This document shows positions 1-64,000 of a DNA stretch of 64,000 bases, in pieces. Location: positions 1-64,000 of the forward strand of contig NZ_JANTEZ010000005.1 in assembly GCF_024978135.1 (NCBI RefSeq), written 5' to 3'. The notes beneath the pieces are model-generated. The model had not been told where the DNA came from. It ran no database searches and saw only the letters and a program-made list of their open reading frames with translations. Numbering within the stretch: the first letter of the stretch is position 1; every line of letters starts with the position of its first letter. Both the position numbers and the translations under genes were made by a program. The DNA comes from Herbiconiux gentiana. Lineage in GTDB: Bacteria > Actinomycetota > Actinomycetes > Actinomycetales > Microbacteriaceae.

Positions 1-47
1 CGATCGTGCAGGCCGGGATCACGAAGCTCGCGGAGGAGGGTCACTGA
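1..47 (+). CDS. 3' end of an unknown gene (partial)
   Basis: The window opens inside a forward reading frame whose last 14 codons (positions 3-44) give a short helical C-terminus ending in EEGH before TGA at 45-47. A strong hairpin terminator follows 16 bases later, so this is the real end of a transcript. Too little remains to assign a family. Confidence 0.6.
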   Translation, partial: IVQAGITKLAEEGH

Positions 48-63
48 CCTTCCGCGCGTTCTG

Positions 64-111
64 ACGCAGAACGCCCCGCCCCTCTCGTCGAGGTGGCGGG
101 GCGTTCTGCGT
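64..111 (+). terminator. Strong intrinsic terminator-like hairpin
   Basis: Bases 64-80 and 95-111 are perfect 17-bp reverse complements around a 14-base loop. The stem core is AACGCCCCGCC / GGCGGGGCGTT. It sits directly after the stop codon at 47 and so should end that transcript. No long U tract follows, as is usual in high-GC actinobacteria. Confidence 0.8.
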
Positions 112-127
112 GTGGGGGGTGGGTTCT

Positions 128-258
128 GCGTGGCCGGCGCCGGCGGGTTCGGGTGAGTTCGCCGGGTCGGTGCCGGCGGGTTCGCCGGGCCCGCGCCGGT
201 GGTGCGCTGGGTCGATGTCAGCGGGTTCGCCGGGCCGGCGCCGGCGGGTTCGGCCCCG
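128..258. repeat. Degenerate GC-rich repeats downstream of the M23 gene
   Basis: The core GCCGGCGGGTTCG recurs with variants at about 140-152, 172-184 and 240-252, with a related GCGGGTTCGCCGGGCC block near 219-236. The region lies between the terminator at 64-111 and the stop of the reverse-strand M23 gene. It looks like slippage-prone non-coding DNA. Confidence 0.5.
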
Positions 259-272
259 CTAGCGCCGCCCGG

Positions 273-1640
273 TCAGAAGCCGACGAAGTTGCGGGGGTTC
301 TGCGAGACGCCGCCGACGCGGGTCTCGAAGTGCACGTGGCAGCCCGTCGAGGAGCCGGTGGTGCCGGCCCACGCGATGAGTTCGCCGACGCCCACGTCTT
401 GGCCGCGGCCCACGTTGAGCGAGCTGTTGTGGCCGTAGACGGTGGTGAGGCCGCCGCCGTGGTTGATGGTGACCGAGTAGCCGAGCCCGCCGTTGTAGCC
501 GGCCTGGCTCACGGTGCCGGTGGCCGCCGCGTAGACCGGCACGCCGCAGGTGCCGCCCGGCGCGACCAGATCGATGCCGGCGTGCAGCCGCCACTCGTGG
601 AAGATCGGGTGGAACCGCTGGCCCCACTCGTCGGACACCCGCCAGCTCGCCAGCGGACTCGTCCACCCGTCGACCGAGGCGATCGGGCCGCCCCCGCCGC
701 CGCCGTTCTTCGCGGCCTCCTCGGCGCGGCGGATCGCCTCCTGGCGGGCACGCTCCCGCGCCTCCTCCTCGAGGCGCTTGCGCTCGGCGACGCCGGCCTC
801 GTAGTCGGCGACCGTCTTCGCGGTGCTCTCCTGCAGCGCCTTCAGCTGCTCGTCGAGCACGATGCTCTGGGCCTCCTGCTCGGCGAGGGCGCCCTCGAGC
901 TGCGCCTGCGCCTCCTGCGCCTCGGCCAGCGCGGCCTCGGCGGCGTTCTTCAGACCCTCGAGCTCGGTGCGGGCGACGACGGCCTGGTCGGTGAGCGCCT
1001 TGGCGGTGTTGCGGTCTTGGGCGGCCTGCTCGTAGAGCCTGACGGTCTGCCCCGAGAGCTGACTCATCGCGCCGAGCCGGTAGAGCAGGTCGTCGGTGGA
1101 GTCGCCGCTGACGATGAGGTTGAGCGTGAGGTCGGTGCCGCCGGCTCGCGAGAGCTGGCTGATCAGCTGCCCGGCCTGGCCGTTGGACTCCTCGGCGCGC
1201 ACGGTGGCCTCGGCGGCCTGGCGGTCGAGCTCGTCGGCGCGGAAGGTGGCGGTGTCGTAGGCGTCTTGCGCCGCGGTGTACTCGTCGGCCTTCTGGGCGG
1301 CGAAGGCCTGGGCGGCCTCGACCTCGGTCTGCAGCTGGGCGACGATGCCCTGGATGCGCTCCACCTCGGCCTGCTTCGCCGACTCGCTGCCGCGGGCGGC
1401 CAGCACGTCCTCCCATGAGGGGTAGTCGATGGCCGACGCGGGCTCGACCCCGCGCAGCACCTCGACGCAGACGATCGCGAGCGCGAGCACGACGGCGGCG
1501 ACCCACGTGTGCACCGGCCGCCTCCCGCGGGCGCGCTCAGGGCGGCCCGCGGGCTGGGGCCGTTCTGCACGCTCGACGCGTTCGGCGTGCTCGGCGCCGG
1601 CGGCGCTGGTGGTCGGCGGGGTGGGGTCTGCGATGCTCAT
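273..1640 (-). CDS. M23 (LytM-type) endopeptidase with long coiled coil
   Basis: A 455-residue exported murein hydrolase. A Pro/Arg/Glu-rich cytoplasmic N-terminus is followed by one hydrophobic segment (about residues 45-63), a long Ala/Glu/Gln-rich coiled coil (about 75-310), a Gly-rich hinge and a C-terminal M23 domain. The zinc-site signatures are present: HxxxD (H353, D357) and HxH (H435, H437). Proteins of this build (EnvC/NlpD/RipA-like) cleave peptidoglycan crosslinks or activate amidases during division. It lies 88 bp downstream of a same-strand paralogue and is probably co-transcribed. No clear ribosome-binding site precedes the ATG at 1640. Confidence 0.85.
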   Translation of the reverse strand: MSIADPTPPTTSAAGAEHAERVERAERPQPAGRPERARGRRPVHTWVAAVVLALAIVCVEVLRGVEPASAIDYPSWEDVLAARGSESAKQAEVERIQGIVAQLQTEVEAAQAFAAQKADEYTAAQDAYDTATFRADELDRQAAEATVRAEESNGQAGQLISQLSRAGGTDLTLNLIVSGDSTDDLLYRLGAMSQLSGQTVRLYEQAAQDRNTAKALTDQAVVARTELEGLKNAAEAALAEAQEAQAQLEGALAEQEAQSIVLDEQLKALQESTAKTVADYEAGVAERKRLEEEARERARQEAIRRAEEAAKNGGGGGGPIASVDGWTSPLASWRVSDEWGQRFHPIFHEWRLHAGIDLVAPGGTCGVPVYAAATGTVSQAGYNGGLGYSVTINHGGGLTTVYGHNSSLNVGRGQDVGVGELIAWAGTTGSSTGCHVHFETRVGGVSQNPRNFVGF

Positions 1641-1728
1641 CGTCGGGTCTCGCTCAATCGTGGGGCGGGGCCGGTGTCGGCGCCGCTGCGGTCACGGTCA
1701 TGGTCATGGTCAGGGTCAGGTTCATGGT

Positions 1729-2982
1729 CTAGCCGAACTCGATGCCCTGCGCCGCCATGAAGGGGCGGGGGTTGATGGCGGTGCCGTTCTGCCGCACCTC
1801 GAAGTGCACGTGGCAGCCGGTCGAGTTGCCCGTGGTGCCGGCGTAGGCGATCGGCTGGCCGACGGAGACGTAGGTGCCGTTGCCGACGAGCAGGGTGGTG
1901 TTGTGGCCGTAGGCGGTGGCGATGCCGCCGCCGTGGTCGATCTGGATGAAGTTGCCATAGCCGCCGTTCCAGCCGGCGAAGTTCACGATGCCCTCGGCGG
2001 CCGCGTAGACGGTGGCCCCGCAGGTGCCGCCGTTGTAGACGAGGTCGATGCCCGAGTGCAGGCGGTACTCGCCCGAGACGGGGTTGACCCGCATGCCGTA
2101 CTCGTCGGACGAGAACGCCCCGGGGAACGGGCTCGCCCAGCCACTCGCCGCGATGAACGGCAGCGTCGAGAGCCCCGCCCGCGCCGCCTCGCGCGCGGCC
2201 TCGGCCCGGGCGTCGACGCCCTTCTGGTAGTCAGCCTCGGTGGCGGCCCGGTTCTCCTGCAGCACCTGCAGCTGGGCCTGGAGCTCGACCTGGTGGTCCT
2301 CCTGCTCCTGCAGCGCCACCTCGGCCTGCTGCTGGGCGGCGACCGCCTCGTCGCGCAGGCGCAGCGCCTCGTCGGCGAGGCCCTTCAGCTCGTCGCGGGC
2401 GACCTCGGCCTGCGCGGTGAGAGCGGTCGCCGTGTTGGTGTCTTGCCGCGCCTTCGCGTAGATCTGCGAGGTCTTCTCGGCCAGCTTCGACATGGCACTG
2501 AGCTGGTAGAGGAGGTCGTTCGAGAGCTGTTCGCCACCGACCAGCAGGTTGAGGCTGAGGTCGTTGCCACCCGTTCGCGCCAGTTGCGCGGCGAGTTGGC
2601 CGGCTTGACGGTTCGACGCCTCGGCGGTGGAACGCGCATCCGTCGCCTGCTGCTCGAGCTCGGCCGCCACGAAGTTCGCCGTGTCGTAGGACTCCTGCGC
2701 CGCCTGGTAGGCGGTGCCGCGCTCGGTGGCGAGCTGCTGCGCCGCCGAGACCTGGGCGTTCATCTCGGAGATGAGACCCTGGATGCGCGTGACCTCCTGG
2801 TCTTTCGCCTCGGTGTCGGCCTGGGCGTTCTTCACGTCGTCCCACGTGGGGTAGTCGTCGGCGAACGCCGGGGCCGCGCCCGCGCCGAACACCACGGCGG
2901 CCGCCACGGCGAGACCGGAGGCCGCGGCGACGGCGGCCAGGCGCAGGCGCGCTAGGCCGGTGGAGATCTGGTGGGTGCTCAT
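1729..2982 (-). CDS. M23 (LytM-type) endopeptidase, secreted paralogue
   Basis: 417 residues. An N-terminal signal peptide (hydrophobic run about 12-41 ending in Ala-rich AFA) is followed by a coiled coil (about 50-280) and an M23 peptidase domain with H309/D313 and H391/H393 as zinc ligands. The order of parts matches the next gene downstream, including a DYPTWDDV motif (YPSWEDV in the paralogue) just after the membrane segment, so the two arose by tandem duplication. The inferred role is remodelling of peptidoglycan outside the membrane. A TAGATT -10-like box lies 9 bases before the ATG. Confidence 0.88.
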   Translation of the reverse strand: MSTHQISTGLARLRLAAVAAASGLAVAAAVVFGAGAAPAFADDYPTWDDVKNAQADTEAKDQEVTRIQGLISEMNAQVSAAQQLATERGTAYQAAQESYDTANFVAAELEQQATDARSTAEASNRQAGQLAAQLARTGGNDLSLNLLVGGEQLSNDLLYQLSAMSKLAEKTSQIYAKARQDTNTATALTAQAEVARDELKGLADEALRLRDEAVAAQQQAEVALQEQEDHQVELQAQLQVLQENRAATEADYQKGVDARAEAAREAARAGLSTLPFIAASGWASPFPGAFSSDEYGMRVNPVSGEYRLHSGIDLVYNGGTCGATVYAAAEGIVNFAGWNGGYGNFIQIDHGGGIATAYGHNTTLLVGNGTYVSVGQPIAYAGTTGNSTGCHVHFEVRQNGTAINPRPFMAAQGIEFG

Positions 2983-3103
2983 GTCTCTGCGAATCTAACC
3001 TGTGGGCGGCTCGGGTGGTGGTTCATCCCGCCGCATGTGGACAAGTGGGCTCGATTGGCGACTGTGCCGGAGATGTGGCATACTCGACGAGTTGTCGCGC
3101 CGC

Positions 3104-3176
3104 GGCCCCATCGTTTAGCGGCCTAGGACGTCGCCCTTTCACGGCGGTAGCACGGGTTCGAATCCCGTTGGGGTCA
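3104..3176 (+). tRNA. tRNA-Glu (anticodon UUC)
   Basis: A full cloverleaf folds: acceptor GGCCCCA with TGGGGTC, anticodon stem TCGCC/GGCGG with loop CTTTCAC (anticodon TTC at 3138-3140), and T arm ACGGG-TTCGAAT-CCCGT. The discriminator base is A3176. CCA is not encoded. Confidence 0.95.
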
Positions 3177-3218
3177 CAAGCTCCAGTGCGAGAACACATA
3201 CAATAGGAACACAAGTAA

Positions 3219-3295
3219 GGCCCTGTAGCGCAGTTGGTTAGCGTGCCGCCCTGTCACGGCGGAGGTCGCGGGTTCAAGTCCCGTCAGGGTCGCCA
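3219..3295 (+). tRNA. tRNA-Asp (anticodon GUC), CCA encoded
   Basis: Acceptor GGCCCTG pairs with CAGGGTC, the anticodon GTC is at 3253-3255, and the T arm is GCGGG-TTCAAGT-CCCGT. Discriminator G3292 is followed by an encoded CCA. It lies 42 bp after tRNA-Glu and probably shares its transcript. Confidence 0.95.
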
Positions 3296-3302
3296 TGGCG
3301 TG

Positions 3303-3330
3303 AAAGCCCTTCCATTCGGGAGGGCTTTTC
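3303..3330 (+). terminator. Intrinsic terminator after tRNA-Asp
   Basis: AAAGCCCT (3303-3310) pairs with AGGGCTTT (3321-3328). Three further pairs extend the stem inward, leaving an ATTC loop, and TTTT follows. It separates tRNA-Glu/Asp from tRNA-Phe. Confidence 0.75.
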
Positions 3331-3357
3331 GCTAGAAGCGGCGCATTCCGCCGTTTC

Positions 3358-3430
3358 GGCTCTGTAGCTCAGTTGGTAGAGCGCACGACTGAAAATCGTG
3401 AGGTCACGGGATCGACGCCCGTCGGAGCCA
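3358..3430 (+). tRNA. tRNA-Phe (anticodon GAA)
   Basis: Acceptor GGCTCTG pairs with CGGAGCC, the anticodon loop CTGAAAA carries GAA, and the discriminator is A3430. No CCA is encoded. It is the third tRNA of the cluster and is followed by its own terminator. Confidence 0.95.
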
Positions 3431-3432
3431 CT

Positions 3433-3470
3433 GAAACCCTCGCCTAGCTTCTACATGGCGGGGGTTTCTT
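3433..3470 (+). terminator. Intrinsic terminator after tRNA-Phe
   Basis: GAAACCCTCGCC (3433-3444) pairs with GGCGGGGGTTTC (3457-3468) with one G-T pair, and the sequence then runs into TT. It follows the tRNA by two bases. Confidence 0.75.
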
Positions 3471-3532
3471 ACGTTTCCGGGCCGGGGGCGCCCTCTAGTG
3501 GACATGGCCGGATCAGGACACGCGATCGTCGA

Positions 3533-3538
3533 TACTCT
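3533..3538 (+). promoter_or_regulatory. Leaderless -10 box TACTCT
   Basis: TACTCT is followed by exactly six bases and then the ATG at 3545. No Shine-Dalgarno sequence is present. The spacing recurs at a dozen other genes in the window and supports the chosen start. Confidence 0.55.
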
Positions 3539-3544
3539 CGCCTC

Positions 3545-4033
3545 ATGCCCGAGCCGCGACCCCGCCAGATCAGCCGCCGCACCGTCGTCGGCACCGCCTG
3601 GGCTGCGCCCGTGCTCCTCGCGGCGGTGACCGCTCCGGCTGCGGCTGCGAGCGAGACGATGCCCACGCTGACCCTGACCGTGTCACCGCCGTACAAGGAC
3701 GGGAACACGACCTGGTTCGTGATCCGCGTGACGAATGACGGCACGACGGACATCCCCGGCGGGGCGCTCCTCGCGTACCTGCCGCTCACCGATGCGTCGT
3801 ACTGGTACAGCGGCTTCAGCGGCGAAGTGGCGTGGAACTACGGGCCCGACGATCCGACGGGCGAGAGCCTCACGTTCGCCTACGACCGGGCCGTACCCGC
3901 GGGCGACACGGCGGGAACGCTCCTGCTCATCTTGGGGAGGACCGACCCCGATCAGACCCCGGCGCCGGTCGCGACGCTGACCTTTAGCGCCCCCGGTTAC
4001 ACCTCCGCCTCGGCGGCGCTCCGGCTGGAGTGA
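3545..4033 (+). CDS. Secreted protein with Tat-like signal, unknown function
   Basis: 162 residues. The N-terminus has a twin-arginine-like motif (SRRTVVGTAWAAP) and an Ala-rich hydrophobic stretch ending about residue 38. This is a common leader in actinobacterial surface proteins. The mature part is rich in Thr, Gly and beta-forming residues and looks like a single beta-sandwich. I recognise no catalytic motif. The open frame extends upstream into tRNA-Phe, but the ATG at 3545 gives the proper signal peptide and has a -10 box at leaderless spacing. The gene stands alone. Confidence 0.65.
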   Translation: MPEPRPRQISRRTVVGTAWAAPVLLAAVTAPAAAASETMPTLTLTVSPPYKDGNTTWFVIRVTNDGTTDIPGGALLAYLPLTDASYWYSGFSGEVAWNYGPDDPTGESLTFAYDRAVPAGDTAGTLLLILGRTDPDQTPAPVATLTFSAPGYTSASAALRLE

Positions 4034-4115
4034 CGGAGCTGCCGCCCGTCGGCGGAAGGTGAACATCGGCTGAGGGGCCCTGGGGGCCGGCCGGGGGGCG
4101 TGGTCGACTCGGGTC

Positions 4116-4970
4116 ATGAGCGGATACGACCCGGAGTTCCTGCAGCTGGACGACGATGGCGACGACGGCGACAGCCGACGTGCGTTACCCATACCCGCCC
4201 CTCGCGGTCAAGCGCAGGCCGCGCGCATCCGCACCCTCGACTACACCCACTTCACCGTGCTGCTCGATGCCGGCCGACGCCTCGCGGCGGCCACCGCGGT
4301 GAACATCGACGGGGCCGCCCTGCTCGATCTCGGGCGCGGCGACGACTGGCACCTCGACGACCGGGTGCCCGCCGACGAGCAGGCCGGGCCCGAGCTCTAC
4401 GCCCGCAACGACCTCGACCGCGGGCATCTCGTTCGGCGGAGGGATCCGGTCTGGGGCGACGTCGAGATCGCGTCCGAGGCGAACTTCGACAGCTTCTGCT
4501 ACACCAACGCGGCACCGCAGGCAGCCGTCTTCAACCAGTCGATCGAGCTCTGGAACGGCCTCGAGGATCTCGTGTTGCAGTACGCGAGCGCCAACCGGCT
4601 GCGGCTGAGCGTCTTCACCGGGCCCGTGTTCGCCGACGACGACGAGCCGTACCGCGGGGTGCGCATTCCGACCCAGTTCTGGAAGGTCGCCGCCTGGGCG
4701 AGCGGTGGCCGGCTGCAGGCGAGCGGCTACCTGCTCGACCAGTCGCCGCAGCTCGGCGGCATCGACCTCGAGCAGACGGCGACGGATGCTCCGCCTCCGC
4801 TCGGGCCCTTCCGCACGTTCCAGCTGCCGGTCGCCGACCTCGACGAGCTGACCGGCCTCGACTTCAAGCCGCTCGTGGCGTCCGACGTGCTGGCGAGCAC
4901 GGTGCCGACGGCCGGCGTGCACCGCGAGCGGTGGATCGAGCTGACCGCCCCCGAGCACCTGCGCTGGTAG
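4116..4970 (+). CDS. DNA/RNA non-specific endonuclease family protein
   Basis: 284 residues related to the NucA / Serratia nuclease (Endonuclease_NS) family, which cleaves single- and double-stranded nucleic acids with one catalytic His and a bound Mg2+. The signature DRGH is present, with H104 as the expected general base, followed by NFDSFCYTNAAPQ, the usual metal-site neighbourhood. A Tyr/Phe-rich core continues to about residue 240. No signal peptide is visible: the N-terminus is acidic (LQLDDDGDDGD) and not hydrophobic. Most family members are secreted or mitochondrial, so this one may act in the cytoplasm or leave by another route. No immunity or inhibitor gene is evident beside it. Confidence 0.8.
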   Translation: MSGYDPEFLQLDDDGDDGDSRRALPIPAPRGQAQAARIRTLDYTHFTVLLDAGRRLAAATAVNIDGAALLDLGRGDDWHLDDRVPADEQAGPELYARNDLDRGHLVRRRDPVWGDVEIASEANFDSFCYTNAAPQAAVFNQSIELWNGLEDLVLQYASANRLRLSVFTGPVFADDDEPYRGVRIPTQFWKVAAWASGGRLQASGYLLDQSPQLGGIDLEQTATDAPPPLGPFRTFQLPVADLDELTGLDFKPLVASDVLASTVPTAGVHRERWIELTAPEHLRW

Positions 4971-5007
4971 CGACGCGCTCCCCGTGCCGGATGTCGGAGG
5001 GCGTCGC

Positions 5008-5013
5008 CATACT
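5008..5013 (+). promoter_or_regulatory. Leaderless -10 box CATACT
   Basis: CATACT, six bases, then ATG at 5020. There is no Shine-Dalgarno sequence. It is a slightly weaker match to TANNNT than the others. Confidence 0.4.
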
Positions 5014-5019
5014 GGGCGC

Positions 5020-6153
5020 ATGAGCAGACGCATGCCGGTCGAGCAGAGGGAGCTGCTGCAGCGGCGGCTGGGGTCGCAGTGGCTCACGGGCCGAGTTGCG
5101 GGCACTGAAGCGGGCGACGCCCCCGCACGCGTCGCCGCGACCGCGCGGCGGCTGCTCGCCACCCAGGCGCAGGACTTCGGGCAGGGCGTCTGGGCCCTCG
5201 GCGTGCGGGTGCCGGGCAGCACCCGCCGCGACGTGTTCGCCGCGCTCGACGCCGGGGCGGTCGTGCGGTCGTGGCCGATGCGCGGCACGCTCCACCTGAT
5301 CGACCCCGACGACCTGCGCGGGTTCCTCTCGCTCACCGCCCGCCGCACCGTCGCGGGTGCCGCCGCCCGTCATCGCGGGCTCGGCATCGACACCGCGACG
5401 GTCGACCGCGCGCGCGACGTCGCCACGGGCCTGCTCCACGGCGGCGGCCGCGCGACCCGGGAGCAGTTCACCGATGAACTCCAGAGCGCGGGGCTCGAAC
5501 CCGCCGGTCAGCGCGGTATGCACCTCATCTGGCTGCTCGCGCACGAGGGTCTGATCTGCTGGGGTCCGCTGGCCGAGGGCGGCACGCAGCAGGCGCTGGT
5601 GCTGCTCGACGAGTGGGCGCCGGCGACCCGCGAGTGGTCACCCGACTACGCGCACGACGAGTTGCTGCTGCGCTACGTGCGGGGGCACGGCCCGACCACG
5701 CTGAAGGACTTCTGCCACTGGAGCAAGCTGCTGGTCTCCGACGCCACGGCCGCCCTCGCGCGCATCCGGGATCGGCTGGAGGAGGTCGACCTGGGCGGCG
5801 CGAGGTACCTGGTCGAGGCGGGTTCCCGGGAAGGGGCCACGTCCCCGCAGCAGCTCGCCCTCCCCGGCTTCGACGAGTTCCTGCTCGGCTACCGCTCCCG
5901 CCAGCCCGCCCTCGCCGCCGAGTTCAGCGGCCGCGTGGTGCCGGGCGACAACGGCATGTTCCTGCCGATGCTCGTCTCGCGCGGTGCGATCGTCGGCACC
6001 TGGAGGCGCAGCATCACCGCCACCGCCGTCACCGTCACGCTCGACCCGTTCGAGCCGCTCACCGTCGCCGAGCAGAAGGGCGTCGAGCGCGCCGTGGCCG
6101 GGTACGCCGCGTTCCTCGAGCTCCCCCTCAAGCTGAAGAGCCGCGATGGCTGA
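5020..6153 (+). CDS. Winged-helix DNA-binding protein, AlkZ/YcaQ-like (HTH_42)
   Basis: 377 residues of the HTH_42 superfamily, which includes the DNA glycosylases AlkZ and YcaQ. These unhook bulky or crosslinked bases. A Gln-x-Gln catalytic motif is characteristic of the family, and Q49-A50-Q51 (LLATQAQDFGQG) fits it. Other family-like segments are WPMRGTLHLIDPDD and the late LLGYRSRQ. Start: ATG at 5020, with a -10 box at leaderless spacing; a GTG 36 bases upstream is in frame but less likely. The stop overlaps the next gene by 8 bases, so translation is coupled. Actual glycosylase activity is inferred, since many paralogues are untested. Confidence 0.75.
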   Translation: MSRRMPVEQRELLQRRLGSQWLTGRVAGTEAGDAPARVAATARRLLATQAQDFGQGVWALGVRVPGSTRRDVFAALDAGAVVRSWPMRGTLHLIDPDDLRGFLSLTARRTVAGAAARHRGLGIDTATVDRARDVATGLLHGGGRATREQFTDELQSAGLEPAGQRGMHLIWLLAHEGLICWGPLAEGGTQQALVLLDEWAPATREWSPDYAHDELLLRYVRGHGPTTLKDFCHWSKLLVSDATAALARIRDRLEEVDLGGARYLVEAGSREGATSPQQLALPGFDEFLLGYRSRQPALAAEFSGRVVPGDNGMFLPMLVSRGAIVGTWRRSITATAVTVTLDPFEPLTVAEQKGVERAVAGYAAFLELPLKLKSRDG

Positions 6154-6913
6154 CGACGTCGTCGCCCGCACCCGCCTGCGCGAGACCGGCGAGGAGGCCG
6201 TCATCCGCCGCGACCCGCTGATGGAGGGCGCGTTCGAGCTGGTCATCGGCGGCAGCCCGCAATCGCACGTCGACCTCGGCGACCCGGCCTCCCTCTTCCA
6301 CGACTACGTGCGCCGCATCGGGGCGGTCGTCGACCGGCTCCGGATGCCCGGCGAACCGATCACGGCCGTGCACCTCGGCGCCGGCGCCCTCACCCTCCCC
6401 CGCTACGTGCAGGCCACGCGCCCCGACTCCGAGCAGCACGTGATCGAGCTCGCCGAGGGGCTGGTGCCCTTCGTCACGGAGGTGCTGCCCCTCCCGCGCG
6501 GCACACGGCTCGCCGTGCATCCGGGAGACGCGGCCCGGGTTCTGCACGGCAGCGAACGGGTCACCCGAGCTGCCGACCTGGTGATCGCCGACCTCTACCA
6601 GGGCACCAGCACTCCCCCGCACCTGCGCACCCCGGGCTTCTACCGCGCGGCCTCCGAGCTGCTCGCGCCCGAGGGCGTGCTCGTCGTGAACGTCGCCGAC
6701 GACGACGGCGCCCCCGCCCTGCGGGCCCACCTCGAGGCGCTCGCCCCGGTCTTCCCGCACCTGGTGCTCTCGGGCCCGACGTCGGTGGTGACGGAGGCAC
6801 GGGCGGGCAACGGCGTCGTACTCGCCTCGGCGTCCCCCGCCCTGCTGGAGTGGCTTCCGGCGCTGCGGGCGGCCGGCCCGCACCCTGGAGCCGTGCATCC
6901 GGTGGGAGCATGA
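6146..6913 (+). CDS. Spermidine-synthase-like (SAM-fold) protein
   Basis: 255 residues with the Rossmann methyltransferase fold of polyamine aminopropyltransferases: motif I region AVHLGAGALTLPRY, an acidic residue about 20 further on (HVIELAEGL), and IADLYQGTSTP as the post-II motif. Actinobacteria carry many such short homologues annotated as spermidine synthase or fused MFS/spermidine synthase. Without the full set of substrate residues it may be an orphan methyltransferase. It overlaps the preceding AlkZ-like gene by 8 bases and is followed 28 bases later by an SRAP gene, which suggests one transcript. Confidence 0.65.
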   Translation: MADDVVARTRLRETGEEAVIRRDPLMEGAFELVIGGSPQSHVDLGDPASLFHDYVRRIGAVVDRLRMPGEPITAVHLGAGALTLPRYVQATRPDSEQHVIELAEGLVPFVTEVLPLPRGTRLAVHPGDAARVLHGSERVTRAADLVIADLYQGTSTPPHLRTPGFYRAASELLAPEGVLVVNVADDDGAPALRAHLEALAPVFPHLVLSGPTSVVTEARAGNGVVLASASPALLEWLPALRAAGPHPGAVHPVGA

Positions 6914-6941
6914 TGAACACGACGGAGAGGGAGGAGCGAGC

Positions 6942-7655
6942 ATGTGCGGACGGTTCGCGATGAGCGCCGAGACCGATGAGCTGATCGCCGAGTTCGTGGC
7001 GCGGGGCGGGCGCCTCGAGGACTGGCGCCCGTCGTACAACGTGGCGCCCACCGAGGAGTCGCCGATCGTGCGCGAACGCCTGATCGACGGCGAGCTCGTG
7101 CGCCAGCTCGACGCCGCGAGCTGGGGGCTGAAGCCGTCCTGGGCGAAGCCGGGTGGGCCGGCGCCGATCAACGCGCGGCTCGAGAGCGTCTCCACCAACG
7201 GGCTCTTCCGCAACGCCTTCGCCCAGCGCCGCTGCATCGTGCCGATGAACGGCTACTACGAGTGGGAGGCGACCGAGCACGGCAAGCAGCCGCACTACAT
7301 CCACGCCCCCGAGAGCGTGCTGGCGGCGGCCGGGCTCTACGAGGTGCGCAAGGTGGGCGAGGAGTGGTCGGTGTCGTTCACGATCATCACCCGCGAGGCC
7401 GCCGACGCCTCGGGCGAGGTGCACGACCGCATGCCGGTGTTCCTCACGCCCGACACCAGGGAGCACTGGGTCGAGCCGATGAAGCTCGAGAAGGCCGACG
7501 AGAAGGAGGAGCTGCTGGCGATGCTCGACCGCTCCTCGCTCGCGGTGGCGTCGACCATCACGACCTATCCGGTGTCGAAGCGGGTCAACAACGTGCGCGA
7601 CACCAGCGTGGCGAAAGACGACCCGACGCTGATCGAGCCCCTGACGGCGGCCTAG
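6942..7655 (+). CDS. SOS-response-associated (SRAP/HMCES/YedK-type) protein
   Basis: 237 residues. SRAP proteins form a covalent thiazolidine crosslink through Cys2 to abasic sites in single-stranded DNA. All hallmark residues are present: Cys2 at the mature N-terminus (MCGRFA), Asn in PSYNVAPT, Glu in GYYEW and His in VHDRMP. The length is normal for the family. A Shine-Dalgarno-like GGGAGGAG lies just before the ATG. With the AlkZ-like gene two positions upstream it makes a small base-damage repair neighbourhood. It ends four bases from the convergent LacI gene. Confidence 0.92.
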   Translation: MCGRFAMSAETDELIAEFVARGGRLEDWRPSYNVAPTEESPIVRERLIDGELVRQLDAASWGLKPSWAKPGGPAPINARLESVSTNGLFRNAFAQRRCIVPMNGYYEWEATEHGKQPHYIHAPESVLAAAGLYEVRKVGEEWSVSFTIITREAADASGEVHDRMPVFLTPDTREHWVEPMKLEKADEKEELLAMLDRSSLAVASTITTYPVSKRVNNVRDTSVAKDDPTLIEPLTAA

Positions 7656-7659
7656 CGGA

Positions 7660-8676
7660 TCAGTCCGCGACCGGCCCCGTCGTCCCCCGCAGCACCAGCT
7701 CCACCGGCAGCCGCACCGACCCGATCCCCTCCATCGACCCGGCCGCCAGCCCGTCGAGCAGCAGCTTCGCTGACTGCCGCCCGATCTCGAGCATGTCCTG
7801 CCGCACGGTCGTCAGCCCGGGGGTCACGACCGACGCCATGTCGACGTCGTCGAAGCCGACGACCGACACGTCCTCGGGCACCCGGAGCCCCTCCTCCCAG
7901 AGCCGCCGCATCGCGCCGATCGCCATGAAGTCGTTGCAGGCGAACACCGCGGTGAACTTCACCTCGTGGGCGATCAGGTCGCTCATCAGCTCGTAGCCCG
8001 AGCGGATCTCGAAGTCGCCGTGGATCGCCAGGGCGTTCGGGAACGACTCGCGGATGCCGCGCATCCGCTGCACCGTCGAGTGCAGCCCGGGGAACCCCGC
8101 GATGATCACAGCTTTCGTGTGCCCGAGCGAGCGCACGTGCCGGCCGAGGTCGCGCGCGCCCGAGTAGTTGGTGGAGGTCACCGACGGCAGACCCTCGAGC
8201 TCCTCGATGTCCTCGTCGGCGAGCACGATCGGCGCCGGGGACGACGCCATCGACACGAGCTCGTCGGTGGGTTTGATCTCGCGGCTGGCCGTGTAGACCA
8301 GGCCGTCGATCGCCCGGGTGCGCAGCATGTTGAAGTACCGCTTCTCGCGCCGCGGGTCGGAGTTCGAGGTGCTCGCGATGATGAGGCCGTGGTCGTGCTC
8401 GTTCGCCATCTCCTCGACGCCGCGGGCGATACGGCCGAAGTACCAGTGCGAGATGTCGGGGACGGCCAGGCCGATCACCTGACTGCGGCCCGACTTGAGG
8501 CGGCGCGCGCCCGCGTCGGGCACGTAGCCGTGCTCGTCGATCAGCCGGTTGATGCGCAGCGCGGTGTCCGGATGCACGGGCCGCTTCCCCGACAGCGTGT
8601 GCGACACCGTGGTCACGCTGACGCCGGCGGCCTCGGCGATCTGCTGCATCGTCCAGGGCCGCGGTCGGTCGTTCAC
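7660..8676 (-). CDS. LacI-family transcriptional regulator (locus 1)
   Basis: 338 residues. The N-terminal helix-turn-helix (MQQIAEAAGVSVTTVSHTLSG, residues 10-30) and hinge helix are followed by a periplasmic-binding-like effector domain with the usual SSxxxxxFGF-type ending (VSVVGFDDVDMASVVTPGLTTV). It is divergent from the NMT1-type ABC importer. Two palindromes of LacI type (8720-8733 and 8841-8856) lie in the shared 247-bp region. The start is GTG at 8676, preceded by TACTCT and six bases. The likely effector is the imported compound or its breakdown product. Confidence 0.92.
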   Translation of the reverse strand: MNDRPRPWTMQQIAEAAGVSVTTVSHTLSGKRPVHPDTALRINRLIDEHGYVPDAGARRLKSGRSQVIGLAVPDISHWYFGRIARGVEEMANEHDHGLIIASTSNSDPRREKRYFNMLRTRAIDGLVYTASREIKPTDELVSMASSPAPIVLADEDIEELEGLPSVTSTNYSGARDLGRHVRSLGHTKAVIIAGFPGLHSTVQRMRGIRESFPNALAIHGDFEIRSGYELMSDLIAHEVKFTAVFACNDFMAIGAMRRLWEEGLRVPEDVSVVGFDDVDMASVVTPGLTTVRQDMLEIGRQSAKLLLDGLAAGSMEGIGSVRLPVELVLRGTTGPVAD

Positions 8677-8682
8677 GCCATC

Positions 8683-8688
8683 AGAGTA
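8683..8688 (-). promoter_or_regulatory. Leaderless -10 box for the LacI gene
   Basis: On the reverse strand TACTCT is followed by six bases (GATGGC) and the GTG start at 8676. There is no Shine-Dalgarno sequence. Confidence 0.55.
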
Positions 8689-8719
8689 GCGGAGCGGGCG
8701 GGTCGCGAACGCCGGTTTC

Positions 8720-8733
8720 GCAAAACGTGTTGC
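8720..8733. promoter_or_regulatory. Candidate LacI operator A
   Basis: GCAAAACGTGTTGC has half-sites GCAA/TTGC with a CG centre, typical of LacI-family operators. It lies 32 bp upstream of the LacI -10 box and about 190 bp from the transporter start. Confidence 0.5.
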
Positions 8734-8770
8734 AGAGCATCCTGAAAGCAGGACGAGCGGATGCCCGGTC

Positions 8771-8799
8771 GTTTACACCCCCGAAACACCGGGTAATGG
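8771..8799 (+). promoter_or_regulatory. Candidate promoter of the NMT1-type importer
   Basis: TTTACA (8772-8777), 16 bases, then TAATGG (8794-8799). The spacer holds CCGAAACA, which is repeated at 8802-8809. A near copy of the whole block lies before the BMP importer (33612-33643). The leader to the ATG is long, about 120 bases, and contains operator B. Confidence 0.5.
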
Positions 8800-8840
8800 C
8801 ACCGAAACACCCACGCCTTAGGTTGGGGCCACGCACCCGC

Positions 8841-8856
8841 CGCAAAACGGTTTGCG
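8841..8856. promoter_or_regulatory. Candidate LacI operator B
   Basis: CGCAAAACGGTTTGCG is a near-perfect palindrome with arms CGCAAA/TTTGCG. It sits in the transcribed leader of the importer, downstream of the candidate promoter, where a bound repressor would block elongation. Confidence 0.65.
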
Positions 8857-8923
8857 ACCGCAGCACCCGCACAGCACCCGTTCCTTCCTCACATCCCGCT
8901 CCTCCGAACCCCTAGGAGAACCC

Positions 8924-9982
8924 ATGTCCTCACTGCCCTCGCGCCGCGCCCGCCGCGTGCTCGCCGCCGCGACCGCCGGTGCGCTCAGCCTCGCCGTGCT
9001 CGCCGGCTGCGCCTCCTCCTCGAGCGGCGAGACCGCCTCGAGCGACGGCGCCGCCACGCCGCTGACCCTGCAGACCTCGTGGATCCCCCTCGTGCAGTTC
9101 GGCGGCAGCTACGTCGCCGACAAGGAGGGCTACTACGAGAAGAACGGCGTCGACGTCGACATCCTCCCGGGCGGCCCCGACGTCGACTCGATGGCCGCCG
9201 TGGTCTCGGGTCAGGCCGACATCGGCATGGGCAACGCCGACACCGTCGCCCGCGCGAACGAGCAGGGCGCCGACCTGGTGATCATCGCCGCCGGCTTCCA
9301 GAAGAACCCGCTGGCCATCCTGTCGAGCCCCGACAAGCCCATCGCGACCCCGGCCGACATGGTCGGCATGAAGATCGGCGTGCCCTCGGGCGACGAGGCC
9401 GCGCAGGAGGCCCTGCTCGCCGCGAACGACGTCGACGCCTCGAAGGTCACGAGCGTCCCCGTCGGCTTCGATGTCGCACCGCTCGTGTCGGGCGAGGTCG
9501 ACGGCCTCTGGGTGTTCTACTCCGAGCAGCCGATCGCCTACGAGGAGGCCACCGGCAAGGCCGGCACCGTGTTCCTCACCGCCGACTACGGCCTGGACAT
9601 CTACGCCCAGGTCTACGCCGTGACCCGGGAGAGCCTCGAGGACGACACCAAGCGCGCCGCCATCGAGGGCTTCCTCAAGGGCGAGATCGAGGGCTGGCAG
9701 GCCTACGTGGCCGACCCGACCGAGGCCGTCGAGCTCACGGTCAACGACTACGCGAAGGACGGCGGCCTGACGATCGAGGAGCAGACCAAGCAGGCTCAGC
9801 TGCAGATGGACCTGCTCGTCACTGACGAGACCAAGGAGAACGGCCTGCTGACGATGTCGGCGGACGGCATCGAGAAGAACGTCGCCACCCTCGACACCCT
9901 CGGCATCACCGGCGTCGACGACTCGCTCTTCGACACCTCGGTGCTCGACGAGGTCTACGACGGCTCGAACACCATCAAGTAG
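8924..9982 (+). CDS. ABC substrate-binding lipoprotein, NMT1/THI5-like
   Basis: 352 residues. The lipoprotein signal ends in LAGC with lipidated Cys29. The mature protein is an NMT1/THI5/SsuA-type binding protein: TSWIPLVQFGGSYVADKEGYY is the classic first strand and helix, followed by SGQADIGMGNADTVARA and GLWVFYSEQP. Relatives bind pyrimidine precursors, taurine, sulfonates or nucleobases. The start is ATG at 8924, with AGGAGAA six bases before it; the frame also runs further upstream. It is the first gene of an operon with ATPase, fused permease, nucleoside phosphorylase and amidohydrolase, so a nucleoside-like or purine-like ligand is a reasonable guess. Confidence 0.88.
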   Translation: MSSLPSRRARRVLAAATAGALSLAVLAGCASSSSGETASSDGAATPLTLQTSWIPLVQFGGSYVADKEGYYEKNGVDVDILPGGPDVDSMAAVVSGQADIGMGNADTVARANEQGADLVIIAAGFQKNPLAILSSPDKPIATPADMVGMKIGVPSGDEAAQEALLAANDVDASKVTSVPVGFDVAPLVSGEVDGLWVFYSEQPIAYEEATGKAGTVFLTADYGLDIYAQVYAVTRESLEDDTKRAAIEGFLKGEIEGWQAYVADPTEAVELTVNDYAKDGGLTIEEQTKQAQLQMDLLVTDETKENGLLTMSADGIEKNVATLDTLGITGVDDSLFDTSVLDEVYDGSNTIK

Positions 9983-9988
9983 CACCGC

Positions 9989-10035
9989 CCCGGGCCCTTC
10001 TCCTGCGCGATCTCGTCGCGGGAGGAGGGCCCGGG
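9989..10035 (+). terminator. Intra-operon hairpin after the binding-protein gene
   Basis: CCCGGGCCC-TTCTCC (from 9989) pairs with GGAGGA-GGGCCCGGG (to 10035), giving a very stable imperfect stem. Hairpins here usually attenuate downstream expression and protect the mRNA, so that the binding protein outnumbers the membrane subunits. Confidence 0.6.
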
Positions 10036-10060
10036 CTTCACCACCAGCACTGGAGGCGCC

Positions 10061-10884
<824 letters not shown>

Positions 10885-10888
<4 letters not shown>

Positions 10889-12588
10889 GCGTGAGCACGG
10901 GCGGGAGCCTGAGCACGGCGACCGACACCGCAGCAGAGACCGCAGCCGACACCGCCGCCGCCCGCGCGGCCGGCGCCATCGCCACCGAGCGCGCCCGCAG
11001 CCGTCGCGACGCCCGCCGCGGCGCCCTGAACGGCTGGGTCGTCACCGCCCTCGTCAGCCTCGCCCTCGTGGTGCTCTGGGAGATCGCCGCCGAGCTCTGG
11101 CTCACCCGCCTCGGCGTGCTCGCCTCCCCCACGGCGATCATCCAGAGCCTCGTCGCCGACTGGCCGGTCTACCTCAACGCCTTCTCGGCCACGGCCTGGG
11201 TCGCGGTGCGCGGCTGGTTCTTCGGCAACCTCGCCGCCGTCGTGGTGGCGGTGCTGTTCGTGCAGCTGCCCGCTCTCGAGTCGCTCTTCCTCCGGCTCGC
11301 GCTCACCCTGTTCTGCCTGCCGCTCGTCGCGGTGAACCCGCTGCTGCAGCTGACCTTCGACCCCGACACGGCGAAGGTCGTGCTCGCCGCCCTGTCGGTG
11401 TTCTTCACGACCCTCGTCGGCACGATGCTCGGCCTCCGCTCCGCCGACGGCGGGCCGCTCACGATGGTGACGGCCTGGGGCGGGCGCTCGCTCTCGGCCC
11501 TGCGCTTCGTGCGCTTCCCCTCGGGGATCCCCGCCATCCTGACCGGTCTGCAGATCGGCGCCGCCGCGGCCGTGCTCGGTGCCATCTTCGGCGAGTTCAT
11601 CGGCGCCAAGTCGGGGCTCGGCGTACTGCTGATCAACGGCCTGATGTCGCTCGAGCTCGGCCGCGTCTGGTCGGTCGCGGTGATCGCGACCGTGATGGCC
11701 GCCGTGCCCTACGGCATCTTCGGACTGCTGCGCCGCTGGCTCACCCCCTGGTCGGCCTCGATCTCGACCGCACAGCTCGCGTCGCCCGCCCGTCGCGGGC
11801 CGCTCGCCGCCCGCCTGCTGCGCACCGTGGCCTGGACCGTCGGTTCGATCCTCGTGATCCTCGCCGCCTGGTGGGCCTACCTGATCGTCTTCGACATGTC
11901 GCCGTTCGTCGGCAAGACCCCGCTCGACGTGTTCGCCTACCTGTTCACCGCCGACGACGCGGCCGAGAACCGCGCCGTGATGCTGAAGGCGCTCGGCGAG
12001 ACCCTCGTGCACGCCGGGGTGGGCTACGTCGCGGGCCTCGTGATCGGCATCGCGATGGCGGTCGCGTTCGTGACCTTCCCGGTGGTCGAGCGGGTGCTGA
12101 CCCCGCTCGCCGTGGCGCTGCGCTCGGTGCCCATCATCGTGCTGATCCCCGTGCTCATCCTGGCGCTCGGCCGCGGGCTGGGCGGCGTGGTCGCGATCAC
12201 CGCGATCGTCACCTTCTTCCCCACGCTCGCGAACACGCAGAGCGGTCTGCGCCGGGTGCCCTCCGACGCGTTCACGCTGATGCGCAGCTACGACGCCTCC
12301 GTCTGGAGCAACCTCTGGCGGCTGCAGCTGCCCTACACGCTGCCGTCGATCTTCGCCTCGGCACGCATCGCGGCCCCGACCGCCGTGCTCGCGGCCACCC
12401 TCGCCGAGTGGCTCGCCACCGGCGACGGGCTGGGGCACGAGATCGTCGCGTCCCGCGCCCACTCCGACTACACGGGGCTGTGGGCGGCCGCGGCCATCCT
12501 CACCGCCGTCTCGCTCATCTTCTACAGCCTCGTCAGCTGGGCCGAGCGCGCGGTGCTCGTGAAGTACTCGCCCTCGCAGCTCGGCTGA
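10885..12588 (+). CDS. Fused double-domain ABC permease
   Basis: 567 residues, about twice the usual length. Two BPD_transp_1 permease domains are joined in one chain: domain 1 about residues 50-290, with coupling segment [20 protein letters not shown], and domain 2 about residues 310-560, with [20 protein letters not shown]. Both look intact, so the chain can form the whole transmembrane pore with two ATPase copies. The N-terminal 35 residues are Ala/Thr-rich and not membrane-inserted. The start is GTG at 10885, or GTG two codons later, overlapping the ATPase stop. Confidence 0.9.
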
Positions 12589-12644
12589 CCCACGACATCG
12601 GGACGCGCATCCGCTCGCCCCTCGCCACCTCGGAAGGAATCACC

Positions 12645-13343
12645 ATGCCCACCCCGCACATCGGCGCCCTCGACGGCGACTTCGCCCCCGACGTCCTCAT
12701 GCCGGGCGACCCGCGCCGCGCCAAGCTCATCGCCGAGACCTTCTTCGACTCGCCCCGCCTCGTCACCGAGGTGCGCGGCATCCTCGGCTACACCGGCACC
12801 TTCGAGGGCCGCCCGATCTCGGTGCTGGCCTCGGGCATGGGCATCCCGTCGATGTCGATCTACAGCACCGAGCTCGCGCGCCACTACGGCGTCAAGCGCA
12901 TCGTGCGCGTCGGCACCATCGGCGGTATCGCACCCTACCTCGAGCTCGGCGACGTGATCGCGGCGAGCGCCGCCCACACCAACTCGGCGATGACGAGCGA
13001 GTGGGTGCCCGGCGTCACCCTCAGCCACGCCCCGTCGTTCGGGCTGCTGCGCAAGGCGGTCGAGTTCGGCGAGGCGACGGGCAAGCGGATGCACGTGGGG
13101 CCGCTGTTCACGACGGACGCCTTCTACAACCCCGACGTCGACCTGGTGCCTCGGTTGCTCGCCTACGGCACCATCGGCATCGACATGGAGGCGGCGGGGC
13201 TCTACGCCGTGGCGCTGAAGGAGGGCTTCGAGTCGCTGATGGTCGGCACCGTGAGCGACCTGCCCGGTTCGGAGATGACCGCCGCCGAGCGTGAGGCCAC
13301 CTTCGAGAACATGGTGTCGTTCGGACTGGCGGCGCTGGCGTGA
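12645..13343 (+). CDS. deoD: Purine nucleoside phosphorylase, DeoD type
   Basis: 232 residues matching the hexameric DeoD family. These cleave purine (deoxy)nucleosides with phosphate to free base and (deoxy)ribose 1-phosphate. Landmarks are TPHIGALDGDFAPDVLMPGDP at the N-terminus, the phosphate-site arginines, the VRVGTIGGI loop, MEAAGLYAVA (ribose-binding Met-Glu) and the catalytic Asp in GTVSDLPGSE, where E. coli has SDH. ATG at 12645 with GGAAGGAA ahead; the frame also runs upstream but only as an overlap of the permease. Its stop overlaps the amidohydrolase start (GTGA). Together they suggest import and breakdown of a nucleoside. Confidence 0.9.
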   Translation: MPTPHIGALDGDFAPDVLMPGDPRRAKLIAETFFDSPRLVTEVRGILGYTGTFEGRPISVLASGMGIPSMSIYSTELARHYGVKRIVRVGTIGGIAPYLELGDVIAASAAHTNSAMTSEWVPGVTLSHAPSFGLLRKAVEFGEATGKRMHVGPLFTTDAFYNPDVDLVPRLLAYGTIGIDMEAAGLYAVALKEGFESLMVGTVSDLPGSEMTAAEREATFENMVSFGLAALA

Positions 13344-14761
13344 GCGGGTTCGGCCCCGGCGGCTCGGCCCTCGGTTCCCCCACGACGTCGCCCGACCTCG
13401 GCCCCGCCGACCTCGTCATCACCGGCGCCACCGTGCTGCGGCACGACGAGGGCGGCGGAATCTCGTTCGCGGCCGACCAGATCGTCGTGATCCGGGACGG
13501 CGTGTTCGAGGCGGTGCTCGACGCGGTGGACGCGGGCGGAGCATCCGTCGCCCCGCCCGCGGCGCGCGAGACGATCGACGCCCGTGGCAAGGTGGCGATG
13601 CCCGGGTTCATCAACTGCCACACGCACTCGCCGATGGTGATGTTCCGCGGAGCGGCCGAGGACGTGCCGGCCGACCGCTGGTTCAACGACTTCATCTGGC
13701 CGATGGAGGTGAACCTCACCGACGACGACGTGGAGCTGGCGACACGCCTGGCGGCGGCCGAGATGATCCGGCACGGCGTGACGACCTTCGCCGACCACTA
13801 CTTCAACATGGACCGGATCGCCGCCGTCACCGACGAGACCGGCCTGCGCGGTGTGCTCGGCTCGACCTACTTCTCGACCGACGGACAGGCGGGCCTGGAG
13901 CAGTCGCTCGAGTTCGCGACCCGCTGGCGCGGAGCGGCGAAGGGACGCATCAGCACCGCGCTCGCACCGCACGCGACCTACACGCTGAACGACGACGACC
14001 TCGCGGCCACCGCGCGGGCGGCGCAGGAGCACGACCTGCTCGTGCACATCCACGCGGCGGAGGGCCGGTCGCAGACCGTGCACAGCCGCGAGCGCACGGG
14101 GCGCACACCGATCGGCGTGCTGAGCGACACCGGCCTCCTCGACGGGAAGGTGCTGATCGCGCACGGCATCGGCATCGTGCCGGAGGACCTGCCGCTGCTC
14201 GCTCCCGCCGCAGCGGAGGGCCGGGTCGGCGTGGGCAGCGCGCCGAAGGGCTACCTCAAGCTCGGCTTCGACACGACACCCGTGCGACTGCTGGCCGCGG
14301 CGGGCGTGCCGGTCGGGCTCGCCACCGACGGGGCCGCCTCGAACAACACGCTCGACGTCTGGGAGTCGATGAGCTTCATGGCCTACGTGCAGAAGGCCAC
14401 CGAGCTCGACACGACGTGGATGCGCGCCGAGGAGCTGCTCGACCACGCCACCACCCAGAGTGCCGCCGCCGTGCAGCTCGCGGGCGTCGTCGGGCGGATC
14501 GCTCCGGGCTACCGGGCCGACCTGATCCTCGTCGACCTGAGCGACCCGCGGGTGCAGCCGGTGCACGACCTGGCCAGCACGCTGATCTACAGCGCGCGGT
14601 CGAACGACATCGACACGACCATCGTGGACGGGCAGGTGCTGATGCGTGACCGGCGCCTGCTGACGGTGGACGTGGCGGGCGTGGTGGCCGAGCTGGCGCC
14701 GCGGCTGGCGCGGTTGACCGACCGGTCGCACGGGAAGAGCATCCAGAACTACGACGCGTAG
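13340..14761 (+). CDS. TRZ/ATZ-type amidohydrolase (adenosine/MTA-deaminase-like), paralogue 1
   Basis: 473 residues, amidohydrolase superfamily, near SAH/MTA deaminases and chlorotriazine hydrolases. Metal and catalytic residues: HTH (H94, H96), HIHAAE, IAHGIGI and the late Asp D330 in ATDGAASNN. Close to locus 2's amidohydrolase: both share HTHSPM-MFRGxAEDVP and FIWPMEVNLT-like blocks. Unusual: the strand that normally reads HNPxSNxKL is SAPKGYLK here (K303, Y305, K307). GTG start at 13340 overlaps the phosphorylase stop. Likely a deaminase or ring hydrolase acting on the base released by the phosphorylase; substrate unknown. Confidence 0.85.
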   Translation: MSGFGPGGSALGSPTTSPDLGPADLVITGATVLRHDEGGGISFAADQIVVIRDGVFEAVLDAVDAGGASVAPPAARETIDARGKVAMPGFINCHTHSPMVMFRGAAEDVPADRWFNDFIWPMEVNLTDDDVELATRLAAAEMIRHGVTTFADHYFNMDRIAAVTDETGLRGVLGSTYFSTDGQAGLEQSLEFATRWRGAAKGRISTALAPHATYTLNDDDLAATARAAQEHDLLVHIHAAEGRSQTVHSRERTGRTPIGVLSDTGLLDGKVLIAHGIGIVPEDLPLLAPAAAEGRVGVGSAPKGYLKLGFDTTPVRLLAAAGVPVGLATDGAASNNTLDVWESMSFMAYVQKATELDTTWMRAEELLDHATTQSAAAVQLAGVVGRIAPGYRADLILVDLSDPRVQPVHDLASTLIYSARSNDIDTTIVDGQVLMRDRRLLTVDVAGVVAELAPRLARLTDRSHGKSIQNYDA

Positions 14762-14781
14762 GCGGTGGCCCGGCCTGACCA

Positions 14782-14825
14782 CCCGGCCTTGCCGCTCGGG
14801 TCTGGCGGCCCGGCCTTGCCGCTCG
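14782..14825. repeat. Two 17-bp direct repeats
   Basis: CCCGGCCTTGCCGCTCG occurs at 14782-14798 and again, identical, at 14809-14825 (period 27). The pair lies between the amidohydrolase stop and the ChaB gene. Confidence 0.7.
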
Positions 14826-14867
14826 CGGCGGGCGGGATGAGGGTGGAGGGGAACGAAGGAGACGATC

Positions 14868-15257
14868 ATGCCCGCATCGGATGAGCTCCCCTCCACGCTG
14901 GCCCGCTCGGAGAAGCACGCGCAGGCGCTCTGGAGCGCGGCGCACGACTCGGCCGTCGACAGCTACGGCGAGGGTGAACGCGCCCATCGCACCGCGTTCG
15001 CGGCGCTGAAGCACGAGTACGAGAAGGTGGGGGACCACTGGGAGCGCAAGGACGAGTCGGGGCCCTCGGACTCGCGCGCCGAGGGCGGGCGCGGTTCGGG
15101 TGAGACCGAGGAGGGCGTCGACGCGAACGCGACGAAGGCGCACCTGCTCGAGCTGGCGAAGCGGCTCGACGTGCGCGGGCGCTCGCGCATGACGAAGGAT
15201 GAGCTCGTCGAGGCGCTCAAGAAGGCGAACCGGCGGGAGACGGCCCGGGCGCGCTGA
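14868..15257 (+). CDS. ChaB-domain protein with Rho N-terminal motif
   Basis: 129 residues. The N-terminal half matches the ChaB fold (LPSTLARSEKHAQALWSAAHDSAVDSYGEGERAHRTAFAALK in fragments). A charged linker follows. The C-terminal segment HLLELAKRLDVRGRSRMTKDELVEAL is a Rho_N/SAP-like nucleic-acid-binding helix pair. Actinobacteria often carry this pairing as a small stress-linked protein of unknown role. ATG at 14868 with GAAGGAG ahead. It overlaps the end of the convergent membrane protein by 41 bases. Confidence 0.8.
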   Translation: MPASDELPSTLARSEKHAQALWSAAHDSAVDSYGEGERAHRTAFAALKHEYEKVGDHWERKDESGPSDSRAEGGRGSGETEEGVDANATKAHLLELAKRLDVRGRSRMTKDELVEALKKANRRETARAR

Positions 15258-15687
15258 CGCGGCGGAGCGTCAGTGACGATCCGAGGTAGGCGGCCGCAGC
15301 GACGACGAAGGCCACCGCCGCGGTGAGCTGCGTCGTCGAGGCGCCGAGGCCGGGCTGGCCGACCTGCTCGGCCACCGCTCCGGCGAGCAATGCACTGGAG
15401 CCGACGGCGAGAGCCTGCAGGCCGAGCAGGGCCGCGATGACGAACCCGGCCGTCGGGCGTGCGGTGAGCTTCCACCACGGGCGCGGGGGCGCGACCGGCT
15501 CCTCCGGCACCCGGAAGAGCCGCGCGCCGATCACGATCCAGGCGAAGAAGAGCACGACGAACAGCAGCGGGCCGACGACGGGCCCGACCAGCGCCGCCAC
15601 GACGAGATTGAGCATCAGCAGCACGAGGTAGCCGACGAAGCCGTAGAGGAACTTGGCGTACGGGTTCAGGATGCGCGGGGCTGTCAT
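15217..15687 (-). CDS. Small membrane protein, unknown
   Basis: 156 residues with about four hydrophobic segments: two tightly packed at residues 13-55 (GYLVLLMLNLVVAALVG and LLFVVLFFAWIVIGA), one about 80-102 and one about 115-140. There is a Pro/Trp-rich cytoplasmic loop (PEEPVAPPRPWWKL). No conserved catalytic motif. ATG at 15687 with GGTGGAGGG directly ahead; the longer upstream frame overlaps the TetR gene and is rejected. It lies 34 bases downstream of the TetR gene on the same strand. Confidence 0.65.
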   Translation of the reverse strand: MTAPRILNPYAKFLYGFVGYLVLLMLNLVVAALVGPVVGPLLFVVLFFAWIVIGARLFRVPEEPVAPPRPWWKLTARPTAGFVIAALLGLQALAVGSSALLAGAVAEQVGQPGLGASTTQLTAAVAFVVAAAAYLGSSLTLRRVSAPGPSPAGSPS

Positions 15688-15721
15688 CCCTCCACCCTGC
15701 CCTGCTGCCCGGCGAACCGCG

Positions 15722-16480
15722 TCAGCTCGAGGGCCGGGCGGCGACCGCGCGGGTGAGCCACTCGTGCAGCAGCTGGCGCTCGGCCGCCGTGAGCGCCGGG
15801 AGGTCGTCGAGCTGCGCGAGCACCGCGATGGCCGCGGCGCGAGGGCCGTCGAGGCGCGGAGCCGTCCGTGCGGGTGCGGGTGCGGCGGCGTCCGGGCCGG
15901 GCACCAGGATGCGGCCGAGCACCGCGTCGAGCATCGCCTCGGCGAGGCCCGGGTCGCGTTCGCCGGGCGGGGCGTCGAGCAGCTGCTGCACGGTCCCGGT
16001 GGCCGCCGCCCGGATGATGCCGAGGGCCTGACCCTCGTCGACCCGCAGCAGCCCGGCCGCGGCGAGACCCCGGATGCGCGTGCGCAGCACGTCGAGCCCC
16101 GCGTCGAGTGCGGCCGTGCGCCCGCTGCGCCCCGGCTCGGCGAGCAGGCGATGCAGCTCGGGGTTGCCCAGCGAGAAGTCGATCTGCCGGCGCCAGCCGT
16201 CGCGCAGCGCCTCGACCGGATCGGTGCCCGCAGGCAGCGCCGCCTTGCCGGCGACGAACCGCCCGAGCACGTGCTCGGCGACGGCGTCGACGAGGCCGTC
16301 CTTGTCGCCGAACAGGCGGTAGATCGTGGGGGCCTGGACGCCGGCGGCATCGGCGACGCGCCGGGTGGTGAGGGCAGCGGCACCCCCGTCCCCGAGCAGG
16401 CCGGCCGCGACCTCGACGATGCGTGTGCGCACGGCAGTGCGCGGCTCCGACACGGCGGCGGGGGACGACTCATTGCTCAC
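15722..16480 (-). CDS. TetR-family transcriptional regulator
   Basis: 252 residues. The N-terminal TetR helix-turn-helix is clear (VADAAGVQAPTIYRLFGDKDGLVDAV, about residues 42-67). The all-helical ligand-binding C-terminal domain is variable. It is divergent from an NmrA-type reductase gene, 82 bp away, where a 16-base repeated element suggests its operator. GTG start at 16480, preceded by TATCGT and exactly six bases (leaderless). It probably represses the reductase until a quinone- or aldehyde-like ligand appears; the ligand is an inference from the neighbour only. Confidence 0.88.
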   Translation of the reverse strand: MSNESSPAAVSEPRTAVRTRIVEVAAGLLGDGGAAALTTRRVADAAGVQAPTIYRLFGDKDGLVDAVAEHVLGRFVAGKAALPAGTDPVEALRDGWRRQIDFSLGNPELHRLLAEPGRSGRTAALDAGLDVLRTRIRGLAAAGLLRVDEGQALGIIRAAATGTVQQLLDAPPGERDPGLAEAMLDAVLGRILVPGPDAAAPAPARTAPRLDGPRAAAIAVLAQLDDLPALTAAERQLLHEWLTRAVAARPSS

Positions 16481-16486
16481 AGATCA

Positions 16487-16492
16487 ACGATA
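16487..16492 (-). promoter_or_regulatory. Leaderless -10 box for the TetR gene
   Basis: TATCGT on the reverse strand, six bases, then GTG at 16480. Confidence 0.55.
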
Positions 16493-16502
16493 ACAGCGAC
16501 TT

Positions 16503-16548
16503 GCAATCATCGGAAACAGCCTGCTACGGTCTGCTATCACTGGAAACA
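16503..16548. promoter_or_regulatory. Direct repeats, candidate TetR operators
   Basis: GCAATCATCGGAAACA (16503-16518) and GCTATCACTGGAAACA (16533-16548) match at 13 of 16 bases and lie 30 bp apart, about three helical turns, in the divergent TetR/reductase region. They are direct, not inverted. Confidence 0.45.
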
Positions 16549-16562
16549 CGATCGGAGTAACA

Positions 16563-17420
16563 ATGATCATCATCACCGGAGCCACGGGCGAACTGGGTTC
16601 GCGCATCGTCGACCGGCTCCTGCAGCGGGTGCCGGCGGAGTCGGTCGGCGTCAGCGTGCGCGATCCGTCCAAGGCGCAGCACCTCGCCGATCGCGGGGTG
16701 CGGGTGCGGCCGGGCGACTTCACCGAGCCCGCCACCCTCGCGAAGGCCTTCGAAGGCGCCGACCGGGTGCTGGTCGTCTCGGCGGCGATCCGCGGTGACG
16801 CGGCCGTGGGGGCGAACCTCGCCGCCATCGACGCCGCCGTCGCGGCCGGTGCCGGGCGCATCCTGTACACCAGCCACCAGGCCTCGGCCCCCGATTCGCT
16901 CTTCGCGCCCCAGGCCGTGCACTTCGCCACCGAACAGCACCTGGCCGAGCTGCCGGTGCCGTACACCGCCCTGCGCAACGGCTTCTACGCCACCACCCTG
17001 GCCATGCACCTCGAAGGAGCACTCGCCACCGGCACGGTCGCCGCGCCGGCCGACGGCCCCGTGTCGTGGACCGCGCACGACGACCTGGCCGAAGCCGCCG
17101 CGATCCTTCTCGCGACCGAGCACCCGGAGGACGGACCGACGGCTCCACTGACAGCCTCCCAGGCTCTGGACCTGGAGGCGGTGGCCGCCGAGCTCAGCAC
17201 CCTGACCGGGCGCACGATCACGCGCACGGTCGTCGACGACGAGGAGTGGCGGGCCGGAGCGATCGAGCGAGGCATGCCCGCACCGGCGGCCGACTTCACC
17301 CTGGGCCTCTACCGAGCGGCCCGCCGCGGTGAGTTCGACGTGGTCGATCCGGCGCTCGGCGAGCTGCTCGGGCGCCCGCCGCTGCCGGTCGCGTCGACCC
17401 TGCGCCGCCTGCTCGGCTGA
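16563..17420 (+). CDS. NmrA-family NAD(P)-binding oxidoreductase (QorB-like)
   Basis: 285 residues of an atypical short-chain dehydrogenase. GATGELG at residues 6-12 binds the dinucleotide. The catalytic Tyr-xxx-Lys is absent, as in NmrA and QorB. YTSHQASAPDS and LRNGFYATTL are typical of the NmrA/QorB group, which includes NADPH:quinone reductases and redox sensors. ATG at 16563 after GGAGTAAC. Divergent from a TetR regulator that likely controls it. Confidence 0.85.
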   Translation: MIIITGATGELGSRIVDRLLQRVPAESVGVSVRDPSKAQHLADRGVRVRPGDFTEPATLAKAFEGADRVLVVSAAIRGDAAVGANLAAIDAAVAAGAGRILYTSHQASAPDSLFAPQAVHFATEQHLAELPVPYTALRNGFYATTLAMHLEGALATGTVAAPADGPVSWTAHDDLAEAAAILLATEHPEDGPTAPLTASQALDLEAVAAELSTLTGRTITRTVVDDEEWRAGAIERGMPAPAADFTLGLYRAARRGEFDVVDPALGELLGRPPLPVASTLRRLLG

Positions 17421-17438
17421 GCCGCCGGACGCACCGAC

Positions 17439-17470
17439 GGCCCCTCCCGGTCACGATCACGGGAGGGGCC
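17439..17470. terminator. Bidirectional terminator between convergent genes
   Basis: GGCCCCTCCCG (17439-17449) and CGGGAGGGGCC (17460-17470) form a perfect 11-bp stem with a 10-base loop. It sits between the stop of the reductase and the stop of the reverse-strand GH3 gene. Confidence 0.8.
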
Positions 17471-17504
17471 GCCGGCGGTGCTTCAGCTGGGCATCAGCGA
17501 GGCA

Positions 17505-20441
17505 TCAGCCCGCGCTGCGCACCCCCCGTCGACGCACGAGCACCGTCACGGCGCCACCCGCCACGAGCAGCAGCGCAAGCGCCGCGATGCCACCGGCCGC
17601 GAAGCCGGTCGAGGCGAGACCGCCGCCCGGCGACCCGGCACCCGGAGCGGGAGAGGCCGAGGGCGCCGGCGTGGAGGTCGGGGTCGGCGTGGGCGCAGCC
17701 GCCGCGTAGTCGAACGACCCGACCTCGCTCACGATCCCTGCGACGTCGGTGGCCCGGAAGACGATCGTCTCCCCCGCCGACGCGACCGGCAGCGGCCCGG
17801 TGTAGCTCTGCCACGCCGGGGCGAGACCCGCGGGCGCCCACTCCACCGACCCGACCCCGGAGGTCGCGTCGCTCGCCGTCAGCACGATGGTGCCCGCCTC
17901 CCGGTCGGCCGCGGCCGAGACCGTCGGCGCGGCGCGGTCGATCGGCAGCTCGACGCGGGTGACGGCCGAGACGGTGCCCGCCGCATCCGTCGCCCGCACC
18001 TCGATGGTGTGCGCGCCGTCGGCCGACACCGTGACTGAGCCGCCGTCGACCCAGCCGGCGCCGTCGAGGTTCGTCGAGACGACCGGAGCCGAGTCGACGT
18101 CGTCGACGGCGGTCGCCGTGACCGTCACGGGCGAGACGAACCAGCCCGCCGCCCCGTCGGGAGCCGAGGGCGAGGTCGCGACCGTGACCACCGGAGCAGT
18201 GCCGGCCGTGTCGACCACGACCGGGCCCGAGAGGGGCAGCGCCCGTGACGACGAGCCGACCGAGACGGTGTAGCCGCCGTCGACGACCTCCCACGCGTCG
18301 GTGTCGACGTTCCAGATCGAGTACGGGTGGTCGGCCGTCTCCGAGGAGATGACGGTCGTCACCCGCTGCGACGCACCGGGCTCGAGCGAGACGCGGTCGT
18401 AGTCGACCAGACGCTTGCCCGGCTCGCCCGCCGACTCCGGCAGCGTGAGGTACACCTGCGGCACCTCGGTGCCCGCCACCGATCCGGTGTTGGTGAGCGT
18501 GAACGAGGCGGTCGTCTCCACCGCGCCGCCCGAGACCGCGGTCGAGAGTTCGAGGTCGGAGTAGTCGAACGAGGTGTACGACAGCCCGTGTCCGAACTCG
18601 AACAGCGGCTCGATGCCCTGCTCGTCGTACCACTTGTGCCCGATCTGCAGCCCTTCGCTGTAGTCGACCTGCGTGATGCCGTCGGCGTCGACGACGCCCG
18701 GGTACTGCTCGGGTGTCGCGGTCGGGGTGTCGGCGAGCGACTTCGGGAACGTCATCGGCAGCTTGCCCGAGGGGTTCGTGTCGCCCCAGAGCAGCGATGC
18801 GAGCGCGGGGCCCTGCTGCTCACCGGGGTACCAGGCCTGCAGCACGCCGTCGACCTGGTCGAGCCAGGGCATGTCGGTGGCGCTGCCGGTCTCGAGCACG
18901 ACGACCGTGTTCGGGTTCGCCGCGGCGACGGCCGCGATGAGGTCGTCACCGCCGTCGGCGAGACCGAGGCCCGGGATGTCGGTGAACTCGCCGGAGCGGT
19001 AGTAGCCGAACACGATCGCGACGTCGGCGGCGGCCGCGGTCGCCGCGGCGGCCACCTGGTCGGCGCCGTTCGACACGACGACGGATGCTCCCGCCTCAGC
19101 GGCACGGGAAGTGAACGCCGTGTCGGGCGCGACCACGTCCTCGCAGTTCAGCGTGCTGGGGTTGCCGAAGGGCCACGACATGCTGCAGACCGACGAGGCG
19201 CTGACGCCGTTCGTCGGGGTGTTCGACACGGTCGGGCCGATCAGCGCGATCGTCGAGCCGTCGGAGGCGTCGAGCGGCAGCAGGCCGTCGTTCTTCAGCA
19301 GCACCGAGCCCTCCTCGGCGATGCTCCGCGCGAGGGCCTTGTGCTCGGGCGTCGAGGCGTCGGCGACGGGGGTCGTCGGCGCCGGCTTGTCGAACAGGCC
19401 GGCTCCGATGTACGACCTCACGACGTTCCGGGCCGCGGTGTCGACGGTCGCCTCGGTGAGGGAGCCGTCGGCGATCGCCGCGTCGAGCAGCGTGGGCGTG
19501 TAGTGGATGGGGCGGTTCAGCTCCTGGTCGAGACCGGCGTTCAGCGCATCCGCGGTGCTGTGCACGGCCCCGAAGTCGGAGACCACGTAGCCGTCGAAGC
19601 CCAGCTGCCCGCGCAGGTCGGTGTTCAGCAGCGGGTTCTCGCAGCCGTACACGCCGTTGATCTGGTTGTACGAGCACATCACGCCGGCCGGGGCTCCCCC
19701 GTCGATGAGGATCTCGAAGGGCAGGTCGTAGGCCTCCTTCAGCGTGCGCTCGTCGAGGTTCGACGAGCTGGTCTGGCGCGCCGTCTCCTGCTCGTTGCCC
19801 ACGTAGTGCTTCAGCACGGCGAGGGTCGGCTTCTCGGGGTCGCCCTTCTCGAGGCCCTGCGTGTTGGCGGCGCCGAGGGTGCCGCTGAGCAGCGGGTCCT
19901 CACCGAGGTACTCGGCCGTGCGGCCCGAGAGCGGGGTGCGGCCGCTCGCGATGCCGGGGCCGAGCACGCCGGCCTTGCCCTTGTCCCAGGCCTCCGCTGC
20001 CTGGGCGGCGCCCTTGTCGAAGGCGAGGTCGCTGTTCCAGCTCGACGCGAGCGCGATCTGGGCGGGGAAGGCGGTGACACCCTCGGTGAAGCGCACGCCG
20101 TCGGGCCCGTCGGTGTAGACGATCGTGGGCGTGCAACCGACCTGCTCGGGGTACGAGACCCCGCTGAACTCGGTCTGCTCGGGCGTGTTCGCGGCCTGCT
20201 CGTTCAGCCAGCGGTACTTCTGGCCGAGCGAACTGGCGTCCAGCAGCAGGCCGGCGCGCTCGTCGGCGCTCAGCGCGGTGTCCATCCACGGGCACTCGGC
20301 CAGGTCGACGGATGCTCGCGCGCCCGTCACCCCAGGAGCCGCCGCCGCGGGCCCCGCTGCCAGGGCCGAACCACCCGCGGCGAGAGCCAGTGCCATCCCC
20401 CCGGCCAGCATCGCCCGCCTCGATCTCTTCGTTGAATTCAT
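17505..20441 (-). CDS. Secreted, wall-anchored GH3 beta-glucosidase
   Basis: 978 residues. A signal peptide with a twin-Arg-like start (KRSRRAMLAGG) precedes a GH3 catalytic core. KHYVGNEQE (substrate-site KH) and GYVVSDFGA are present, with nucleophile D289. The C-terminal GH3 domain (GSVLLKNDGLLPL onward) and a fibronectin-like domain follow. Two Ig-like repeats (about 690-880) lead to a Pro/Ser linker and a LASTG motif at 942-946, then a membrane helix and an Arg-rich tail. LAxTG is the class E sortase form in high-GC Gram-positives, so the enzyme is probably wall-linked. It likely cleaves beta-glucosides. The promoter carries operator TTGAAGCGCTTCAA. Confidence 0.92.
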   Translation of the reverse strand: MNSTKRSRRAMLAGGMALALAAGGSALAAGPAAAAPGVTGARASVDLAECPWMDTALSADERAGLLLDASSLGQKYRWLNEQAANTPEQTEFSGVSYPEQVGCTPTIVYTDGPDGVRFTEGVTAFPAQIALASSWNSDLAFDKGAAQAAEAWDKGKAGVLGPGIASGRTPLSGRTAEYLGEDPLLSGTLGAANTQGLEKGDPEKPTLAVLKHYVGNEQETARQTSSSNLDERTLKEAYDLPFEILIDGGAPAGVMCSYNQINGVYGCENPLLNTDLRGQLGFDGYVVSDFGAVHSTADALNAGLDQELNRPIHYTPTLLDAAIADGSLTEATVDTAARNVVRSYIGAGLFDKPAPTTPVADASTPEHKALARSIAEEGSVLLKNDGLLPLDASDGSTIALIGPTVSNTPTNGVSASSVCSMSWPFGNPSTLNCEDVVAPDTAFTSRAAEAGASVVVSNGADQVAAAATAAAADVAIVFGYYRSGEFTDIPGLGLADGGDDLIAAVAAANPNTVVVLETGSATDMPWLDQVDGVLQAWYPGEQQGPALASLLWGDTNPSGKLPMTFPKSLADTPTATPEQYPGVVDADGITQVDYSEGLQIGHKWYDEQGIEPLFEFGHGLSYTSFDYSDLELSTAVSGGAVETTASFTLTNTGSVAGTEVPQVYLTLPESAGEPGKRLVDYDRVSLEPGASQRVTTVISSETADHPYSIWNVDTDAWEVVDGGYTVSVGSSSRALPLSGPVVVDTAGTAPVVTVATSPSAPDGAAGWFVSPVTVTATAVDDVDSAPVVSTNLDGAGWVDGGSVTVSADGAHTIEVRATDAAGTVSAVTRVELPIDRAAPTVSAAADREAGTIVLTASDATSGVGSVEWAPAGLAPAWQSYTGPLPVASAGETIVFRATDVAGIVSEVGSFDYAAAAPTPTPTSTPAPSASPAPGAGSPGGGLASTGFAAGGIAALALLLVAGGAVTVLVRRRGVRSAG

Positions 20442-20504
20442 GCCACTCCAATGTGACTCGCGGTTGGGACTGGCGGTGGTGACCAGCGGTGTCGTGTGCG
20501 CCGA

Positions 20505-20518
20505 TTGAAGCGCTTCAA
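20505..20518. promoter_or_regulatory. LacI operator, GH3 promoter
   Basis: TTGAAGCGCTTCAA is a perfect 14-bp palindrome. It lies three bases downstream of the GH3 -10 box and between the divergent GH3 and LacI genes. The identical sequence occurs at 27595-27608 before the sugar importer. Confidence 0.85.
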
Positions 20519-20521
20519 GTT

Positions 20522-20550
20522 AAAGTAGGTGGCGGGTCAGCGTGTGTCAA
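20522..20550 (-). promoter_or_regulatory. GH3 promoter (-35/-10)
   Basis: On the reverse strand: TTGACA (20545-20550), 17-bp spacer, TACTTT (20522-20527). The operator overlaps the expected transcription start. Confidence 0.75.
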
Positions 20551-20610
20551 CAGGAGTCGACGGGAAATTCCCTAAGCTGGCGGGAGCCCGTAGCCGAGCC
20601 GTGGAGAACG

Positions 20611-21633
20611 ATGTCGACGACCAAGAGCATGCCGAGCATGAGCGACGTCGCGGCGCGCGCCGGGGTCGCCCTCGGCACGGTCTCGAACGTGCTGAACCAT
20701 CCCGACAAGGTGGCGGAGGCGACCTTGAGGCGGGTGCACGCCGCCATCGACGAGCTCGGCTTCGTGCGCAACAACCAGGCCCGCTCGCTCGCGATGGGCC
20801 GCAGCACCACCCTCGGCCTCGTCGTGACCGACATCGGCAACTCGTTCTTCGTCGACATCGCCCGGGGGGCCGAGGAGGGCGCCGCCCTGAACGGCATGAC
20901 CCTGCTGCTCGCCAACAGCGACAACGACTACGCCAAGCAGGAGACCTACCTCGACCTGTTCGACCAGGCGCGCTTCGCGGGCATCCTGCTGGCCCCGTTC
21001 GAGGCGGCGCCCGAGAGCGCGCACCGGCTGCGCGGGCACGGGCGTCCCGTGCTGCTGCTGAACGTGGCGGTCCCGGTCGGGGAGGGGTGCTCGATCGTGG
21101 TCGACAACGAGCAGGGCGGGTACCTCGCCGCCCGGCACCTGATCGACGAGGGCCGCCGGCGGCTCGCCTTCGTGGGTGGGCCCGACCGCCTCGAACCGCT
21201 GCTCGAGCGCCGCCTCGGCGCCGAGCGCGCCGTGGCCGAGACGAACGGCGCGGTGACGCTCGAGGAGATCATCGTCGGCGCGGTGAACGCTCCGGAGGGC
21301 CGGGCGGCCGGGTCGATCATCCTGGACCGGGCCCCGGCCGAACGACCCGACGGCGTCTTCGCCGCCTCCGACCTGCTGGCCCTCGGACTCGTGCAGACTC
21401 TGTCGGCGGCGCTGCGCATCCCCGACGACCTCGCGGTGATCGGCTACGACAACAACAGCGCGGTGCGCGAGAGCACGATCCCCATCTCGACCATCGCCCA
21501 GCCCGGCCGCGAGATGGGCGAGATCGGGGCCCGCCTGCTCTGGAGCGAGGTCGCCGACGGGCCGGACCACGAGCACGAGCACGTCGTGCTCGCCCCCACC
21601 CTCATCACCCGCGCGAGCTCGGTGCGCCGCTAG
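20611..21633 (+). CDS. LacI-family regulator of the glycoside regulon
   Basis: 340 residues. Helix-turn-helix SDVAARAGVALGTVSNVLNH at residues 9-28, then a sugar-binding-type effector domain ending LAPTLITRASSVRR. The ALGTVSNVLN recognition helix is of the kind seen with TTGAA-centred operators. ATG at 20611 with GTGGAGAA ahead; the frame is open further upstream but would cover the GH3 promoter. Placed between GH3 and GH78/importer genes whose two promoters carry one identical operator, it is the obvious repressor and probably also controls itself. The last 18 bases are duplicated downstream. Confidence 0.93.
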   Translation: MSTTKSMPSMSDVAARAGVALGTVSNVLNHPDKVAEATLRRVHAAIDELGFVRNNQARSLAMGRSTTLGLVVTDIGNSFFVDIARGAEEGAALNGMTLLLANSDNDYAKQETYLDLFDQARFAGILLAPFEAAPESAHRLRGHGRPVLLLNVAVPVGEGCSIVVDNEQGGYLAARHLIDEGRRRLAFVGGPDRLEPLLERRLGAERAVAETNGAVTLEEIIVGAVNAPEGRAAGSIILDRAPAERPDGVFAASDLLALGLVQTLSAALRIPDDLAVIGYDNNSAVRESTIPISTIAQPGREMGEIGARLLWSEVADGPDHEHEHVVLAPTLITRASSVRR

Positions 21634-21663
21634 TCGGCCTTGCCCAGCTCGGTGCGCCGCTAG
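21616..21663. repeat. 30-bp tandem duplication at the LacI gene's end
   Basis: AGCTCGGTGCGCCGCTAG occurs at 21616-21633 (including the stop codon) and 21646-21663. A third partial AGCTCG follows at 21676. Period 30. Confidence 0.75.
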
Positions 21664-21788
21664 CCCGCCGTGCCCAGCTCGTGCGCGTGGTCGGTCACGT
21701 ACTGGAACCGCTCGCGCGACGGGCGCTGCATGATGCGCTTGATCGCGCCGCCCTTCCCGGCGGCGTCGCGGCCCTCGAAGCCGTCACG
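21660..21788 (-). pseudogene. Fragment resembling polyphosphate kinase 2 (PPK2)
   Basis: Between the LacI and GH78 stops, the reverse strand encodes 42 residues bounded by stops. They include GFEGRDAAGKGGAIKRI, the Walker A region of PPK2 enzymes (EGRDAAGKGG). The rest of the kinase (Walker B, lid) is missing; after 17 residues the frame moves into RERFQYVTDHAHELGTAG. This looks like a remnant left by deletion when the glycoside genes were placed here, not a working gene. It carries no start codon. Confidence 0.55.
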
Positions 21789-24363
21789 CTACGCCCGGCA
21801 CCGCCTCGACGCTCGTACGGAAGGCGTGCTCCCCCGGGCCCACCGCGACCGCGCTGCCGTCGGGCAGCTCGACCGTGCCGGTCACACCCGTCGGGAGGTG
21901 CACGCTCAGCGAGAAGGCACCGTCCACCACGGTCCAGTCGCTCGTGATCGCTCCGTAGGCCGACTCGAAACGGGCGGATGCGCAGCCGAGCGGCCCCGGC
22001 CGGGGCGCGATGCGCACCGTGCGGTACCCGGGCGCGGTCGCCTCGATGCCGCCGATCACCCGGTGCATCCAGTCGGCCACCGACCCCAGCGCGTAGTGGT
22101 TGAACGACGTCATGTTGCCCGGATTCACGGTGAGGTCGTCGAGCAGGCTGTCCCAGCGCTCCCAGATCGTCGTCGCCCCCTTGTCGACCATCGACAGCCA
22201 TGACGGGCTGCCGTGCTCGAGCAGCAGGGCGAAGGCCGTCTCGACGTGACCGGTCGCGGTCAGCGCGTCGCTCAGCAGGTTCACGCCCGCGAAGCCGGCA
22301 CCCACCCGGTGGCCACCCTCCCGCACGAGCCGCGCGAGGGTGTCGCCCGCCTCGGCCCGGCGGGCGGGGTCGCGCAGCAGCCCGAAGGCGATGGCGAGCG
22401 CCAGGGAGGTCTGCGTCGGATCGTCGAGCGGGCGGTCGTCGCCGCCCCACTCGGCGGTGAAGGCGTCGGCGATCTCGAGGTGGAGCCGGTGGTAGCGCTC
22501 GGCATCGGCCTGATGACCGAGCGCCGCAGCGGTGTCGGCCAGCTTCTCGGCCGACCACGCGAAGTAGGCGGTGGCCACGAGGTACGGGTCGGTGACGGCG
22601 AGCGCCGGGTCGTCGGGCGGCGCGTTCGGGTCGAGCCAGTCGCCGAGCTGCATGCCGGTGTTCCACAGCCTCGACGGGCCGGCCAGCCGGGTCACCTGGT
22701 CGACCCACGACGCCGCGCTCGGGTACTGCCGGGCGAGCAGCTCGCGGTCGGCGAAGCGCTCCCAGAGGGCCCAGGGCGTGAGCACCGCCGCGTCGCCCCA
22801 GACGGCAGCCGGCTGGATCGGCGTCCACATCGGCGCCCCCGGGATGACCGGCACGTACCAGGGCACCGTGCCGAAGCGCTTCTGCTCGGCCGAGAGGTCG
22901 CGCAGCCAGCTGCTGAGCAGGCCGGAGCAGTCGTAGAGGAAGCTCGCCGTGGGGGTGAACACCTGGATGTCACCGGTCCAGCCGAGCCGCTCGTCGCGCT
23001 GCGGGCAGTCCATCGGGATGTCGACGAAGTTGCTCCGCAGGCTCCACCGGATGTTCTCGTGCAGGCGGTTCAGCCCCTCGTGCGAGGTGGTCAGCCACCC
23101 GGTGCGCCGCATGTCGGAGTGGTAGACCCGGCCCACGACGTCGAGCCGATCGAGCGGGCCGTCGTAGCCCTCGATCTCGGCGTAGCGGAAGCCGTGGATC
23201 GTGAACCGCGGCTCCCAGTCGATCGACCCTGTCGAGCCGCGGTACTCGTCGACCGAGGTGGCGTCGCGCAGGGTGCGCGTGTAGAGCTCGCCGTCCTGCA
23301 GCACCTCGGCGTGCCGCAGCACGAGCCGCTCCCCCACGCCCGCGGCGGCCCGCACGCGCAGGCGCCCCGAGAAGTTCTGGCCGAAGTCGAGCACGACCGA
23401 GCCGCGCTCCGTCCGTCGCACGTCGACCGGCCGCAGCTCCTCGGTGCAGCGCACCGGCGGGCCCTCGGGCGCCACGAAGGTGCCCGGCGCGAACTCGGCG
23501 ACCTTCGCGGCCTGCCAGGCCGAGTCGTCGAAGCCCGGCTGTGTCCAGCCATCGGGCACGAGCTCGGCGTCGAAGGTCTCACCGGTGTAGAGGCTCGACT
23601 TGACGATCGGTGACGGATGCGCGACCCAGTCGGTGTTCGTGCCGATCACCCGCACCGAGCCGTCCTCGAGCTCCACCTCGAGCTGGGCGAGCAGGGCGAT
23701 GTCGGTGCCGTAGATGTTCAGGGTGCCGCCGTCGAAGCCGTAGCGTCCGCGCCACCAGCCGTCGGCCATCCAGGCTCCGATGGCGTTCTCGCCGGCCACG
23801 AGGTGGTCGGTCACGTCGTGCACGATCGTGCGCAGCCGGTCCTGGTAGACGGTCCAGCCGGGCGCCAGGATGTCGTCGCCGACGCGGCGGCCGTTGATCT
23901 CGATCTCGGTCAGGCCGTGGGCGGTGAGGTACAACCGCGCGCGCCGGGGGTCCGAGTCCAGCTCGAAGCCGTGCCGGAACAGCGGCGGGCGGCGGTCGTC
24001 GTCGGAATGGTCCTCGTGCCACGGCGGCTGGATCCCGGTCGCGGTCCAGTCGAGGGGGTCGAGGAGGCCCGCCTCGACCGTGAGCGGCGCCGACCAGGCC
24101 GACGGGTCACCGTCGGGCGCCGAGACGCGCACCCGCACGGTGGCGCGCTCGCGCGAGCTCAGCGGTTCGGCGGGCCAGGGCACGAGCACCTGCTCGTCCG
24201 AGTGAACGAGGTGCCGGGTGGCCCCGGAGCCCCGGTCGACCTCGAGCTCATAGCTCGCCTGGCGCCACCCTGGGTCGGCGGCGATCTTCCACGACAGTCG
24301 CGGGGTCGCGGTCCCCACGCCGAGGGCGTCGCCGAGGTGTTCGACGGAGAGTTCGGGGATCAC
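21784..24363 (-). CDS. GH78 alpha-L-rhamnosidase
   Basis: 859 residues, full length for GH78 with the usual order: N-terminal fibronectin-like and beta-sandwich domains (about 1-330, GFRYAEIEGYDG), the (alpha/alpha)6 barrel, and a C-terminal beta domain. The acidic catalytic block DIPMDCPQRDERLGWTGD (acid region D457-E458 to D465) and the later base region KGATTIWERWDS are present. No signal peptide, so it acts inside the cell on imported rhamnosides. It follows the ABC permease by one base and shares its transcript. With the GH3 enzyme this suggests use of plant rhamnosyl-glucosides such as flavonoid glycosides, as an inference. Confidence 0.92.
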   Translation of the reverse strand: MIPELSVEHLGDALGVGTATPRLSWKIAADPGWRQASYELEVDRGSGATRHLVHSDEQVLVPWPAEPLSSRERATVRVRVSAPDGDPSAWSAPLTVEAGLLDPLDWTATGIQPPWHEDHSDDDRRPPLFRHGFELDSDPRRARLYLTAHGLTEIEINGRRVGDDILAPGWTVYQDRLRTIVHDVTDHLVAGENAIGAWMADGWWRGRYGFDGGTLNIYGTDIALLAQLEVELEDGSVRVIGTNTDWVAHPSPIVKSSLYTGETFDAELVPDGWTQPGFDDSAWQAAKVAEFAPGTFVAPEGPPVRCTEELRPVDVRRTERGSVVLDFGQNFSGRLRVRAAAGVGERLVLRHAEVLQDGELYTRTLRDATSVDEYRGSTGSIDWEPRFTIHGFRYAEIEGYDGPLDRLDVVGRVYHSDMRRTGWLTTSHEGLNRLHENIRWSLRSNFVDIPMDCPQRDERLGWTGDIQVFTPTASFLYDCSGLLSSWLRDLSAEQKRFGTVPWYVPVIPGAPMWTPIQPAAVWGDAAVLTPWALWERFADRELLARQYPSAASWVDQVTRLAGPSRLWNTGMQLGDWLDPNAPPDDPALAVTDPYLVATAYFAWSAEKLADTAAALGHQADAERYHRLHLEIADAFTAEWGGDDRPLDDPTQTSLALAIAFGLLRDPARRAEAGDTLARLVREGGHRVGAGFAGVNLLSDALTATGHVETAFALLLEHGSPSWLSMVDKGATTIWERWDSLLDDLTVNPGNMTSFNHYALGSVADWMHRVIGGIEATAPGYRTVRIAPRPGPLGCASARFESAYGAITSDWTVVDGAFSLSVHLPTGVTGTVELPDGSAVAVGPGEHAFRTSVEAVPGVA

Positions 24364-24364
24364 G

Positions 24365-25279
24365 TCAGCCCTTCACGGAACCGGCGGTCAGGCCGCGCAT
24401 GACCCGCTGGTTGAGGAACAGGTAGAGCACGAGGATGCCCACGACGTTGATGCAGATGGCCGCGAAGGTCGGGCCGTACTGCACCTGACCGAACTGGCCC
24501 GTGAAGTTGAGCAGGCCCACCTGGATGGTCTGGAAGTCGCCGACGCTCGTGAACGTGAGCGCGATCAGCAGGTCGTTCCAGATGAAGAAGAACTGCACGA
24601 GGGCGACGGTGAACACGGCGTTCCGCACCATCGGGAAGCCGATCGAGAGGAACGAGCGGTAGATGCTCGCACCGTCGATCGCGGCCGCCTCGAAGATCTC
24701 GCGCGGCACTGCACGGAAGTAGGTGGCCATCATGAAGACCGTCAGCGGCAGACCGGTGGCCGTGTAGGTCAGGATGAGCGGCCAGATCGTGCCCGTGAGG
24801 TGCGTCTGGAAGTAGGCGGAGAACAGCGGCAGCAGGATCATCTGGCCGGGCACCATGATGCCGGCGAGGAAGAGCAGCAGCACGCCGCCGCGACCGCGCC
24901 AGACCAGCACCTCGAGCGCGAAGCCGGCGGCGACGCCGAGCACGACGATCAGGGCGAGCGACGGGAAGGTCGCGAGCGCACTGTTCAGGATGTACCGGCC
25001 GATGTCGCCGTCGACCCAGGCGACCTGGTAGTTCTCGAAGTTGAGGAAGTTCTCGGGCAGCGCCCACGACGGGCTGTTCAGCCATTCGTTCTGGGTCTTC
25101 AGCGATCCGAGCAGCAGCCAGATCAGCGGGAGCACGGTGATGGCGAGCAGGAAGCCGATGACGAGCGTCTTCAGCACGATGCTGCCGGCGCGGCGCGGGG
25201 TCATCCGGCGACGGATGCGCAGCGGGCGGCCGGGCTTCGCCGACGCGGGGCGGCCGGGGGCCGTGGTGGTGGCGGTCAT
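24365..25279 (-). CDS. Sugar ABC permease, MalG-like (CUT1)
   Basis: 304 residues, six membrane segments. The coupling EAA loop reads EAAAIDGASIYRSFLSIGFPM, typical of the second permease of CUT1 oligosaccharide importers. The N-terminal 35 residues are basic and cytoplasmic. Last transport gene before the rhamnosidase, and four bases after the MalF-like gene's stop. No ATPase gene lies in this operon; as in many actinobacteria, a shared MsiK-type ATPase elsewhere probably serves it. Confidence 0.9.
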   Translation of the reverse strand: MTATTTAPGRPASAKPGRPLRIRRRMTPRRAGSIVLKTLVIGFLLAITVLPLIWLLLGSLKTQNEWLNSPSWALPENFLNFENYQVAWVDGDIGRYILNSALATFPSLALIVVLGVAAGFALEVLVWRGRGGVLLLFLAGIMVPGQMILLPLFSAYFQTHLTGTIWPLILTYTATGLPLTVFMMATYFRAVPREIFEAAAIDGASIYRSFLSIGFPMVRNAVFTVALVQFFFIWNDLLIALTFTSVGDFQTIQVGLLNFTGQFGQVQYGPTFAAICINVVGILVLYLFLNQRVMRGLTAGSVKG

Positions 25280-25283
25280 GGGA

Positions 25284-26168
25284 TCAGCCCTTGGTCAGGT
25301 CACGTCGTGACGAGCGGAAGATGAAGACCGTGACGAGCAGGCAGATCACGGTCAGGAGCAGCGCGATGGTGCTGCCGTAGCCGTAGTCGCCGTAGCTGAA
25401 GGCCGTGCGGAACATCAGAAGGGTCAGTGGTGTCGTCGAGGACCCTGGTCCACCGTTGGTCAGGGCGAGGACCGAGTCGAACACCTTGAGCGTCCCGTTG
25501 ATGCTGAAGATGATCGAGGACAGCAGCACCGGCAGCGACATCGGGATCACGATGCGGCGGATGAGCGTCCAGCCGCCGGCCCCGTCGAGCCGGGCCGACT
25601 CCATCACCTCTTCGGGGATGTCGAGGAGCCCGGCGTACAGGAGCACCGCGTAGAAGCCCATCGAGCGCCAGATGTCCATGATCACCAGCACGAGGAAGGC
25701 CGTGTCGGCCGAGCCGAACCAGTCGACCGACGGCATCCCGAGGAGGTTGATGAACTCGTTGACGATGCCGTTCTGCGGGGCGACCTCGAACATCTTCTGG
25801 AACAGCAGCGAGACCGCCACGGTGGGCAGCACGATCGGGAAGAAGACGAGGGTGCGCACGAGGCTGGACGCCTTGCGCAGCCAGAACACGTAGAGCAGCG
25901 ACAGCGCGTAGCCCACCAGCACCTGACCGACGGTGAGGATCACCGCGTACTTGAGCGTGAAGAGCAGCGCTTCGCCGACCTTCGGATCGCTGAAGAGCTT
26001 GGCGAAGTTGTCGAAGCCGGAGAACTCGAAGCCGGTGATGACACTGCCCGTGAACAGTGTGTAGCCGAGCGACCAGAGCACCGGCACGAGCATGATCACC
26101 GTGTAGATCAGCAGCGCCGGTCCGAGGAAGACGAGCACGGCGCGTTTGTTGCCGAAGACGTTGTTCAT
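25284..26168 (-). CDS. Sugar ABC permease, MalF/UgpA-like (CUT1)
   Basis: 294 residues, six membrane segments, with EAA loop MESARLDGAGGWTLIRRIVIPMSLP and the family's TNGGPGSSTTPLTLLMFRTAF loop near the end. It pairs with the MalG-like permease to form the pore. It is preceded by the binding-protein gene and a strong hairpin at 26198-26228. Confidence 0.9.
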   Translation of the reverse strand: MNNVFGNKRAVLVFLGPALLIYTVIMLVPVLWSLGYTLFTGSVITGFEFSGFDNFAKLFSDPKVGEALLFTLKYAVILTVGQVLVGYALSLLYVFWLRKASSLVRTLVFFPIVLPTVAVSLLFQKMFEVAPQNGIVNEFINLLGMPSVDWFGSADTAFLVLVIMDIWRSMGFYAVLLYAGLLDIPEEVMESARLDGAGGWTLIRRIVIPMSLPVLLSSIIFSINGTLKVFDSVLALTNGGPGSSTTPLTLLMFRTAFSYGDYGYGSTIALLLTVICLLVTVFIFRSSRRDLTKG

Positions 26169-26197
26169 GGTGGGCCTTCTGGGTGGTGGGTGCGATG

Positions 26198-26228
26198 GGG
26201 CGGCGGAGCAGGGTGCGCTCCGCCGCCC
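26198..26228 (-). terminator. Intra-operon hairpin after the sugar-binding protein
   Basis: GGGCGGCGGAGC (26198-26209) and GCTCCGCCGCCC (26217-26228) form a perfect 12-bp stem with a 7-base loop, in the 79-bp gap between binding-protein and permease genes. Probably an attenuator or mRNA stabiliser. Confidence 0.65.
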
Positions 26229-26247
26229 GGGTGGATCGACCGGGGGG

Positions 26248-27564
26248 TCAGTTGCCGAGGTCGGCCTGGACCAGCTCCATGAACTTCTCGGGCGTGATGG
26301 CGCCGGTCACGAGCTGGGCCGCGTTGGTCTGGCTCGTGGTGGTGGCCTGCGCGTCGAAGAGCGCCTCGAACCAGAGCACACTGTCGCTCGAGCCGTCGAT
26401 GGTCGTCTGGAGCTCGGCGGTGAGCGGGGGCACCTCGACCGAGTCGTCCTTCACGGCGAAGCCGCTCAGCACACCCTGGTCGCCCAGCGACGCGGCGCCG
26501 TAGTTGTCGGCGATGCAGGTCAGCCACGCGCCGACCTTGTCGTTGTAGCCCTTCTTCGACACGGCGATCGGCACGCCGACGTTCGCGGCGAGCTGGGCGT
26601 TCGAGCCCTTCCCGCCGGCGACGTCGGGGAACGCGACGAAGCCGATGTTCTCGGCGCCGATCTCGTTGGTGTCGGCGTTGAACGCGCTGAGCGCCCAGCT
26701 GCCCATGTAGAGGAACGCCGCCTTGCCGGTGGTGAAGGTGTTCAGCGAGGTGTCGTAGTCGATCGATCCGACGCCGTCGCCGAAGTAGCCGTCGGCACCG
26801 AGCTGCGCCACCGCGGCCGCGGCCTCGACGTACTCGGGATCGGTGAGCTTCGCGTCGCCGTCGGCGACCTTCTGCAGAGCATCCGGCCCGATCGTGCGGA
26901 ACAGGTAGTTGCCGACGAGACGGGTCAGGGGCCAGCCCTGCTCGCCCGAGGCGGAGAACGGCTGCACGCCCGCGGACTTCAGCTTCGCGGCGGCATCGGT
27001 GAGCTCGTCCCAGGTGGTGGGCGGCGTGATGCCGTTCTGCTCGAGGATCTGCTTGTTGTACCAGAGGCCCTCGACGTTGAACTCGGTGGGCAGCGCGATC
27101 TCGGCGCCGTAGAGGCTGTCGATGGTCGAGGTGGCGGCGGGCAGGAGGTCGTCGGAGACGCCGAGGTCGTCGAAGGTGCTCTTCAGATCGAGCACCTGGC
27201 CGCTGTCGTTCAGGTCCTTCAGGAGCTGCGGCGTGTTGCCGGCGGCGAAGAGGGTGGGCAGGGCGTCCTGGCCGGCGAGCAGCTGGAGCTGCTGGTCGAT
27301 GCTCGCCTGCGGCTGGTTGGTGACCTTCAGCGGCAGAGCGTCGTTCTCGGCCTTGCAGGCGCCGGTGCTGAGACCGGTCAGGATGTCGGCCACCGCGGTG
27401 TTCTCGGTGAGCGACAGGTAGGTGAACTCGGAGGCCCCGTCGCCGGATCCTCCCGATCCGGAGCCGCCCGCCGAGCATCCCGTCAGAACCAGGGCGCCGG
27501 CGCCGGCCAGCGCGACCATGGGGACGAGGGAGCGGCGGAGACGGGCAGTGCGTGCTGTGGTCAC
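26248..27564 (-). CDS. Sugar ABC substrate-binding lipoprotein (CUT1)
   Basis: 438 residues. The lipoprotein signal ends LTGC with Cys30, followed by a Gly/Ser-rich tether and a family-1 extracellular sugar-binding fold: LPTLFAAGNTPQLLKDL, GLWYNKQILEQNGITPPTTWDEL and AAFLYMGSWALSAF. GTG start at 27562-27564 with a perfect AAGGAGG four bases upstream. First gene of the importer/rhamnosidase operon under a TTGACA-17-TATGGT promoter with the palindromic operator. The ligand is probably a rhamnose-containing glycoside, judged only from its neighbours. Confidence 0.92.
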   Translation of the reverse strand: MTTARTARLRRSLVPMVALAGAGALVLTGCSAGGSGSGGSGDGASEFTYLSLTENTAVADILTGLSTGACKAENDALPLKVTNQPQASIDQQLQLLAGQDALPTLFAAGNTPQLLKDLNDSGQVLDLKSTFDDLGVSDDLLPAATSTIDSLYGAEIALPTEFNVEGLWYNKQILEQNGITPPTTWDELTDAAAKLKSAGVQPFSASGEQGWPLTRLVGNYLFRTIGPDALQKVADGDAKLTDPEYVEAAAAVAQLGADGYFGDGVGSIDYDTSLNTFTTGKAAFLYMGSWALSAFNADTNEIGAENIGFVAFPDVAGGKGSNAQLAANVGVPIAVSKKGYNDKVGAWLTCIADNYGAASLGDQGVLSGFAVKDDSVEVPPLTAELQTTIDGSSDSVLWFEALFDAQATTTSQTNAAQLVTGAITPEKFMELVQADLGN

Positions 27565-27594
27565 AATTCCTCCTTGAAGTGCGAGCCTTCGTTA

Positions 27595-27608
27595 TTGAAG
27601 CGCTTCAA
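27595..27608. promoter_or_regulatory. LacI operator, sugar-importer promoter
   Basis: TTGAAGCGCTTCAA, identical to the site at 20505-20518. It lies six bases downstream of the importer -10 box. Confidence 0.85.
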
Positions 27609-27614
27609 GTGACC

Positions 27615-27643
27615 ACCATAAGAACGCGCCGGGCTGCTGTCAA
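27615..27643 (-). promoter_or_regulatory. Sugar-importer promoter (-35/-10)
   Basis: Reverse strand: TTGACA (27638-27643), 17-bp spacer, TATGGT (27615-27620). Same architecture as the GH3 promoter. Confidence 0.8.
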
Positions 27644-27684
27644 GCGCGGGATGCAGCCCGGTATAACGATTCAACGCGGCGGGA

Positions 27685-27978
27685 TCAGTAGCCCTCGGGC
27701 TTCGTCGCGACGCCGTCGAGCCAGAGATGGTCGTTCGGGTCGCTGTGGGCGGTGCCCGAGTCGACGTGCTTCGACGAGATGCGGTCGCCCTTGGTGATGA
27801 CGTGCACCATCGCCATGCCGTGACCGCGGCCGAGGCCGTAGTCCTCGGCGAGCCAGGCCAGGATCGGGCCCGCCTTGGTGTCGGCGCCGAAGCCGCGCTC
27901 GGTGGCGAGGTCGACGAGCTGGCGGGGCGTGAGACCGGTCTTCTTCTCGACGGTGTCGAGGTAGGCCTGGAACGACAT
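27685..27978 (-). CDS. DUF4287-domain protein
   Basis: 97 residues covering almost the whole DUF4287 family: SFQAYLDTVEKKTGLTPRQL, AGPILAWLAEDYGLGRGHGMAMVHVI and the ending DHLWLDGVATKP. Family function is unknown. Small soluble proteins of this type are common in actinobacteria. ATG at 27978 with AAGGAGGA ahead. Single gene, divergent from the G6PD-like gene. Confidence 0.85.
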   Translation of the reverse strand: MSFQAYLDTVEKKTGLTPRQLVDLATERGFGADTKAGPILAWLAEDYGLGRGHGMAMVHVITKGDRISSKHVDSGTAHSDPNDHLWLDGVATKPEGY

Positions 27979-28110
27979 GGGTCCTCCTTGGGGGTCTACC
28001 CCAGTGTGCCGCACGACACCGGCGCCTCGGAAGCGGGCCGGGCCGCCGTGCTGCAGCGCGAGTAGGGTCGCGGGCGAGGCGTCCGGACGGGCCGCCCGTG
28101 AGGAGTCAGC

Positions 28111-29511
28111 ATGTCGGATCAGCCCGGAATCCCCGACGCCGAGTCGCTCGGCCGTGAGCCGCGGAGCATCGCCATCCTCGGCGCGGGCGGCGACCTCACC
28201 GAGCGGCTGCTGCTGCCCGGTCTCGGGAAGGTCGCCGAGCTGGCCGGCGGGCTCGACCTCACCCTCATCGGCGCGGCCCGCACGCCGCAGAGCGACGAGG
28301 AGTGGCAGCGTCTGGTGCGCCGCAGCCTCGAGGCGGCCGAGATCGCGCCGGGCGCCGTCGACGCCCTGGCGAAGGCCGCGCGGTTCGTCGGGACCGACGC
28401 CTCCGACCCCGCCGAGCTGAAGGCCCTGCTCGACGCCTGCCCGTCCTCCCCGGTGCTCTACGTGGCGCTCCCGCCGGCGATGGGGCACGAGGTCGCCGAG
28501 TCGCTCGCGCAGCTGGAGCTGCCCGACGACCTGGTCGTGGCGATCGAGAAGCCGTTCGGCGAGGACCTCGACGACGCCCGGGCGCTGAACGAGGCGCTGG
28601 CCGCCGTCATTCCCGAGGAGCGCCTGTGGCGGATCGACCACTTCCTCGGCAACGCGACCGTGCTGGGCATGCTCGGCCTGCGCTTCGGCAACCGCCTGCT
28701 CGAGGCGGGCTGGAACGCCGAGCAGATCGAGAAGGTCGAGATCGTCTTCGACGAGGAGCTGGGTCTAGAGGGCCGGGCGGCGTTCTACGACTCCACCGGC
28801 GCGCTGCGCGACATGCTGCAGAGCCACCTGCTGATGGTGCTCGCGCTCACCGCCCTCGAGCGGCCCGAGCGCATCACTGCCGACGAGGTGCACGACCGCA
28901 TGGCCGAAGTACTGGGCGCCGTGCGCCTCTGGCGCGACGACCCGCACACTGCCCGCCGCGCCCGGTACACCGAGGGCCGGATCGACGGCCGCTTCTTCCC
29001 GTCGTACGTCGACGAGGACGACGTCGACCCCGCGAACCGCATCGAGACCCTCGCCCAGCTGCTGCTGCAGGTCGACACCCCGCGCTGGGAGGGTGTGCCG
29101 TTCGTGCTGCGCTCGGGCAAGGCGATCGGCTCGCCGCGGGCCGAGGTCGCGGTGCACTTCCGCGGGTCCGTCCCGCCCGAGGGCCTCGGCGGCGCCGACG
29201 CGGGCGCGGGCACCGTGCTGCGGATGTCCCTGCTGAACGGCGACGTCGACCTCGACCTGTTCGTGAACAGCGCCGACGACACCGACCGGCTCGAGCGGGT
29301 GCAGCTCGAGGCGCGGCCGGACGAGGCCGAGCTCGATGCTTACGGGCAGGTGCTGGCGGGCATCCTGGCGCACGACCGGCTGCTGTCGGTGCGCGGTGAC
29401 ATCGCCGAGCAGTGCTGGCGCATCGTCACGCCGGTGCTGAACGCCTGGGCCGCCGACGAGACCCCGCTCGAGGAGTACGAGGCGGGGAGCTCGGGGCCCG
29501 CCGACTGGTGA
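28111..29511 (+). CDS. Glucose-6-phosphate dehydrogenase-like protein, divergent
   Basis: 466 residues with the two-domain G6PD plan: N-terminal dinucleotide fold (AILGAGGDLTERLLLPGL, where G6PDs have GASGDL) and C-terminal domain. The catalytic segment reads RIDHFLGNATV, keeping D176-H177 but with Asn181 where G6PDs have the phosphate-binding Lys (LGKE). The later base region is DMLQSHLLM instead of QNH. The fold is clear, but loss of the Lys suggests a different or weakened substrate. No opcA, gnd or tal beside it. ATG at 28111 with GTGAGGAG ahead. Confidence 0.8.
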   Translation: MSDQPGIPDAESLGREPRSIAILGAGGDLTERLLLPGLGKVAELAGGLDLTLIGAARTPQSDEEWQRLVRRSLEAAEIAPGAVDALAKAARFVGTDASDPAELKALLDACPSSPVLYVALPPAMGHEVAESLAQLELPDDLVVAIEKPFGEDLDDARALNEALAAVIPEERLWRIDHFLGNATVLGMLGLRFGNRLLEAGWNAEQIEKVEIVFDEELGLEGRAAFYDSTGALRDMLQSHLLMVLALTALERPERITADEVHDRMAEVLGAVRLWRDDPHTARRARYTEGRIDGRFFPSYVDEDDVDPANRIETLAQLLLQVDTPRWEGVPFVLRSGKAIGSPRAEVAVHFRGSVPPEGLGGADAGAGTVLRMSLLNGDVDLDLFVNSADDTDRLERVQLEARPDEAELDAYGQVLAGILAHDRLLSVRGDIAEQCWRIVTPVLNAWAADETPLEEYEAGSSGPADW

Positions 29512-29530
29512 GCGCCGCGGCCTCGTCGGC

Positions 29531-30277
29531 TCAGCGGGCCGGCAGCCCCGAGATGAAGTCGGCGAGCACCGCGAGCGATCCCTCGACGGTAGCCGCGAGG
29601 ATGCGCTCGCCCTTCTCGGCGGTCGCGTGTGACGGGTCGCCGAACACTCCCGAGGGCGAGAACGGGTGCAGCTGCATCGGTCGCGTGCCGAAGTCGCTCG
29701 GGAACACCGGGTACTCCGCCGCGTAGCGCTCCGGATGCACGTGCTGCGGCTCGACCGCCAGCATGATCGACGTCTCGACCTCCTCGGCGTGGTTGAGCCC
29801 GGGTGCGGCCCCGGGGCTCGTGCGCACCTGGGCGATGGCGTCGTCCATGCCGGGGTAGTCCAGCGCGATCGCCGGCAGGATGCGCTCGGCGTTCAGCCGG
29901 CGCACGGCCGTGTAGAGCGGCTGCCGGTTGCCCCAGTCCCCGTTCACGACCACGAGCGCGCGTGCACCCGAGGCGGCCAGCGAGCGGCCGATGTCGACGG
30001 CGATCGCCGTGACCGTCTCGGGCGAGAGCGAGACGGTGCCGGGGTAGCCGGCGTTGTTCCAGGTGTCGCCGTAGTGCACGGGCGGCAGCAGCAGGGCGTC
30101 GAGCCGGTCGGCGATCCGCTCGGCCACGGCCGTCGCGGTGGCCGTGTCGGTGCCGAGCGGCAGCTGCGGGCCGTGCTGCTCGAGCGCGCCGAACGGCAGC
30201 AGCGCGAGACCCTCGCCCTCGGCGAGGTGGCGGGCCACATCGGTCCAGGGGGTCGCGTAGGCGTCGAGGCGGCTCAC
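29531..30277 (-). CDS. Creatininase-family amidohydrolase, altered motif
   Basis: 248 residues. Family landmarks: GALEQHGPQLPLGTDT (metal-binding Glu, His, Asp), YGDTWNNAGYPGT and HAEEVETSIML. The central NGHGGN motif is changed to NGDWGN (N112-N117), with Asp114 where a metal-binding His is usual. Relatives hydrolyse creatinine, or act in riboflavin/F420 and mycofactocin pathways. GTG start overlaps the amidohydrolase stop by four bases. Last gene of the locus 2 reverse operon, so it probably acts on a product of the amidohydrolase. Confidence 0.82.
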   Translation of the reverse strand: MSRLDAYATPWTDVARHLAEGEGLALLPFGALEQHGPQLPLGTDTATATAVAERIADRLDALLLPPVHYGDTWNNAGYPGTVSLSPETVTAIAVDIGRSLAASGARALVVVNGDWGNRQPLYTAVRRLNAERILPAIALDYPGMDDAIAQVRTSPGAAPGLNHAEEVETSIMLAVEPQHVHPERYAAEYPVFPSDFGTRPMQLHPFSPSGVFGDPSHATAEKGERILAATVEGSLAVLADFISGLPAR

Positions 30278-31737
30278 GGGGCGTAGTCCTGGATCGTGCC
30301 GCGCGAGCGATCGGTCAGCTCGGGCAGGCGCCGGTTGAGCTCGGCGAAGGTGTCGGTGAGGTCCATCGTCACGAGGCGGCCGTGCTCCACGACGACCCGC
30401 CCGTCGACGAGCACCGTCGTGACGTCGCTCGACTTCGCGCTGAGCACCAGCGCGGCCGCCAGGTCGTGCATCGGCTGCAGGTGCGGCTTCTGCAGGTCGA
30501 TCAGCACCACATCGGCTTTGAAGCCCGGCGCGAGCACGCCGAGCGAGTCCTGCAGCCCGAAGGCCGCCGCGCTCTGCCGGGTGGCGAGGTCGAGGGCGTG
30601 CGCCGAGGTGAGCCAGGTGGCGTCGAGGTGGTCGTCCTTCTGCTTCAGCGACATCATCCGCACGCTCTCGAGCACGTCGAGCGTGTTGTGCGAGGCCGGG
30701 CCGTCGGTGCCGATCCCGACCGTCAGTCCGGCGTCGTGAAGCATCCGCACCGGCGTCGTGGTGTGCGCGTGCTTCATGTAGACCTTGGTGCACGAGGCGA
30801 CCGCGACCCGGTCGGCGTAGGGCACGAGCCACTCCAGGTCGCTCTCGACGATGCCGGCCCCGTGGGCGACGATGGCGCCCGTCTCGAGGATGCCGGTGTC
30901 GTGCAGAACCTGGATCGGGGTCCGGCCGTGCCGTTCCAGGCTCGACTCGGTCTGGTTCATGCTCTCGGCGGCATGGATGTGCGTGCGCACCCCGAGGCGG
31001 CGGGCGTGCTCGGCCGTGGCCTCGAGGTCTGCGTCGTTCACGGTGTAGGTGGCGTGCGGCCCGAGCGCGGTCGTGATGCGCCCGCCGGCGGCGCCGTTCC
31101 AGCGCTCGGCGAAGGCGGCGGAGCGCTCCAGACCCTCGGCGCCCTGCGACGAGAAGAACGTGGAGGCCAGGTGACCGCGGGCACCGCTCTCGGCCACGAC
31201 CTCGGCGATGCGGTCGGTGAAGAAGTAGTGGTCGGCGAAGTCGGTCACGCCGCCGAGCAGCATCTCGCCCACGGCGAGGCGGGCGCCGAGCGTCACGTCG
31301 CGCTCGGTGAGGTTCACCTCCATCGGCCAGATGTATTTGTTGAACCAGTCCTTGATCGGCACGTCCTCGGCCGAGCCGCGGAACATCGTCATCGGCGAGT
31401 GGGTGTGCGAGTTCATCAGGCCGGGGATGGCGACCTGGCCGCTGCCGTCGATCACCGTCGCCTGGGCCAGGGTGGCCGGCTCGACCTCGTCGGCCGGGCG
31501 GATCCAGGCGATCAGCCCGTCCCGGATGCCGATCGCATGCCGTTCGAGGAATGTGGCGGTTCCCCGGGCGGCGACGTCGTCGCGCGGGAGCTCCGGGTAG
31601 CCGGGGGCGGGGCGGGTGGTGCCCGCGAGCACGGTCACCGGCGTGATGACCGTGTCGACGGTGTCGGAACCGCTCGCCACGGTGACGGTGTCGGCGTGCA
31701 TCCGCTCGTCGGTGGTCATGCGCTCGTCGGTGGTCAT
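30274..31737 (-). CDS. TRZ/ATZ-type amidohydrolase, paralogue 2
   Basis: 487 residues. Metal-binding HTH at H111/H113, HIHAAES, VAHGAGI, and late Asp in GTDGPASHN. Shares long blocks with the locus 1 enzyme (HTHSPMTMFRGSAEDVP, YIWPMEVNLT) and the same unusual SCTKVYMK strand (K318, Y320) in place of SN-KL. ATG at 31737 overlaps the upstream stop (ATGA). The first six codons are tandemly duplicated, so ATGs at 31719 and 31701 are also possible. Expected to deaminate or hydrolyse an N-heterocycle; substrate unknown. Confidence 0.85.
   Translation of the reverse strand: MTTDERMTTDERMHADTVTVASGSDTVDTVITPVTVLAGTTRPAPGYPELPRDDVAARGTATFLERHAIGIRDGLIAWIRPADEVEPATLAQATVIDGSGQVAIPGLMNSHTHSPMTMFRGSAEDVPIKDWFNKYIWPMEVNLTERDVTLGARLAVGEMLLGGVTDFADHYFFTDRIAEVVAESGARGHLASTFFSSQGAEGLERSAAFAERWNGAAGGRITTALGPHATYTVNDADLEATAEHARRLGVRTHIHAAESMNQTESSLERHGRTPIQVLHDTGILETGAIVAHGAGIVESDLEWLVPYADRVAVASCTKVYMKHAHTTTPVRMLHDAGLTVGIGTDGPASHNTLDVLESVRMMSLKQKDDHLDATWLTSAHALDLATRQSAAAFGLQDSLGVLAPGFKADVVLIDLQKPHLQPMHDLAAALVLSAKSSDVTTVLVDGRVVVEHGRLVTMDLTDTFAELNRRLPELTDRSRGTIQDYAP
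31702..31737 (-). repeat. 18-bp tandem duplication over the start codon
   Basis: ATGACCACCGACGAGCG is repeated head to tail (31737-31720 and 31719-31702, one base different at the end). It gives the amidohydrolase two equivalent starts, MTTDER-MTTDER. Confidence 0.85.
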
Positions 31738-32489
31738 GCGCGCACCTCCCCGCCGAGCCAGCGCACCAGGTTGTCGAACAGCGTGCCGTAGCCGGGCCAC
31801 TCCACGAAGCCGGGCGGCGCCCAGTGCGGCGCGATGTCCGAGGTGAACGCCGCGGTGCGACCGGCGCCGTAACCGCCCACGACGAGCAGCGGATGCCCGC
31901 CACACCGTGCGAGCTCGGTCGACCCCTCCTTCACCGTCACCTCGTTCAGCCCGAGCAGCGCCGGCCACTCCCCCTCGAGGCCCGTCGTCACCGGATGGGC
32001 GGCCGACGTCACCGGCACCGCCCCCGACGCCAGTTCGACGCGGTCGTCGCGATCGAGCACCCCCACCGGCAGCACCTCGGCGAGGGCCGTGCGCCCCCAC
32101 CTGGCCTTCGCGTCGATCCCCGAGAAGGTCATGTAGCCGCCGGCCATCAGGAGCCCGCCGCCCAGCTCGGTGAAGGCGCGCAGCACCTCGATCAGGTCGA
32201 TCGACGTCTCGGAGCGCACGAACGTGGCGGTCGGCAGCTGGAAGGTGTTCGCGCCCACGTCGGAGATCACGACGACGTCGGCGATCTCGCGCAACGCCTC
32301 GGCGGTGGCCGGCAGCCCGCCGACGATCTCGTGACAGGGCAGGTGCGTCACCTCGTGACCGGCGGCGCGGAGCGCGGCGGAGAATTCGGCACCCCCGAGG
32401 GTGAACTCCGACGTGGTGAAGGAGTCGAAGCCCTTCTGGTGGATCGAGTGTACGAACCACGACTCGCCTAGCAGCAGGATTCGGGTCAC
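31734..32489 (-). CDS. Class I glutamine-amidotransferase-like protein (PF07090 type)
   Basis: 251 residues with a flavodoxin-like GATase1 fold: RILLLGESWFVHSIHQKGFDSF at the N-terminus, a mid VVISDVGANTFQLP segment, GGGLLMAGGYMTFSG and GAGRTAAFTSDIAPHWAPP. This matches the family annotated putative glutamine amidotransferase/ThuA-like, often found beside sugar or nucleoside catabolic genes; no glutaminase Cys-His-Glu triad is obvious. GTG at 32489 overlaps the LacI stop and its own stop overlaps the amidohydrolase start. Role in the operon is unknown. Confidence 0.7.
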   Translation of the reverse strand: MTRILLLGESWFVHSIHQKGFDSFTTSEFTLGGAEFSAALRAAGHEVTHLPCHEIVGGLPATAEALREIADVVVISDVGANTFQLPTATFVRSETSIDLIEVLRAFTELGGGLLMAGGYMTFSGIDAKARWGRTALAEVLPVGVLDRDDRVELASGAVPVTSAAHPVTTGLEGEWPALLGLNEVTVKEGSTELARCGGHPLLVVGGYGAGRTAAFTSDIAPHWAPPGFVEWPGYGTLFDNLVRWLGGEVRA

Positions 32490-33541
32490 GGAGTCTCCTT
32501 CGAGTCGGGGGCGGTGGGGACGGTGCGGTCCCGGGTCGAGTGACCCGGCACGAGCTGAGGAGCGAGGCTGACGCGGCGGGCGATCCGCTCGGCACCGGGC
32601 TCGCGGCGGCTCTGCTGCGCGTCGAGCAGCAACCGCACGGCCTCCCGCCCCATCTCGGGCCACGGATGCCGCAGGGTGGTCACCGTGAGATCTTCCCGAC
32701 CGGGCGACAGATCGAGCAGGCTGGCGACCTGCACCCGGCCGGGAACCGCGATGCCGCGCATCCGGAGCACCGCGAGCACGCCCGAGGCCACGTCGTCGTT
32801 GGCGCAAACGATCGCGTCGGGGAGGGCGCCCGGTCCGGCCGCGACGAGCCGTTCGGCCGCGCGGATCCCGCCGTCGAGCACCGCGGCGGTGAAGGGCGCG
32901 ACGTCGACGTCGGCTGCGCCCTCGGCGGCGCCGCGGAGGGCGCGGATGCGGCGGGCGTCGGCGGGAGCATCCGGATCGAGGCCCACGACGAGCACGCGAC
33001 GGGCAGACCGCTCGACCAGGTGCGCCATGAGCATCTGGGTGGCGCGGTCCTCGTCGAGCCCCACCGAGTCGGAGCGGTCGGTGATGACGAAGCGCCCGAC
33101 CTGCACGATCGGCACGGGGCCGGCGGCCTCGATCGACTCCTGGCTCGCCTCGAGCGAGGAGGGGCAGATGATGATGCCGTCGACCCGTCGCGCCATCAGC
33201 GACTCGACGTTGCCCACGTCGTGCAGCGCGTCGGGCTCGGAGTAGCGCAGCACCAGCGAGAGGTCGTTGCGCTCGAGGCCGTCGCTGACCGACTCGATCA
33301 GGGCCGAGAGGAAGCCGGTGGTGTAGCGCGGCAGCACCAGCCCGACCGTCTCGGTGCGCTGGAGGCGCAGGGCGCTCGCGACCGCGTTGCGCCGGTAGCC
33401 GAGCTCGCGACTCGCATCGCGCACCTTGCGGTGCAGGGTGTCGCTGACCGGCCTGGCCCCGGTGAGCGCCCGCGACGCCGTGGCGACGCTGACGCCGGCG
33501 CGGGCCGCCACATCGGCGAGGGTCGGCTCAGGGGTCTGCAT
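32486..33541 (-). CDS. LacI-family transcriptional regulator (locus 2)
   Basis: 351 residues. HTH LADVAARAGVSVATASRALTG at about residues 7-27, then an effector domain of sugar/nucleoside-binding type. ATG at 33541 is preceded by TATGCT and six bases, the leaderless arrangement seen elsewhere in the window; an ATG 13 codons upstream is less likely. It heads a tightly overlapping operon with three enzymes and is divergent from the BMP importer, with LacI-type sites in between. Confidence 0.92.
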   Translation of the reverse strand: MQTPEPTLADVAARAGVSVATASRALTGARPVSDTLHRKVRDASRELGYRRNAVASALRLQRTETVGLVLPRYTTGFLSALIESVSDGLERNDLSLVLRYSEPDALHDVGNVESLMARRVDGIIICPSSLEASQESIEAAGPVPIVQVGRFVITDRSDSVGLDEDRATQMLMAHLVERSARRVLVVGLDPDAPADARRIRALRGAAEGAADVDVAPFTAAVLDGGIRAAERLVAAGPGALPDAIVCANDDVASGVLAVLRMRGIAVPGRVQVASLLDLSPGREDLTVTTLRHPWPEMGREAVRLLLDAQQSRREPGAERIARRVSLAPQLVPGHSTRDRTVPTAPDSKETP

Positions 33542-33547
33542 GCCGAC

Positions 33548-33553
33548 AGCATA
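33548..33553 (-). promoter_or_regulatory. Leaderless -10 box for the locus 2 LacI gene
   Basis: TATGCT on the reverse strand, six bases (GTCGGC), then ATG at 33541. Confidence 0.55.
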
Positions 33554-33586
33554 GGCGCTCTTCAGGCACAGATCGGGCAAAACCAG

Positions 33587-33598
33587 GCAAACGATTGC
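33587..33598. promoter_or_regulatory. Candidate LacI operator C
   Basis: GCAAACGATTGC: half-sites GCAA/TTGC with a CG centre, close to operators A and B of locus 1. It lies between the LacI start and the importer promoter. Confidence 0.6.
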
Positions 33599-33611
33599 AG
33601 GTTGTTGCCGA

Positions 33612-33643
33612 CGTTAAACATGCCCGAAACATACGAGTAATAC
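33612..33643 (+). promoter_or_regulatory. Candidate BMP-importer promoter
   Basis: TTAAAC (33614-33619), 18 bases, TAATAC (33638-33643). It contains CCGAAACA followed by GTAAT with nearly the same spacing as the block at 8771-8799. Confidence 0.5.
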
Positions 33644-33710
33644 CGTTGTCACCGCGCGGACGAACACTGGTTCCCGCACCCCTTTTCCCGCTCTTCCCGC
33701 CCGACGTTTC

Positions 33711-33724
33711 TGCAAACGATTTCC
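33711..33724. promoter_or_regulatory. Candidate LacI operator D
   Basis: TGCAAACGATTTCC shares the GCAAACGAT half and centre with operator C but has a poorer right arm. It lies directly before the CAAGGAG ribosome-binding site of the BMP gene. Confidence 0.45.
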
Positions 33725-33734
33725 AAGGAGCCCC

Positions 33735-34775
33735 ATGACGATCTCGCGCAAGGCCGCCGCCCTCGGCGCCACCGCCCTCACCGCAGCCCTGCTGCTCTCG
33801 GCCTGCTCGGGCAAGACCGCCACGGTGCAGCCGAGCGCCGACGCCGACCTGCCCAAGGTCGCCATGCTCTACGGCACCACGGGCGATTTCTCGTTCATGG
33901 ACAGCGCCTACAAGGGCTTCACCGACGCGCAGTCCGAGTTCTCGTTCACGCCGCTCGACTTCTCGAGCCCGAACACCGACGACTACCAGGACCGCCTCGA
34001 CCTCGCGATCTCGCAGGGCGCCGGCCTCGCGATCGGCATCGGCTTCCAGTACGCGACGCCGATGGAGCAGACCACCGACCACCCCGACACGAAGTTCGTG
34101 GCCGTCGACATCGACAAGGGCACCTCCATCCCCGACGTGACCACCATCTCGTTCGCGGCCGAGCAGTCGTCGTACCTCGTGGGAGTGGCCGCGGCCCTCA
34201 CCTCGAAGACCGGCCACATCGGCTTCGTCGGCGGCGTCGACCAGCCGAGCATCCAGAACTTCTTCGTCGGCTACGAGGCCGGGGCCAAGTCGGTGAACCC
34301 GTCGATCACGGTCGACACCACGTATCTCTCCCCCCTCGGCGACTTCACCGGCTTCTCCGACCCCACCAAGGGCAAGGAGGCCGCCGCCTCGATGTACGCC
34401 GGTGGCGCCGACGTCATCTACGCCGCCGCGGGCGGCTCGGGCCAGGGCGTCTACGAGCAGGCCGCCGCCTCGTCGACGGATGCGCAGAAGAACTGGGCCA
34501 TCGGGGTCGACGGCGACGTCTACAACCAGGTGGACGAGTCGATCAAGCCGTTCATCCTCACCTCGGCGATCAAGAACGTGAACGTCGCTGTCGAGGACTC
34601 GATCAAGTCGTTCCTCGACGGAAGCCTCGAAGCGGGCGAGCAGGACTTCGACCTCTCGAACGACGGCGTCGGCTACTCCACCAGCGGTGGCTTCCTCGAC
34701 GCCTACTCCGACCAGCTCGAGAAGGCGAAGCAGGGCATCATCGACGGCACCGTCGAGGTGCCGAGCGCGGTCTGA
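33735..34775 (+). CDS. BMP-family (PnrA-like) nucleoside-binding lipoprotein
   Basis: 346 residues. Lipoprotein signal ending LSAC, Cys24. Fold of the BMP/PnrA/Med family, known to bind purine nucleosides in spirochaetes and other bacteria: KVAMLYGTTGDFSFMDSAYKGF, FVAVDIDKG, GFVGGVDQPSIQNFFVGYEAG, ADVIYAAAGGSGQGVYEQA and WAIGVDGDVYNQ. ATG at 33735 after CAAGGAG. First gene of a complete importer. Family knowledge plus neighbours favour a nucleoside-like ligand. Confidence 0.92.
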   Translation: MTISRKAAALGATALTAALLLSACSGKTATVQPSADADLPKVAMLYGTTGDFSFMDSAYKGFTDAQSEFSFTPLDFSSPNTDDYQDRLDLAISQGAGLAIGIGFQYATPMEQTTDHPDTKFVAVDIDKGTSIPDVTTISFAAEQSSYLVGVAAALTSKTGHIGFVGGVDQPSIQNFFVGYEAGAKSVNPSITVDTTYLSPLGDFTGFSDPTKGKEAAASMYAGGADVIYAAAGGSGQGVYEQAAASSTDAQKNWAIGVDGDVYNQVDESIKPFILTSAIKNVNVAVEDSIKSFLDGSLEAGEQDFDLSNDGVGYSTSGGFLDAYSDQLEKAKQGIIDGTVEVPSAV

Positions 34776-34791
34776 TCCGCGCCCCCAGACG

Positions 34792-34834
34792 GCGCCCGGT
34801 CGCCGGCGGCCCCACACCGCCGGCGGTCGGGCGC
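34792..34834 (+). terminator. Intra-operon hairpin after the BMP gene
   Basis: GCGCCCG..CGCCGGCGG (from 34792) pairs with CCGCCGGCG..CGGGCGC (to 34834) with two internal mismatches. It lies between binding-protein and ATPase genes, as in the other two SBP-led importer operons. Confidence 0.6.
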
Positions 34835-34911
34835 TCCCAGTTCCCCTCCCCTCCGCCTTTCTAGCCCTCCCCGACCCTCCGACCTCCGACCTCTCCCGAC
34901 AGGAGCACCCG

Positions 34912-36492
34912 ATGAGCGAGACAGCCGAGCCCGACGTGCTGGTGCGGTTGACGGGCATCGTCAAACGCTTCGGCACCTTCGTGGCGAACGATCGCATCGA
35001 CCTCACCGTGCGCGCCGGCACCGTGCACGCGATCGTCGGAGAGAACGGGGCCGGCAAGTCGACCCTGATGAAGATCCTCGCCGGCGAGGAGCGCCCCGAC
35101 GAGGGCACGATCGAGATCGCCGGTTCGCCGCGCACGTTCTCGTCACCTCGGGATGCCCAGCAGGCCGGCATCGGGATGGTGCACCAGCACTTCCTGCTCG
35201 CCTCGGCGCTCCGCGTGTGGGAGAACGTGGTGCTGGCCGACGAACCAGGATCCGCGTTCCGGCTCGACAGCGCCGCCGCCCGCTCCCGGGTCGCCGACCT
35301 CGCCGCCCGCAACGGCTTCGAGGTCGACGTCGACGCTGTGGTGCGCGACGTCGGTGTCGGCGGCCGGCAGCGAGTCGAGATCCTCAAGGTGCTCTACCGC
35401 GACGCCCGCATCATCATCCTCGACGAGCCCACGGCCGTACTCGTGCCGAGCGAGGCCGCCTCGCTGTTCGCCGCCATGCGCCGGTTCACCGACGCCGGGG
35501 CCGCCGTCATCTTCATCTCGCACAAGCTCGACGAGGTGCTCGACTTCGCCGACGAGATCACCGTCATCCGCGCCGGCGCCGTGGTCGGGCAGACGACGCC
35601 CGCCGAGTCGAGCGCCTCCGACCTCGCCGGCCTGATGGTCAAGGTCGCCATGCCCGCCGTCGCGCCGCGCACGGTTCCGCCGGGATCCGACGTCGTGCTC
35701 GCCGCCCACGGCGTCACCGTCGGCGAGGCCGGCGAATTGCCGGCGCTCGACGACGTCTCGCTCGAGGTGCACTCGGGGGAGATCGTCGGCATCGCCGGCG
35801 TCGAGGGCAACGGCCAGTCGGAGCTGCTGATGGCCCTGCTCGGCCGGGTCGCCCACACCGGGCGCATCAGCCTGGCGGGTGAGGACATCGACGGCCTGCC
35901 CACCGAGACCCGCCGCGCCCGGGGCCTCGCCTACATCCCTGAGGACCGGCACCGCGACGGCGTCGTGCTGTCGATGGCGCTGCGCGAGAACGCCGCCCTC
36001 GGCTACCACGGCCGGCCGCCGGTGAAGCGGGGGCCGTGGTTCAGCCGATCCGGTGCCGCCGCCCAGGCCCGCGCCATCATCAGCCGCTTCGACGTGCGGG
36101 GCGGCGACCCGTCCACCCCGGCGTCGGCGCTCTCGGGCGGGAATCAGCAGAAGTTCATCGTCGGCCGCGAGCTGGGCAGCGATCCGCGTGTGCTGATCGC
36201 CGCGCATCCGACCCGTGGTGTCGACATCGGCGCCCAGTCGGCGGTCTGGAGCGAGCTCACCGCCGCGCGCGACCGCGGCCTCGGCACGCTGCTCATCTCG
36301 GCCGACCTCGACGAGCTGCTCGCCCTCAGCGACCGGCTGCTCGTGTTCTACCGCGGACGCATCGTGGGGGCGCTCGACCCGCGGCACGTCGATGCGCAGG
36401 AGCTCGGCGAGTACATGACGGGGGTCAGGACCTCGGCCGGCCCGGCCGCTCCGTCCTCGCCGTCCTCTCCGTCGGAAGGAGACGCCGCATGA
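34912..36492 (+). CDS. Double-NBD ABC ATPase of a nucleoside importer
   Basis: 526 residues with two ATPase domains in tandem. Domain 1 has Walker A GENGAGKST, an unusual signature VGVGGRQRVEIL and IIILDEPTAVL. Domain 2 has a degenerate Walker A (GVEGNGQSE), signature LSGGNQQKFIVGRE and AAHPTRGVD. This pattern is typical of RbsA/BmpB-class ATPases for nucleosides and pentoses. ATG at 34912 with AGGAGCACCCG ahead; an upstream open frame is not used. Overlaps the next permease (ATGA). Confidence 0.93.
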   Translation: MSETAEPDVLVRLTGIVKRFGTFVANDRIDLTVRAGTVHAIVGENGAGKSTLMKILAGEERPDEGTIEIAGSPRTFSSPRDAQQAGIGMVHQHFLLASALRVWENVVLADEPGSAFRLDSAAARSRVADLAARNGFEVDVDAVVRDVGVGGRQRVEILKVLYRDARIIILDEPTAVLVPSEAASLFAAMRRFTDAGAAVIFISHKLDEVLDFADEITVIRAGAVVGQTTPAESSASDLAGLMVKVAMPAVAPRTVPPGSDVVLAAHGVTVGEAGELPALDDVSLEVHSGEIVGIAGVEGNGQSELLMALLGRVAHTGRISLAGEDIDGLPTETRRARGLAYIPEDRHRDGVVLSMALRENAALGYHGRPPVKRGPWFSRSGAAAQARAIISRFDVRGGDPSTPASALSGGNQQKFIVGRELGSDPRVLIAAHPTRGVDIGAQSAVWSELTAARDRGLGTLLISADLDELLALSDRLLVFYRGRIVGALDPRHVDAQELGEYMTGVRTSAGPAAPSSPSSPSEGDAA

Positions 36493-37607
36493 TCCGGCGC
36501 ATCGCGGTCACCCTGGCCGGCCCCGTCGTCTCGGTGCTGCTCGCGCTGCTCGTCACGACCCTCTTCCTGACGATCGGCGGCTACTCGGCCACGAGCGCCT
36601 ACGAGGTGATGTGGAACTACGGCATCGAGCCCGCCTCGCTCGTCTCGGCGCTGAACAACGCCGTGCCGCTCTACCTCGCCGGCGTCGCCGCCGCCTTCGC
36701 GCTGCGGATGGGCCTGTTCAACATCGGCGTCGACGGCCAGTACCGGGTCGCCGCCCTGGCCGGGGCCGTCGTCGCGGCGAACCTGCCCCTGCCGCTCTAC
36801 CTGCGACTGCCGATCACCCTCATCGTGTGCTGCGTCACCGGCGCCCTCTGGGCCCTCGTGCCCGCACTGCTCAAGGTCTACCGGGGCGTCAGCGAGGTGA
36901 TCACGTCGATCCTGATGAACGCCATCGCCACCACCGTCGTCGCGATCCTGCTCGCCGACGTGTTCCGCTCCGGCGGGGGCCAGAACACCGGCACCGCGAT
37001 CATCGGGGCCGAGGGCGCGATGCCCGTGCTGATCGACCTCGGCATCGGCAACCGCACCTCGATCACCGGCTTCCTCGTCGTGGCGATCGTAGTGGGCATC
37101 CTGTTCTACCTGATCCAGTACCGCACGGTCTTCGGCTTCACCCTGCAGGTCGCCTCACGGTCGCCCGAGGCCGCCGAGTCGGCCGGCATCAAGGTGAACC
37201 GCCGCATCATCTGGGCGATGCTCGGCTCCGGCGCGATCGCCGGGCTCGTCGGGATGCCGCACGTGCTGAGCACGGCGTTCCGCTTCGACGGCACCCTGCC
37301 CACCGACCTGATGTTCACCGGTCTGGCGGCGGCGCTGCTCGGCCGCTCGCACCCGATCGGCATCGCGGTCGGCGCGTTCATCCTCGCCTTCGTCGAGCGC
37401 AGTTCGCAGGTGCTCGGCCTCGTGCAGCTGCCGACCGAGGTCGGGTCGGTGTTCATGGCCGTCATCCTGCTGAGCTCGGCGGTCGGGTACTGGCTCACCG
37501 AACGGGCCGACCAGCGCGTCGCGCTCTGGAACGCCCTGCGCCGCCGCCGACGCGAGACCCCGCCGCCCGCCGCACCCCTGCCGACCGGAATGGAGGCCAC
37601 GCGATGA
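36489..37607 (+). CDS. Nucleoside ABC permease 1 (BmpC/YufP-like)
   Basis: 372 residues, about eight to ten membrane segments of the BPD_transp_2 family. ALRMGLFNIGVDGQYRVAALAG and YRGVSEVITSILMNAIA are family landmarks, as is GSGAIAGLVGMPHVL. Starts inside the ATPase stop (ATGA) and ends inside the next permease start. Together the two permeases form the pore. Confidence 0.92.
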   Translation: MIRRIAVTLAGPVVSVLLALLVTTLFLTIGGYSATSAYEVMWNYGIEPASLVSALNNAVPLYLAGVAAAFALRMGLFNIGVDGQYRVAALAGAVVAANLPLPLYLRLPITLIVCCVTGALWALVPALLKVYRGVSEVITSILMNAIATTVVAILLADVFRSGGGQNTGTAIIGAEGAMPVLIDLGIGNRTSITGFLVVAIVVGILFYLIQYRTVFGFTLQVASRSPEAAESAGIKVNRRIIWAMLGSGAIAGLVGMPHVLSTAFRFDGTLPTDLMFTGLAAALLGRSHPIGIAVGAFILAFVERSSQVLGLVQLPTEVGSVFMAVILLSSAVGYWLTERADQRVALWNALRRRRRETPPPAAPLPTGMEATR

Positions 37608-38893
37608 CCGACACCGTCGAGCCCACCGTCCCCACCGCCCCGGCGGCCGCCCCCCGCTCACTCGCCCCGAGCCGGCAGCGGCTGCGGGCGGCGCTCCGCT
37701 GGGGTCTGCTCGGCCTCGGTCTCATCATCGTCGCCCAGTACGTCGCCGATGCGCCCGGCATCGCGGCCTCGTCCACCTGGGGCTCCGCGCTGCGCCTCAC
37801 GGTGCCGATCGCCGTGGTCGCGATCGGCGGGCTCTACTCCGAGCGCGCGGGGGTCATCAACGTGGGCCTCGAGGGCATGATGATCGGCGGCACCTGGATG
37901 GCCGGCGTCTTCGGCTGGTTCTGGGGCCCGTGGGCCGCCCTCGGCGGCGGCGTCGTGGGCGGGCTCGTGTTCGGGCTGCTGATGGCGGTGCTCTGCATCG
38001 AGATGGGGCTCAACCAGCTCATCGTGGGTGTGGCCATCAACGTGGTCGCCGGAGCATCCGCCCGCTTCGCCAGCGACATCGTGTTCAACGGGGTCGACGG
38101 CGGTACGATCGCCCGCTCGCCTCGCATCGACGGCTCGCTGCCGGTGCTCAGCGTGCCGTTCCTCTCGGGCGGGCTCGGCACGCCCGACCTCACCGGGGAC
38201 ATGGAGCAGTCGGGCATCCCGGTCGTGTCGCAGCTCGGCGGCATCGTCGGCGGCCTCACCCACGACGTCTCGCTCGCCGCCGTGATCGGGCTGCTGCTCA
38301 TCCCGGCCACGGCCTACGTGCTGTGGCGCACCAAGTTCGGTCTGCGCTGGCGTGCGGCCGGCGAGGAGCCCGCGGCCCTGCAGGCGCTCGGCGGCAAGGT
38401 GCACCGCACCCGCTGGATCGCCGTGCTCGTCGGCAGCGGCCTGGCCGGCTTCGCGGGCGGCTACCTCGCGCTGATCTCGCAGGCCTACGTCGAGAACCAG
38501 ACCGCGGGGCGCGGCTTCATCGGTCTGGCGACCCTCATCTTCGGCAACTGGATGCCCTCGGGCGTCTTCCTCGGATCGTCGCTGTTCGGCTTCTCCGACG
38601 CCGTCGGCCTCGGGCGGCCCGAGACGTTCCGGGCGCTGCTGTTCATCCTCGCGGTAGTGTTCCTCGTCGTCGGAGCCCTGCGGTTCTGGCGGGCATCCCG
38701 CCGCTCGGGGATCGCCCCGCTCGCCCTCGGTGCGGTGCTCGTGCTGGTGTTCCTGTTCGTGCCGCTGCCCCCCGAGCTCGCCACGGCGGCGCCGTACCTC
38801 GTCACCCTCGCGGTGCTCGTGGTGGCCGGAACGACCATGCGCCCGCCGGCCGCCCTCGGGCACCTGTTCCCGCGGCGTAACTCGCGCAGCTGA
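37604..38893 (+). CDS. Nucleoside ABC permease 2 (BmpD/YufQ-like)
   Basis: 429 residues. LYSERAGVINVGLEGMMIGGTWMAG is the conserved first motif; KFGLRWRAAGEEPAALQALGG is the cytoplasmic loop and FIGLATLIFGNWMPSG the late segment. Longer than usual by about 80 residues because of an N-terminal Ala/Pro tail and two extra C-terminal hydrophobic segments (about 355-410). ATGA overlap with permease 1. Confidence 0.92.
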   Translation: MTDTVEPTVPTAPAAAPRSLAPSRQRLRAALRWGLLGLGLIIVAQYVADAPGIAASSTWGSALRLTVPIAVVAIGGLYSERAGVINVGLEGMMIGGTWMAGVFGWFWGPWAALGGGVVGGLVFGLLMAVLCIEMGLNQLIVGVAINVVAGASARFASDIVFNGVDGGTIARSPRIDGSLPVLSVPFLSGGLGTPDLTGDMEQSGIPVVSQLGGIVGGLTHDVSLAAVIGLLLIPATAYVLWRTKFGLRWRAAGEEPAALQALGGKVHRTRWIAVLVGSGLAGFAGGYLALISQAYVENQTAGRGFIGLATLIFGNWMPSGVFLGSSLFGFSDAVGLGRPETFRALLFILAVVFLVVGALRFWRASRRSGIAPLALGAVLVLVFLFVPLPPELATAAPYLVTLAVLVVAGTTMRPPAALGHLFPRRNSRS

Positions 38894-38959
38894 GCCGCTC
38901 GTTCCGTCCCTCCCGCTCCTCCCCCAGCTGACCCGTCCCTCCCCACCCGTCAGGACCCC

Positions 38960-40201
38960 ATGAACCACTCCCTCACCGCCGAGCTCTGGGACGGCACGAC
39001 CGCCCGCGGCACCGTCATCCTCGACTGGACGGTCGACGGCACCGACGGTGTCGTGTCGGGGCTGCGGCCCGCCGACGCCGGGGACGCCTCGTCCGCCGGC
39101 GCCGGCCTCCCCGCCGGCGTCAGCATCATCCCCGGCCTGATCGACACCCACGTGCACCTGGTCGGCCACGCCGGCCCGGGCACCGCCGACTTCCTCACCT
39201 GGCCGCTCACCACGCGCCCCGAGGAGCAGACCCTGCACGGCCTGGCCAATGCCCGGGCTGCTCTGCGCGGCGGGGTCACGACCCTCCGCGACCTCTCGGC
39301 CGACGACATCCAGTTCTCGCTGCGTCGCGCGCTCGAGCAGGGCGTCGTCGAGGGCCCCCGCCTGCAGGCGCACGGCATGGTCAGCATGACGGCGGGGCAC
39401 GGCGACCTCTTCACGCCGGCGGCCTACCCGCTGCGCAGGCCTGTCGCCGACGGACCCGACGAGTGCCGCAAGCTCGTGCGGCACTGGGCCCGCGCCGGCG
39501 CCGACGGCATCAAGATCGCCACCAGCGGCGGCGTGCTCTCGGTGGGCGACAAGAGCGCTTGGCGCAACTACACGGCGCCCGAGATCGACGCGATCGTCGA
39601 CGAGGCGCACGCGCTCGGCCTGCGGGTCGCCGCACACGCCCACACCGAGGCGGGCATCGACGCCGCCATCTGGCACGAGGTCGACTCGATCGAGCACGGC
39701 ACCCTGCTCACCGCCGCCCAGGCCGACCGCATCGCGGGCCTCGGCATCACCGTCGCCCCCACGCTGCTCATCAACGACCGCATCGCCGCCGGCCGCAACG
39801 GGGTCTCCCCCGAGCAGGCGTCGAAGGCGGCGGCCCTCGTCGTCGAACGCGACTCCCGGATGCGCGAAGCCGCCGACCTCGGCGTCGACTTCGTGCTGGG
39901 CACCGACGCCAACGGCCACCACGTCGACTTCGGCGACCAGATGGAGGAGGTGCGCCTGATGGCGCAGACCTTCGGCTGGTCGCCTTCCCGGGCTTTGGAG
40001 GCGGCGACGTCCCGCGCCGCGCGAGCCATCGGTGAAGAGGGCCGACTCGGCGTGCTCGCACCGGGGGCCGCCGCAGACTTCCTCGTGATCGAGGGCCGGC
40101 CCTGGGAGGATCTCTCCTCGCTCGACCCCTCACGCATCGTCGCGGTCGTCTCGCGCGGACGGGTCGTGTTCGGGGCCCTGCCCGAGCTCAGCCCTCGGTG
40201 A
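38960..40201 (+). CDS. Metal-dependent amidohydrolase, prolidase/imidazolonepropionase-like
   Basis: 413 residues of the Met_dep_hydrolase_A branch. PGLIDTHVHL gives the first two metal His, GIKIATSGG the carboxylated-Lys site, RVAAHAHT and IEHGT further His ligands and GTDANGH the catalytic Asp. Enzymes here cleave N-acyl amino acids, Xaa-Pro dipeptides or imidazolones. It follows the importer permeases by 66 bases and is likely in the same transcript, adding a third ring/amide hydrolase to locus 2. Ends 14 bases inside the convergent MarR gene. Confidence 0.85.
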   Translation: MNHSLTAELWDGTTARGTVILDWTVDGTDGVVSGLRPADAGDASSAGAGLPAGVSIIPGLIDTHVHLVGHAGPGTADFLTWPLTTRPEEQTLHGLANARAALRGGVTTLRDLSADDIQFSLRRALEQGVVEGPRLQAHGMVSMTAGHGDLFTPAAYPLRRPVADGPDECRKLVRHWARAGADGIKIATSGGVLSVGDKSAWRNYTAPEIDAIVDEAHALGLRVAAHAHTEAGIDAAIWHEVDSIEHGTLLTAAQADRIAGLGITVAPTLLINDRIAAGRNGVSPEQASKAAALVVERDSRMREAADLGVDFVLGTDANGHHVDFGDQMEEVRLMAQTFGWSPSRALEAATSRAARAIGEEGRLGVLAPGAAADFLVIEGRPWEDLSSLDPSRIVAVVSRGRVVFGALPELSPR

Positions 40202-40634
40202 GCGACGTGATGCACCGCCGGAGCTGATCGGCGAACACCTTCTGCTCGTCCGGCGCCAGGCCCGCCTTCATCCGGTCCTCGACACCGCGCACGGCCGCGC
40301 TCGCTTGAGCGAGGAGCGCGCGGCCCTCCGCGGTGAGCTCCGTCGGCAGCACCCGCCCCGCAGACGGCTGCTGCGGTCGGGTCACCTGCCCCTCGCGCTC
40401 GAGCGTCTGCAGCAGCACGTTCATCGACTGCCGGGTGACGAAGGCGCCCCGCGCCAGTTCGGAGTTCGACAGCCCAGGACGCTGCGCCAGCAGCTCGAGG
40501 CACGAGTAGTGCGTCACGCTCATGCCCAGCGGACGCAGCACCGCCTCCATGGCGACCCTCAGCGCCGTCGCCGCCTCTTTCAGCAGGTAGCCCACCGAGG
40601 TCGGCAATTCGATTCCGTTGGCTTCCCCGTTCAT
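40188..40634 (-). CDS. MarR-family transcriptional regulator
   Basis: 148 residues. Winged-helix core LAQRPGLSNSELARGAFVTRQSMNVLLQTLEREGQVTR with the wing PSAGRVLPTELTAEG, and dimer helices at both ends. Divergent from a VOC protein gene. Two 16-bp TGTCA-TGACA elements lie in the 77-bp gap and are the likely operators. ATG at 40634 with GGGGAA ahead. Confidence 0.9.
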   Translation of the reverse strand: MNGEANGIELPTSVGYLLKEAATALRVAMEAVLRPLGMSVTHYSCLELLAQRPGLSNSELARGAFVTRQSMNVLLQTLEREGQVTRPQQPSAGRVLPTELTAEGRALLAQASAAVRGVEDRMKAGLAPDEQKVFADQLRRCITSLTEG

Positions 40635-40650
40635 GTGGATTCCCCATTCA

Positions 40651-40666
40651 TGTCAGTATTCTGACA
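40651..40666. promoter_or_regulatory. MarR operator 1
   Basis: TGTCAGTATTCTGACA has perfect 6-bp arms, TGTCAG/CTGACA, around TATT. Confidence 0.7.
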
Positions 40667-40676
40667 TACTGGAACG

Positions 40677-40692
40677 TGTCAACCAACTGACA
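40677..40692. promoter_or_regulatory. MarR operator 2
   Basis: TGTCAACCAACTGACA has 5-bp arms TGTCA/TGACA. Centre-to-centre distance from operator 1 is 26 bp, and it lies just upstream of the VOC gene. Confidence 0.6.
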
Positions 40693-40711
40693 TACACGAA
40701 AGCGAGCGATC

Positions 40712-41077
40712 ATGACCTCCTCCGGCCCCGGCTTCATCTCCCTCCAGGTGCGCGACCTCGACGTCTCCGCGGCGTTCTACGAGAAGCACCTCGGCTTCAC
40801 CCGCCAGGCCGGCCCGCCCCACGCGGTCGTCTTCGCCACCACCCCGGCCGCGTTCGCCGTGCGCAGCGCCCTGCCGGGTGTCGACCTCGATGCGATCCCC
40901 GAGCTCGGCGCCGGGGTGGCCATCTGGCTGCACACCCCCGATGCGCAGGCCGTCCACGACGCGATGGTCGCCGCGGGCATCCGGATCACGGCGGAGCCCA
41001 TCGACGGCCCGTTCGGCCGCACTTTCACCTTTGCCGACCCCGACGGCTACCGGATCACCCTGCACGACCGCGCCTGA
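40712..41077 (+). CDS. VOC-family (glyoxalase/bleomycin-resistance fold) protein
   Basis: 121 residues, one VOC domain: FISLQVRDLDVSAAFYEKHLGF at the start, TFTFADPDGYRITLHDRA at the end. The fold binds metals or electrophilic small molecules; the substrate cannot be told. ATG at 40712. Divergent MarR regulator with twin operators suggests induction by the compound it handles. Confidence 0.88.
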   Translation: MTSSGPGFISLQVRDLDVSAAFYEKHLGFTRQAGPPHAVVFATTPAAFAVRSALPGVDLDAIPELGAGVAIWLHTPDAQAVHDAMVAAGIRITAEPIDGPFGRTFTFADPDGYRITLHDRA

Positions 41078-41197
41078 CCCGCCGCCGACACACGCGGTTC
41101 CGCCCTCGCCCCGGCTCGTCCGACGTGGAATGATCGGATCACCGGCACCCCCGAGAGGTCCGGACCCGACTGCCACCGACACTCAAAGGCGAGAACC

Positions 41198-41353
41198 ATG
41201 GCGATTGACATCCACACCGCATACCCCGACATCGCGCGCCAGCACGAGCGCGAGCGCCGCTGGACCACCCTGAAGGCCGTAGCCGTCTCAGGTTCAGCCC
41301 TCGCGGCGGTCGTGCTGAGCACGCTGGCACTCTGGGGCCGCCCCGGCGTCTGA
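41198..41353 (+). CDS. Small putative membrane protein
   Basis: 51 residues: a charged N-terminal half (RQHERERRW) followed by one hydrophobic segment (TLKAVAVSGSALAAVVLSTLALWG). ATG at 41198 with AAAGGCGAG ahead. Codon use is like neighbouring genes. No family recognised; its reality rests on the plausible start and membrane helix. Confidence 0.45.
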   Translation: MAIDIHTAYPDIARQHERERRWTTLKAVAVSGSALAAVVLSTLALWGRPGV

Positions 41354-41461
41354 CCGAGCGGAGAGCCGCGTCCGGCGAGACCCGCCGCACCCAGCCCACC
41401 CGTCGCCACCTACCTCGCTGCGGCCCGCGCGTTGCAACCTCGCTGACCCAGCCATGACCAT

Positions 41462-41556
41462 CGAGGGCAAGCGCGCCAGCGCGCGGCAGCCTGTCGGCAG
41501 CCAGCGCCGGGCGTCCCGCCTCGGAGGGGCTGCCGCGCGCTTCGCGCTTGCCCTCG
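41462..41556. repeat. Large imperfect palindrome (about 28-bp arms)
   Basis: CGAGGGCAAGCGCG (41462-41475) then GCGCGCGGCAGCC (to 41491) are the reverse complements of GGCTGCCGCGCGC (41528-41540) then CGCGCTTGCCCTCG (41543-41556). Only a 2-3 base internal mismatch breaks the stem. The loop is 36 bases. It lies between a small membrane gene and the stop of the DUF222/HNH gene; it could end both transcripts or be a repeated palindromic element. Confidence 0.8.
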
Positions 41557-41591
41557 GTTGCCGTGGCCGGGTTGTGTAGGTGGGCGCGTTG

Positions 41592-42905
41592 TCACGCCGC
41601 TGGGCGCGTGATGGTGCGTCGGCGTGTGGTCGGGACGGGTTTCTGTTCGGAGTCAGCCCACCGGGGCGGGATCAGATGCGGCACCCCGCCCTGCATGACC
41701 AGTTTCCAGTCCGCCTTGTGCAGGTGCGAGTGGTGGAAATGGCAGAGCAGAACCCCGTTGTCGATATCAGTTCGCCCCGGCGGATGATCATCCGAAACCC
41801 ACTCGTCCGCGTGGTGCGTCTCGCAATACGAGGGTGGCCGGTCGCAGTTGGGCCACACGCACCCGCCGTCTCGGGCGGCGAGTGCCCGGTTCTGGGCGGC
41901 GGTGAACAGTCGCTTGGTTTTGCCGTGGAAGAGGACCTCGCCCCGGTCGCCGAAGAGCGTCACTGCCATCGGCGAGCTGCACCGCATTTGCGCCACGGTC
42001 GACGCGGGCACGGGCTCGTCGAGTCCGTCGATGTACCCGACGCCGCGCCCGGCCTCGAGATCGGCGAGCGTCATGTGGAGGTTGAGTGTGGTGGTGGCCC
42101 CGTTGATTCGGGGCATGTCCTCGGCACCGGCGGCGCGGGCGATGAGTTCGGTGATGGTGTCGGCGTTCTTCTGCGCCGAGGTGCGATTGTCGGCGGTGAC
42201 GTAGTCGCTCTCCTCCATGAACCGCGGGCCGCCCACGCGGGGGCTCTGCATCGCTTGCAGGCTCGACGTCCACACGCCGCCCTGCTCGGGCGTGAGGGCG
42301 AACGTGCCGCGGATCATCCCGTCGGAGGACTGCCTGATGGTGAGTGACCGCAGCTGCTGGTGCACCTCGTGCCGAGGTTCGGCCCCGTCGGGGTCGAGGA
42401 TTTCCCGCAGGTGGATGGCCATCCTCGCGGTCTCATCGGCGGAGAAGTGGCAGGCAAGAGTTCGGTCGACGAGGGTCTCTTCGGCTCCGGCGACGACGTC
42501 GGGCGAGCATCCGCGGTCGGCGAGCTCGCGGCAGCGCTTCACGATGGTGGCCGCCGCCTCGATCGGCAGGTCGCCCGCGTCGAGCGCTTCAGAGACCAGG
42601 GGGAACGGCGCCGACCCCTCGCCACCGCCAAGCAACATCTCGCCCCGCAGGCGCTTCCCGAGATCGAGCCGGGCCTTGCACTCCTTCGCCGACGCGCCCG
42701 TGACATTTGCGAGCAACGCCACCGCCGACGTGAAGTTCTGCGACCGACTCAGACCGTCGTCACCGAGCTCGGGCCGCGACCGCACCCCCACCTCGCCCGC
42801 GAACCGGATCTGCATTGCCAAAGCCGCCCGCACGACGAGCTCATTTGCCGCCATCGCCTCGAGCAGCGCATCATCACCGAGGCTGGAGAGGGTTGCGGAA
42901 TTCAT
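41592..42905 (-). CDS. DUF222 / HNH endonuclease (13E12-type)
   Basis: 437 residues. The N-terminal DUF222 domain (about 1-300) is followed by a C-terminal HNH nuclease: CVWPNCDRPPSYCETHH, DEWVSDDHPPGRTDIDNGVLLCHFHHSHLH. Cys/His zinc ligands and catalytic His are intact. Multi-copy family in actinobacteria, related to the mycobacterial 13E12 repeat; function not settled (mobile or recombination-linked nuclease suspected). Start ATG at 42905 is preceded by TAGAAT and six bases. Confidence 0.9.
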   Translation of the reverse strand: MNSATLSSLGDDALLEAMAANELVVRAALAMQIRFAGEVGVRSRPELGDDGLSRSQNFTSAVALLANVTGASAKECKARLDLGKRLRGEMLLGGGEGSAPFPLVSEALDAGDLPIEAAATIVKRCRELADRGCSPDVVAGAEETLVDRTLACHFSADETARMAIHLREILDPDGAEPRHEVHQQLRSLTIRQSSDGMIRGTFALTPEQGGVWTSSLQAMQSPRVGGPRFMEESDYVTADNRTSAQKNADTITELIARAAGAEDMPRINGATTTLNLHMTLADLEAGRGVGYIDGLDEPVPASTVAQMRCSSPMAVTLFGDRGEVLFHGKTKRLFTAAQNRALAARDGGCVWPNCDRPPSYCETHHADEWVSDDHPPGRTDIDNGVLLCHFHHSHLHKADWKLVMQGGVPHLIPPRWADSEQKPVPTTRRRTITRPAA

Positions 42906-42911
42906 ACTGAG

Positions 42912-42917
42912 ATTCTA
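42912..42917 (-). promoter_or_regulatory. Leaderless -10 box for the HNH gene
   Basis: TAGAAT on the reverse strand, six bases, ATG at 42905, in a locally AT-rich stretch. Confidence 0.65.
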
Positions 42918-42942
42918 TCATAATGCCATGACGAATGCTCGT

Positions 42943-44436
42943 TTATTCGGAACTGTGTTCGGGCAGAGTGCCCACCCGGTGCCGCCCCCGCAGCAGGTAC
43001 CACGCCATCCCCGCCGCCACCACCGCGCCGATGACGATGAGCGCGCTGTACTGCAGCGGCCCGTCCGCGCCGTAGACCTCGGGCCGCGGCCACGCCAGAT
43101 TCACCGCCATGGCCGCACCCCACAGCACCGCGACCACGTTGATCGGCAGGCCGAGGCGGCCGAGCGAGAAGGTGCCGGCACGAGCATCCGTCGACCTGTA
43201 TTCGCCCCGCAGGCGTCGCACCAAGAGCGGCAGGGTGACGAGCAGGTAGGCGAGATAGATCAGGATGACCGCGACACTCGTCACCGCCGTGAAGATCTGC
43301 GGGGTGCCGATGTTGACGGCGAGGATCAGCACCGCGAGCATCCCGATGACCACCGCGGGCACCACAGGTGTGCGGCGCCGGGCGTCTATGCGGGCGAGGG
43401 CGGCGGCGGCCGGGAGGGCGTTGTCGCGCGCCATCGCGAACACCAGGCGGATGCCCGCGGTGTGCACCGCGAGGGCGCAGACGGTGATCGCCACCACGAT
43501 GCATCCGAGGAAGACGGAGCCGAGCGGCCCGCCGAGCACCTGCAGCAGGATCAGCTGGAGGCCGCCGGAGGGCTCGCCGAGGGCGGGATCGGCGAGGTCG
43601 GGGGCGGCGAGGATGGCGAAGAGCAGGATGAGTCCGCCCAGCACGAACGACGCGACGATGGCGCGGAGGATGGCGGCGGGTGCGGTCCGACGCGGGTCGA
43701 TGGTCTCCTCGCCCAGGGAGCTGGCCGTGTCGAAGCCGTACATCACGTAGGCGGAGGCGATGGCCGCGATGAGGAACGCGCCGGCGTAGCCGCCGGGCAG
43801 GCCCTCGCCGCGGCCGGCCGGATCGAGCAGCACCGTCGGCGGGTTCACCGCGTTCACCGCCAGCACCACCACGAGGAGCACGGCCGCGACGAGCTCGATC
43901 ATCACGCCGATGCTGTTGATGCGGGCCATCAGCTTCACGCCGACCGCGTTGACGACCGTGGTGAACACGATCAGGACGGCGCCCCAGATCACCGCACTCA
44001 CGCCGAAGCTGGCGCCGGTGCCGTCGCCCACGAGCTGGAAGCCGCTCCAGAGCTGCGGCAGCGTGGCCTGGTAGGCGAGCACTACCGCGGCGAGCGAGAC
44101 GATCGACGCGATCACCATCAGCCAGCCGGCGAGCCAGCTCACCGTAGGGCCGGCGACGCGCTTGCTCCAGTTGTAGACCGAGCCGGCCACCGGGTAGCGC
44201 GCGGCCAGTTCGGCGAAGCAGAGCGCCACCATGAGCTGGCCGCCGAACACCAGCGGCCACGACCACCAGTACGCGGGCCCGCCGTTCAGGAAGCCGAAGT
44301 AGAACAACTGGAACGTGCCGGTCAGGATCGAGATGTAGCTGACCCCGGCGGCGAAGCTCGCGAACCGGCCGATGCTGCGGGACAGCGTGGGGCGGTACCC
44401 GAACTCGGCCACGCCGTCGTCGCTCTGCGCGCTCAT
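42943..44436 (-). CDS. APC-family amino acid/amine permease
   Basis: 497 residues with about 12 membrane segments. ASFAAGVSYISILTGTFQLF and GGPAYWWSWPLVFGGQLMVALCFAELAARYPVAGSVYNW are typical of the APC branch that includes GABA/polyamine and choline-like permeases; YGFDTASSLGEETIDPRRTAP is the conserved cytoplasmic loop. ATG at 44436, 7 bases after the double-DUF2207 gene's stop, so probably co-transcribed. Substrate unknown. Confidence 0.88.
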   Translation of the reverse strand: MSAQSDDGVAEFGYRPTLSRSIGRFASFAAGVSYISILTGTFQLFYFGFLNGGPAYWWSWPLVFGGQLMVALCFAELAARYPVAGSVYNWSKRVAGPTVSWLAGWLMVIASIVSLAAVVLAYQATLPQLWSGFQLVGDGTGASFGVSAVIWGAVLIVFTTVVNAVGVKLMARINSIGVMIELVAAVLLVVVLAVNAVNPPTVLLDPAGRGEGLPGGYAGAFLIAAIASAYVMYGFDTASSLGEETIDPRRTAPAAILRAIVASFVLGGLILLFAILAAPDLADPALGEPSGGLQLILLQVLGGPLGSVFLGCIVVAITVCALAVHTAGIRLVFAMARDNALPAAAALARIDARRRTPVVPAVVIGMLAVLILAVNIGTPQIFTAVTSVAVILIYLAYLLVTLPLLVRRLRGEYRSTDARAGTFSLGRLGLPINVVAVLWGAAMAVNLAWPRPEVYGADGPLQYSALIVIGAVVAAGMAWYLLRGRHRVGTLPEHSSE

Positions 44437-44443
44437 CTGCGGG

Positions 44444-47400
44444 TCAGCCGCGAGTCGAGGCAGGACGGGCGCCGGCGCGGCGGGTGGCGATGATGGCGAG
44501 GGTGATGCCCGCCGCGCCCGCCAGGGCTGCGAGGGCGAGCGGGGTGAACTCGGACCGGTCCGCGGGCATGTCGATGGTCGCCCAGATGAACAGGATGATC
44601 GCCGCGATGCCGAGGGCCGGTGCGAGCCAGCGCGTGAGGTCGCGGGCGAGGCCCGGGGTGGTGAGCGACTCGAGGTGGCGCCGGCGCCGCGACAGTCCGA
44701 CGAGGCCGAGCAGGAGCGAGAGTCCACCGAGGACGGCGACCACCGCGACCGGCAGCACCCCCACGTTGCGGGTTGCCGCGAGGGCGTCGGGGTCGGGGCC
44801 CGTGAAGGTGCCGGCCGGGAAGTCGAGGCGCGCCCCGAGGTCGGAGTTCGTCAGCTCCCACGGCCAGCCCGCGTCGCCGTCCCGCCGCAGCTCGAGCACC
44901 GTCGAGCGGATGCCGTCGGCCTCCGAGACGGAGTCGGTCGACGGGGCGAACTCGGTCGACGAGGCAGCGTCGCTCGATGGGGCGGAGTCGGTCGACGAGG
45001 CAGAGTCGGTCGACGGCGCGGCATCGTCGTCCTCGCCGACGGTCCCGAACGGCACGACGTCCTCCGGCCACTGGCTCGGCTCGTCGTAAACGTCCGTGTC
45101 CCGCGTGATCCACCCCCCGTCGAGCGCCTCCGCCGCGAGCGCCGTGGGCATCCGCAGCTCGATACGCAGCGGGTCGAGGCCCGGGTCGTCGTCCCAGTTC
45201 GAGTCGTATTTCCAGCCGTCCAGCAGGGCCGCCCAGCGCACCGCATCGACGACGGTGCCGACAGCTTCGCCCGACGACGACACGGCCTGCGCCGCCACCG
45301 CCGCCGAACCCAGGGTGTAGTCGACCTCCACCTCGTGCGCCCCGCTCAGCACCTCGGTCAGCTGCGTCACGAGCAGCAGCGAGTCGCCGTCGGGCCGCGT
45401 GCGGAACGGCGTCGAGGCCCCGTCCACCCGCACCTCCGAGACGGTGAGGTCGAGGTCCTGACCGGCGAACCCGCTGGGCCACTGCTGCGCGAACTGCGGC
45501 ACCTGCGAGCCGTCGTCGTCGAAGGTGACGTCGAGCCGCTCGGTCACGGCGAGGCGCGCAGTGCCGTCGTCGGCGCAGGTGAGCTCCGCGACCGCGTCGA
45601 ACGACTGCACCGATGTGAACGTGGCGCCGGGCACGTCGGCCGAGTAGCTGGCGTAGTCGAAGGAGCGCGGAAAGGGCGTGGGCAGCAGCGCCACGGATGC
45701 GATGGCCCCGGCCACCATGAGCAGGGCGAGCATCCGCACCCCGATGCGACCGGCACCGAGGAACGATCGCGATCGCCAGCCCCGGCTGGAGTCCTCGCCG
45801 AGCTCCTGGTCGATCAGAGCGACGACGCTGCGGCCGGCCTCACGGGGTGGCGACTGCAGCACGGCGTACGCCAGGGCGTCCTCGCGGAGGGGGCCGCGGG
45901 CGAGCATCCGCGTTCTCTCGGCGTAGACGCCGATGCCGCGCAGGTGCTGCTTGAGCAGAGCACCGCGCCGGGTGAGCGGGCGCGAGGTCAGGGCCAGCGC
46001 GAGCACCACCAGCGCGACCAGCGACGACAGCAACACGAACGCGACCGGCCACCACACCACCGCGAGCACGGTCTGGTGCGAGAGCTGCCGCACGAGCCCC
46101 CACTGCACCACGGTGAGCGCCAGCGGGGCGGCGATGAACAGGTCGCGCACGAAGCCGCGGGGTATGCGGCGGATGCCCGCGTGCACCTGCTCGGCACGCT
46201 CCGACGCCGAGAGGTACCGGCTGAGGGCGCGGGGCCGGTCGCCCAGCCGACCCGTGCGGGCCGCGACGCGGGACGCCTCCCTCAACCGCTGCTGCCGGGC
46301 CGCACTCGGGGCGCCGGGCACGGACGCCTTGGCCCCCCGCCGCCCCCAGCGGCGCTTCTTCGTGGCGCTGCGGGGTGCCGATCGCGCGCTCTCGAGGGCC
46401 TCGGCGAGCTCGAGGGCGGCGGGCGCGCGCAGGATCTGGGCGGCCATCCGCACCGACACGCCCTTCGGGGGGTCGTACTGGGCGACGAACCAGGGGCGGC
46501 CACGGGCGTCGCTCCAGGCGACGGCCCGGGCGGCGAGCGCGAGCAGCAGCGTGACCAGCAGGATCGCCAGCGGCGCCAACGGGCCGTAGACCTGCAGCCA
46601 GAACAGGAGGGTCGGCGGGGGCATGGTGAACGTGCCGCCGTCGAAGATCATCCGGAAGCGGGCCTGCGCGTACGGCGGCATGTTCTGGTCGTTGGTGAAG
46701 CCGTAGCTCGTAGTGCCGGGCTGCGGGCCCTCCTCGGGCGTCAGCCACTCGCCGCCGCCCACCAGCAGCCAGGCGAGCGTGCCGCGCGGCTGCTGCACCA
46801 GCTGCGCGTCGACGTCGTCGGGCAGGGTGACGGACACGTCGAGACCGGCCAGGGCCTGGCGCCAGTCGGGGCCGAAGACGTCCCACTCGAGCAGGTCGAC
46901 CGGGGTCGTGTCGGGGTCGTCGTCGGCGGCGGTGTTGGTCGCGTCGGCCCGGGTGGTCAGGTAGGCGAGGTCGTGCAGCTCGTAGGTGATGACGAAGACG
47001 TGGTCGCCCGTGAGCACCTGCTCGTCGCGCGCCCCGTCATTTGTCCCGTCTGCCGGCGGAGCCAGATCGAGGGCCAGCTGGTCGGTGGTCTCGCTGCGCC
47101 GGGCCTCGACGGCCACCCCGTCGACGGTCGTGGTGAGCACCGAGGGCTCGAGGGCGTGGCCCTGGTACTGCGTCGCCAGCACGCGGCGGATGCCGGACTC
47201 CTCGACACCGTCGGGGAAGAACGCGGTGATCGTCTCCTCGACGTGGGCGGTCAGGCGGCCGTCGTCACCGCGTTCGACGGTGTAGTCGACGTCGAAGTCG
47301 CGGGCGATCCAGGTGTCGGTGGCGGTCTCGGCCGAACCGGTGATGTCGTCGAGGCTCAGCGGCTCGTTGATGATCGGGCCGAACAGCAGCACCAGGCCGG

Positions 47401-47692
47401 CGATCGCGACCAGCGCCCAGAACGCGCGGATGCCGTTGCGCAGGCGCGTCCCGCCGTGCGACCGCAGCCAGGCCTCGGCGCCGAGCAGCCAGCGCGAGAG
47501 CACGACCCAGAGGGCGGTGTGCTGGGGCGGGGCGTCGGGGACGCGGTCGTCGGGGAGGGCGGTGGGGTCGGGCTGGCCGGTCGTGGGGTCGCTCGTGCCG
47601 CTGGCTGCGTTCCCGCCGCTGTCGTCGCTGATGTCGCCTCCCCCGTCGTCACCCGGCCCTGGGGCCCACCCGTGAGCCGGCCCCCGACTCAC
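44444..47692 (-). CDS. Large membrane protein with two DUF2207 units
   Basis: 1082 residues. A charged N-terminal region and membrane helix (about 75-95) lead to a first extracytoplasmic DUF2207-like beta domain (FDVDYTVERGDDGRLTAHVEETI, about 115-300). Membrane helices and a basic cytoplasmic segment (KKRRWGRRGAKA) follow, then two more helices, a second beta domain (about 640-960; TERLDVTFDDDGSQVPQF) with a Ser/Thr/Asp-rich stretch, and terminal helices. DUF2207 proteins usually have one unit. GTG start after TAGGCT and six bases. Function unknown. Confidence 0.8.
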   Translation of the reverse strand: MSRGPAHGWAPGPGDDGGGDISDDSGGNAASGTSDPTTGQPDPTALPDDRVPDAPPQHTALWVVLSRWLLGAEAWLRSHGGTRLRNGIRAFWALVAIAGLVLLFGPIINEPLSLDDITGSAETATDTWIARDFDVDYTVERGDDGRLTAHVEETITAFFPDGVEESGIRRVLATQYQGHALEPSVLTTTVDGVAVEARRSETTDQLALDLAPPADGTNDGARDEQVLTGDHVFVITYELHDLAYLTTRADATNTAADDDPDTTPVDLLEWDVFGPDWRQALAGLDVSVTLPDDVDAQLVQQPRGTLAWLLVGGGEWLTPEEGPQPGTTSYGFTNDQNMPPYAQARFRMIFDGGTFTMPPPTLLFWLQVYGPLAPLAILLVTLLLALAARAVAWSDARGRPWFVAQYDPPKGVSVRMAAQILRAPAALELAEALESARSAPRSATKKRRWGRRGAKASVPGAPSAARQQRLREASRVAARTGRLGDRPRALSRYLSASERAEQVHAGIRRIPRGFVRDLFIAAPLALTVVQWGLVRQLSHQTVLAVVWWPVAFVLLSSLVALVVLALALTSRPLTRRGALLKQHLRGIGVYAERTRMLARGPLREDALAYAVLQSPPREAGRSVVALIDQELGEDSSRGWRSRSFLGAGRIGVRMLALLMVAGAIASVALLPTPFPRSFDYASYSADVPGATFTSVQSFDAVAELTCADDGTARLAVTERLDVTFDDDGSQVPQFAQQWPSGFAGQDLDLTVSEVRVDGASTPFRTRPDGDSLLLVTQLTEVLSGAHEVEVDYTLGSAAVAAQAVSSSGEAVGTVVDAVRWAALLDGWKYDSNWDDDPGLDPLRIELRMPTALAAEALDGGWITRDTDVYDEPSQWPEDVVPFGTVGEDDDAAPSTDSASSTDSAPSSDAASSTEFAPSTDSVSEADGIRSTVLELRRDGDAGWPWELTNSDLGARLDFPAGTFTGPDPDALAATRNVGVLPVAVVAVLGGLSLLLGLVGLSRRRRHLESLTTPGLARDLTRWLAPALGIAAIILFIWATIDMPADRSEFTPLALAALAGAAGITLAIIATRRAGARPASTRG

Positions 47693-47698
47693 CGATCG

Positions 47699-47704
47699 AG
47701 CCTA
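47699..47704 (-). promoter_or_regulatory. Leaderless -10 box for the DUF2207 gene
   Basis: TAGGCT on the reverse strand, six bases (CGATCG), GTG at 47692. Confidence 0.55.
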
Positions 47705-47739
47705 CGAGAAGTCCGGCCCCTCCGCCGTATCAGGCTCGC

Positions 47740-47745
47740 TACAGT
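47740..47745 (+). promoter_or_regulatory. Leaderless -10 box for the monooxygenase gene
   Basis: TACAGT, six bases, ATG at 47752. The two divergent genes each have such a box within a 59-bp gap. Confidence 0.6.
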
Positions 47746-47751
47746 GGCCGC

Positions 47752-48036
47752 ATGGCCGAGGTGCACCTGCAGGGCCGGTTGATCTGCTCGGATGCGCGTG
47801 ACGCCGCCCTCGTCGCCGAGCACCTTCCGGCGCACCTCGCCCTGACCCGCGCCGAGGCGGGCTGCGTGTCGTTCGAGGTCACGCCGACGGAGGATCCGCT
47901 GGTCTGGCGCGTCGAGGAGCGCTTCGACGGCGAACCGTCCTTCCGCGCCCACCAGGCCCGCGCGGCGGCGAGCGCCTGGGGCCGCGCGACGGCGCACCTC
48001 GCCCGCGACTACACGATCACGGGCCTGCCGGAGTGA
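47752..48036 (+). CDS. Small ABM-family (quinol-monooxygenase-like) protein
   Basis: 94 residues of the dimeric ferredoxin-like ABM fold: VAEHLPAHLALTRAEAGCVSFEVTPTEDPLVWRVEERFDGEPSFRAHQ shows the usual A-G-C-x-x-F and E-x-F pattern. Relatives oxidise quinols or polyketides without cofactor. Stands alone; partner unknown. Confidence 0.75.
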   Translation: MAEVHLQGRLICSDARDAALVAEHLPAHLALTRAEAGCVSFEVTPTEDPLVWRVEERFDGEPSFRAHQARAAASAWGRATAHLARDYTITGLPE

Positions 48037-48054
48037 CCCCGACCGACCCGCGGG

Positions 48055-49755
48055 TCAGCGGGTGGTGAGCGTGAGGGCGGGAGAGGTAGGAGCCTTGGCG
48101 GCCACGACCTGGAGGCCGACGCGGACGGACTGGCCGGAGGCCGGTGCCGCCGCCCAGTCGGTGCCGGTGCAGGTGATCGACGTCTTCGGGACGGCCGTGC
48201 ACGTCATCCCCCAGGAGTTGGTGATGGAGGTGACGGCGGGGTCGGGCCAGGTGACCGTCCAGCCGGTGATCGGGGACGACGCCGTGATCGTGAGGTCGGC
48301 GACGTAGCCCTCGCCCCAGGCGCTCTGCAGGGCCCAGGTCGCCTGCGCCGGCGCACCCGGGGTGGTGGGGGTGGGGGTCGCCGTCGGCTTCGGCGTCGGG
48401 GTGGGGCTCGGGGAGTTCGTCGGCTTCGGCGTGGGCGTGGGGGTCGCCGTCGGCTTCGGGGTGGGCGAGGCCGTGGGCTTGGGGGTGGGGGTCGGCGTGA
48501 CCGTGGGCTTGGGGGTGGGCATCGCCGTGGGCTTCGGGGTCGCGGTCGGAGTGGGCGTGGCCGTCGGCTTCGGGGTGGGGGTGGGCGTCGGCACGGGGGT
48601 GCCGGTACCGAGCAGGGGGCGGAGGGCGGTGAGCTTGGCCGTCTGCGGGGTGGTCCAGTCGTCGCGCACGAGGCCGCCCGTGTCACCGCTGTTGGGGTTG
48701 AACGACCAGTAGGCGAAGCTGAGCTTCTTCGTGGCCAGGTAGTCGACCAGCTTCGCCAGCCACTGCTGGTCGCTGCTGGTCTCGAGCTTGGTGCCGAACT
48801 CGCCGAGCAGCACGGGGGCGATCTTCTTCGTGGCGATGAAGCCCCAGTTCTTCTCCCACACCGCCGGCAGGTTGGCCGGGTAGTCGGCCGCCTGAAACCA
48901 GCTCTGCGCGAAGACCGTCGACGGGTAGTCGTGGGGCGAGTAGACGACCCGGTTCGCCACGCTCAGCGTGACGGGCTTGCTCGCCACGCCGGCGAGGCCG
49001 CCGCCCCACCAGGTGGAGCTGCCGTCGGTCTGGCGCTCGACACCCTCGACCACGATGAGCAGCTTCGGGTTGACGGCGAGCACCGCGTTTCCCGCACGGG
49101 TCGCCGCCGCCTGCCAGTCCCGCGACGCGTCGCCGCAGCCCCAGCACGCGGTGCCGTGCGGCTCGTTGTGCAGATCGAAGCCGATCACGGCGGGGTTCGA
49201 CTTGTACCGGGTGGCGAGCGCCTTCCAGTCGGCGATCCACGTCGCCTCGCTGTACCGGCCCGTGTACCAGAGCTCGGATTGGCCGCCGGAGTCGGGTCGG
49301 TGCCGGTCGAGGATGACGTTCAGGCCGTAGGCGTTCGCCCGGGCGACGACCCGGTCGAGCAGCTGCAGCACGGTCAGCGACGACAGCCCGGGGTTGACCT
49401 GCTCGTTGATCGAGTTCGGCGCCGCCTGCGCCAGGCACTCGTTCGAGAACGGCAGCCGGATGGTGTTGAACCCCATCGACGCGATCTGCGCCATTCCCGC
49501 GTCGAGCGAGATCGACCAGAGCCCGTGCGGCGCGCAGTTCGAGGTCTCCATGCCGAACCAGGCGGCCGCCTTGACGACGTAGGGGGTGTTCGACGCGGTG
49601 ACGATCTGGGCACCGCTCGTGTGCAGCCAGCCCGGCAGGGTGGCGGCCTGTGCGGGCGCCGCCGCGCTCCCCGGAGCGACCAGACCGACGACCACCAGGG
49701 CCGCAGCGACGAGCGAGGCCGCGAGCCTGCGCCCGATGCGTGTGCGTGCGCTCAT
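48055..49755 (-). CDS. Secreted GH5 endoglucanase with CBM2
   Basis: 566 residues. Signal peptide (cleavage near AQA-AT, about residue 38), GH5 catalytic domain (about 40-375) with acid/base E198 (LHNEPHG) and nucleophile E319 (LGEFGTK), a Pro-Thr linker (about 383-467) and a C-terminal CBM2 ([19 protein letters not shown], flanked by Cys pair). Degrades cellulose or related beta-glucans outside the cell; with the GH3 enzyme it could complete cellulose to glucose. RBS GGAGGGG ahead of the ATG at 49755. No LacI-type operator seen upstream. Confidence 0.93.
48357..48609. repeat. Pro-Thr linker repeat region in the cellulase
   Basis: Imperfect repeats of a Pro-Thr-Pro-Lys-Pro-Thr-Ala unit, about 85 residues. 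The plus strand reads GGGGTGGGCGTC-like repeats. It is coding DNA for a flexible O-glycosylatable linker and prone to length change. Confidence 0.85.
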
Positions 49756-49852
49756 CTCGCCCCTCCCCCGTCACCCCCTGAGGCCGGGAGTGGGTTCATG
49801 GTAGCCGACCACCGCATCCGCCGTCGGGCCTGTGGACGGTTCGAGGTGGAGG

Positions 49853-50140
49853 TCAGGTCGTGATGAAGAAGAACATCAGGATGAACGGGACCGCCGACAC
49901 CACGATCCCGACCGTGCTCACCCACCGTGCGGCCGACGGGCGCGAGCGCAGCACCGAGATCATGCCGACGAACAGGCCGACCACCGCCAGGAGGAGCGGC
50001 AGCCACGTGGGGATCCCCGCGACGAGCGTGACGATGGCCGCCAGCCCGGCGACGATCGACACGACGGCGACGGCGTCGATGCCGCCGCTCGGGGCCTGCA
50101 GGGTCTGGGGGCGCTGGGTGGGGTCGTCGAGATCCGACAT
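49853..50140 (-). CDS. Small membrane protein, unknown
   Basis: 95 residues with three hydrophobic segments: AVAVVSIVAGLAAIVTLVAG, WLPLLLAVVGLFVGMISVL and WVSTVGIVVSAVPFILMFFFI. Similar DUF4190-like small proteins are common in actinobacteria. ATG at 50140 with GAAGGAG ahead. Confidence 0.7.
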   Translation of the reverse strand: MSDLDDPTQRPQTLQAPSGGIDAVAVVSIVAGLAAIVTLVAGIPTWLPLLLAVVGLFVGMISVLRSRPSAARWVSTVGIVVSAVPFILMFFFITT

Positions 50141-50283
50141 GCGGCTCCTTCGGTGGGGTGGGGGGGGTGGCGGGATGGGCGTCCTCCCAGTGAACGAGGG
50201 GTGGCCCGCCCCGGCAAGGGGCTGGCGCCCAGACGGCAAGGAGGTAGCGAACGGGCTTCACGAACGTGGCGCCGGGTCGGGCG

Positions 50284-50289
50284 TAGCGT
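50284..50289 (+). promoter_or_regulatory. Leaderless -10 box
   Basis: TAGCGT, six bases, ATG at 50296. Confidence 0.55.
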
Positions 50290-50295
50290 GAGAGC

Positions 50296-51255
50296 ATGCT
50301 GATCGAGGTCGCGGTTCCCGGCTGGGAGCACGCATGCTGCGGCGAGGCGTTCGCCGTCGGGGCGCCGCGGACGTTCTCGCTGCTTGCCGCTCCGCCCGTC
50401 AGCGGAGGGCCGACGCCGTTCACCGGAGGGCCGACGCCGTTCACCGGCAAGCCGACGCCGTTGCCCCGATATCGGGAAGAGCACCACGGGCAGACTCCCG
50501 CCGACGTCCCGCAGTGGGAGGTGACGGGCCTCGTCGTCGCGATCGAGGCCGTCGAGTACGGGAGTCGTGAGCGACCTGGCCGGCCCGGGGTGCACGAGTG
50601 GAGCGAGGAGGGCCGCCGCGCGCATCCGCTCGACACCGTCGCCGCACGCGCCTCGGGGCCCGGCGAGTACCTCGTCACCCTCGAGGTCGACGAGACGGTC
50701 GCGCTGCCCGGCTACCGGCTCAGCGTCGAAGAGTCCGAGCACGAGCGGCTGCGCCTCGAGGCGGTCGCCCGCGCCGACGAACGCGCGGTCGACGCGGTCG
50801 GGGTGCGACTGTCCCGGCTCGCCGACGACCTCGAGAGGCGTTGGCGCGGCCACGGATCCGTCGGGCGGTCGGCGAATGGGGCGAACCTCAGCTTCAGGCC
50901 GCACGGCCCCGGAGCCATCCTGGCGTGGTCGAGGAGTGATGCCCCATCCGACGGGGTCGCCGTGCAGCTGGGCGACGGGCGATTCGGTCTCGGCGCCGAC
51001 GACGACGGGGTGCGGATGCTCGAAGCCTTCGTCGAGGCCGCGTCCGCGGGTCGCGTGCAGGAGCGGGTGCGCGAGACCGTCGACGGCGTCGAGTTCGCGA
51101 CCGAAGTGGTGGGCGAGCGGGGCGCCGACGACGTGCTGGAGCGCGCGACCCGCACGGCGCAGGTCCTCCGCTCGGGGACGATGGTGGCGATGGCCGGCCC
51201 GGTGCGCGAGCGGATCGAACGCGGCGACCACCGCTGGGCACCCTGGGGCGAGTGA
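50296..51255 (+). CDS. Unknown actinobacterial protein (DUF6578-like N-terminus)
   Basis: 319 residues. The first 25 (VPGWEHACCGEAFAVGAPRTF) resemble DUF6578-type proteins, where a Trp and a CCG motif start a small beta domain; a 7-residue repeat GGPTPFT then occurs 2.5 times. The remainder is acidic and mixed, with no motif I recognise. Its 3' end lies in a 45-bp tandem duplication. Leaderless start at 50296. Confidence 0.55.
   Translation: MLIEVAVPGWEHACCGEAFAVGAPRTFSLLAAPPVSGGPTPFTGGPTPFTGKPTPLPRYREEHHGQTPADVPQWEVTGLVVAIEAVEYGSRERPGRPGVHEWSEEGRRAHPLDTVAARASGPGEYLVTLEVDETVALPGYRLSVEESEHERLRLEAVARADERAVDAVGVRLSRLADDLERRWRGHGSVGRSANGANLSFRPHGPGAILAWSRSDAPSDGVAVQLGDGRFGLGADDDGVRMLEAFVEAASAGRVQERVRETVDGVEFATEVVGERGADDVLERATRTAQVLRSGTMVAMAGPVRERIERGDHRWAPWGE
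50404..50460. repeat. 21-bp in-frame tandem repeat
   Basis: Units at 50404-50424, 50425-50445 and 50446-50460 (partial) encode GGPTPFT, GGPTPFT, GKPTP. Confidence 0.8.
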
Positions 51256-51309
51256 GGTCCAGGGCGCGGCGACCACCGCTGGTCACACTCGGGGCGAGTG
51301 AGCCCAGGG
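51221..51309. repeat. 45-bp tandem duplication at a gene end
   Basis: A block starting GCGGCGACCACCGCTGG and ending CCAGGG occurs at 51221-51264 and 51266-51309 with a few changes. The first copy holds the real stop codon (TGA at 51253-51255); the second is non-coding. Confidence 0.8.
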
Positions 51310-51319
51310 CGCGGCCCGG

Positions 51320-51325
51320 TAGCCT
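51320..51325 (+). promoter_or_regulatory. Leaderless -10 box
   Basis: TAGCCT, six bases (GGGGGC), GTG at 51332. Confidence 0.5.
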
Positions 51326-51331
51326 GGGGGC

Positions 51332-51667
51332 GTGGACATCAGCGCGCTTCGTCACTTCCTCGCCGTCGCCGACGAGGGCGACTGGTCGCGCGCCGCGAAC
51401 GCCGAGCACGTGTCGCGGGCGACCATCCAGGCGTCGGTCGCGGCGCTAGAGGCCGAGCGCGAGGAGCAGCTGGTCGTCGCCGACGACGAGGGCGTGCGGT
51501 TGACGGATGCCGGTGCCGCCTTCCGCGGGGAGGCTCGCGGCCGCGTGGCGAAGGCGCCGGCTCCGGCCCCGAAGGCGGGCGGCAAGGCGAAGGCCTCGAA
51601 GGGCAAGGGCCGCGCCCCCATCGTCAAGGGCCAGCCCAAGCCCTACCCCAAGCGCCAGGGCCGCTGA
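51332..51667 (+). CDS. LysR-type HTH alone, with basic tail
   Basis: 111 residues. The N-terminal 62 match the LysR winged helix (LRHFLAVADEGDWSRAANAEHVSRATIQASVAALE). The effector-binding domain (about 200 residues in LysR proteins) is replaced by a Lys/Ala/Pro-rich tail (APKAGGKAKASKGKGR). GTG start after TAGCCT and six bases. It may be a truncated regulator or a small nucleoid-type DNA-binding protein; the ordered basic tail argues against simple decay. Confidence 0.65.
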   Translation: MDISALRHFLAVADEGDWSRAANAEHVSRATIQASVAALEAEREEQLVVADDEGVRLTDAGAAFRGEARGRVAKAPAPAPKAGGKAKASKGKGRAPIVKGQPKPYPKRQGR

Positions 51668-51718
51668 CCCGCGGGCCGACAGCCCGAATCCGGCGCACCG
51701 GCAGCCCAGGCCCGGCCG

Positions 51719-52141
51719 CTACGCGCGACGGCGGCGGATGCGGATCGGGCCTTTCGCCGTCGACGGATCCACCACCGACCCGCCCTGGGTGATCTCCACC
51801 TCGCCCGCCGCGACGAGCCGGCGGGCCGCCTGGCGGGCCGGCTCCATGAGGTCGCGCCAGGTGTCCTCCTCGCCCACCGCGCGGGCCGCGTCGGAGGGGC
51901 AGATGCTCGACGTCGCCGCCCGGGCCGCGAGCAGCTCGAGGATCGCGCTCTCCAGCCGGCGGTCGACCTCGGTGACGCCTCGCCGGCGGCAGGCGTCGGA
52001 GCAGTAGCGCACCTCGTTCCAGTTCGCGGCCCACTTGGCCCGCCACTCCATGCGCCGCCCGCAGACCGCGCACGTCTTCTCGTCGCCGGGACCGCCCTGC
52101 CCGGCACCGTCCTCCGCTTTCACCCGCTGCCGATGCGCCAT
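51719..52141 (-). CDS. DUF2256 + DUF3253 zinc-finger protein
   Basis: 140 residues. TCAVCGRRMEWRAKWAANWNEVRYCSDACRR is DUF2256, a four-Cys zinc ribbon; the rest (SAILELLAARAATSSICPSDAARAVG, ARQAARRLVAAGEVEITQGG) is DUF3253, a small winged-helix-like domain. Function unknown. Start ambiguous: ATG at 52141 chosen (GAGACT six bases before it); GTG at 52156 is in frame but overlaps a repeat. Confidence 0.82.
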   Translation of the reverse strand: MAHRQRVKAEDGAGQGGPGDEKTCAVCGRRMEWRAKWAANWNEVRYCSDACRRRGVTEVDRRLESAILELLAARAATSSICPSDAARAVGEEDTWRDLMEPARQAARRLVAAGEVEITQGGSVVDPSTAKGPIRIRRRRA

Positions 52142-52155
52142 CCCTCCAGTCTCCA

Positions 52156-52212
52156 CCTCGAAGCCGACAGCGGCCCTCGAAGCCGACAGTGACCCTCGAA
52201 CCCGACAGTGGC
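52156..52212. repeat. Three 19-bp tandem repeats
   Basis: CCTCGAAGCCGACAGCGGC-like units start at 52156, 52175 and 52194, with drift in the third. Non-coding, between divergent genes. Confidence 0.8.
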
Positions 52213-52222
52213 GCGGGAATCA

Positions 52223-52244
52223 CTTAGGTAATAAAGTTACTAAG
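52223..52244. promoter_or_regulatory. AT-rich palindromic operator/promoter region
   Basis: CTTAGGTAA-TAAAG-TTACTAAG is an imperfect palindrome in the only strongly AT-rich spot nearby, 42 bases before the TspO-like start. It probably includes the promoter and a regulator site; no regulator gene is adjacent. Confidence 0.5.
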
Positions 52245-52285
52245 GTAGTTAGCGAAACCGACGGACGATGCGAGGAGAGACGATC

Positions 52286-53161
52286 ATGAGCGAGCCCACC
52301 AGAGCCGACCGGGTGCGACAGGTCGTCGTCGTCTCGAGCGCCGTCTTCGCGATCATCGGGTCGTTCGTCGGCTCTGGCGCCGCGGGCGGCACCCCGATCC
52401 AGGATGCCGCCGGCGGATCGCTCTCCGCCGACTCCACGCTGATCGCCCCGGCCGGCCCGGCCTTCGCGATCTGGTCGGTCATCTACGCCGGCCTGGTCGC
52501 CTATGCCATCTGGCAGCTCCTCCCGAAGCAGGCCGCGCGCGAGCGCAACCGTCGGCTCGGCTACCCGATCGCCGCGACGCTCGTGCTCAACGCCGCGTGG
52601 ATCCTCAGCGTGCAGGCCGGTCTGCTCTGGCTCAGCTGCATCGTCATCGCGGTGCTGCTGGTCTTCCTCCTGATCACCTTCGTGCTGGTGCAGCGCACCC
52701 GGCGCCGCGGCCAGGGCGTCGTCGAATCGATCGTGCTCGACGGCACCGTCGGCCTCTACCTCGGCTGGGTGTCGATCGCCACCGCCGCCAACCTCACCGC
52801 CGGGCTGCAGACCGCCGGCTTCGACGGCTTCGGGCTCGCGCCGGACGCCTGGGGCATCCTGATCGTGATCGTCGCCGGGCTCGCCGGACTGACCCTCGCC
52901 CTGTACGGCCGCGGCCGGCTCTCGCCCACGGCGTCGCTCGCCTGGGGCCTCGCCTGGGTGGCGGTCTCCCGCACCACGGGCGAGCTGCTCTCGGCGCCGG
53001 TCGCCACCACCGCCGCGATCGTCGCGATCGCGCTCGTGGTCGCGACCATCGTCATCCGCCTCGCGACCGGCCGCACGGCGACGCCCGCCGACCAGCAGCC
53101 GGCCACCGCAGACCGCCGCAAGACCACCGGCCACCGCCCGACCAGCACCCCCAGCGCATGA
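52286..53161 (+). CDS. TspO/MBR-like membrane protein
   Basis: 291 residues, longer than classic TspO. Hydrophobic segments throughout with AGPAFAIWSVIYAGLVAYAIWQLLP, similar to the Trp-rich TspO core, and LYLGWVSIATAANLTAGLQ. C-terminal 30 residues are polar. ATG at 52286 with GAGGAGAGA ahead. It overlaps the MFS gene by four bases (ATGA). TspO proteins bind tetrapyrroles and affect stress responses; the role with an efflux pump is unknown. Confidence 0.7.
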   Translation: MSEPTRADRVRQVVVVSSAVFAIIGSFVGSGAAGGTPIQDAAGGSLSADSTLIAPAGPAFAIWSVIYAGLVAYAIWQLLPKQAARERNRRLGYPIAATLVLNAAWILSVQAGLLWLSCIVIAVLLVFLLITFVLVQRTRRRGQGVVESIVLDGTVGLYLGWVSIATAANLTAGLQTAGFDGFGLAPDAWGILIVIVAGLAGLTLALYGRGRLSPTASLAWGLAWVAVSRTTGELLSAPVATTAAIVAIALVVATIVIRLATGRTATPADQQPATADRRKTTGHRPTSTPSA

Positions 53162-54846
53162 CCACCGCCCGACCCACGCCCGGTTCCTCCACCGCACCCT
53201 CCTCCCGCGCCCGCTGGGCGGGCCTCGTCTTCATCAGCATCGCCGTCGCGCTGATCATCGTCGATTCCACCATCGTGAACGTCGCGATCCCGTCGATCAT
53301 CGACGACCTGGGGATAACCTCCACCCAGGTTCAGTGGGTGCAGGAGTCGTACACCCTCGTCTTCGCCGCCCTCCTGCTCGTCTTCGGTACGCTCGCCGAC
53401 CGCTTCGGCCGCCGTCGGCTGCTGATCATCGGGGTCGCGGTCTTCGCGGCATCGAGCATCCTGGCGGCCACCGCCCCGACCGGCGATCTCCTGATCGCGG
53501 CACGCGTGGCCCAGGGCGTCGGCGGCGCGATGGTGCTGCCGACCACACTGTCCCTGATCAACGCCACCTTCCGAGGTCGCGAGCGAGCCCTGGCGTTCGC
53601 CGTCTGGGGCTCCACGATCGGAGGCATGACGGCCGTCGGCCCCCTCCTCGGCGGCTGGCTGACCGCCTACTTCTCCTGGCGCTGGGCGTTCGGCATCAAC
53701 ATCCCGCTCGGCGTCGTGATCATCGTCGGCGTGCTGGTGTTCGTGCGCGAGTCCCGGGAGCCGCTCACCGCATCCGGAACCCCGCGCCGCGTCGACGTGG
53801 TCGGCGCCGTGCTCTCGGTGATCGCCAGCGCCAGTCTCGTGTTCGGCCTGATCGAGGGCCGCAGCTACGGCTGGTGGCTCACCGAGACGGCCCCGCAGCT
53901 CGGCGGCTGGACCTGGCCGTTCGCCCTCTCCCCCGTGCCGATCGCCTTCACGGTCGCCGTCGCGAGCGGCGTCGCCTTCGTGCTATGGGGTCGCTCGCGC
54001 GAGCGGAAGGGCCGGAGCGCCATGCTCGCGTTCGACCTGTTCCGCATCCCGAGCTTCCGCAACGGCAACCTCGCGGCGATGATCGTGTCGCTCGGAGAGT
54101 TCGGCATCATCCTCTCGCTGCCGCTCTGGCTGCAGAACGTGCTCGGCTACGACGCGCTGCAGACCGGGTTCATCCTGGTCGCGCTCGCGGTGGGGTCGTT
54201 CGTGGCGTCGGGCTTCGCCGGGGCGTTCGGCAACCGCATCCGGGCCGTCGTGATCGTGCGCGTGGGGCTCGCGGCCGAGATCGTCGGCGTCGCCGGCCTC
54301 GGCCTCGTGATCGGGCCCGACACCGCCTGGGGGCTCCTGATCCCGTTCCTGTTGGTCTACGGCTTCGGCGTCGGGCTCGCGACCGCGCAGCTGACCGGCG
54401 TCGTGCTGCGCGACGTGCCGATCGAGCAGAGCGGCCAGGGCTCTGGCACGCAGAGCACCGCGCGCCAGATCGGGTCGGCACTCGGCATCGCGGTGCTCGG
54501 CACGGTGCTGTTCACCACGGCGTCCCTCCAGCTCGACGCCCGCCTCGCCGAGAGCGGGGTTCCGGATGCTCAGCGGCAGCAGCTCGTCAGCCAGGTCGTC
54601 GACAGCTCGGGTGCGGCGATCGCAGGGCTCGAGAACGATCCGGCGCTGGCCGACGCGGTGACGGATGCGAAGGCCGCCTTCAGCGAGGGCACCCGCAACT
54701 CGGCCTTCGCGGCCGCGGGCTTCCTCGCGATCGGCTTCCTCGCCACGCTGCGCCTCGGAGCGGGCCCCGCCGCCGCCGGCCGCCGCGAGCGCGACGACGG
54801 CAACAGCACTGGCGGCGACGACGACGACCAGCCTCAGAGCCGGTAG
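53158..54846 (+). CDS. MFS transporter, DHA2 (EmrB/QacA-like) family
   Basis: 562 residues, 14 predicted membrane segments. DSTIVNVAIPSI is the DHA2 motif D1, GTLADRFGRRR is motif A, and WRWAFGINIPLG is typical of drug:H+ antiporters. Long hydrophilic loop near residues 455-500 and acidic tail. Co-transcribed with the TspO-like gene. Probably multidrug or siderophore-type efflux. Confidence 0.92.
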   Translation: MTTARPTPGSSTAPSSRARWAGLVFISIAVALIIVDSTIVNVAIPSIIDDLGITSTQVQWVQESYTLVFAALLLVFGTLADRFGRRRLLIIGVAVFAASSILAATAPTGDLLIAARVAQGVGGAMVLPTTLSLINATFRGRERALAFAVWGSTIGGMTAVGPLLGGWLTAYFSWRWAFGINIPLGVVIIVGVLVFVRESREPLTASGTPRRVDVVGAVLSVIASASLVFGLIEGRSYGWWLTETAPQLGGWTWPFALSPVPIAFTVAVASGVAFVLWGRSRERKGRSAMLAFDLFRIPSFRNGNLAAMIVSLGEFGIILSLPLWLQNVLGYDALQTGFILVALAVGSFVASGFAGAFGNRIRAVVIVRVGLAAEIVGVAGLGLVIGPDTAWGLLIPFLLVYGFGVGLATAQLTGVVLRDVPIEQSGQGSGTQSTARQIGSALGIAVLGTVLFTTASLQLDARLAESGVPDAQRQQLVSQVVDSSGAAIAGLENDPALADAVTDAKAAFSEGTRNSAFAAAGFLAIGFLATLRLGAGPAAAGRRERDDGNSTGGDDDDQPQSR

Positions 54847-55247
54847 AAGTCCCCCACCAGCGCCACGATGCACAGCGCCGGCGCCAGCACGAACAGAAGG
54901 AGCCCGAGCCGGAGCAGCCACGTGACCCGCGGCACGCTCCGCCGAGCATCCGCCCCACCGGGCACGGCCGCGGCGGCGAACACGGCCACCATCACGCCGC
55001 CGAGCAGGGCACCCACCCAGAACAGGCGCTCCCAGCTGTCGATGAGCACACCGGCGAACCACCCCGAGACGATCACCGACCCGCAGATCACCGCCATCAC
55101 CAGCGAGGCGGCGGCGAAGAGCACGGCGGCGTGGCGCTCGAGCTCCGACCGCCGCCGCGCGACACCGGCGGCGTCGGCCCGGAGGTCGGCCGCGGCGGCG
55201 GCGTCCGCGCCGAGACCGGCGTCCGCGGGCAGCGGCTCACGGCTCAC
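54834..55247 (-). CDS. Membrane protein, unknown
   Basis: 137 residues. Ala/Asp/Arg-rich N-terminus (possible short coiled coil) then three hydrophobic segments (HAAVLFAAASLVMAVICGSVIV, LFWVGALLGGVMVAVFAAA, WLLRLGLLLFVLAPALCIVALVG). GTG start overlaps the upstream stop (GTGA); its 3' end overlaps the MFS gene by 13 bases. Confidence 0.65.
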   Translation of the reverse strand: MSREPLPADAGLGADAAAAADLRADAAGVARRRSELERHAAVLFAAASLVMAVICGSVIVSGWFAGVLIDSWERLFWVGALLGGVMVAVFAAAAVPGGADARRSVPRVTWLLRLGLLLFVLAPALCIVALVGDFYRL

Positions 55248-55504
55248 GTCAGCGGCGGGAGCTTAGCCAGGGCCTCGTCGGCATTCTGCTCGCTGACACC
55301 GAGCTTGTCTACGAGCAACGAGCGAGCCGGGCCCGGGTCGCCCTGGCGGAGCGACTGGTACGCCGCGTCGGCCTCGCCGCCGAGCTCGGCCGTCGGCGCC
55401 TTGGTGACGCCGAGCTGGTCGGCGAGCTCCTGCGCGGTGGTGACGCCGTACGCGGTCTGCAGGGCGGAGGGGAGGCGGTAGCCGCCGAGGGGTCCGAGAT
55501 CCAT
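55244..55504 (-). CDS. Small acidic protein, unknown
   Basis: 86 residues with two short helical repeats: TAQELADQLGVTKAP and ARSLLVDKLGVSEQNADEALAKLP resemble each other (LA/LV-D-LGV). Could be a small helical bundle. ATG at 55504 with AAAGGAAC ahead. In line with neighbouring membrane and dehydrogenase genes on the same strand. Confidence 0.65.
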   Translation of the reverse strand: MDLGPLGGYRLPSALQTAYGVTTAQELADQLGVTKAPTAELGGEADAAYQSLRQGDPGPARSLLVDKLGVSEQNADEALAKLPPLT

Positions 55505-55564
55505 GGAGTGGTTCCTTTCGGGGGTGGGTGAAATAGGGGTGGTAGAGGAGCAGGCAGGGACAGC

Positions 55565-56125
55565 TCAGCGCCGCAACAAGCGCCGCCCGAGCATCCACAC
55601 CACCCCGCCGGCGAGCACCCACGGCCCCGCGACGAGCACCGGGTCGAGCAGCTGGTGGCGCACGTCGACCCGGCCGCGGCGCGAGGCGATCGGATGCCGG
55701 TGCAGCTCCGAGAGCACCCCCGTCTCGGTGACGGGGTTGTCGGGGCGCAGGGTGAGCAGCGAACGCAGGTGCGCACCCGTCGACTCGACGCGGTCACCGG
55801 CGACGAGCAGCAGCCAGTGCGCGGCCCGGCCCTCGCTGAAGCGGTCGTAGGCGAAGCGGCGGATGGCCCCCGAGACGCCGTGCAGCGGCTGGGCCGTACC
55901 GAAGACGGGCGGCAGCTGCAGGTGCTCGATGCTGCGCTCGCGACCCTCGCGCGGCTGCTGCTCGTCGGGGTATTCCCAGTGCGCGCCGCTCACGCCGGGG
56001 GCGAAGCGTTCCTTCGGCCAGGCCGGTCGATCGGCGTGGTCGAGGTCGGCGCCCCACCCGGGCACGCGGGCGCGCAGCTCCTCGGCGGTGGGCGGCGGGA
56101 CGGGCGTGTCTGCGGTGTACGGCAT
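55565..56125 (-). CDS. Unknown protein with C-terminal membrane helix
   Basis: 186 residues. Soluble, Pro- and Trp-containing N-terminal 150 residues (RVPGWGADLDHADRPAWPKERF, LHGVSGAIRRFAYDRFSEGRAAHWLLLVAGDRVE), then one membrane segment (VLAGPWVLAGGVVWMLG) and a basic tail. AAGGAGTCCCG precedes the ATG. Nine bases after the zinc dehydrogenase gene and likely co-transcribed; such pairs recur in actinobacteria but the role is unknown. Confidence 0.65.
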   Translation of the reverse strand: MPYTADTPVPPPTAEELRARVPGWGADLDHADRPAWPKERFAPGVSGAHWEYPDEQQPREGRERSIEHLQLPPVFGTAQPLHGVSGAIRRFAYDRFSEGRAAHWLLLVAGDRVESTGAHLRSLLTLRPDNPVTETGVLSELHRHPIASRRGRVDVRHQLLDPVLVAGPWVLAGGVVWMLGRRLLRR

Positions 56126-56134
56126 CGGGACTCC

Positions 56135-57280
56135 TTAGGAACCGGGGACGACGACGGTCTTGATGCACCCGTCGAGCTTCGACGAGAACATGTGGTACCC
56201 CTCGGCGATGTGCTCGAGCGGCACGCGGTGGGTGATCATGTCGGACGGCTTCAGGTACCCGGCCCTGATGTGCTCGAGCAGCCGCGGCCACTGGCGCTTC
56301 ACGGGCGCCTGGTTCATGCGCAGCGTCAGCCCCTTGTTCATCGCGTCGCCGAACTTGACCGCGCTGAACAGCGGACCGTACGCGCCCATGACCGAGATCG
56401 TGCCGCCCTTGCGCACGCCGTCGATGGCCCAGTTCAGGGCCACGGGCGAGCCGCCCTGCAGTTTCAGCTTGGCCGAGGTCACGTGCTGCACGAGGTTGCC
56501 GTCGGCCTCGGCCCCGACCGCGTCGATCACGACGTCGGCGCCGAGCCCTCCGGTGGTCTTCTTCATCTCGACGACGATGTCGTCGTAGTGCGTGTAGTTG
56601 CGCGTCTCGGCGTAGGCGAACGAGGCGGCCTTTTCGAGCCTGTAGTCCAGCTGGTCGATCGAGATCACGCGGCCGGCGCCCATCAGCGAGGCCGAGCGGG
56701 CGGCGGCGAGACCCACCGGCCCCGCGCCCAGCACCACGACCGTGTCGCCCTCGACGATGTCGCCGAGCTGGGCTCCGAAGTAGCCGGTCGAGAACGCGTC
56801 GGTGAGCAGCAGCGCATCCTCGTCGCTCAGCCACTCGGGGATGACCATCGGCCCGACGTCGGCGAAGGGCACCCGCACGAACTCGGCCTGGCCGCCGTCG
56901 TAGCCGCCGGTCGAGTGGGAGTAGCCGTAGATGCCGCCGATCGCCGTGGCGTTCGGGTTGACGTTGTGGCAGTTGGAGTAGAGGCCGCGGGCGCAGAACC
57001 AGCATGAGCCGCAGTAGATGTTGAACGGCACCATCACACGGTCGCCGACCTTCAGCCCCTCGACCGATGAGCCGATCTCGTCGACGATGCCGATGAACTC
57101 GTGGCCGAAGGTGTGGCCGATCCTCGTGTCGGGCATCATGCCGTGGTAGAGGTGCAGGTCCGATCCGCAGATCGCGGCCAGCGTCACCCGGATGACGGCG
57201 TCGTTCGGATGCTCGATCCTCGGCTTGTCCTTCTCTTCGACCCGCACCTTGTAGGGGCCCCGGTAGGTCATCGCTCGCAT
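56135..57280 (-). CDS. Zinc-dependent alcohol dehydrogenase, formaldehyde-dehydrogenase-like
   Basis: 381 residues of the medium-chain dehydrogenase family. Catalytic zinc from CGSDLHLYHG and GHEFIG; structural zinc from the four-Cys set in YCGSCWFCARGLYSNC; dinucleotide fold GAGPVGLAAA. The long variant resembles glutathione-independent formaldehyde dehydrogenases. Substrate likely an aldehyde or alcohol. ATG at 57280 with GGCTGGAGG ahead. Confidence 0.88.
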   Translation of the reverse strand: MRAMTYRGPYKVRVEEKDKPRIEHPNDAVIRVTLAAICGSDLHLYHGMMPDTRIGHTFGHEFIGIVDEIGSSVEGLKVGDRVMVPFNIYCGSCWFCARGLYSNCHNVNPNATAIGGIYGYSHSTGGYDGGQAEFVRVPFADVGPMVIPEWLSDEDALLLTDAFSTGYFGAQLGDIVEGDTVVVLGAGPVGLAAARSASLMGAGRVISIDQLDYRLEKAASFAYAETRNYTHYDDIVVEMKKTTGGLGADVVIDAVGAEADGNLVQHVTSAKLKLQGGSPVALNWAIDGVRKGGTISVMGAYGPLFSAVKFGDAMNKGLTLRMNQAPVKRQWPRLLEHIRAGYLKPSDMITHRVPLEHIAEGYHMFSSKLDGCIKTVVVPGS

Positions 57281-57338
57281 GCCTCCAGCCCACCCCGCTC
57301 ACCCCCGCGCGACAGGGGCTTGACAACCCGGCCCGCGA

Positions 57339-58874
57339 CTACGAGGGGGCGTCGGCGAGCGCCCCCCGCACGGGCACCACGGGGGCGAGCCGCACGGTGA
57401 ACGTGGTTCCCGAGGGCGACGAGGCGACCTCGATCGACCCCTCGTGCGCCTCCACGATCGACGACACGATCGCGAGCCCCAGCCCCGTGCTGCCCGACCG
57501 CCGCGAGCGCGACGAGTCGCCGCGGGCGAAGCGCTCGAAGAGCTCGGGCACCAGCTCGGCCGAGATGCCGGGGCCGTCGTCGCTCACGGTGAGCTCGATC
57601 GACGGATGCCCGTCAGCGCCCTCGACGACCGACACCGCCGTGGCCACCCGCGTGCCGCCCGGCGTGTGCACGGCCGCGTTCGAGAGCAGGTTGAGCACCA
57701 GCTGATGCAGCCGCTCCCGGTCGCCCAGCACGGGCACCGGCTCATCCGGAACCGCGAGCGACCAGCTGTGGCCGGGCCACGACGCCCCGGCGTCGCTGAC
57801 CGCGTTCACCACGATCTCGCCGAGGTCGATGCGATCCAGGTGCAGGTCCTGCCCCTCGTCGAGCCGGGCGAGCAGCAGCAGGTCGCTGACGAGCGAGTTC
57901 ATGCGCTTCGCCTCCGACTCGATGCGCGCCAGCGAGTACTCGGTCATCTCGGGCAGCGACGCGGCGTCCTGCCGGGTGAGCTCGGCATAGCCCTGGATCG
58001 CGGCCAGCGGCGTGCGCAGCTCATGGCTGGCGTCGGTGACGAAGCGGCGCATCCGGGTGTCGGTGGCGGCCCGCACCGCCAGCGCGTCGTCGACGTGCGC
58101 GAGCAGGTGGTTCAGGGCCTCGCCCACCTTGCCGACCTCGGTGCGCGGATCGGTGTCGGCCGCGTCGACCCGGGGCGTGATGGCGACCTCGCCGCGATCC
58201 AGCGGCATCGACGCCACCTCGGCGGCGGTCGCGACCACTCGGCCGAGCGGGCGCAGGGCGAGGCGCACCACGACCACGACCCCCACGATGATGATCGCGA
58301 GGCCGACGAGGGACAGCACCCCGATGGTCACGGCCTCCTGCAGCACCGCCGACTGAACGGTGGCGAGTGACACCCCCGCGACGAGCAGGTTGCCCCGGCT
58401 GTCGAGCTCGGTGGCGACGCGGTAGGAGCCGAGTCCGTCGAGGTCGAGGTTCTGGTGCTCGCCCACCTGGAAGACGGTCGACTCGAGCTGGGCGACGACC
58501 CCGTCGGCGAGCGGCGTCGCGTCGGAGTCGGAGAAGATGGCCGAGTCGGCGACGGTACCGTTCTCGATCAAGGCGATGAACCCGCCGGGCCCGTGCCCGA
58601 CGTAGTCGACGAACGGCTTCACGTAGCCGCGGTCTCCGGATGCCCCTTCCGCCTGGTTCGGGTAGCGCACCCGCTCGACCGTGTGGTCGAGGGCCGACAT
58701 CGACCCCGTCAGCTGCGAGTCGACGACGGTCGTGACCGACGCGGAGAGGGTGATCACGCCGAGGATGCCGACGGCCGCGAGCACGGCGGCGACGACCGCG
58801 GCGGTGCCCACCACGAGCCGGCGGCTGATGCTCCACGGCCGGCGCCCGCGCGCGGCGGCCGACGTGCCGCTCAT
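57339..58874 (-). CDS. Sensor histidine kinase (two-component)
   Basis: 511 residues. Two membrane helices (about 22-42 and 178-203) flank an extracellular sensor of about 130 residues, then HAMP, the HisKA phosphorylation site H284 (DASHELRTPL) and HATPase_c (NLLSNAAVHTPGG N box, DDGPGISAELVPELFERFARGD, GSTGLGLAIVSSI). ATG at 58874 overlaps the response-regulator stop (ATGA). Similar in order to TcrY/TrcS-type actinobacterial pairs; signal unknown. Confidence 0.93.
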   Translation of the reverse strand: MSGTSAAARGRRPWSISRRLVVGTAAVVAAVLAAVGILGVITLSASVTTVVDSQLTGSMSALDHTVERVRYPNQAEGASGDRGYVKPFVDYVGHGPGGFIALIENGTVADSAIFSDSDATPLADGVVAQLESTVFQVGEHQNLDLDGLGSYRVATELDSRGNLLVAGVSLATVQSAVLQEAVTIGVLSLVGLAIIIVGVVVVVRLALRPLGRVVATAAEVASMPLDRGEVAITPRVDAADTDPRTEVGKVGEALNHLLAHVDDALAVRAATDTRMRRFVTDASHELRTPLAAIQGYAELTRQDAASLPEMTEYSLARIESEAKRMNSLVSDLLLLARLDEGQDLHLDRIDLGEIVVNAVSDAGASWPGHSWSLAVPDEPVPVLGDRERLHQLVLNLLSNAAVHTPGGTRVATAVSVVEGADGHPSIELTVSDDGPGISAELVPELFERFARGDSSRSRRSGSTGLGLAIVSSIVEAHEGSIEVASSPSGTTFTVRLAPVVPVRGALADAPS

Positions 58875-59647
58875 TCGACGGGCCGGAGCACGTAGCCCAC
58901 CCCGCGCACGGTGTGGATCATCGACGGCCGGTCGGCGTCGATCTTCTTGCGCAGGTACGACACGTAGAGGTCGACGATCGAGGCCTTGCCCGCGAAGTCG
59001 TAGTTCCACACGCGGTCGAGGATCTGCGCGCGGGAGAGCACACGGCGGGGGTTCCGCATGAAGTAGCGCAGCAGCTCGAACTCCGTGGTGGTCAGCGCGA
59101 CGCTGACGCCCCCGCGCGTCACCTCGTAGCTGGACTCGTCGAGCGTGAGGTCGCCGACGGCGATGTACGAGTCGTCGTCGGAGGTCGTCGTGATCGAGCG
59201 GCGGAGCAGCCCGCGCAGCCGGGCGACGAGCTCTTCGAGACTGAACGGCTTGGTCATGTAGTCGTCGCCGCCGGCGGTGAGGCCGACGATCCGGTCGTCG
59301 ACCGAGTCGCGCGCGGTGAGGAAGAGGGTGGGCGCGCCGCCCTCGAGCTCGCGCAGCTGGCGCAGCAGCGAGATGCCGTCGGTGTCGGGCAGCATGATGT
59401 CGAGCACGACGATGTCGGGCCGGGCGTCGCGGTACGCCTGCAGGGCGCTCGCCCCGTCGTGGGCGATGTCGACCGTCCAGCCCTCGTAACCGAGCGCGAG
59501 GCTGACGAGGCTGGTCAGCACGGCCTCGTCGTCGACGAGCAGCACACGGATGGGCGAGCCGTCGGCCCGGTACATCCGCGGCAGCTTCGCCAGCACCGCG
59601 CGACGCCGGCCCGAGGAGAGCAGGTCGTCGGGGGCAGGGGTCGTCAC
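58871..59647 (-). CDS. OmpR-family response regulator
   Basis: 258 residues. Receiver domain with the acidic pair in VLLVDDE, phosphoacceptor D83 (VVLDIMLPD), Thr in FLTAR and Lys in TKPFS; C-terminal OmpR winged helix (LTTTEFELLRYFMRNPRRVLSRAQIL, YVSYLRKKID). GTG at 59647 chosen since AACAAT lies six bases upstream; an ATG at 59722 would add 25 basic residues and is possible. Partner of the downstream kinase. Confidence 0.93.
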   Translation of the reverse strand: MTTPAPDDLLSSGRRRAVLAKLPRMYRADGSPIRVLLVDDEAVLTSLVSLALGYEGWTVDIAHDGASALQAYRDARPDIVVLDIMLPDTDGISLLRQLRELEGGAPTLFLTARDSVDDRIVGLTAGGDDYMTKPFSLEELVARLRGLLRRSITTTSDDDSYIAVGDLTLDESSYEVTRGGVSVALTTTEFELLRYFMRNPRRVLSRAQILDRVWNYDFAGKASIVDLYVSYLRKKIDADRPSMIHTVRGVGYVLRPVE

Positions 59648-59653
59648 CCGTCC

Positions 59654-59659
59654 ATTGTT
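59654..59659 (-). promoter_or_regulatory. Possible leaderless -10 box for the response regulator
   Basis: AACAAT on the reverse strand, six bases, GTG at 59647. Weaker match than the others. Confidence 0.35.
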
Positions 59660-59725
59660 CGCCCTGCCTCCGCCGACCTCCACCCGCCGGCCCCTTTTCA
59701 TAGCCACCTCAAATGAAGTCATGAC

Positions 59726-59739
59726 CCCCTCATGAGGGG
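59726..59739. promoter_or_regulatory. Perfect 14-bp palindrome in the regulator/GNAT gap
   Basis: CCCCTCATGAGGGG. It may bind the response regulator or another factor; it is 18 bases upstream of the GNAT start. Confidence 0.45.
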
Positions 59740-59745
59740 CTCGCC

Positions 59746-59751
59746 TACCGT
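59746..59751 (+). promoter_or_regulatory. Leaderless -10 box for the GNAT gene
   Basis: TACCGT, six bases (CCCTGT), ATG at 59758. Confidence 0.55.
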
Positions 59752-59757
59752 CCCTGT

Positions 59758-60525
59758 ATGTCCCAGCTCACGGCCCGACACCCGGCACGGCCCCGAACCC
59801 CCGCACGGCCCCGAACCCCGGCACGGCCCCACACCCCGGCCTGGTCGAACCCGCTTCCCGCCCTGAAGGAGTCGCTCGCGTCCGCGGGTGTCCACCGGCC
59901 CCGGTTCCTGCGCGGCGAACGCACCGAGCAGCCGGTCGACGCGCCCGTGCTGCGCACCGAGCGACTCGTGCTGCGACCGCACCGCCTCAGCGACTCGGAT
60001 GCCACGGACTGGTTCGCCCTCCAGTCCGAGCCCGCGGTGCGCGAGTTCCTGCCGTGGCCCGAGCGTGACGCCGCGAGCTCGAGGCGGCACCTGCGCGACC
60101 GCACCCGGCACACCCGGCTCTGGCAGGCCGACGACTTCCTGGCCCTCGCCGTCGAGCTCGACGGGCACCTGATCGGCGACGTGTCCCTGCACCTGCGGGC
60201 GGTGCCGGCCACGACGCGCACGGTCGAGATGGGGTGGGTCGTGCATCCGGCGCTCGGCGGTCGCGGCTACGCGACCGAGGCAGCGGCCGCGCTGCTCGAG
60301 TTCGCCATAACGGCCGTGGGTGCACAGCGGGTGACCGCGGTGACGGATGCGCGCAACACGCGCTCGGTCGCCCTGGCCGAGCGGCTCGGCCTCGTCGCCC
60401 AATCGACGCGGGTACCCGGTGACCCCGCGGTCGCGCCGGGCGAGACGCTGCTCGCGGTCAGCGGCGGGCGGGCTGCGGGCGGGAACGCCACGACGGCTCC
60501 GGGCCCGGGCGACGCGCGGGTCTGA
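59758..60525 (+). CDS. GNAT-family N-acetyltransferase
   Basis: 255 residues. After a repeat-rich N-terminus (ARPRTP x3) the acetyltransferase starts near residue 62 (LRTERLVLRPHRLSDSDATDWFAL); the acetyl-CoA loop reads VHPALGGRGYATEAAAALLEFA. RimJ/RimL-like. The C-terminal 68 bases overlap the end of the convergent flavoenzyme. Substrate unknown. Confidence 0.85.
   Translation: MSQLTARHPARPRTPARPRTPARPHTPAWSNPLPALKESLASAGVHRPRFLRGERTEQPVDAPVLRTERLVLRPHRLSDSDATDWFALQSEPAVREFLPWPERDAASSRRHLRDRTRHTRLWQADDFLALAVELDGHLIGDVSLHLRAVPATTRTVEMGWVVHPALGGRGYATEAAAALLEFAITAVGAQRVTAVTDARNTRSVALAERLGLVAQSTRVPGDPAVAPGETLLAVSGGRAAGGNATTAPGPGDARV
59785..59838. repeat. Three 18-bp in-frame tandem repeats
   Basis: Units start at 59785, 59803 and 59821 (GCACGGCCCCGAACCCC-like), encoding ARPRTP, ARPRTP, ARPHTP at the GNAT N-terminus. 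Confidence 0.85.
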
Positions 60526-61657
60526 GGGAGAAGACCGAGGGGGCGCGGAGACCCTCGGTGAGGTCGGCGAGCATCCGCCCGACCACCGGCACGAACTTGA
60601 AGCCGTGGCCCGAGAAGCCGGCGCCCACGGCCACCGGACCGACCCGGTCGATCACGAACGCCGAGTCGCGGGTCGAGGTGTAGGTGCAGCTGATCTCGGC
60701 AAACTCGGCGGGGTCGACGCCCGGCAGCCACTCGCGCACGTAGTGCTGCAGCGGCGCGAACCGCCGCGGGTCGGAGCGCGCGACGGGCGCGTCGGGGTCG
60801 ACGACGGCACCGGCCCCGTGCCAGCCCACCTTGATGCCCTCCCCCGGCGTCTGCACGCCGTAGATCGGCGCCGGCCAGTAGCCGTAGCGGCCGTCGCCGA
60901 GATCGGGCACGTGATTGAAGCCGGGCCACTCGGCGCCGGGGTCGACGGGGCGGAAATGCGCCGGCTCCTCACGAGTCACGGTGAGGCGGGGCAGCACCAG
61001 CACGGGGCCGAGCAGGCGGGTGGTCCAGCCGCCGAGGGTGACGACCAGGCGGCGGCACTCGAACAGCTCGGCGTCGCCCGCGGGCTCGCCCTGAGCATCC
61101 TGAGGCGTCACCTCGACGGCCGCACGGTCGTCGCCGAGCACCCGGATGCGCGTGACCCGCGCGCGGTGCGTCACGACGGCGCCCCGGGCGGCCGCCGCCT
61201 GCTGCAGCGCCGCGACCGACGCGTCGGCGTCGAGCCGGCCCGCCTGCGGCACCACGAGCGCCCGCTGGTCGAAGCGGATGCCCGGCCAGCGCGACGCGGC
61301 CTCCGCCGCCGGCACGAGCTCGGCCTCGAAGCCGAAGTTCGGCAGCACGCGCGCCATCTCGTCGAAACCCAGATGGTGGCCGTGGCTGACGACCCCGGTC
61401 TCGGTCAGCAGGGTGCGCCCGGTCTCGGCCTCGAGTTCCCGCCACAGCCGGGCGGAGTCGCTGAGCATCCGGAGGTGCACCGGGTCGGCGTAGGCGAGGT
61501 TGAAGTTGCGGCTGCGCCCGTGCGAGGCGCCGTGGGTGTGGCCCGGCTCGAAGCGCTCGAACAGCGACACCTCGGTGCCGCGGCCGGCGAGCTGCCAGGC
61601 GGCCGCCGAGCCCATGGCTCCGCCGCCGACGACGATCGTGTCGATGAAGGTGGCCAT
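60458..61657 (-). CDS. FAD-dependent oxidase, monomeric sarcosine/N-methyltryptophan-oxidase-like
   Basis: 399 residues. Dinucleotide motif VVGGGAMGSAAAW at the N-terminus, RSRNFNLAYADP, IKVGWHGAG (catalytic Lys region), SCTYTSTRDSAFVID (Cys for covalent flavin) and GFSGHGFKFVPVVG: all hallmarks of the MSOX/SolA family, which oxidises N-methyl amino acids to aldehyde and H2O2. ATG at 61657 preceded by TACTGT and six bases; 16 codons of upstream frame rejected. Divergent from metQ. Confidence 0.9.
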   Translation of the reverse strand: MATFIDTIVVGGGAMGSAAAWQLAGRGTEVSLFERFEPGHTHGASHGRSRNFNLAYADPVHLRMLSDSARLWRELEAETGRTLLTETGVVSHGHHLGFDEMARVLPNFGFEAELVPAAEAASRWPGIRFDQRALVVPQAGRLDADASVAALQQAAAARGAVVTHRARVTRIRVLGDDRAAVEVTPQDAQGEPAGDAELFECRRLVVTLGGWTTRLLGPVLVLPRLTVTREEPAHFRPVDPGAEWPGFNHVPDLGDGRYGYWPAPIYGVQTPGEGIKVGWHGAGAVVDPDAPVARSDPRRFAPLQHYVREWLPGVDPAEFAEISCTYTSTRDSAFVIDRVGPVAVGAGFSGHGFKFVPVVGRMLADLTEGLRAPSVFSLRPARRPGPEPSWRSRPQPARR

Positions 61658-61663
61658 GGGGCG

Positions 61664-61669
61664 ACAGTA
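61664..61669 (-). promoter_or_regulatory. Leaderless -10 box for the flavoenzyme gene
   Basis: TACTGT on the reverse strand, six bases, ATG at 61657. Confidence 0.55.
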
Positions 61670-61676
61670 GGCAGAC

Positions 61677-61714
61677 GTGTCGGCCGGGCGCACGCCGACC
61701 GACACAGTGTGTCG
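61677..61714. promoter_or_regulatory. Overlapping inverted repeats, candidate operator
   Basis: CGACACAGTGTGTCG (61700-61714) is a perfect palindrome with a 3-base centre. It overlaps a second inverted repeat, GTGTCGGCCGG (61677-61687) with CCGACCGACAC (61695-61705), one mismatch. It lies between the flavoenzyme and metQ. Confidence 0.5.
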
Positions 61715-61798
61715 CCGCGTTCCGTCGTGTTACGTGCGGAGTTCGTTTTCGACCCGTGTCGACCTAGCGTCGCTGGCTGTACCACGAGAGGAACCACC

Positions 61799-62725
61799 AT
61801 GCCCATCACCGCACTCACGTCCACCGCCCTCGCCTCCACCGCCAAGAAGCTCGCCGTCGCCGCCGCCGCGGTTCCCCTGCTCCTCGGGCTCGCCTCCTGC
61901 GCCGGAAGCTCCGACGCCGCGGGCGGCGGCTCCGACCCCGTGCGCATCGGCGTCGTGGGCGCGAGCGACCCGTATTGGGAGACCTACAAGCAGGCCGCGG
62001 CCGACGCGGGCATCCCCGTCGAGATCGTCGACTTCTCGGATTATGCCCAGCCCAACCCGGCTCTCAGCGAGGGCGAGCTCGACCTGAACCAGTTCCAGCA
62101 CATCGTCTACCTCGCCCAGTACAACGTCTCGGCAGACGAGGACCTCGTGCCGATCGGCGCCACCGCCATCTACCCGCTCGGCCTGTACTCCACGAAGTAC
62201 GACTCCGTCGACGCCATCCAGAAGGGCGACACGGTCGCCGTGCCGAACGACGAGAGCAACCTCGCCCGCGGGCTCCTGGTGCTGCAGTCGGCCGGGCTCG
62301 TCGAGCTGAAGGACGGCGGGAGCATCTTCTCGACGCTCGACGACGTCGACGAGAGCGCCTCCAAGGTGAAGGTGACCACCCTCGACGCCGCGTTGACCGC
62401 CACGTCGCTGCCCGATGTCGCCGCGGCGATCATCAACAACGACTTCGTCGAGGACGCGGGGCTCACGGCCGCCGACGCCATCGCCCAGGACGACCCGTCC
62501 GACCCGAACGCCCTGCCGTACGTCAACATCTTCGCCGCCCGGGCCGAGGACAAGGACGACCCCACCTACGCGAAGCTGGTGCAGCTCTTCCAGGACACCA
62601 CCTCCGTCACCGACGGCCTGGTCGAGAACTCCGGTGGAACGGCGGTGCTGCTGAAGACCCCCGTCTCCGAGCTGGAAGCCTCGCTCACCGACGTGGAGGC
62701 CGACACGAAGGCGCACGAGGGCTGA
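61799..62725 (+). CDS. metQ: MetQ-family substrate-binding lipoprotein
   Basis: 308 residues. Lipoprotein signal ending LASC, Cys34. NlpA/MetQ fold: VRIGVVGASDPYWETYKQAAADAGIPVEIVDF, ELDLNQFQHIVYL, YSTKYDSVDAI, VPNDESNLARGL, and a late INNDFVEDAGL. Family binds methionine (or related amino acids). ATG at 61799 with GAGAGGAACC. First gene of a metQ-metN-metI set; no SAM riboswitch recognised upstream. Confidence 0.9.
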   Translation: MPITALTSTALASTAKKLAVAAAAVPLLLGLASCAGSSDAAGGGSDPVRIGVVGASDPYWETYKQAAADAGIPVEIVDFSDYAQPNPALSEGELDLNQFQHIVYLAQYNVSADEDLVPIGATAIYPLGLYSTKYDSVDAIQKGDTVAVPNDESNLARGLLVLQSAGLVELKDGGSIFSTLDDVDESASKVKVTTLDAALTATSLPDVAAAIINNDFVEDAGLTAADAIAQDDPSDPNALPYVNIFAARAEDKDDPTYAKLVQLFQDTTSVTDGLVENSGGTAVLLKTPVSELEASLTDVEADTKAHEG

Positions 62726-62733
62726 TCGACCGG

Positions 62734-63780
62734 ATGCCCCTCGTCAGCCTGCGCGACGTGCGCAAGACGTTCCCCTCCGCCACCCGGGGCGCTCCGCCGG
62801 TGACCGCCGTCGACGGGGTGGATCTCGACATCGAGGCCGGGGAGGTGTTCGGAATCGTCGGCTACTCCGGCGCCGGCAAGAGCACGCTAATGCGGCTCGT
62901 CAACGGGCTCGAGCCGGTCACCTCCGGCAGCATCACCGTCGGTGGCACCGAGCTCAACGGGCTGCCCGAGCGAGAACTGCGACGGCTGCGCATCGGCATC
63001 GGGATGATCTTCCAGCAGTTCAACCTGTTCACCTCGAAGACCGTTCGGGGCAACGTCTCGTACCCGCTGCGGGTGGCGGGCACGCCGCGGACCGAGATCG
63101 ACCGCCGCGTCGACGAGCTGCTCGGGTTCGTGGGGCTCGCCGACAAGGCGGGCAGCCACCCCGAGCAGCTCTCCGGCGGGCAGAAGCAGCGCGTCGGCAT
63201 CGCCCGGGCGCTGGCGACCAGCCCGCGCCTGCTGCTCGCCGACGAGGCGACCAGCGCGCTCGACCCCGAGACGACCCACGAGGTGCTCGGGCTGTTGAAG
63301 CGGGTCAACGAGGAGCTCGGAGTGACCATGATCGTCATCACGCACGAGATGGACGTGGTGCAGACCCTCGCCGACAAGGTCGCCGTGATGGACGGCGGGC
63401 GGGTCGTGGAGCAGGGCGACGTGTTCGACGTCTTCTCCGCGCCGCAGCAGCCGTCGTCGCGGCGGTTCGTCTCGACCGTGGTGCGCGGCGTGCCGAGCGC
63501 GGACGAGCAGGCCGTGCTGCGGGCACGGCACCCGGGGCGGCTCGTGACGCTGTCCTTCCACGACGCCGGGTCGACCCAGGCCGAGGTCTTCTCGGCCCTG
63601 TCCCGAGCCGGGCTCGGCTTCGAACTCGTCTTCGGCGGGGTCAACGACATCCGTGGCCGCGTCTTCGGGCATCTCACGCTGGCCCTGACGGGGCCGGATG
63701 CGGTGGTCGAGCAGGCGCTCGGCACCCTCCCCGACGGTGTCACCGTGACGCGACTGCCGAACGGGGACGTCCGTGGATGA
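62734..63780 (+). CDS. metN: MetN-type ABC ATPase
   Basis: 348 residues. Walker A GYSGAGKST, signature LSGGQKQRVGIARAL, Walker B LLADEATSALDP, H-loop ITHEMDVV; C-terminal NIL/ACT-like domain (about 265-345, TLSFHDAGSTQAEVFSAL) that senses methionine in this family. ATG at 62734, eight bases after metQ. Overlaps metI by 8 bases. Confidence 0.92.
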   Translation: MPLVSLRDVRKTFPSATRGAPPVTAVDGVDLDIEAGEVFGIVGYSGAGKSTLMRLVNGLEPVTSGSITVGGTELNGLPERELRRLRIGIGMIFQQFNLFTSKTVRGNVSYPLRVAGTPRTEIDRRVDELLGFVGLADKAGSHPEQLSGGQKQRVGIARALATSPRLLLADEATSALDPETTHEVLGLLKRVNEELGVTMIVITHEMDVVQTLADKVAVMDGGRVVEQGDVFDVFSAPQQPSSRRFVSTVVRGVPSADEQAVLRARHPGRLVTLSFHDAGSTQAEVFSALSRAGLGFELVFGGVNDIRGRVFGHLTLALTGPDAVVEQALGTLPDGVTVTRLPNGDVRG

Positions 63781-64000
63781 GCTCATCCCGCTGCTGCCGA
63801 AACTGGCGACGGCGACCTACGAGACCCTCTACATCGTCGCGCTGAGCCTCGTCTTCGGCGGGGTCGGCGGCCTGGTGCTCGGCCTCGGGCTGTACACGAC
63901 GAGGCCCGGCAGCCTGTACCCGAACCGGCCGGTGTCCGCGGTGCTGAACATCCTGGTCAACGTGTTCCGGCCGATCCCGTTCATCATCTTCCTGGCCGCG
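63773..64000 (+). CDS. metI: MetI-type ABC permease (cut by window edge)
   Basis: First 76 codons of a methionine-type permease: LLPKLATATYETLYIVALSLVFGGVGGLVLGLGLYTT then VLNILVNVFRPIPFIIFLAA, the highly conserved VN-RS/RPIPFII block. GTG start at 63773 overlaps metN. The rest lies beyond the window. Confidence 0.9.
   Translation, partial: MDELIPLLPKLATATYETLYIVALSLVFGGVGGLVLGLGLYTTRPGSLYPNRPVSAVLNILVNVFRPIPFIIFLAA

What the first reader, a model, noticed from the sequence alone, without database searches (positions are those of the whole stretch)
7660..40201. Two LacI-controlled nucleoside-like import clusters that may be one undescribed scavenging system
Locus 1 (7660-14761: LacI, NMT1-type ABC, DeoD phosphorylase, amidohydrolase) and locus 2 (29531-40201: LacI, GATase-like, amidohydrolase, creatininase, BMP-type ABC, prolidase-like hydrolase) have the same logic. 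In each, a leaderless lacI gene is divergent from an importer and an amidohydrolase paralogue is present. Their operator-like sites share GCAAA-CG-TTTGC character (8720, 8841, 33587, 33711). Seen: gene order, motifs, sites. Known: BMP and DeoD families act on nucleosides. Inference: coordinated uptake and ring opening of a nucleoside-like or N-heterocyclic compound, perhaps plant-derived. The substrate is not readable.
Basis: partly seen in the sequence, partly recalled or inferred. Interest (0 to 1): 0.75.

Follow-up and report, generated by a model that had tools for sequence, protein, structure and literature searches.

The report
Split nucleoside-scavenging gene cluster in Herbiconiux
The two gene groups look like halves of one conserved gene set with which some actinobacteria take up and break down adenosine-like building blocks of RNA; in this genome other genes lie between the halves, and several of its enzymes still have no known substrate.

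Summary
The one-system guess holds up: in six relatives of three genera the loci abut (a seventh contig breaks off inside locus 2); in the window and two sister genomes other genes lie between. Among 398 family genomes the locus-1 and locus-2 markers occur in 11 and 13, together in 8 (0.36 expected). The likely substrates are purine nucleosides: the BMP protein's solved relatives include nucleoside receptors, DeoD is a purine-nucleoside phosphorylase, and of 14 regions with the NMT1 protein seven have the locus-1 amidohydrolase and seven an adenosine-deaminase-family gene, none both. The shared-operator claim needs correction: the sites form two classes (GCAA-N6-TTGC for LacI1, GCAA-N4-TTGC for LacI2). 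Yet in three relatives without LacI2 the locus-2 promoter carries the N6 site, and there the motif occurs nowhere else in the genome than this cluster. Substrates, inducer and pathway direction are inference. The creatininase-like, GATase-like and prolidase-like proteins remain unexplained; ring opening and a plant-derived substrate are not shown. New variant of a known kind, moderate interest.

The parts
7660..8676 (-). lacI1, repressor of locus 1 (helix TTVSH)
   Evidence: PF00356/PF13377; GTG start column kept in 10 aligned relatives
8720..8733 (.). LacI1-type operator GCAAAACGTGTTGC (N6 class)
   Evidence: footprint in 10 of 10 aligned regions
8842..8855 (.). LacI1-type operator GCAAAACGGTTTGC (N6 class)
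   Evidence: footprint in 10 of 10 aligned regions
8924..9982 (+). NMT1/THI5-type ABC binding protein
   Evidence: PF09084; nearest solved relative 3ix1, formylaminopyrimidine-binding
10061..10888 (+). ABC ATPase
   Evidence: PF00005
10885..12588 (+). double-length ABC permease
   Evidence: PF00528, two stretches
12645..13343 (+). DeoD-type purine-nucleoside phosphorylase
   Evidence: NF004489 251.5 bits, cut-off 230
13340..14761 (+). AMI1, amidohydrolase, likely nucleoside deaminase
   Evidence: PF01979; relatives of MTA/SAH deaminases; slot taken by adenosine-deaminase-family genes elsewhere
29531..30277 (-). CREAT, creatininase-family protein with NGDWGN
   Evidence: PF02633
30274..31737 (-). 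AMI2, amidohydrolase, paralogue of AMI1
   Evidence: PF01979
31734..32489 (-). GAT, GATase1-like protein
   Evidence: PF07090, 290 bits
32486..33541 (-). lacI2, repressor of locus 2 (helix ATASR)
   Evidence: PF00356/PF13377
33587..33598 (.). LacI2-type operator GCAAACGATTGC (N4 class)
33712..33723 (.). degenerate LacI2-type site GCAAACGATTTC
33735..34775 (+). BMP/PnrA-type nucleoside-binding protein
   Evidence: PF02608
34912..36492 (+). ABC ATPase with two nucleotide-binding domains
   Evidence: PF00005, two stretches
36489..37607 (+). ABC permease
   Evidence: PF02653
37604..38893 (+). ABC permease
   Evidence: PF02653
38960..40201 (+). DIPEP, prolidase/carboxypeptidase-like amidohydrolase
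   Evidence: PF01979; nearest solved relative Cc2672

Best explanation
The two loci are halves of one conserved purine-nucleoside scavenging cluster found in a minority of Microbacteriaceae, separated in this genome by about 14.8 kb of other genes (among them an alpha-L-rhamnosidase and a GH3 glycosidase gene). A BMP/PnrA-type ABC importer brings in ribonucleosides; an NMT1-type ABC importer brings in the same or a related purine compound. AMI1 deaminates an adenosine-type nucleoside to an inosine-type one, DeoD splits it to base and ribose-1-phosphate, and LacI repressors switch the halves on. AMI2, the creatininase-like and the prolidase-like enzymes act on further or modified nucleosides or their products by reactions I cannot name. 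Shown: genes, conserved linkage, two operator classes, the AMI1/adenosine-deaminase alternation, nucleoside-salvage surroundings elsewhere. Inferred: substrates, order of steps, inducer.
For: Halves abut in G004, G009, G010, G040, G153, G322, and in G008 up to the contig end. Markers in 11 and 13 of 398 genomes, both in 8, 0.36 expected, P 1.4e-11; 3 of 85 genera with both, P 0.0037. Of 14 regions with the NMT1 protein, AMI1 in 7, an adenosine-deaminase-family gene in 7, both in 0. DeoD passes NF004489. Solved relatives of the BMP protein include TmpC and BmpD. In G220, AMI2, CREAT and DIPEP lie among cytidine deaminase, thymidine phosphorylase, adenosine deaminase and purine-nucleoside phosphorylase genes. 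A second CREAT-DIPEP pair in this genome lies with adenine deaminase, adenosine deaminase and a BMP protein. The N6 operator is at both halves in G040, G153, G322.
Against: 3 of 11 locus-1 and 5 of 13 locus-2 genomes have one half only. Of the 8 with both, 5 are one genus and 2 another. In the window the halves have different LacI proteins and different operators. AMI1 and AMI2 reach no NCBIfam equivalog cut-off. The NMT1 protein's nearest solved relative binds a thiamine pyrimidine, not a nucleoside. No substrate was tested.
Confidence: 0.72

Rival explanations
1. Two independent nucleoside systems that merely share a neighbourhood: an NMT1-DeoD-deaminase purine module under LacI1, and a BMP-AMI2-CREAT-DIPEP module under LacI2, each with its own substrate and inducer.
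For: Distinct operators and recognition helices in the window; either half occurs alone in 3 of 11 and 5 of 13 genomes; separated in 3 of the 10 genomes found with both.
Against: Contiguity in three genera; genes mix across the halves in G005, G056 and G259; the N6 site at both halves in G040, G153, G322.
Confidence: 0.17
2. Uptake and ring opening of a non-nucleoside N-heterocycle (creatinine, hydantoin, cytokinin base or similar), as the first reader suggested as one option.
For: Creatininase-family and several amidohydrolase-family proteins; NMT1 relatives bind a pyrimidine.
Against: CREAT is far below the creatininase equivalog cut-off (128.8 against 235 bits) and lacks its NGHYEN stretch; nucleoside phosphorylase and nucleoside-receptor relatives; purine-salvage surroundings.
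Confidence: 0.06
3. Detoxification of nucleoside antibiotics rather than nutrition.
For: Patchy distribution (markers in 11 and 13 of 398); amide-cleaving relatives of DIPEP such as ochratoxinase.
Against: Two importers and a phosphorylase fit scavenging better; I saw no export or resistance gene recurring in the mapped clusters, though not every neighbour was classified.
Confidence: 0.05

Closest known systems
PnrA/BMP-type nucleoside ABC importers (TmpC of Treponema, PnrA of pneumococcus, Borrelia BmpD)
   Same: PF02608 binding protein, one ATPase, two PF02653 permeases; solved relatives include TmpC and BmpD
   Different: Sits with AMI2, CREAT, GAT and DIPEP under a LacI protein; 26-32% identical to the genome's own other BMP proteins found
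Actinobacterial nucleoside-salvage clusters (Cdd, BMP importer, DeoA, Ada, purine-nucleoside phosphorylase)
   Same: In G220 this cluster also carries AMI2, CREAT and DIPEP
   Different: The window cluster has a second, NMT1-type importer, DeoD instead of that phosphorylase, and its own LacI control
ThiY-type (NMT1/THI5) thiamine-pyrimidine importers
   Same: PF09084 binding protein; nearest solved relative 3ix1
   Different: Fused double permease and operon with DeoD and a deaminase; I recognised no thiamine gene in the clusters mapped, by similarity only
MTA/SAH deaminases (cog0402 amidohydrolases such as 4f0r)
   Same: Family, catalytic motifs and the IWPxE glutamate
   Different: Below all NCBIfam equivalog cut-offs; shorter loop after the LGSTYF/LASTFF strand in the alignments

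Membership tests
PnrA/BMP nucleoside importer | PF02608 binding protein with PF02653 permeases | tested here: met
PnrA/BMP nucleoside importer | pocket residues (aromatic sandwich, ribose-binding Asp and Lys, after PMC13325309) | tested here: inconclusive
   GVD and SAxK motifs kept against Lbp and the pneumococcal protein; mapping of BmpA numbers by motif, no BmpA sequence in hand
PnrA/BMP nucleoside importer | binds a nucleoside | not testable with these tools
   needs a binding assay
DeoD purine-nucleoside phosphorylase | curated model cut-off | tested here: met
   NF004489 251.5 against 230; TIGR00107 229.6 against 232.25, just under
MTA/SAH/adenosine deaminase of cog0402 | amidohydrolase catalytic motifs | tested here: met
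   catalytic His, Glu and Asp columns invariant in 17 AMI1 and 20 AMI2 rows; roles recalled
MTA/SAH/adenosine deaminase of cog0402 | NCBIfam equivalog cut-off | tested here: not met
   AMI1 187.1 and AMI2 186.1 against 779 for NF012037
Creatininase | PF02633 domain | tested here: met
   214 bits
Creatininase | equivalog cut-off and NGHYEN metal-site stretch | tested here: not met
   128.8 against 235 bits; NGDWGN in 18 of 18 rows
Class I glutamine amidotransferase | nucleophile-elbow cysteine | tested here: inconclusive
   no Cys in the expected stretch in 12 rows, an invariant Cys elsewhere (C196); model too poor to place it
Xaa-Pro dipeptidase (NF051886) | equivalog cut-off | tested here: not met
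   221.8 against 500 bits
ThiY-type thiamine-pyrimidine importer | PF09084 binding protein | tested here: met
ThiY-type thiamine-pyrimidine importer | company of thiamine genes or a thiamine riboswitch | not tested
   no riboswitch search was run; gene maps were read by similarity only

The most novel reading that the evidence does not exclude
A dedicated salvage route for amino-acid-bearing adenosines from tRNA turnover, such as N6-threonylcarbamoyladenosine and its cyclic hydantoin form. CREAT would open the cyclic form; DIPEP, a relative of carboxypeptidases and more distantly of phenylurea hydrolase, would remove the amino acid; AMI1 or adenosine deaminase with DeoD would finish the adenosine, and AMI2 would remove other N6 groups. 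This would give the creatininase-prolidase pair, which recurs beside purine deaminases, one purpose.
Probability: 0.08. Interest if true: 0.75.

Novelty: new variant of a known kind. Interest (0 to 1): 0.45.

Why it matters
If right, it ties an NMT1-type importer, a family best known for thiamine pyrimidines, to purine nucleosides; names an amidohydrolase that stands in for adenosine deaminase; and links a creatininase subtype and a prolidase-like enzyme to nucleoside catabolism, giving enzymes without a substrate a short list to test. The change of operator class at locus 2 between genomes with and without LacI2 looks like a natural case of regulator replacement.

Tried and rejected
Rejected: one regulator for all four window sites (two spacing classes). 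A recent tandem duplication of AMI1/AMI2: AMI2 forms a supported clade of 20 rows (96/99), and eight genomes of one large-genome genus (g115) hold proteins whose best match is AMI1 at 58-62% (AMI1 itself is not a supported single clade, and G627 and the outgroups have long branches). True creatininase or Xaa-Pro dipeptidase identity. Futalosine hydrolase for the phosphorylase (24.9 against 124.7 bits).

Led nowhere: structure predictions of GAT (mean pLDDT 57.2, four sequences) and of the NMT1 protein (35.4, three sequences) were too poor, and no fold search was run. Paper searches (open PMC library only) gave no listing that describes this cluster; for most hits only the listing was seen. Passages were read of PMC13325309 and PMC9870897 (its 'NMT1' is not an importer). 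The standalone AMI1-like genes of g115 had no nucleoside gene that I recognised nearby. Of the 31 CREAT places, 26 were seen in context and 5 were not.
Full report
What is there. Locus 1 is lacI1 (7660-8676, -) divergent from an NMT1-type binding protein, an ATPase, a double-length permease, a DeoD purine-nucleoside phosphorylase and an amidohydrolase, AMI1 (8924-14761, +). Locus 2 is a creatininase-family protein (CREAT), a second amidohydrolase (AMI2), a GATase1-like protein (GAT) and lacI2 on the minus strand (29531-33541), divergent from a BMP binding protein, an ATPase, two permeases and a prolidase-like amidohydrolase (DIPEP) on the plus strand (33735-40201). AMI1 and AMI2 are 53-54% identical and nearest to each other in the genome; the next match is 32%. 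The named records that carry the closest AMI2 relatives are Herbiconiux.

One system or two. Of 16 genus genomes, own included, 9 hold a close AMI homologue, and I mapped the eight relatives. In G009 the halves abut: AMI1 and CREAT overlap by 4 bp tail to tail. G004 and G010 are contiguous too, with an adenosine-deaminase-family gene at the junction; G010 lacks CREAT and has an M24-family gene there. In G008 the contig ends inside AMI2, after locus 1, such a deaminase gene and an M24 gene. Outside the genus, G040, G153 and G322 have the halves contiguous. The window, G003 and G012 are the other 3 of the 10 genomes found with both halves; there 14.8, 15.7 and 29.8 kb separate them, and the window genes w14-w25 lie between in all three. 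In 398 family genomes the locus-1 permease occurs in 11, the locus-2 BMP protein in 13, both in 8; 0.36 are expected, P 1.4e-11; by genus 3 of 85 have both, 0.42 expected, P 0.0037. Against this, 3 of 11 and 5 of 13 have one half only, and 5 of the 8 are one genus and 2 another, so the P values ignore relatedness. The halves also mix: GAT and CREAT beside locus 1 in G259, GAT beside locus 1 in G056, AMI1 beside a locus 2 without AMI2 and GAT in G005.

Substrate class. I saw 14 regions with the NMT1 protein, window included; they were reached through AMI2 and permease searches, so they are not a free sample. Seven have AMI1 (window, G003, G009, G012, G153, G322, G401) and seven an adenosine-deaminase-family gene (G004, G008, G010, G040, G056, G185, G259); none has both. 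PF00962 was confirmed for G004 and G185; the others are by similarity to G004. In five of them the gene follows DeoD directly. AMI1 therefore probably does the work of an adenosine deaminase. AMI2 coexists with such genes in 10 regions (G004, G008, G010, G040, G056, G110, G127, G220, G264, G301) and so probably has another substrate. The nearest solved relatives of both are MTA/SAH-type deaminases, with catalytic motifs kept. That the IWPxE glutamate holds the ribose hydroxyls is recalled from the TM0936 work; one search found no paper to check it. Solved relatives of the BMP protein include TmpC, BmpD and a pneumococcal lipoprotein that I recall as PnrA; motifs matching the ribose-binding Asp and Lys named in PMC13325309 (passages) are kept. 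DeoD passes its subfamily cut-off.

The unexplained enzymes. In G220, AMI2, CREAT and DIPEP lie among a BMP importer and genes confirmed as cytidine deaminase, thymidine phosphorylase, adenosine deaminase and purine-nucleoside phosphorylase; G056, G110, G127 and G264 look alike by gene order but were not confirmed by models. In this genome a second CREAT-DIPEP pair (54-57% identical) lies at C11 with adenine deaminase, adenosine deaminase, a CDA-fold deaminase and a BMP protein. CREAT was found in 27 regions other than the window row, 22 of which also hold DIPEP; five do not (G259, c243, c056, c310, c365). CREAT has NGDWGN where creatininase has NGHYEN, in 18 of 18 rows. AMI2's NCBIfam best matches and CREAT, DIPEP and GAT scores give no specific function. 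No result shows ring opening.

Regulation. Ten lacI1-NMT1 intergenic regions were aligned: each has two GCAA-N6-TTGC sites and no N4 site. Two more, read separately, have one such site each (G259; G056, imperfect), and G401 (GntR instead of LacI) and G185 none. Of 13 BMP-side regions, ten belong to genomes with LacI2: nine have N4 sites, none an N6 site, and G307 has neither. The three without LacI2 (G040, G153, G322) have an N6 site, GCAAAGCGTTTTGC, and no N4 site. Genome-wide, the N6 pattern is at three places each in G040, G153 and G322, two at locus 1 and one at locus 2; the reversed-pattern control gave one match in each of them. In the other genomes searched there are sites elsewhere: one of 3 places in the window genome (C12:522748, near a gene unlike these) and three of 5 in G009. 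The N4 pattern also has places outside locus 2: two of 4 in G005 and the single one each in G153 and G322. LacI1 and the locus-2 LacI of G040 share the TTVSH helix; LacI2 has ATASR.

Judgement. One linked purine-nucleoside scavenging system is the best reading (0.72). The new part is the combination: a second importer of NMT1 type, AMI1 in place of adenosine deaminase, and a creatininase-prolidase pair that accompanies purine salvage. The single families are known, hence new variant of a known kind. I found no paper describing it in the searches named, which cover only open PMC papers.

Noticed in passing
G000:C11:338000-348212 (L209): A paralogous purine island in the same genome: adenine deaminase, BMP protein and ATPase, adenosine deaminase, CDA-fold deaminase, DIPEP (56%) and CREAT (54-57%).
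   Followed up: partly
L162-L169: Eight genomes of one large-genome genus (g115) carry an AMI1-like gene (58-62%) away from any nucleoside gene I recognised.
   Followed up: partly
window 17505-24363: The block between the halves holds a GH3 glycosidase and an alpha-L-rhamnosidase gene, with a LacI-like and ABC genes beside them by similarity.
   Followed up: no
window 42943-44436; L116:1678-2295: A permease like that of urea-carboxylase systems (TIGR03428, 535.7 against cut-off 740.45) lies near locus 2; in G111 a 43% relative and a UAAP2 gene (TIGR03424) lie beside a locus-2 copy.
   Followed up: no
window 41592-42815; G000:C11:210804-212117: Gene w37 has a 90% identical second copy elsewhere in the genome; its family was not looked up.
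   Followed up: no
G010:C48:16905-18305; G008:C1034:14167-15570; G185:C1:412717-413973: An M24-family (creatinase/prolidase fold) gene sits beside the adenosine-deaminase-family gene in three NMT1 clusters.
   Followed up: partly
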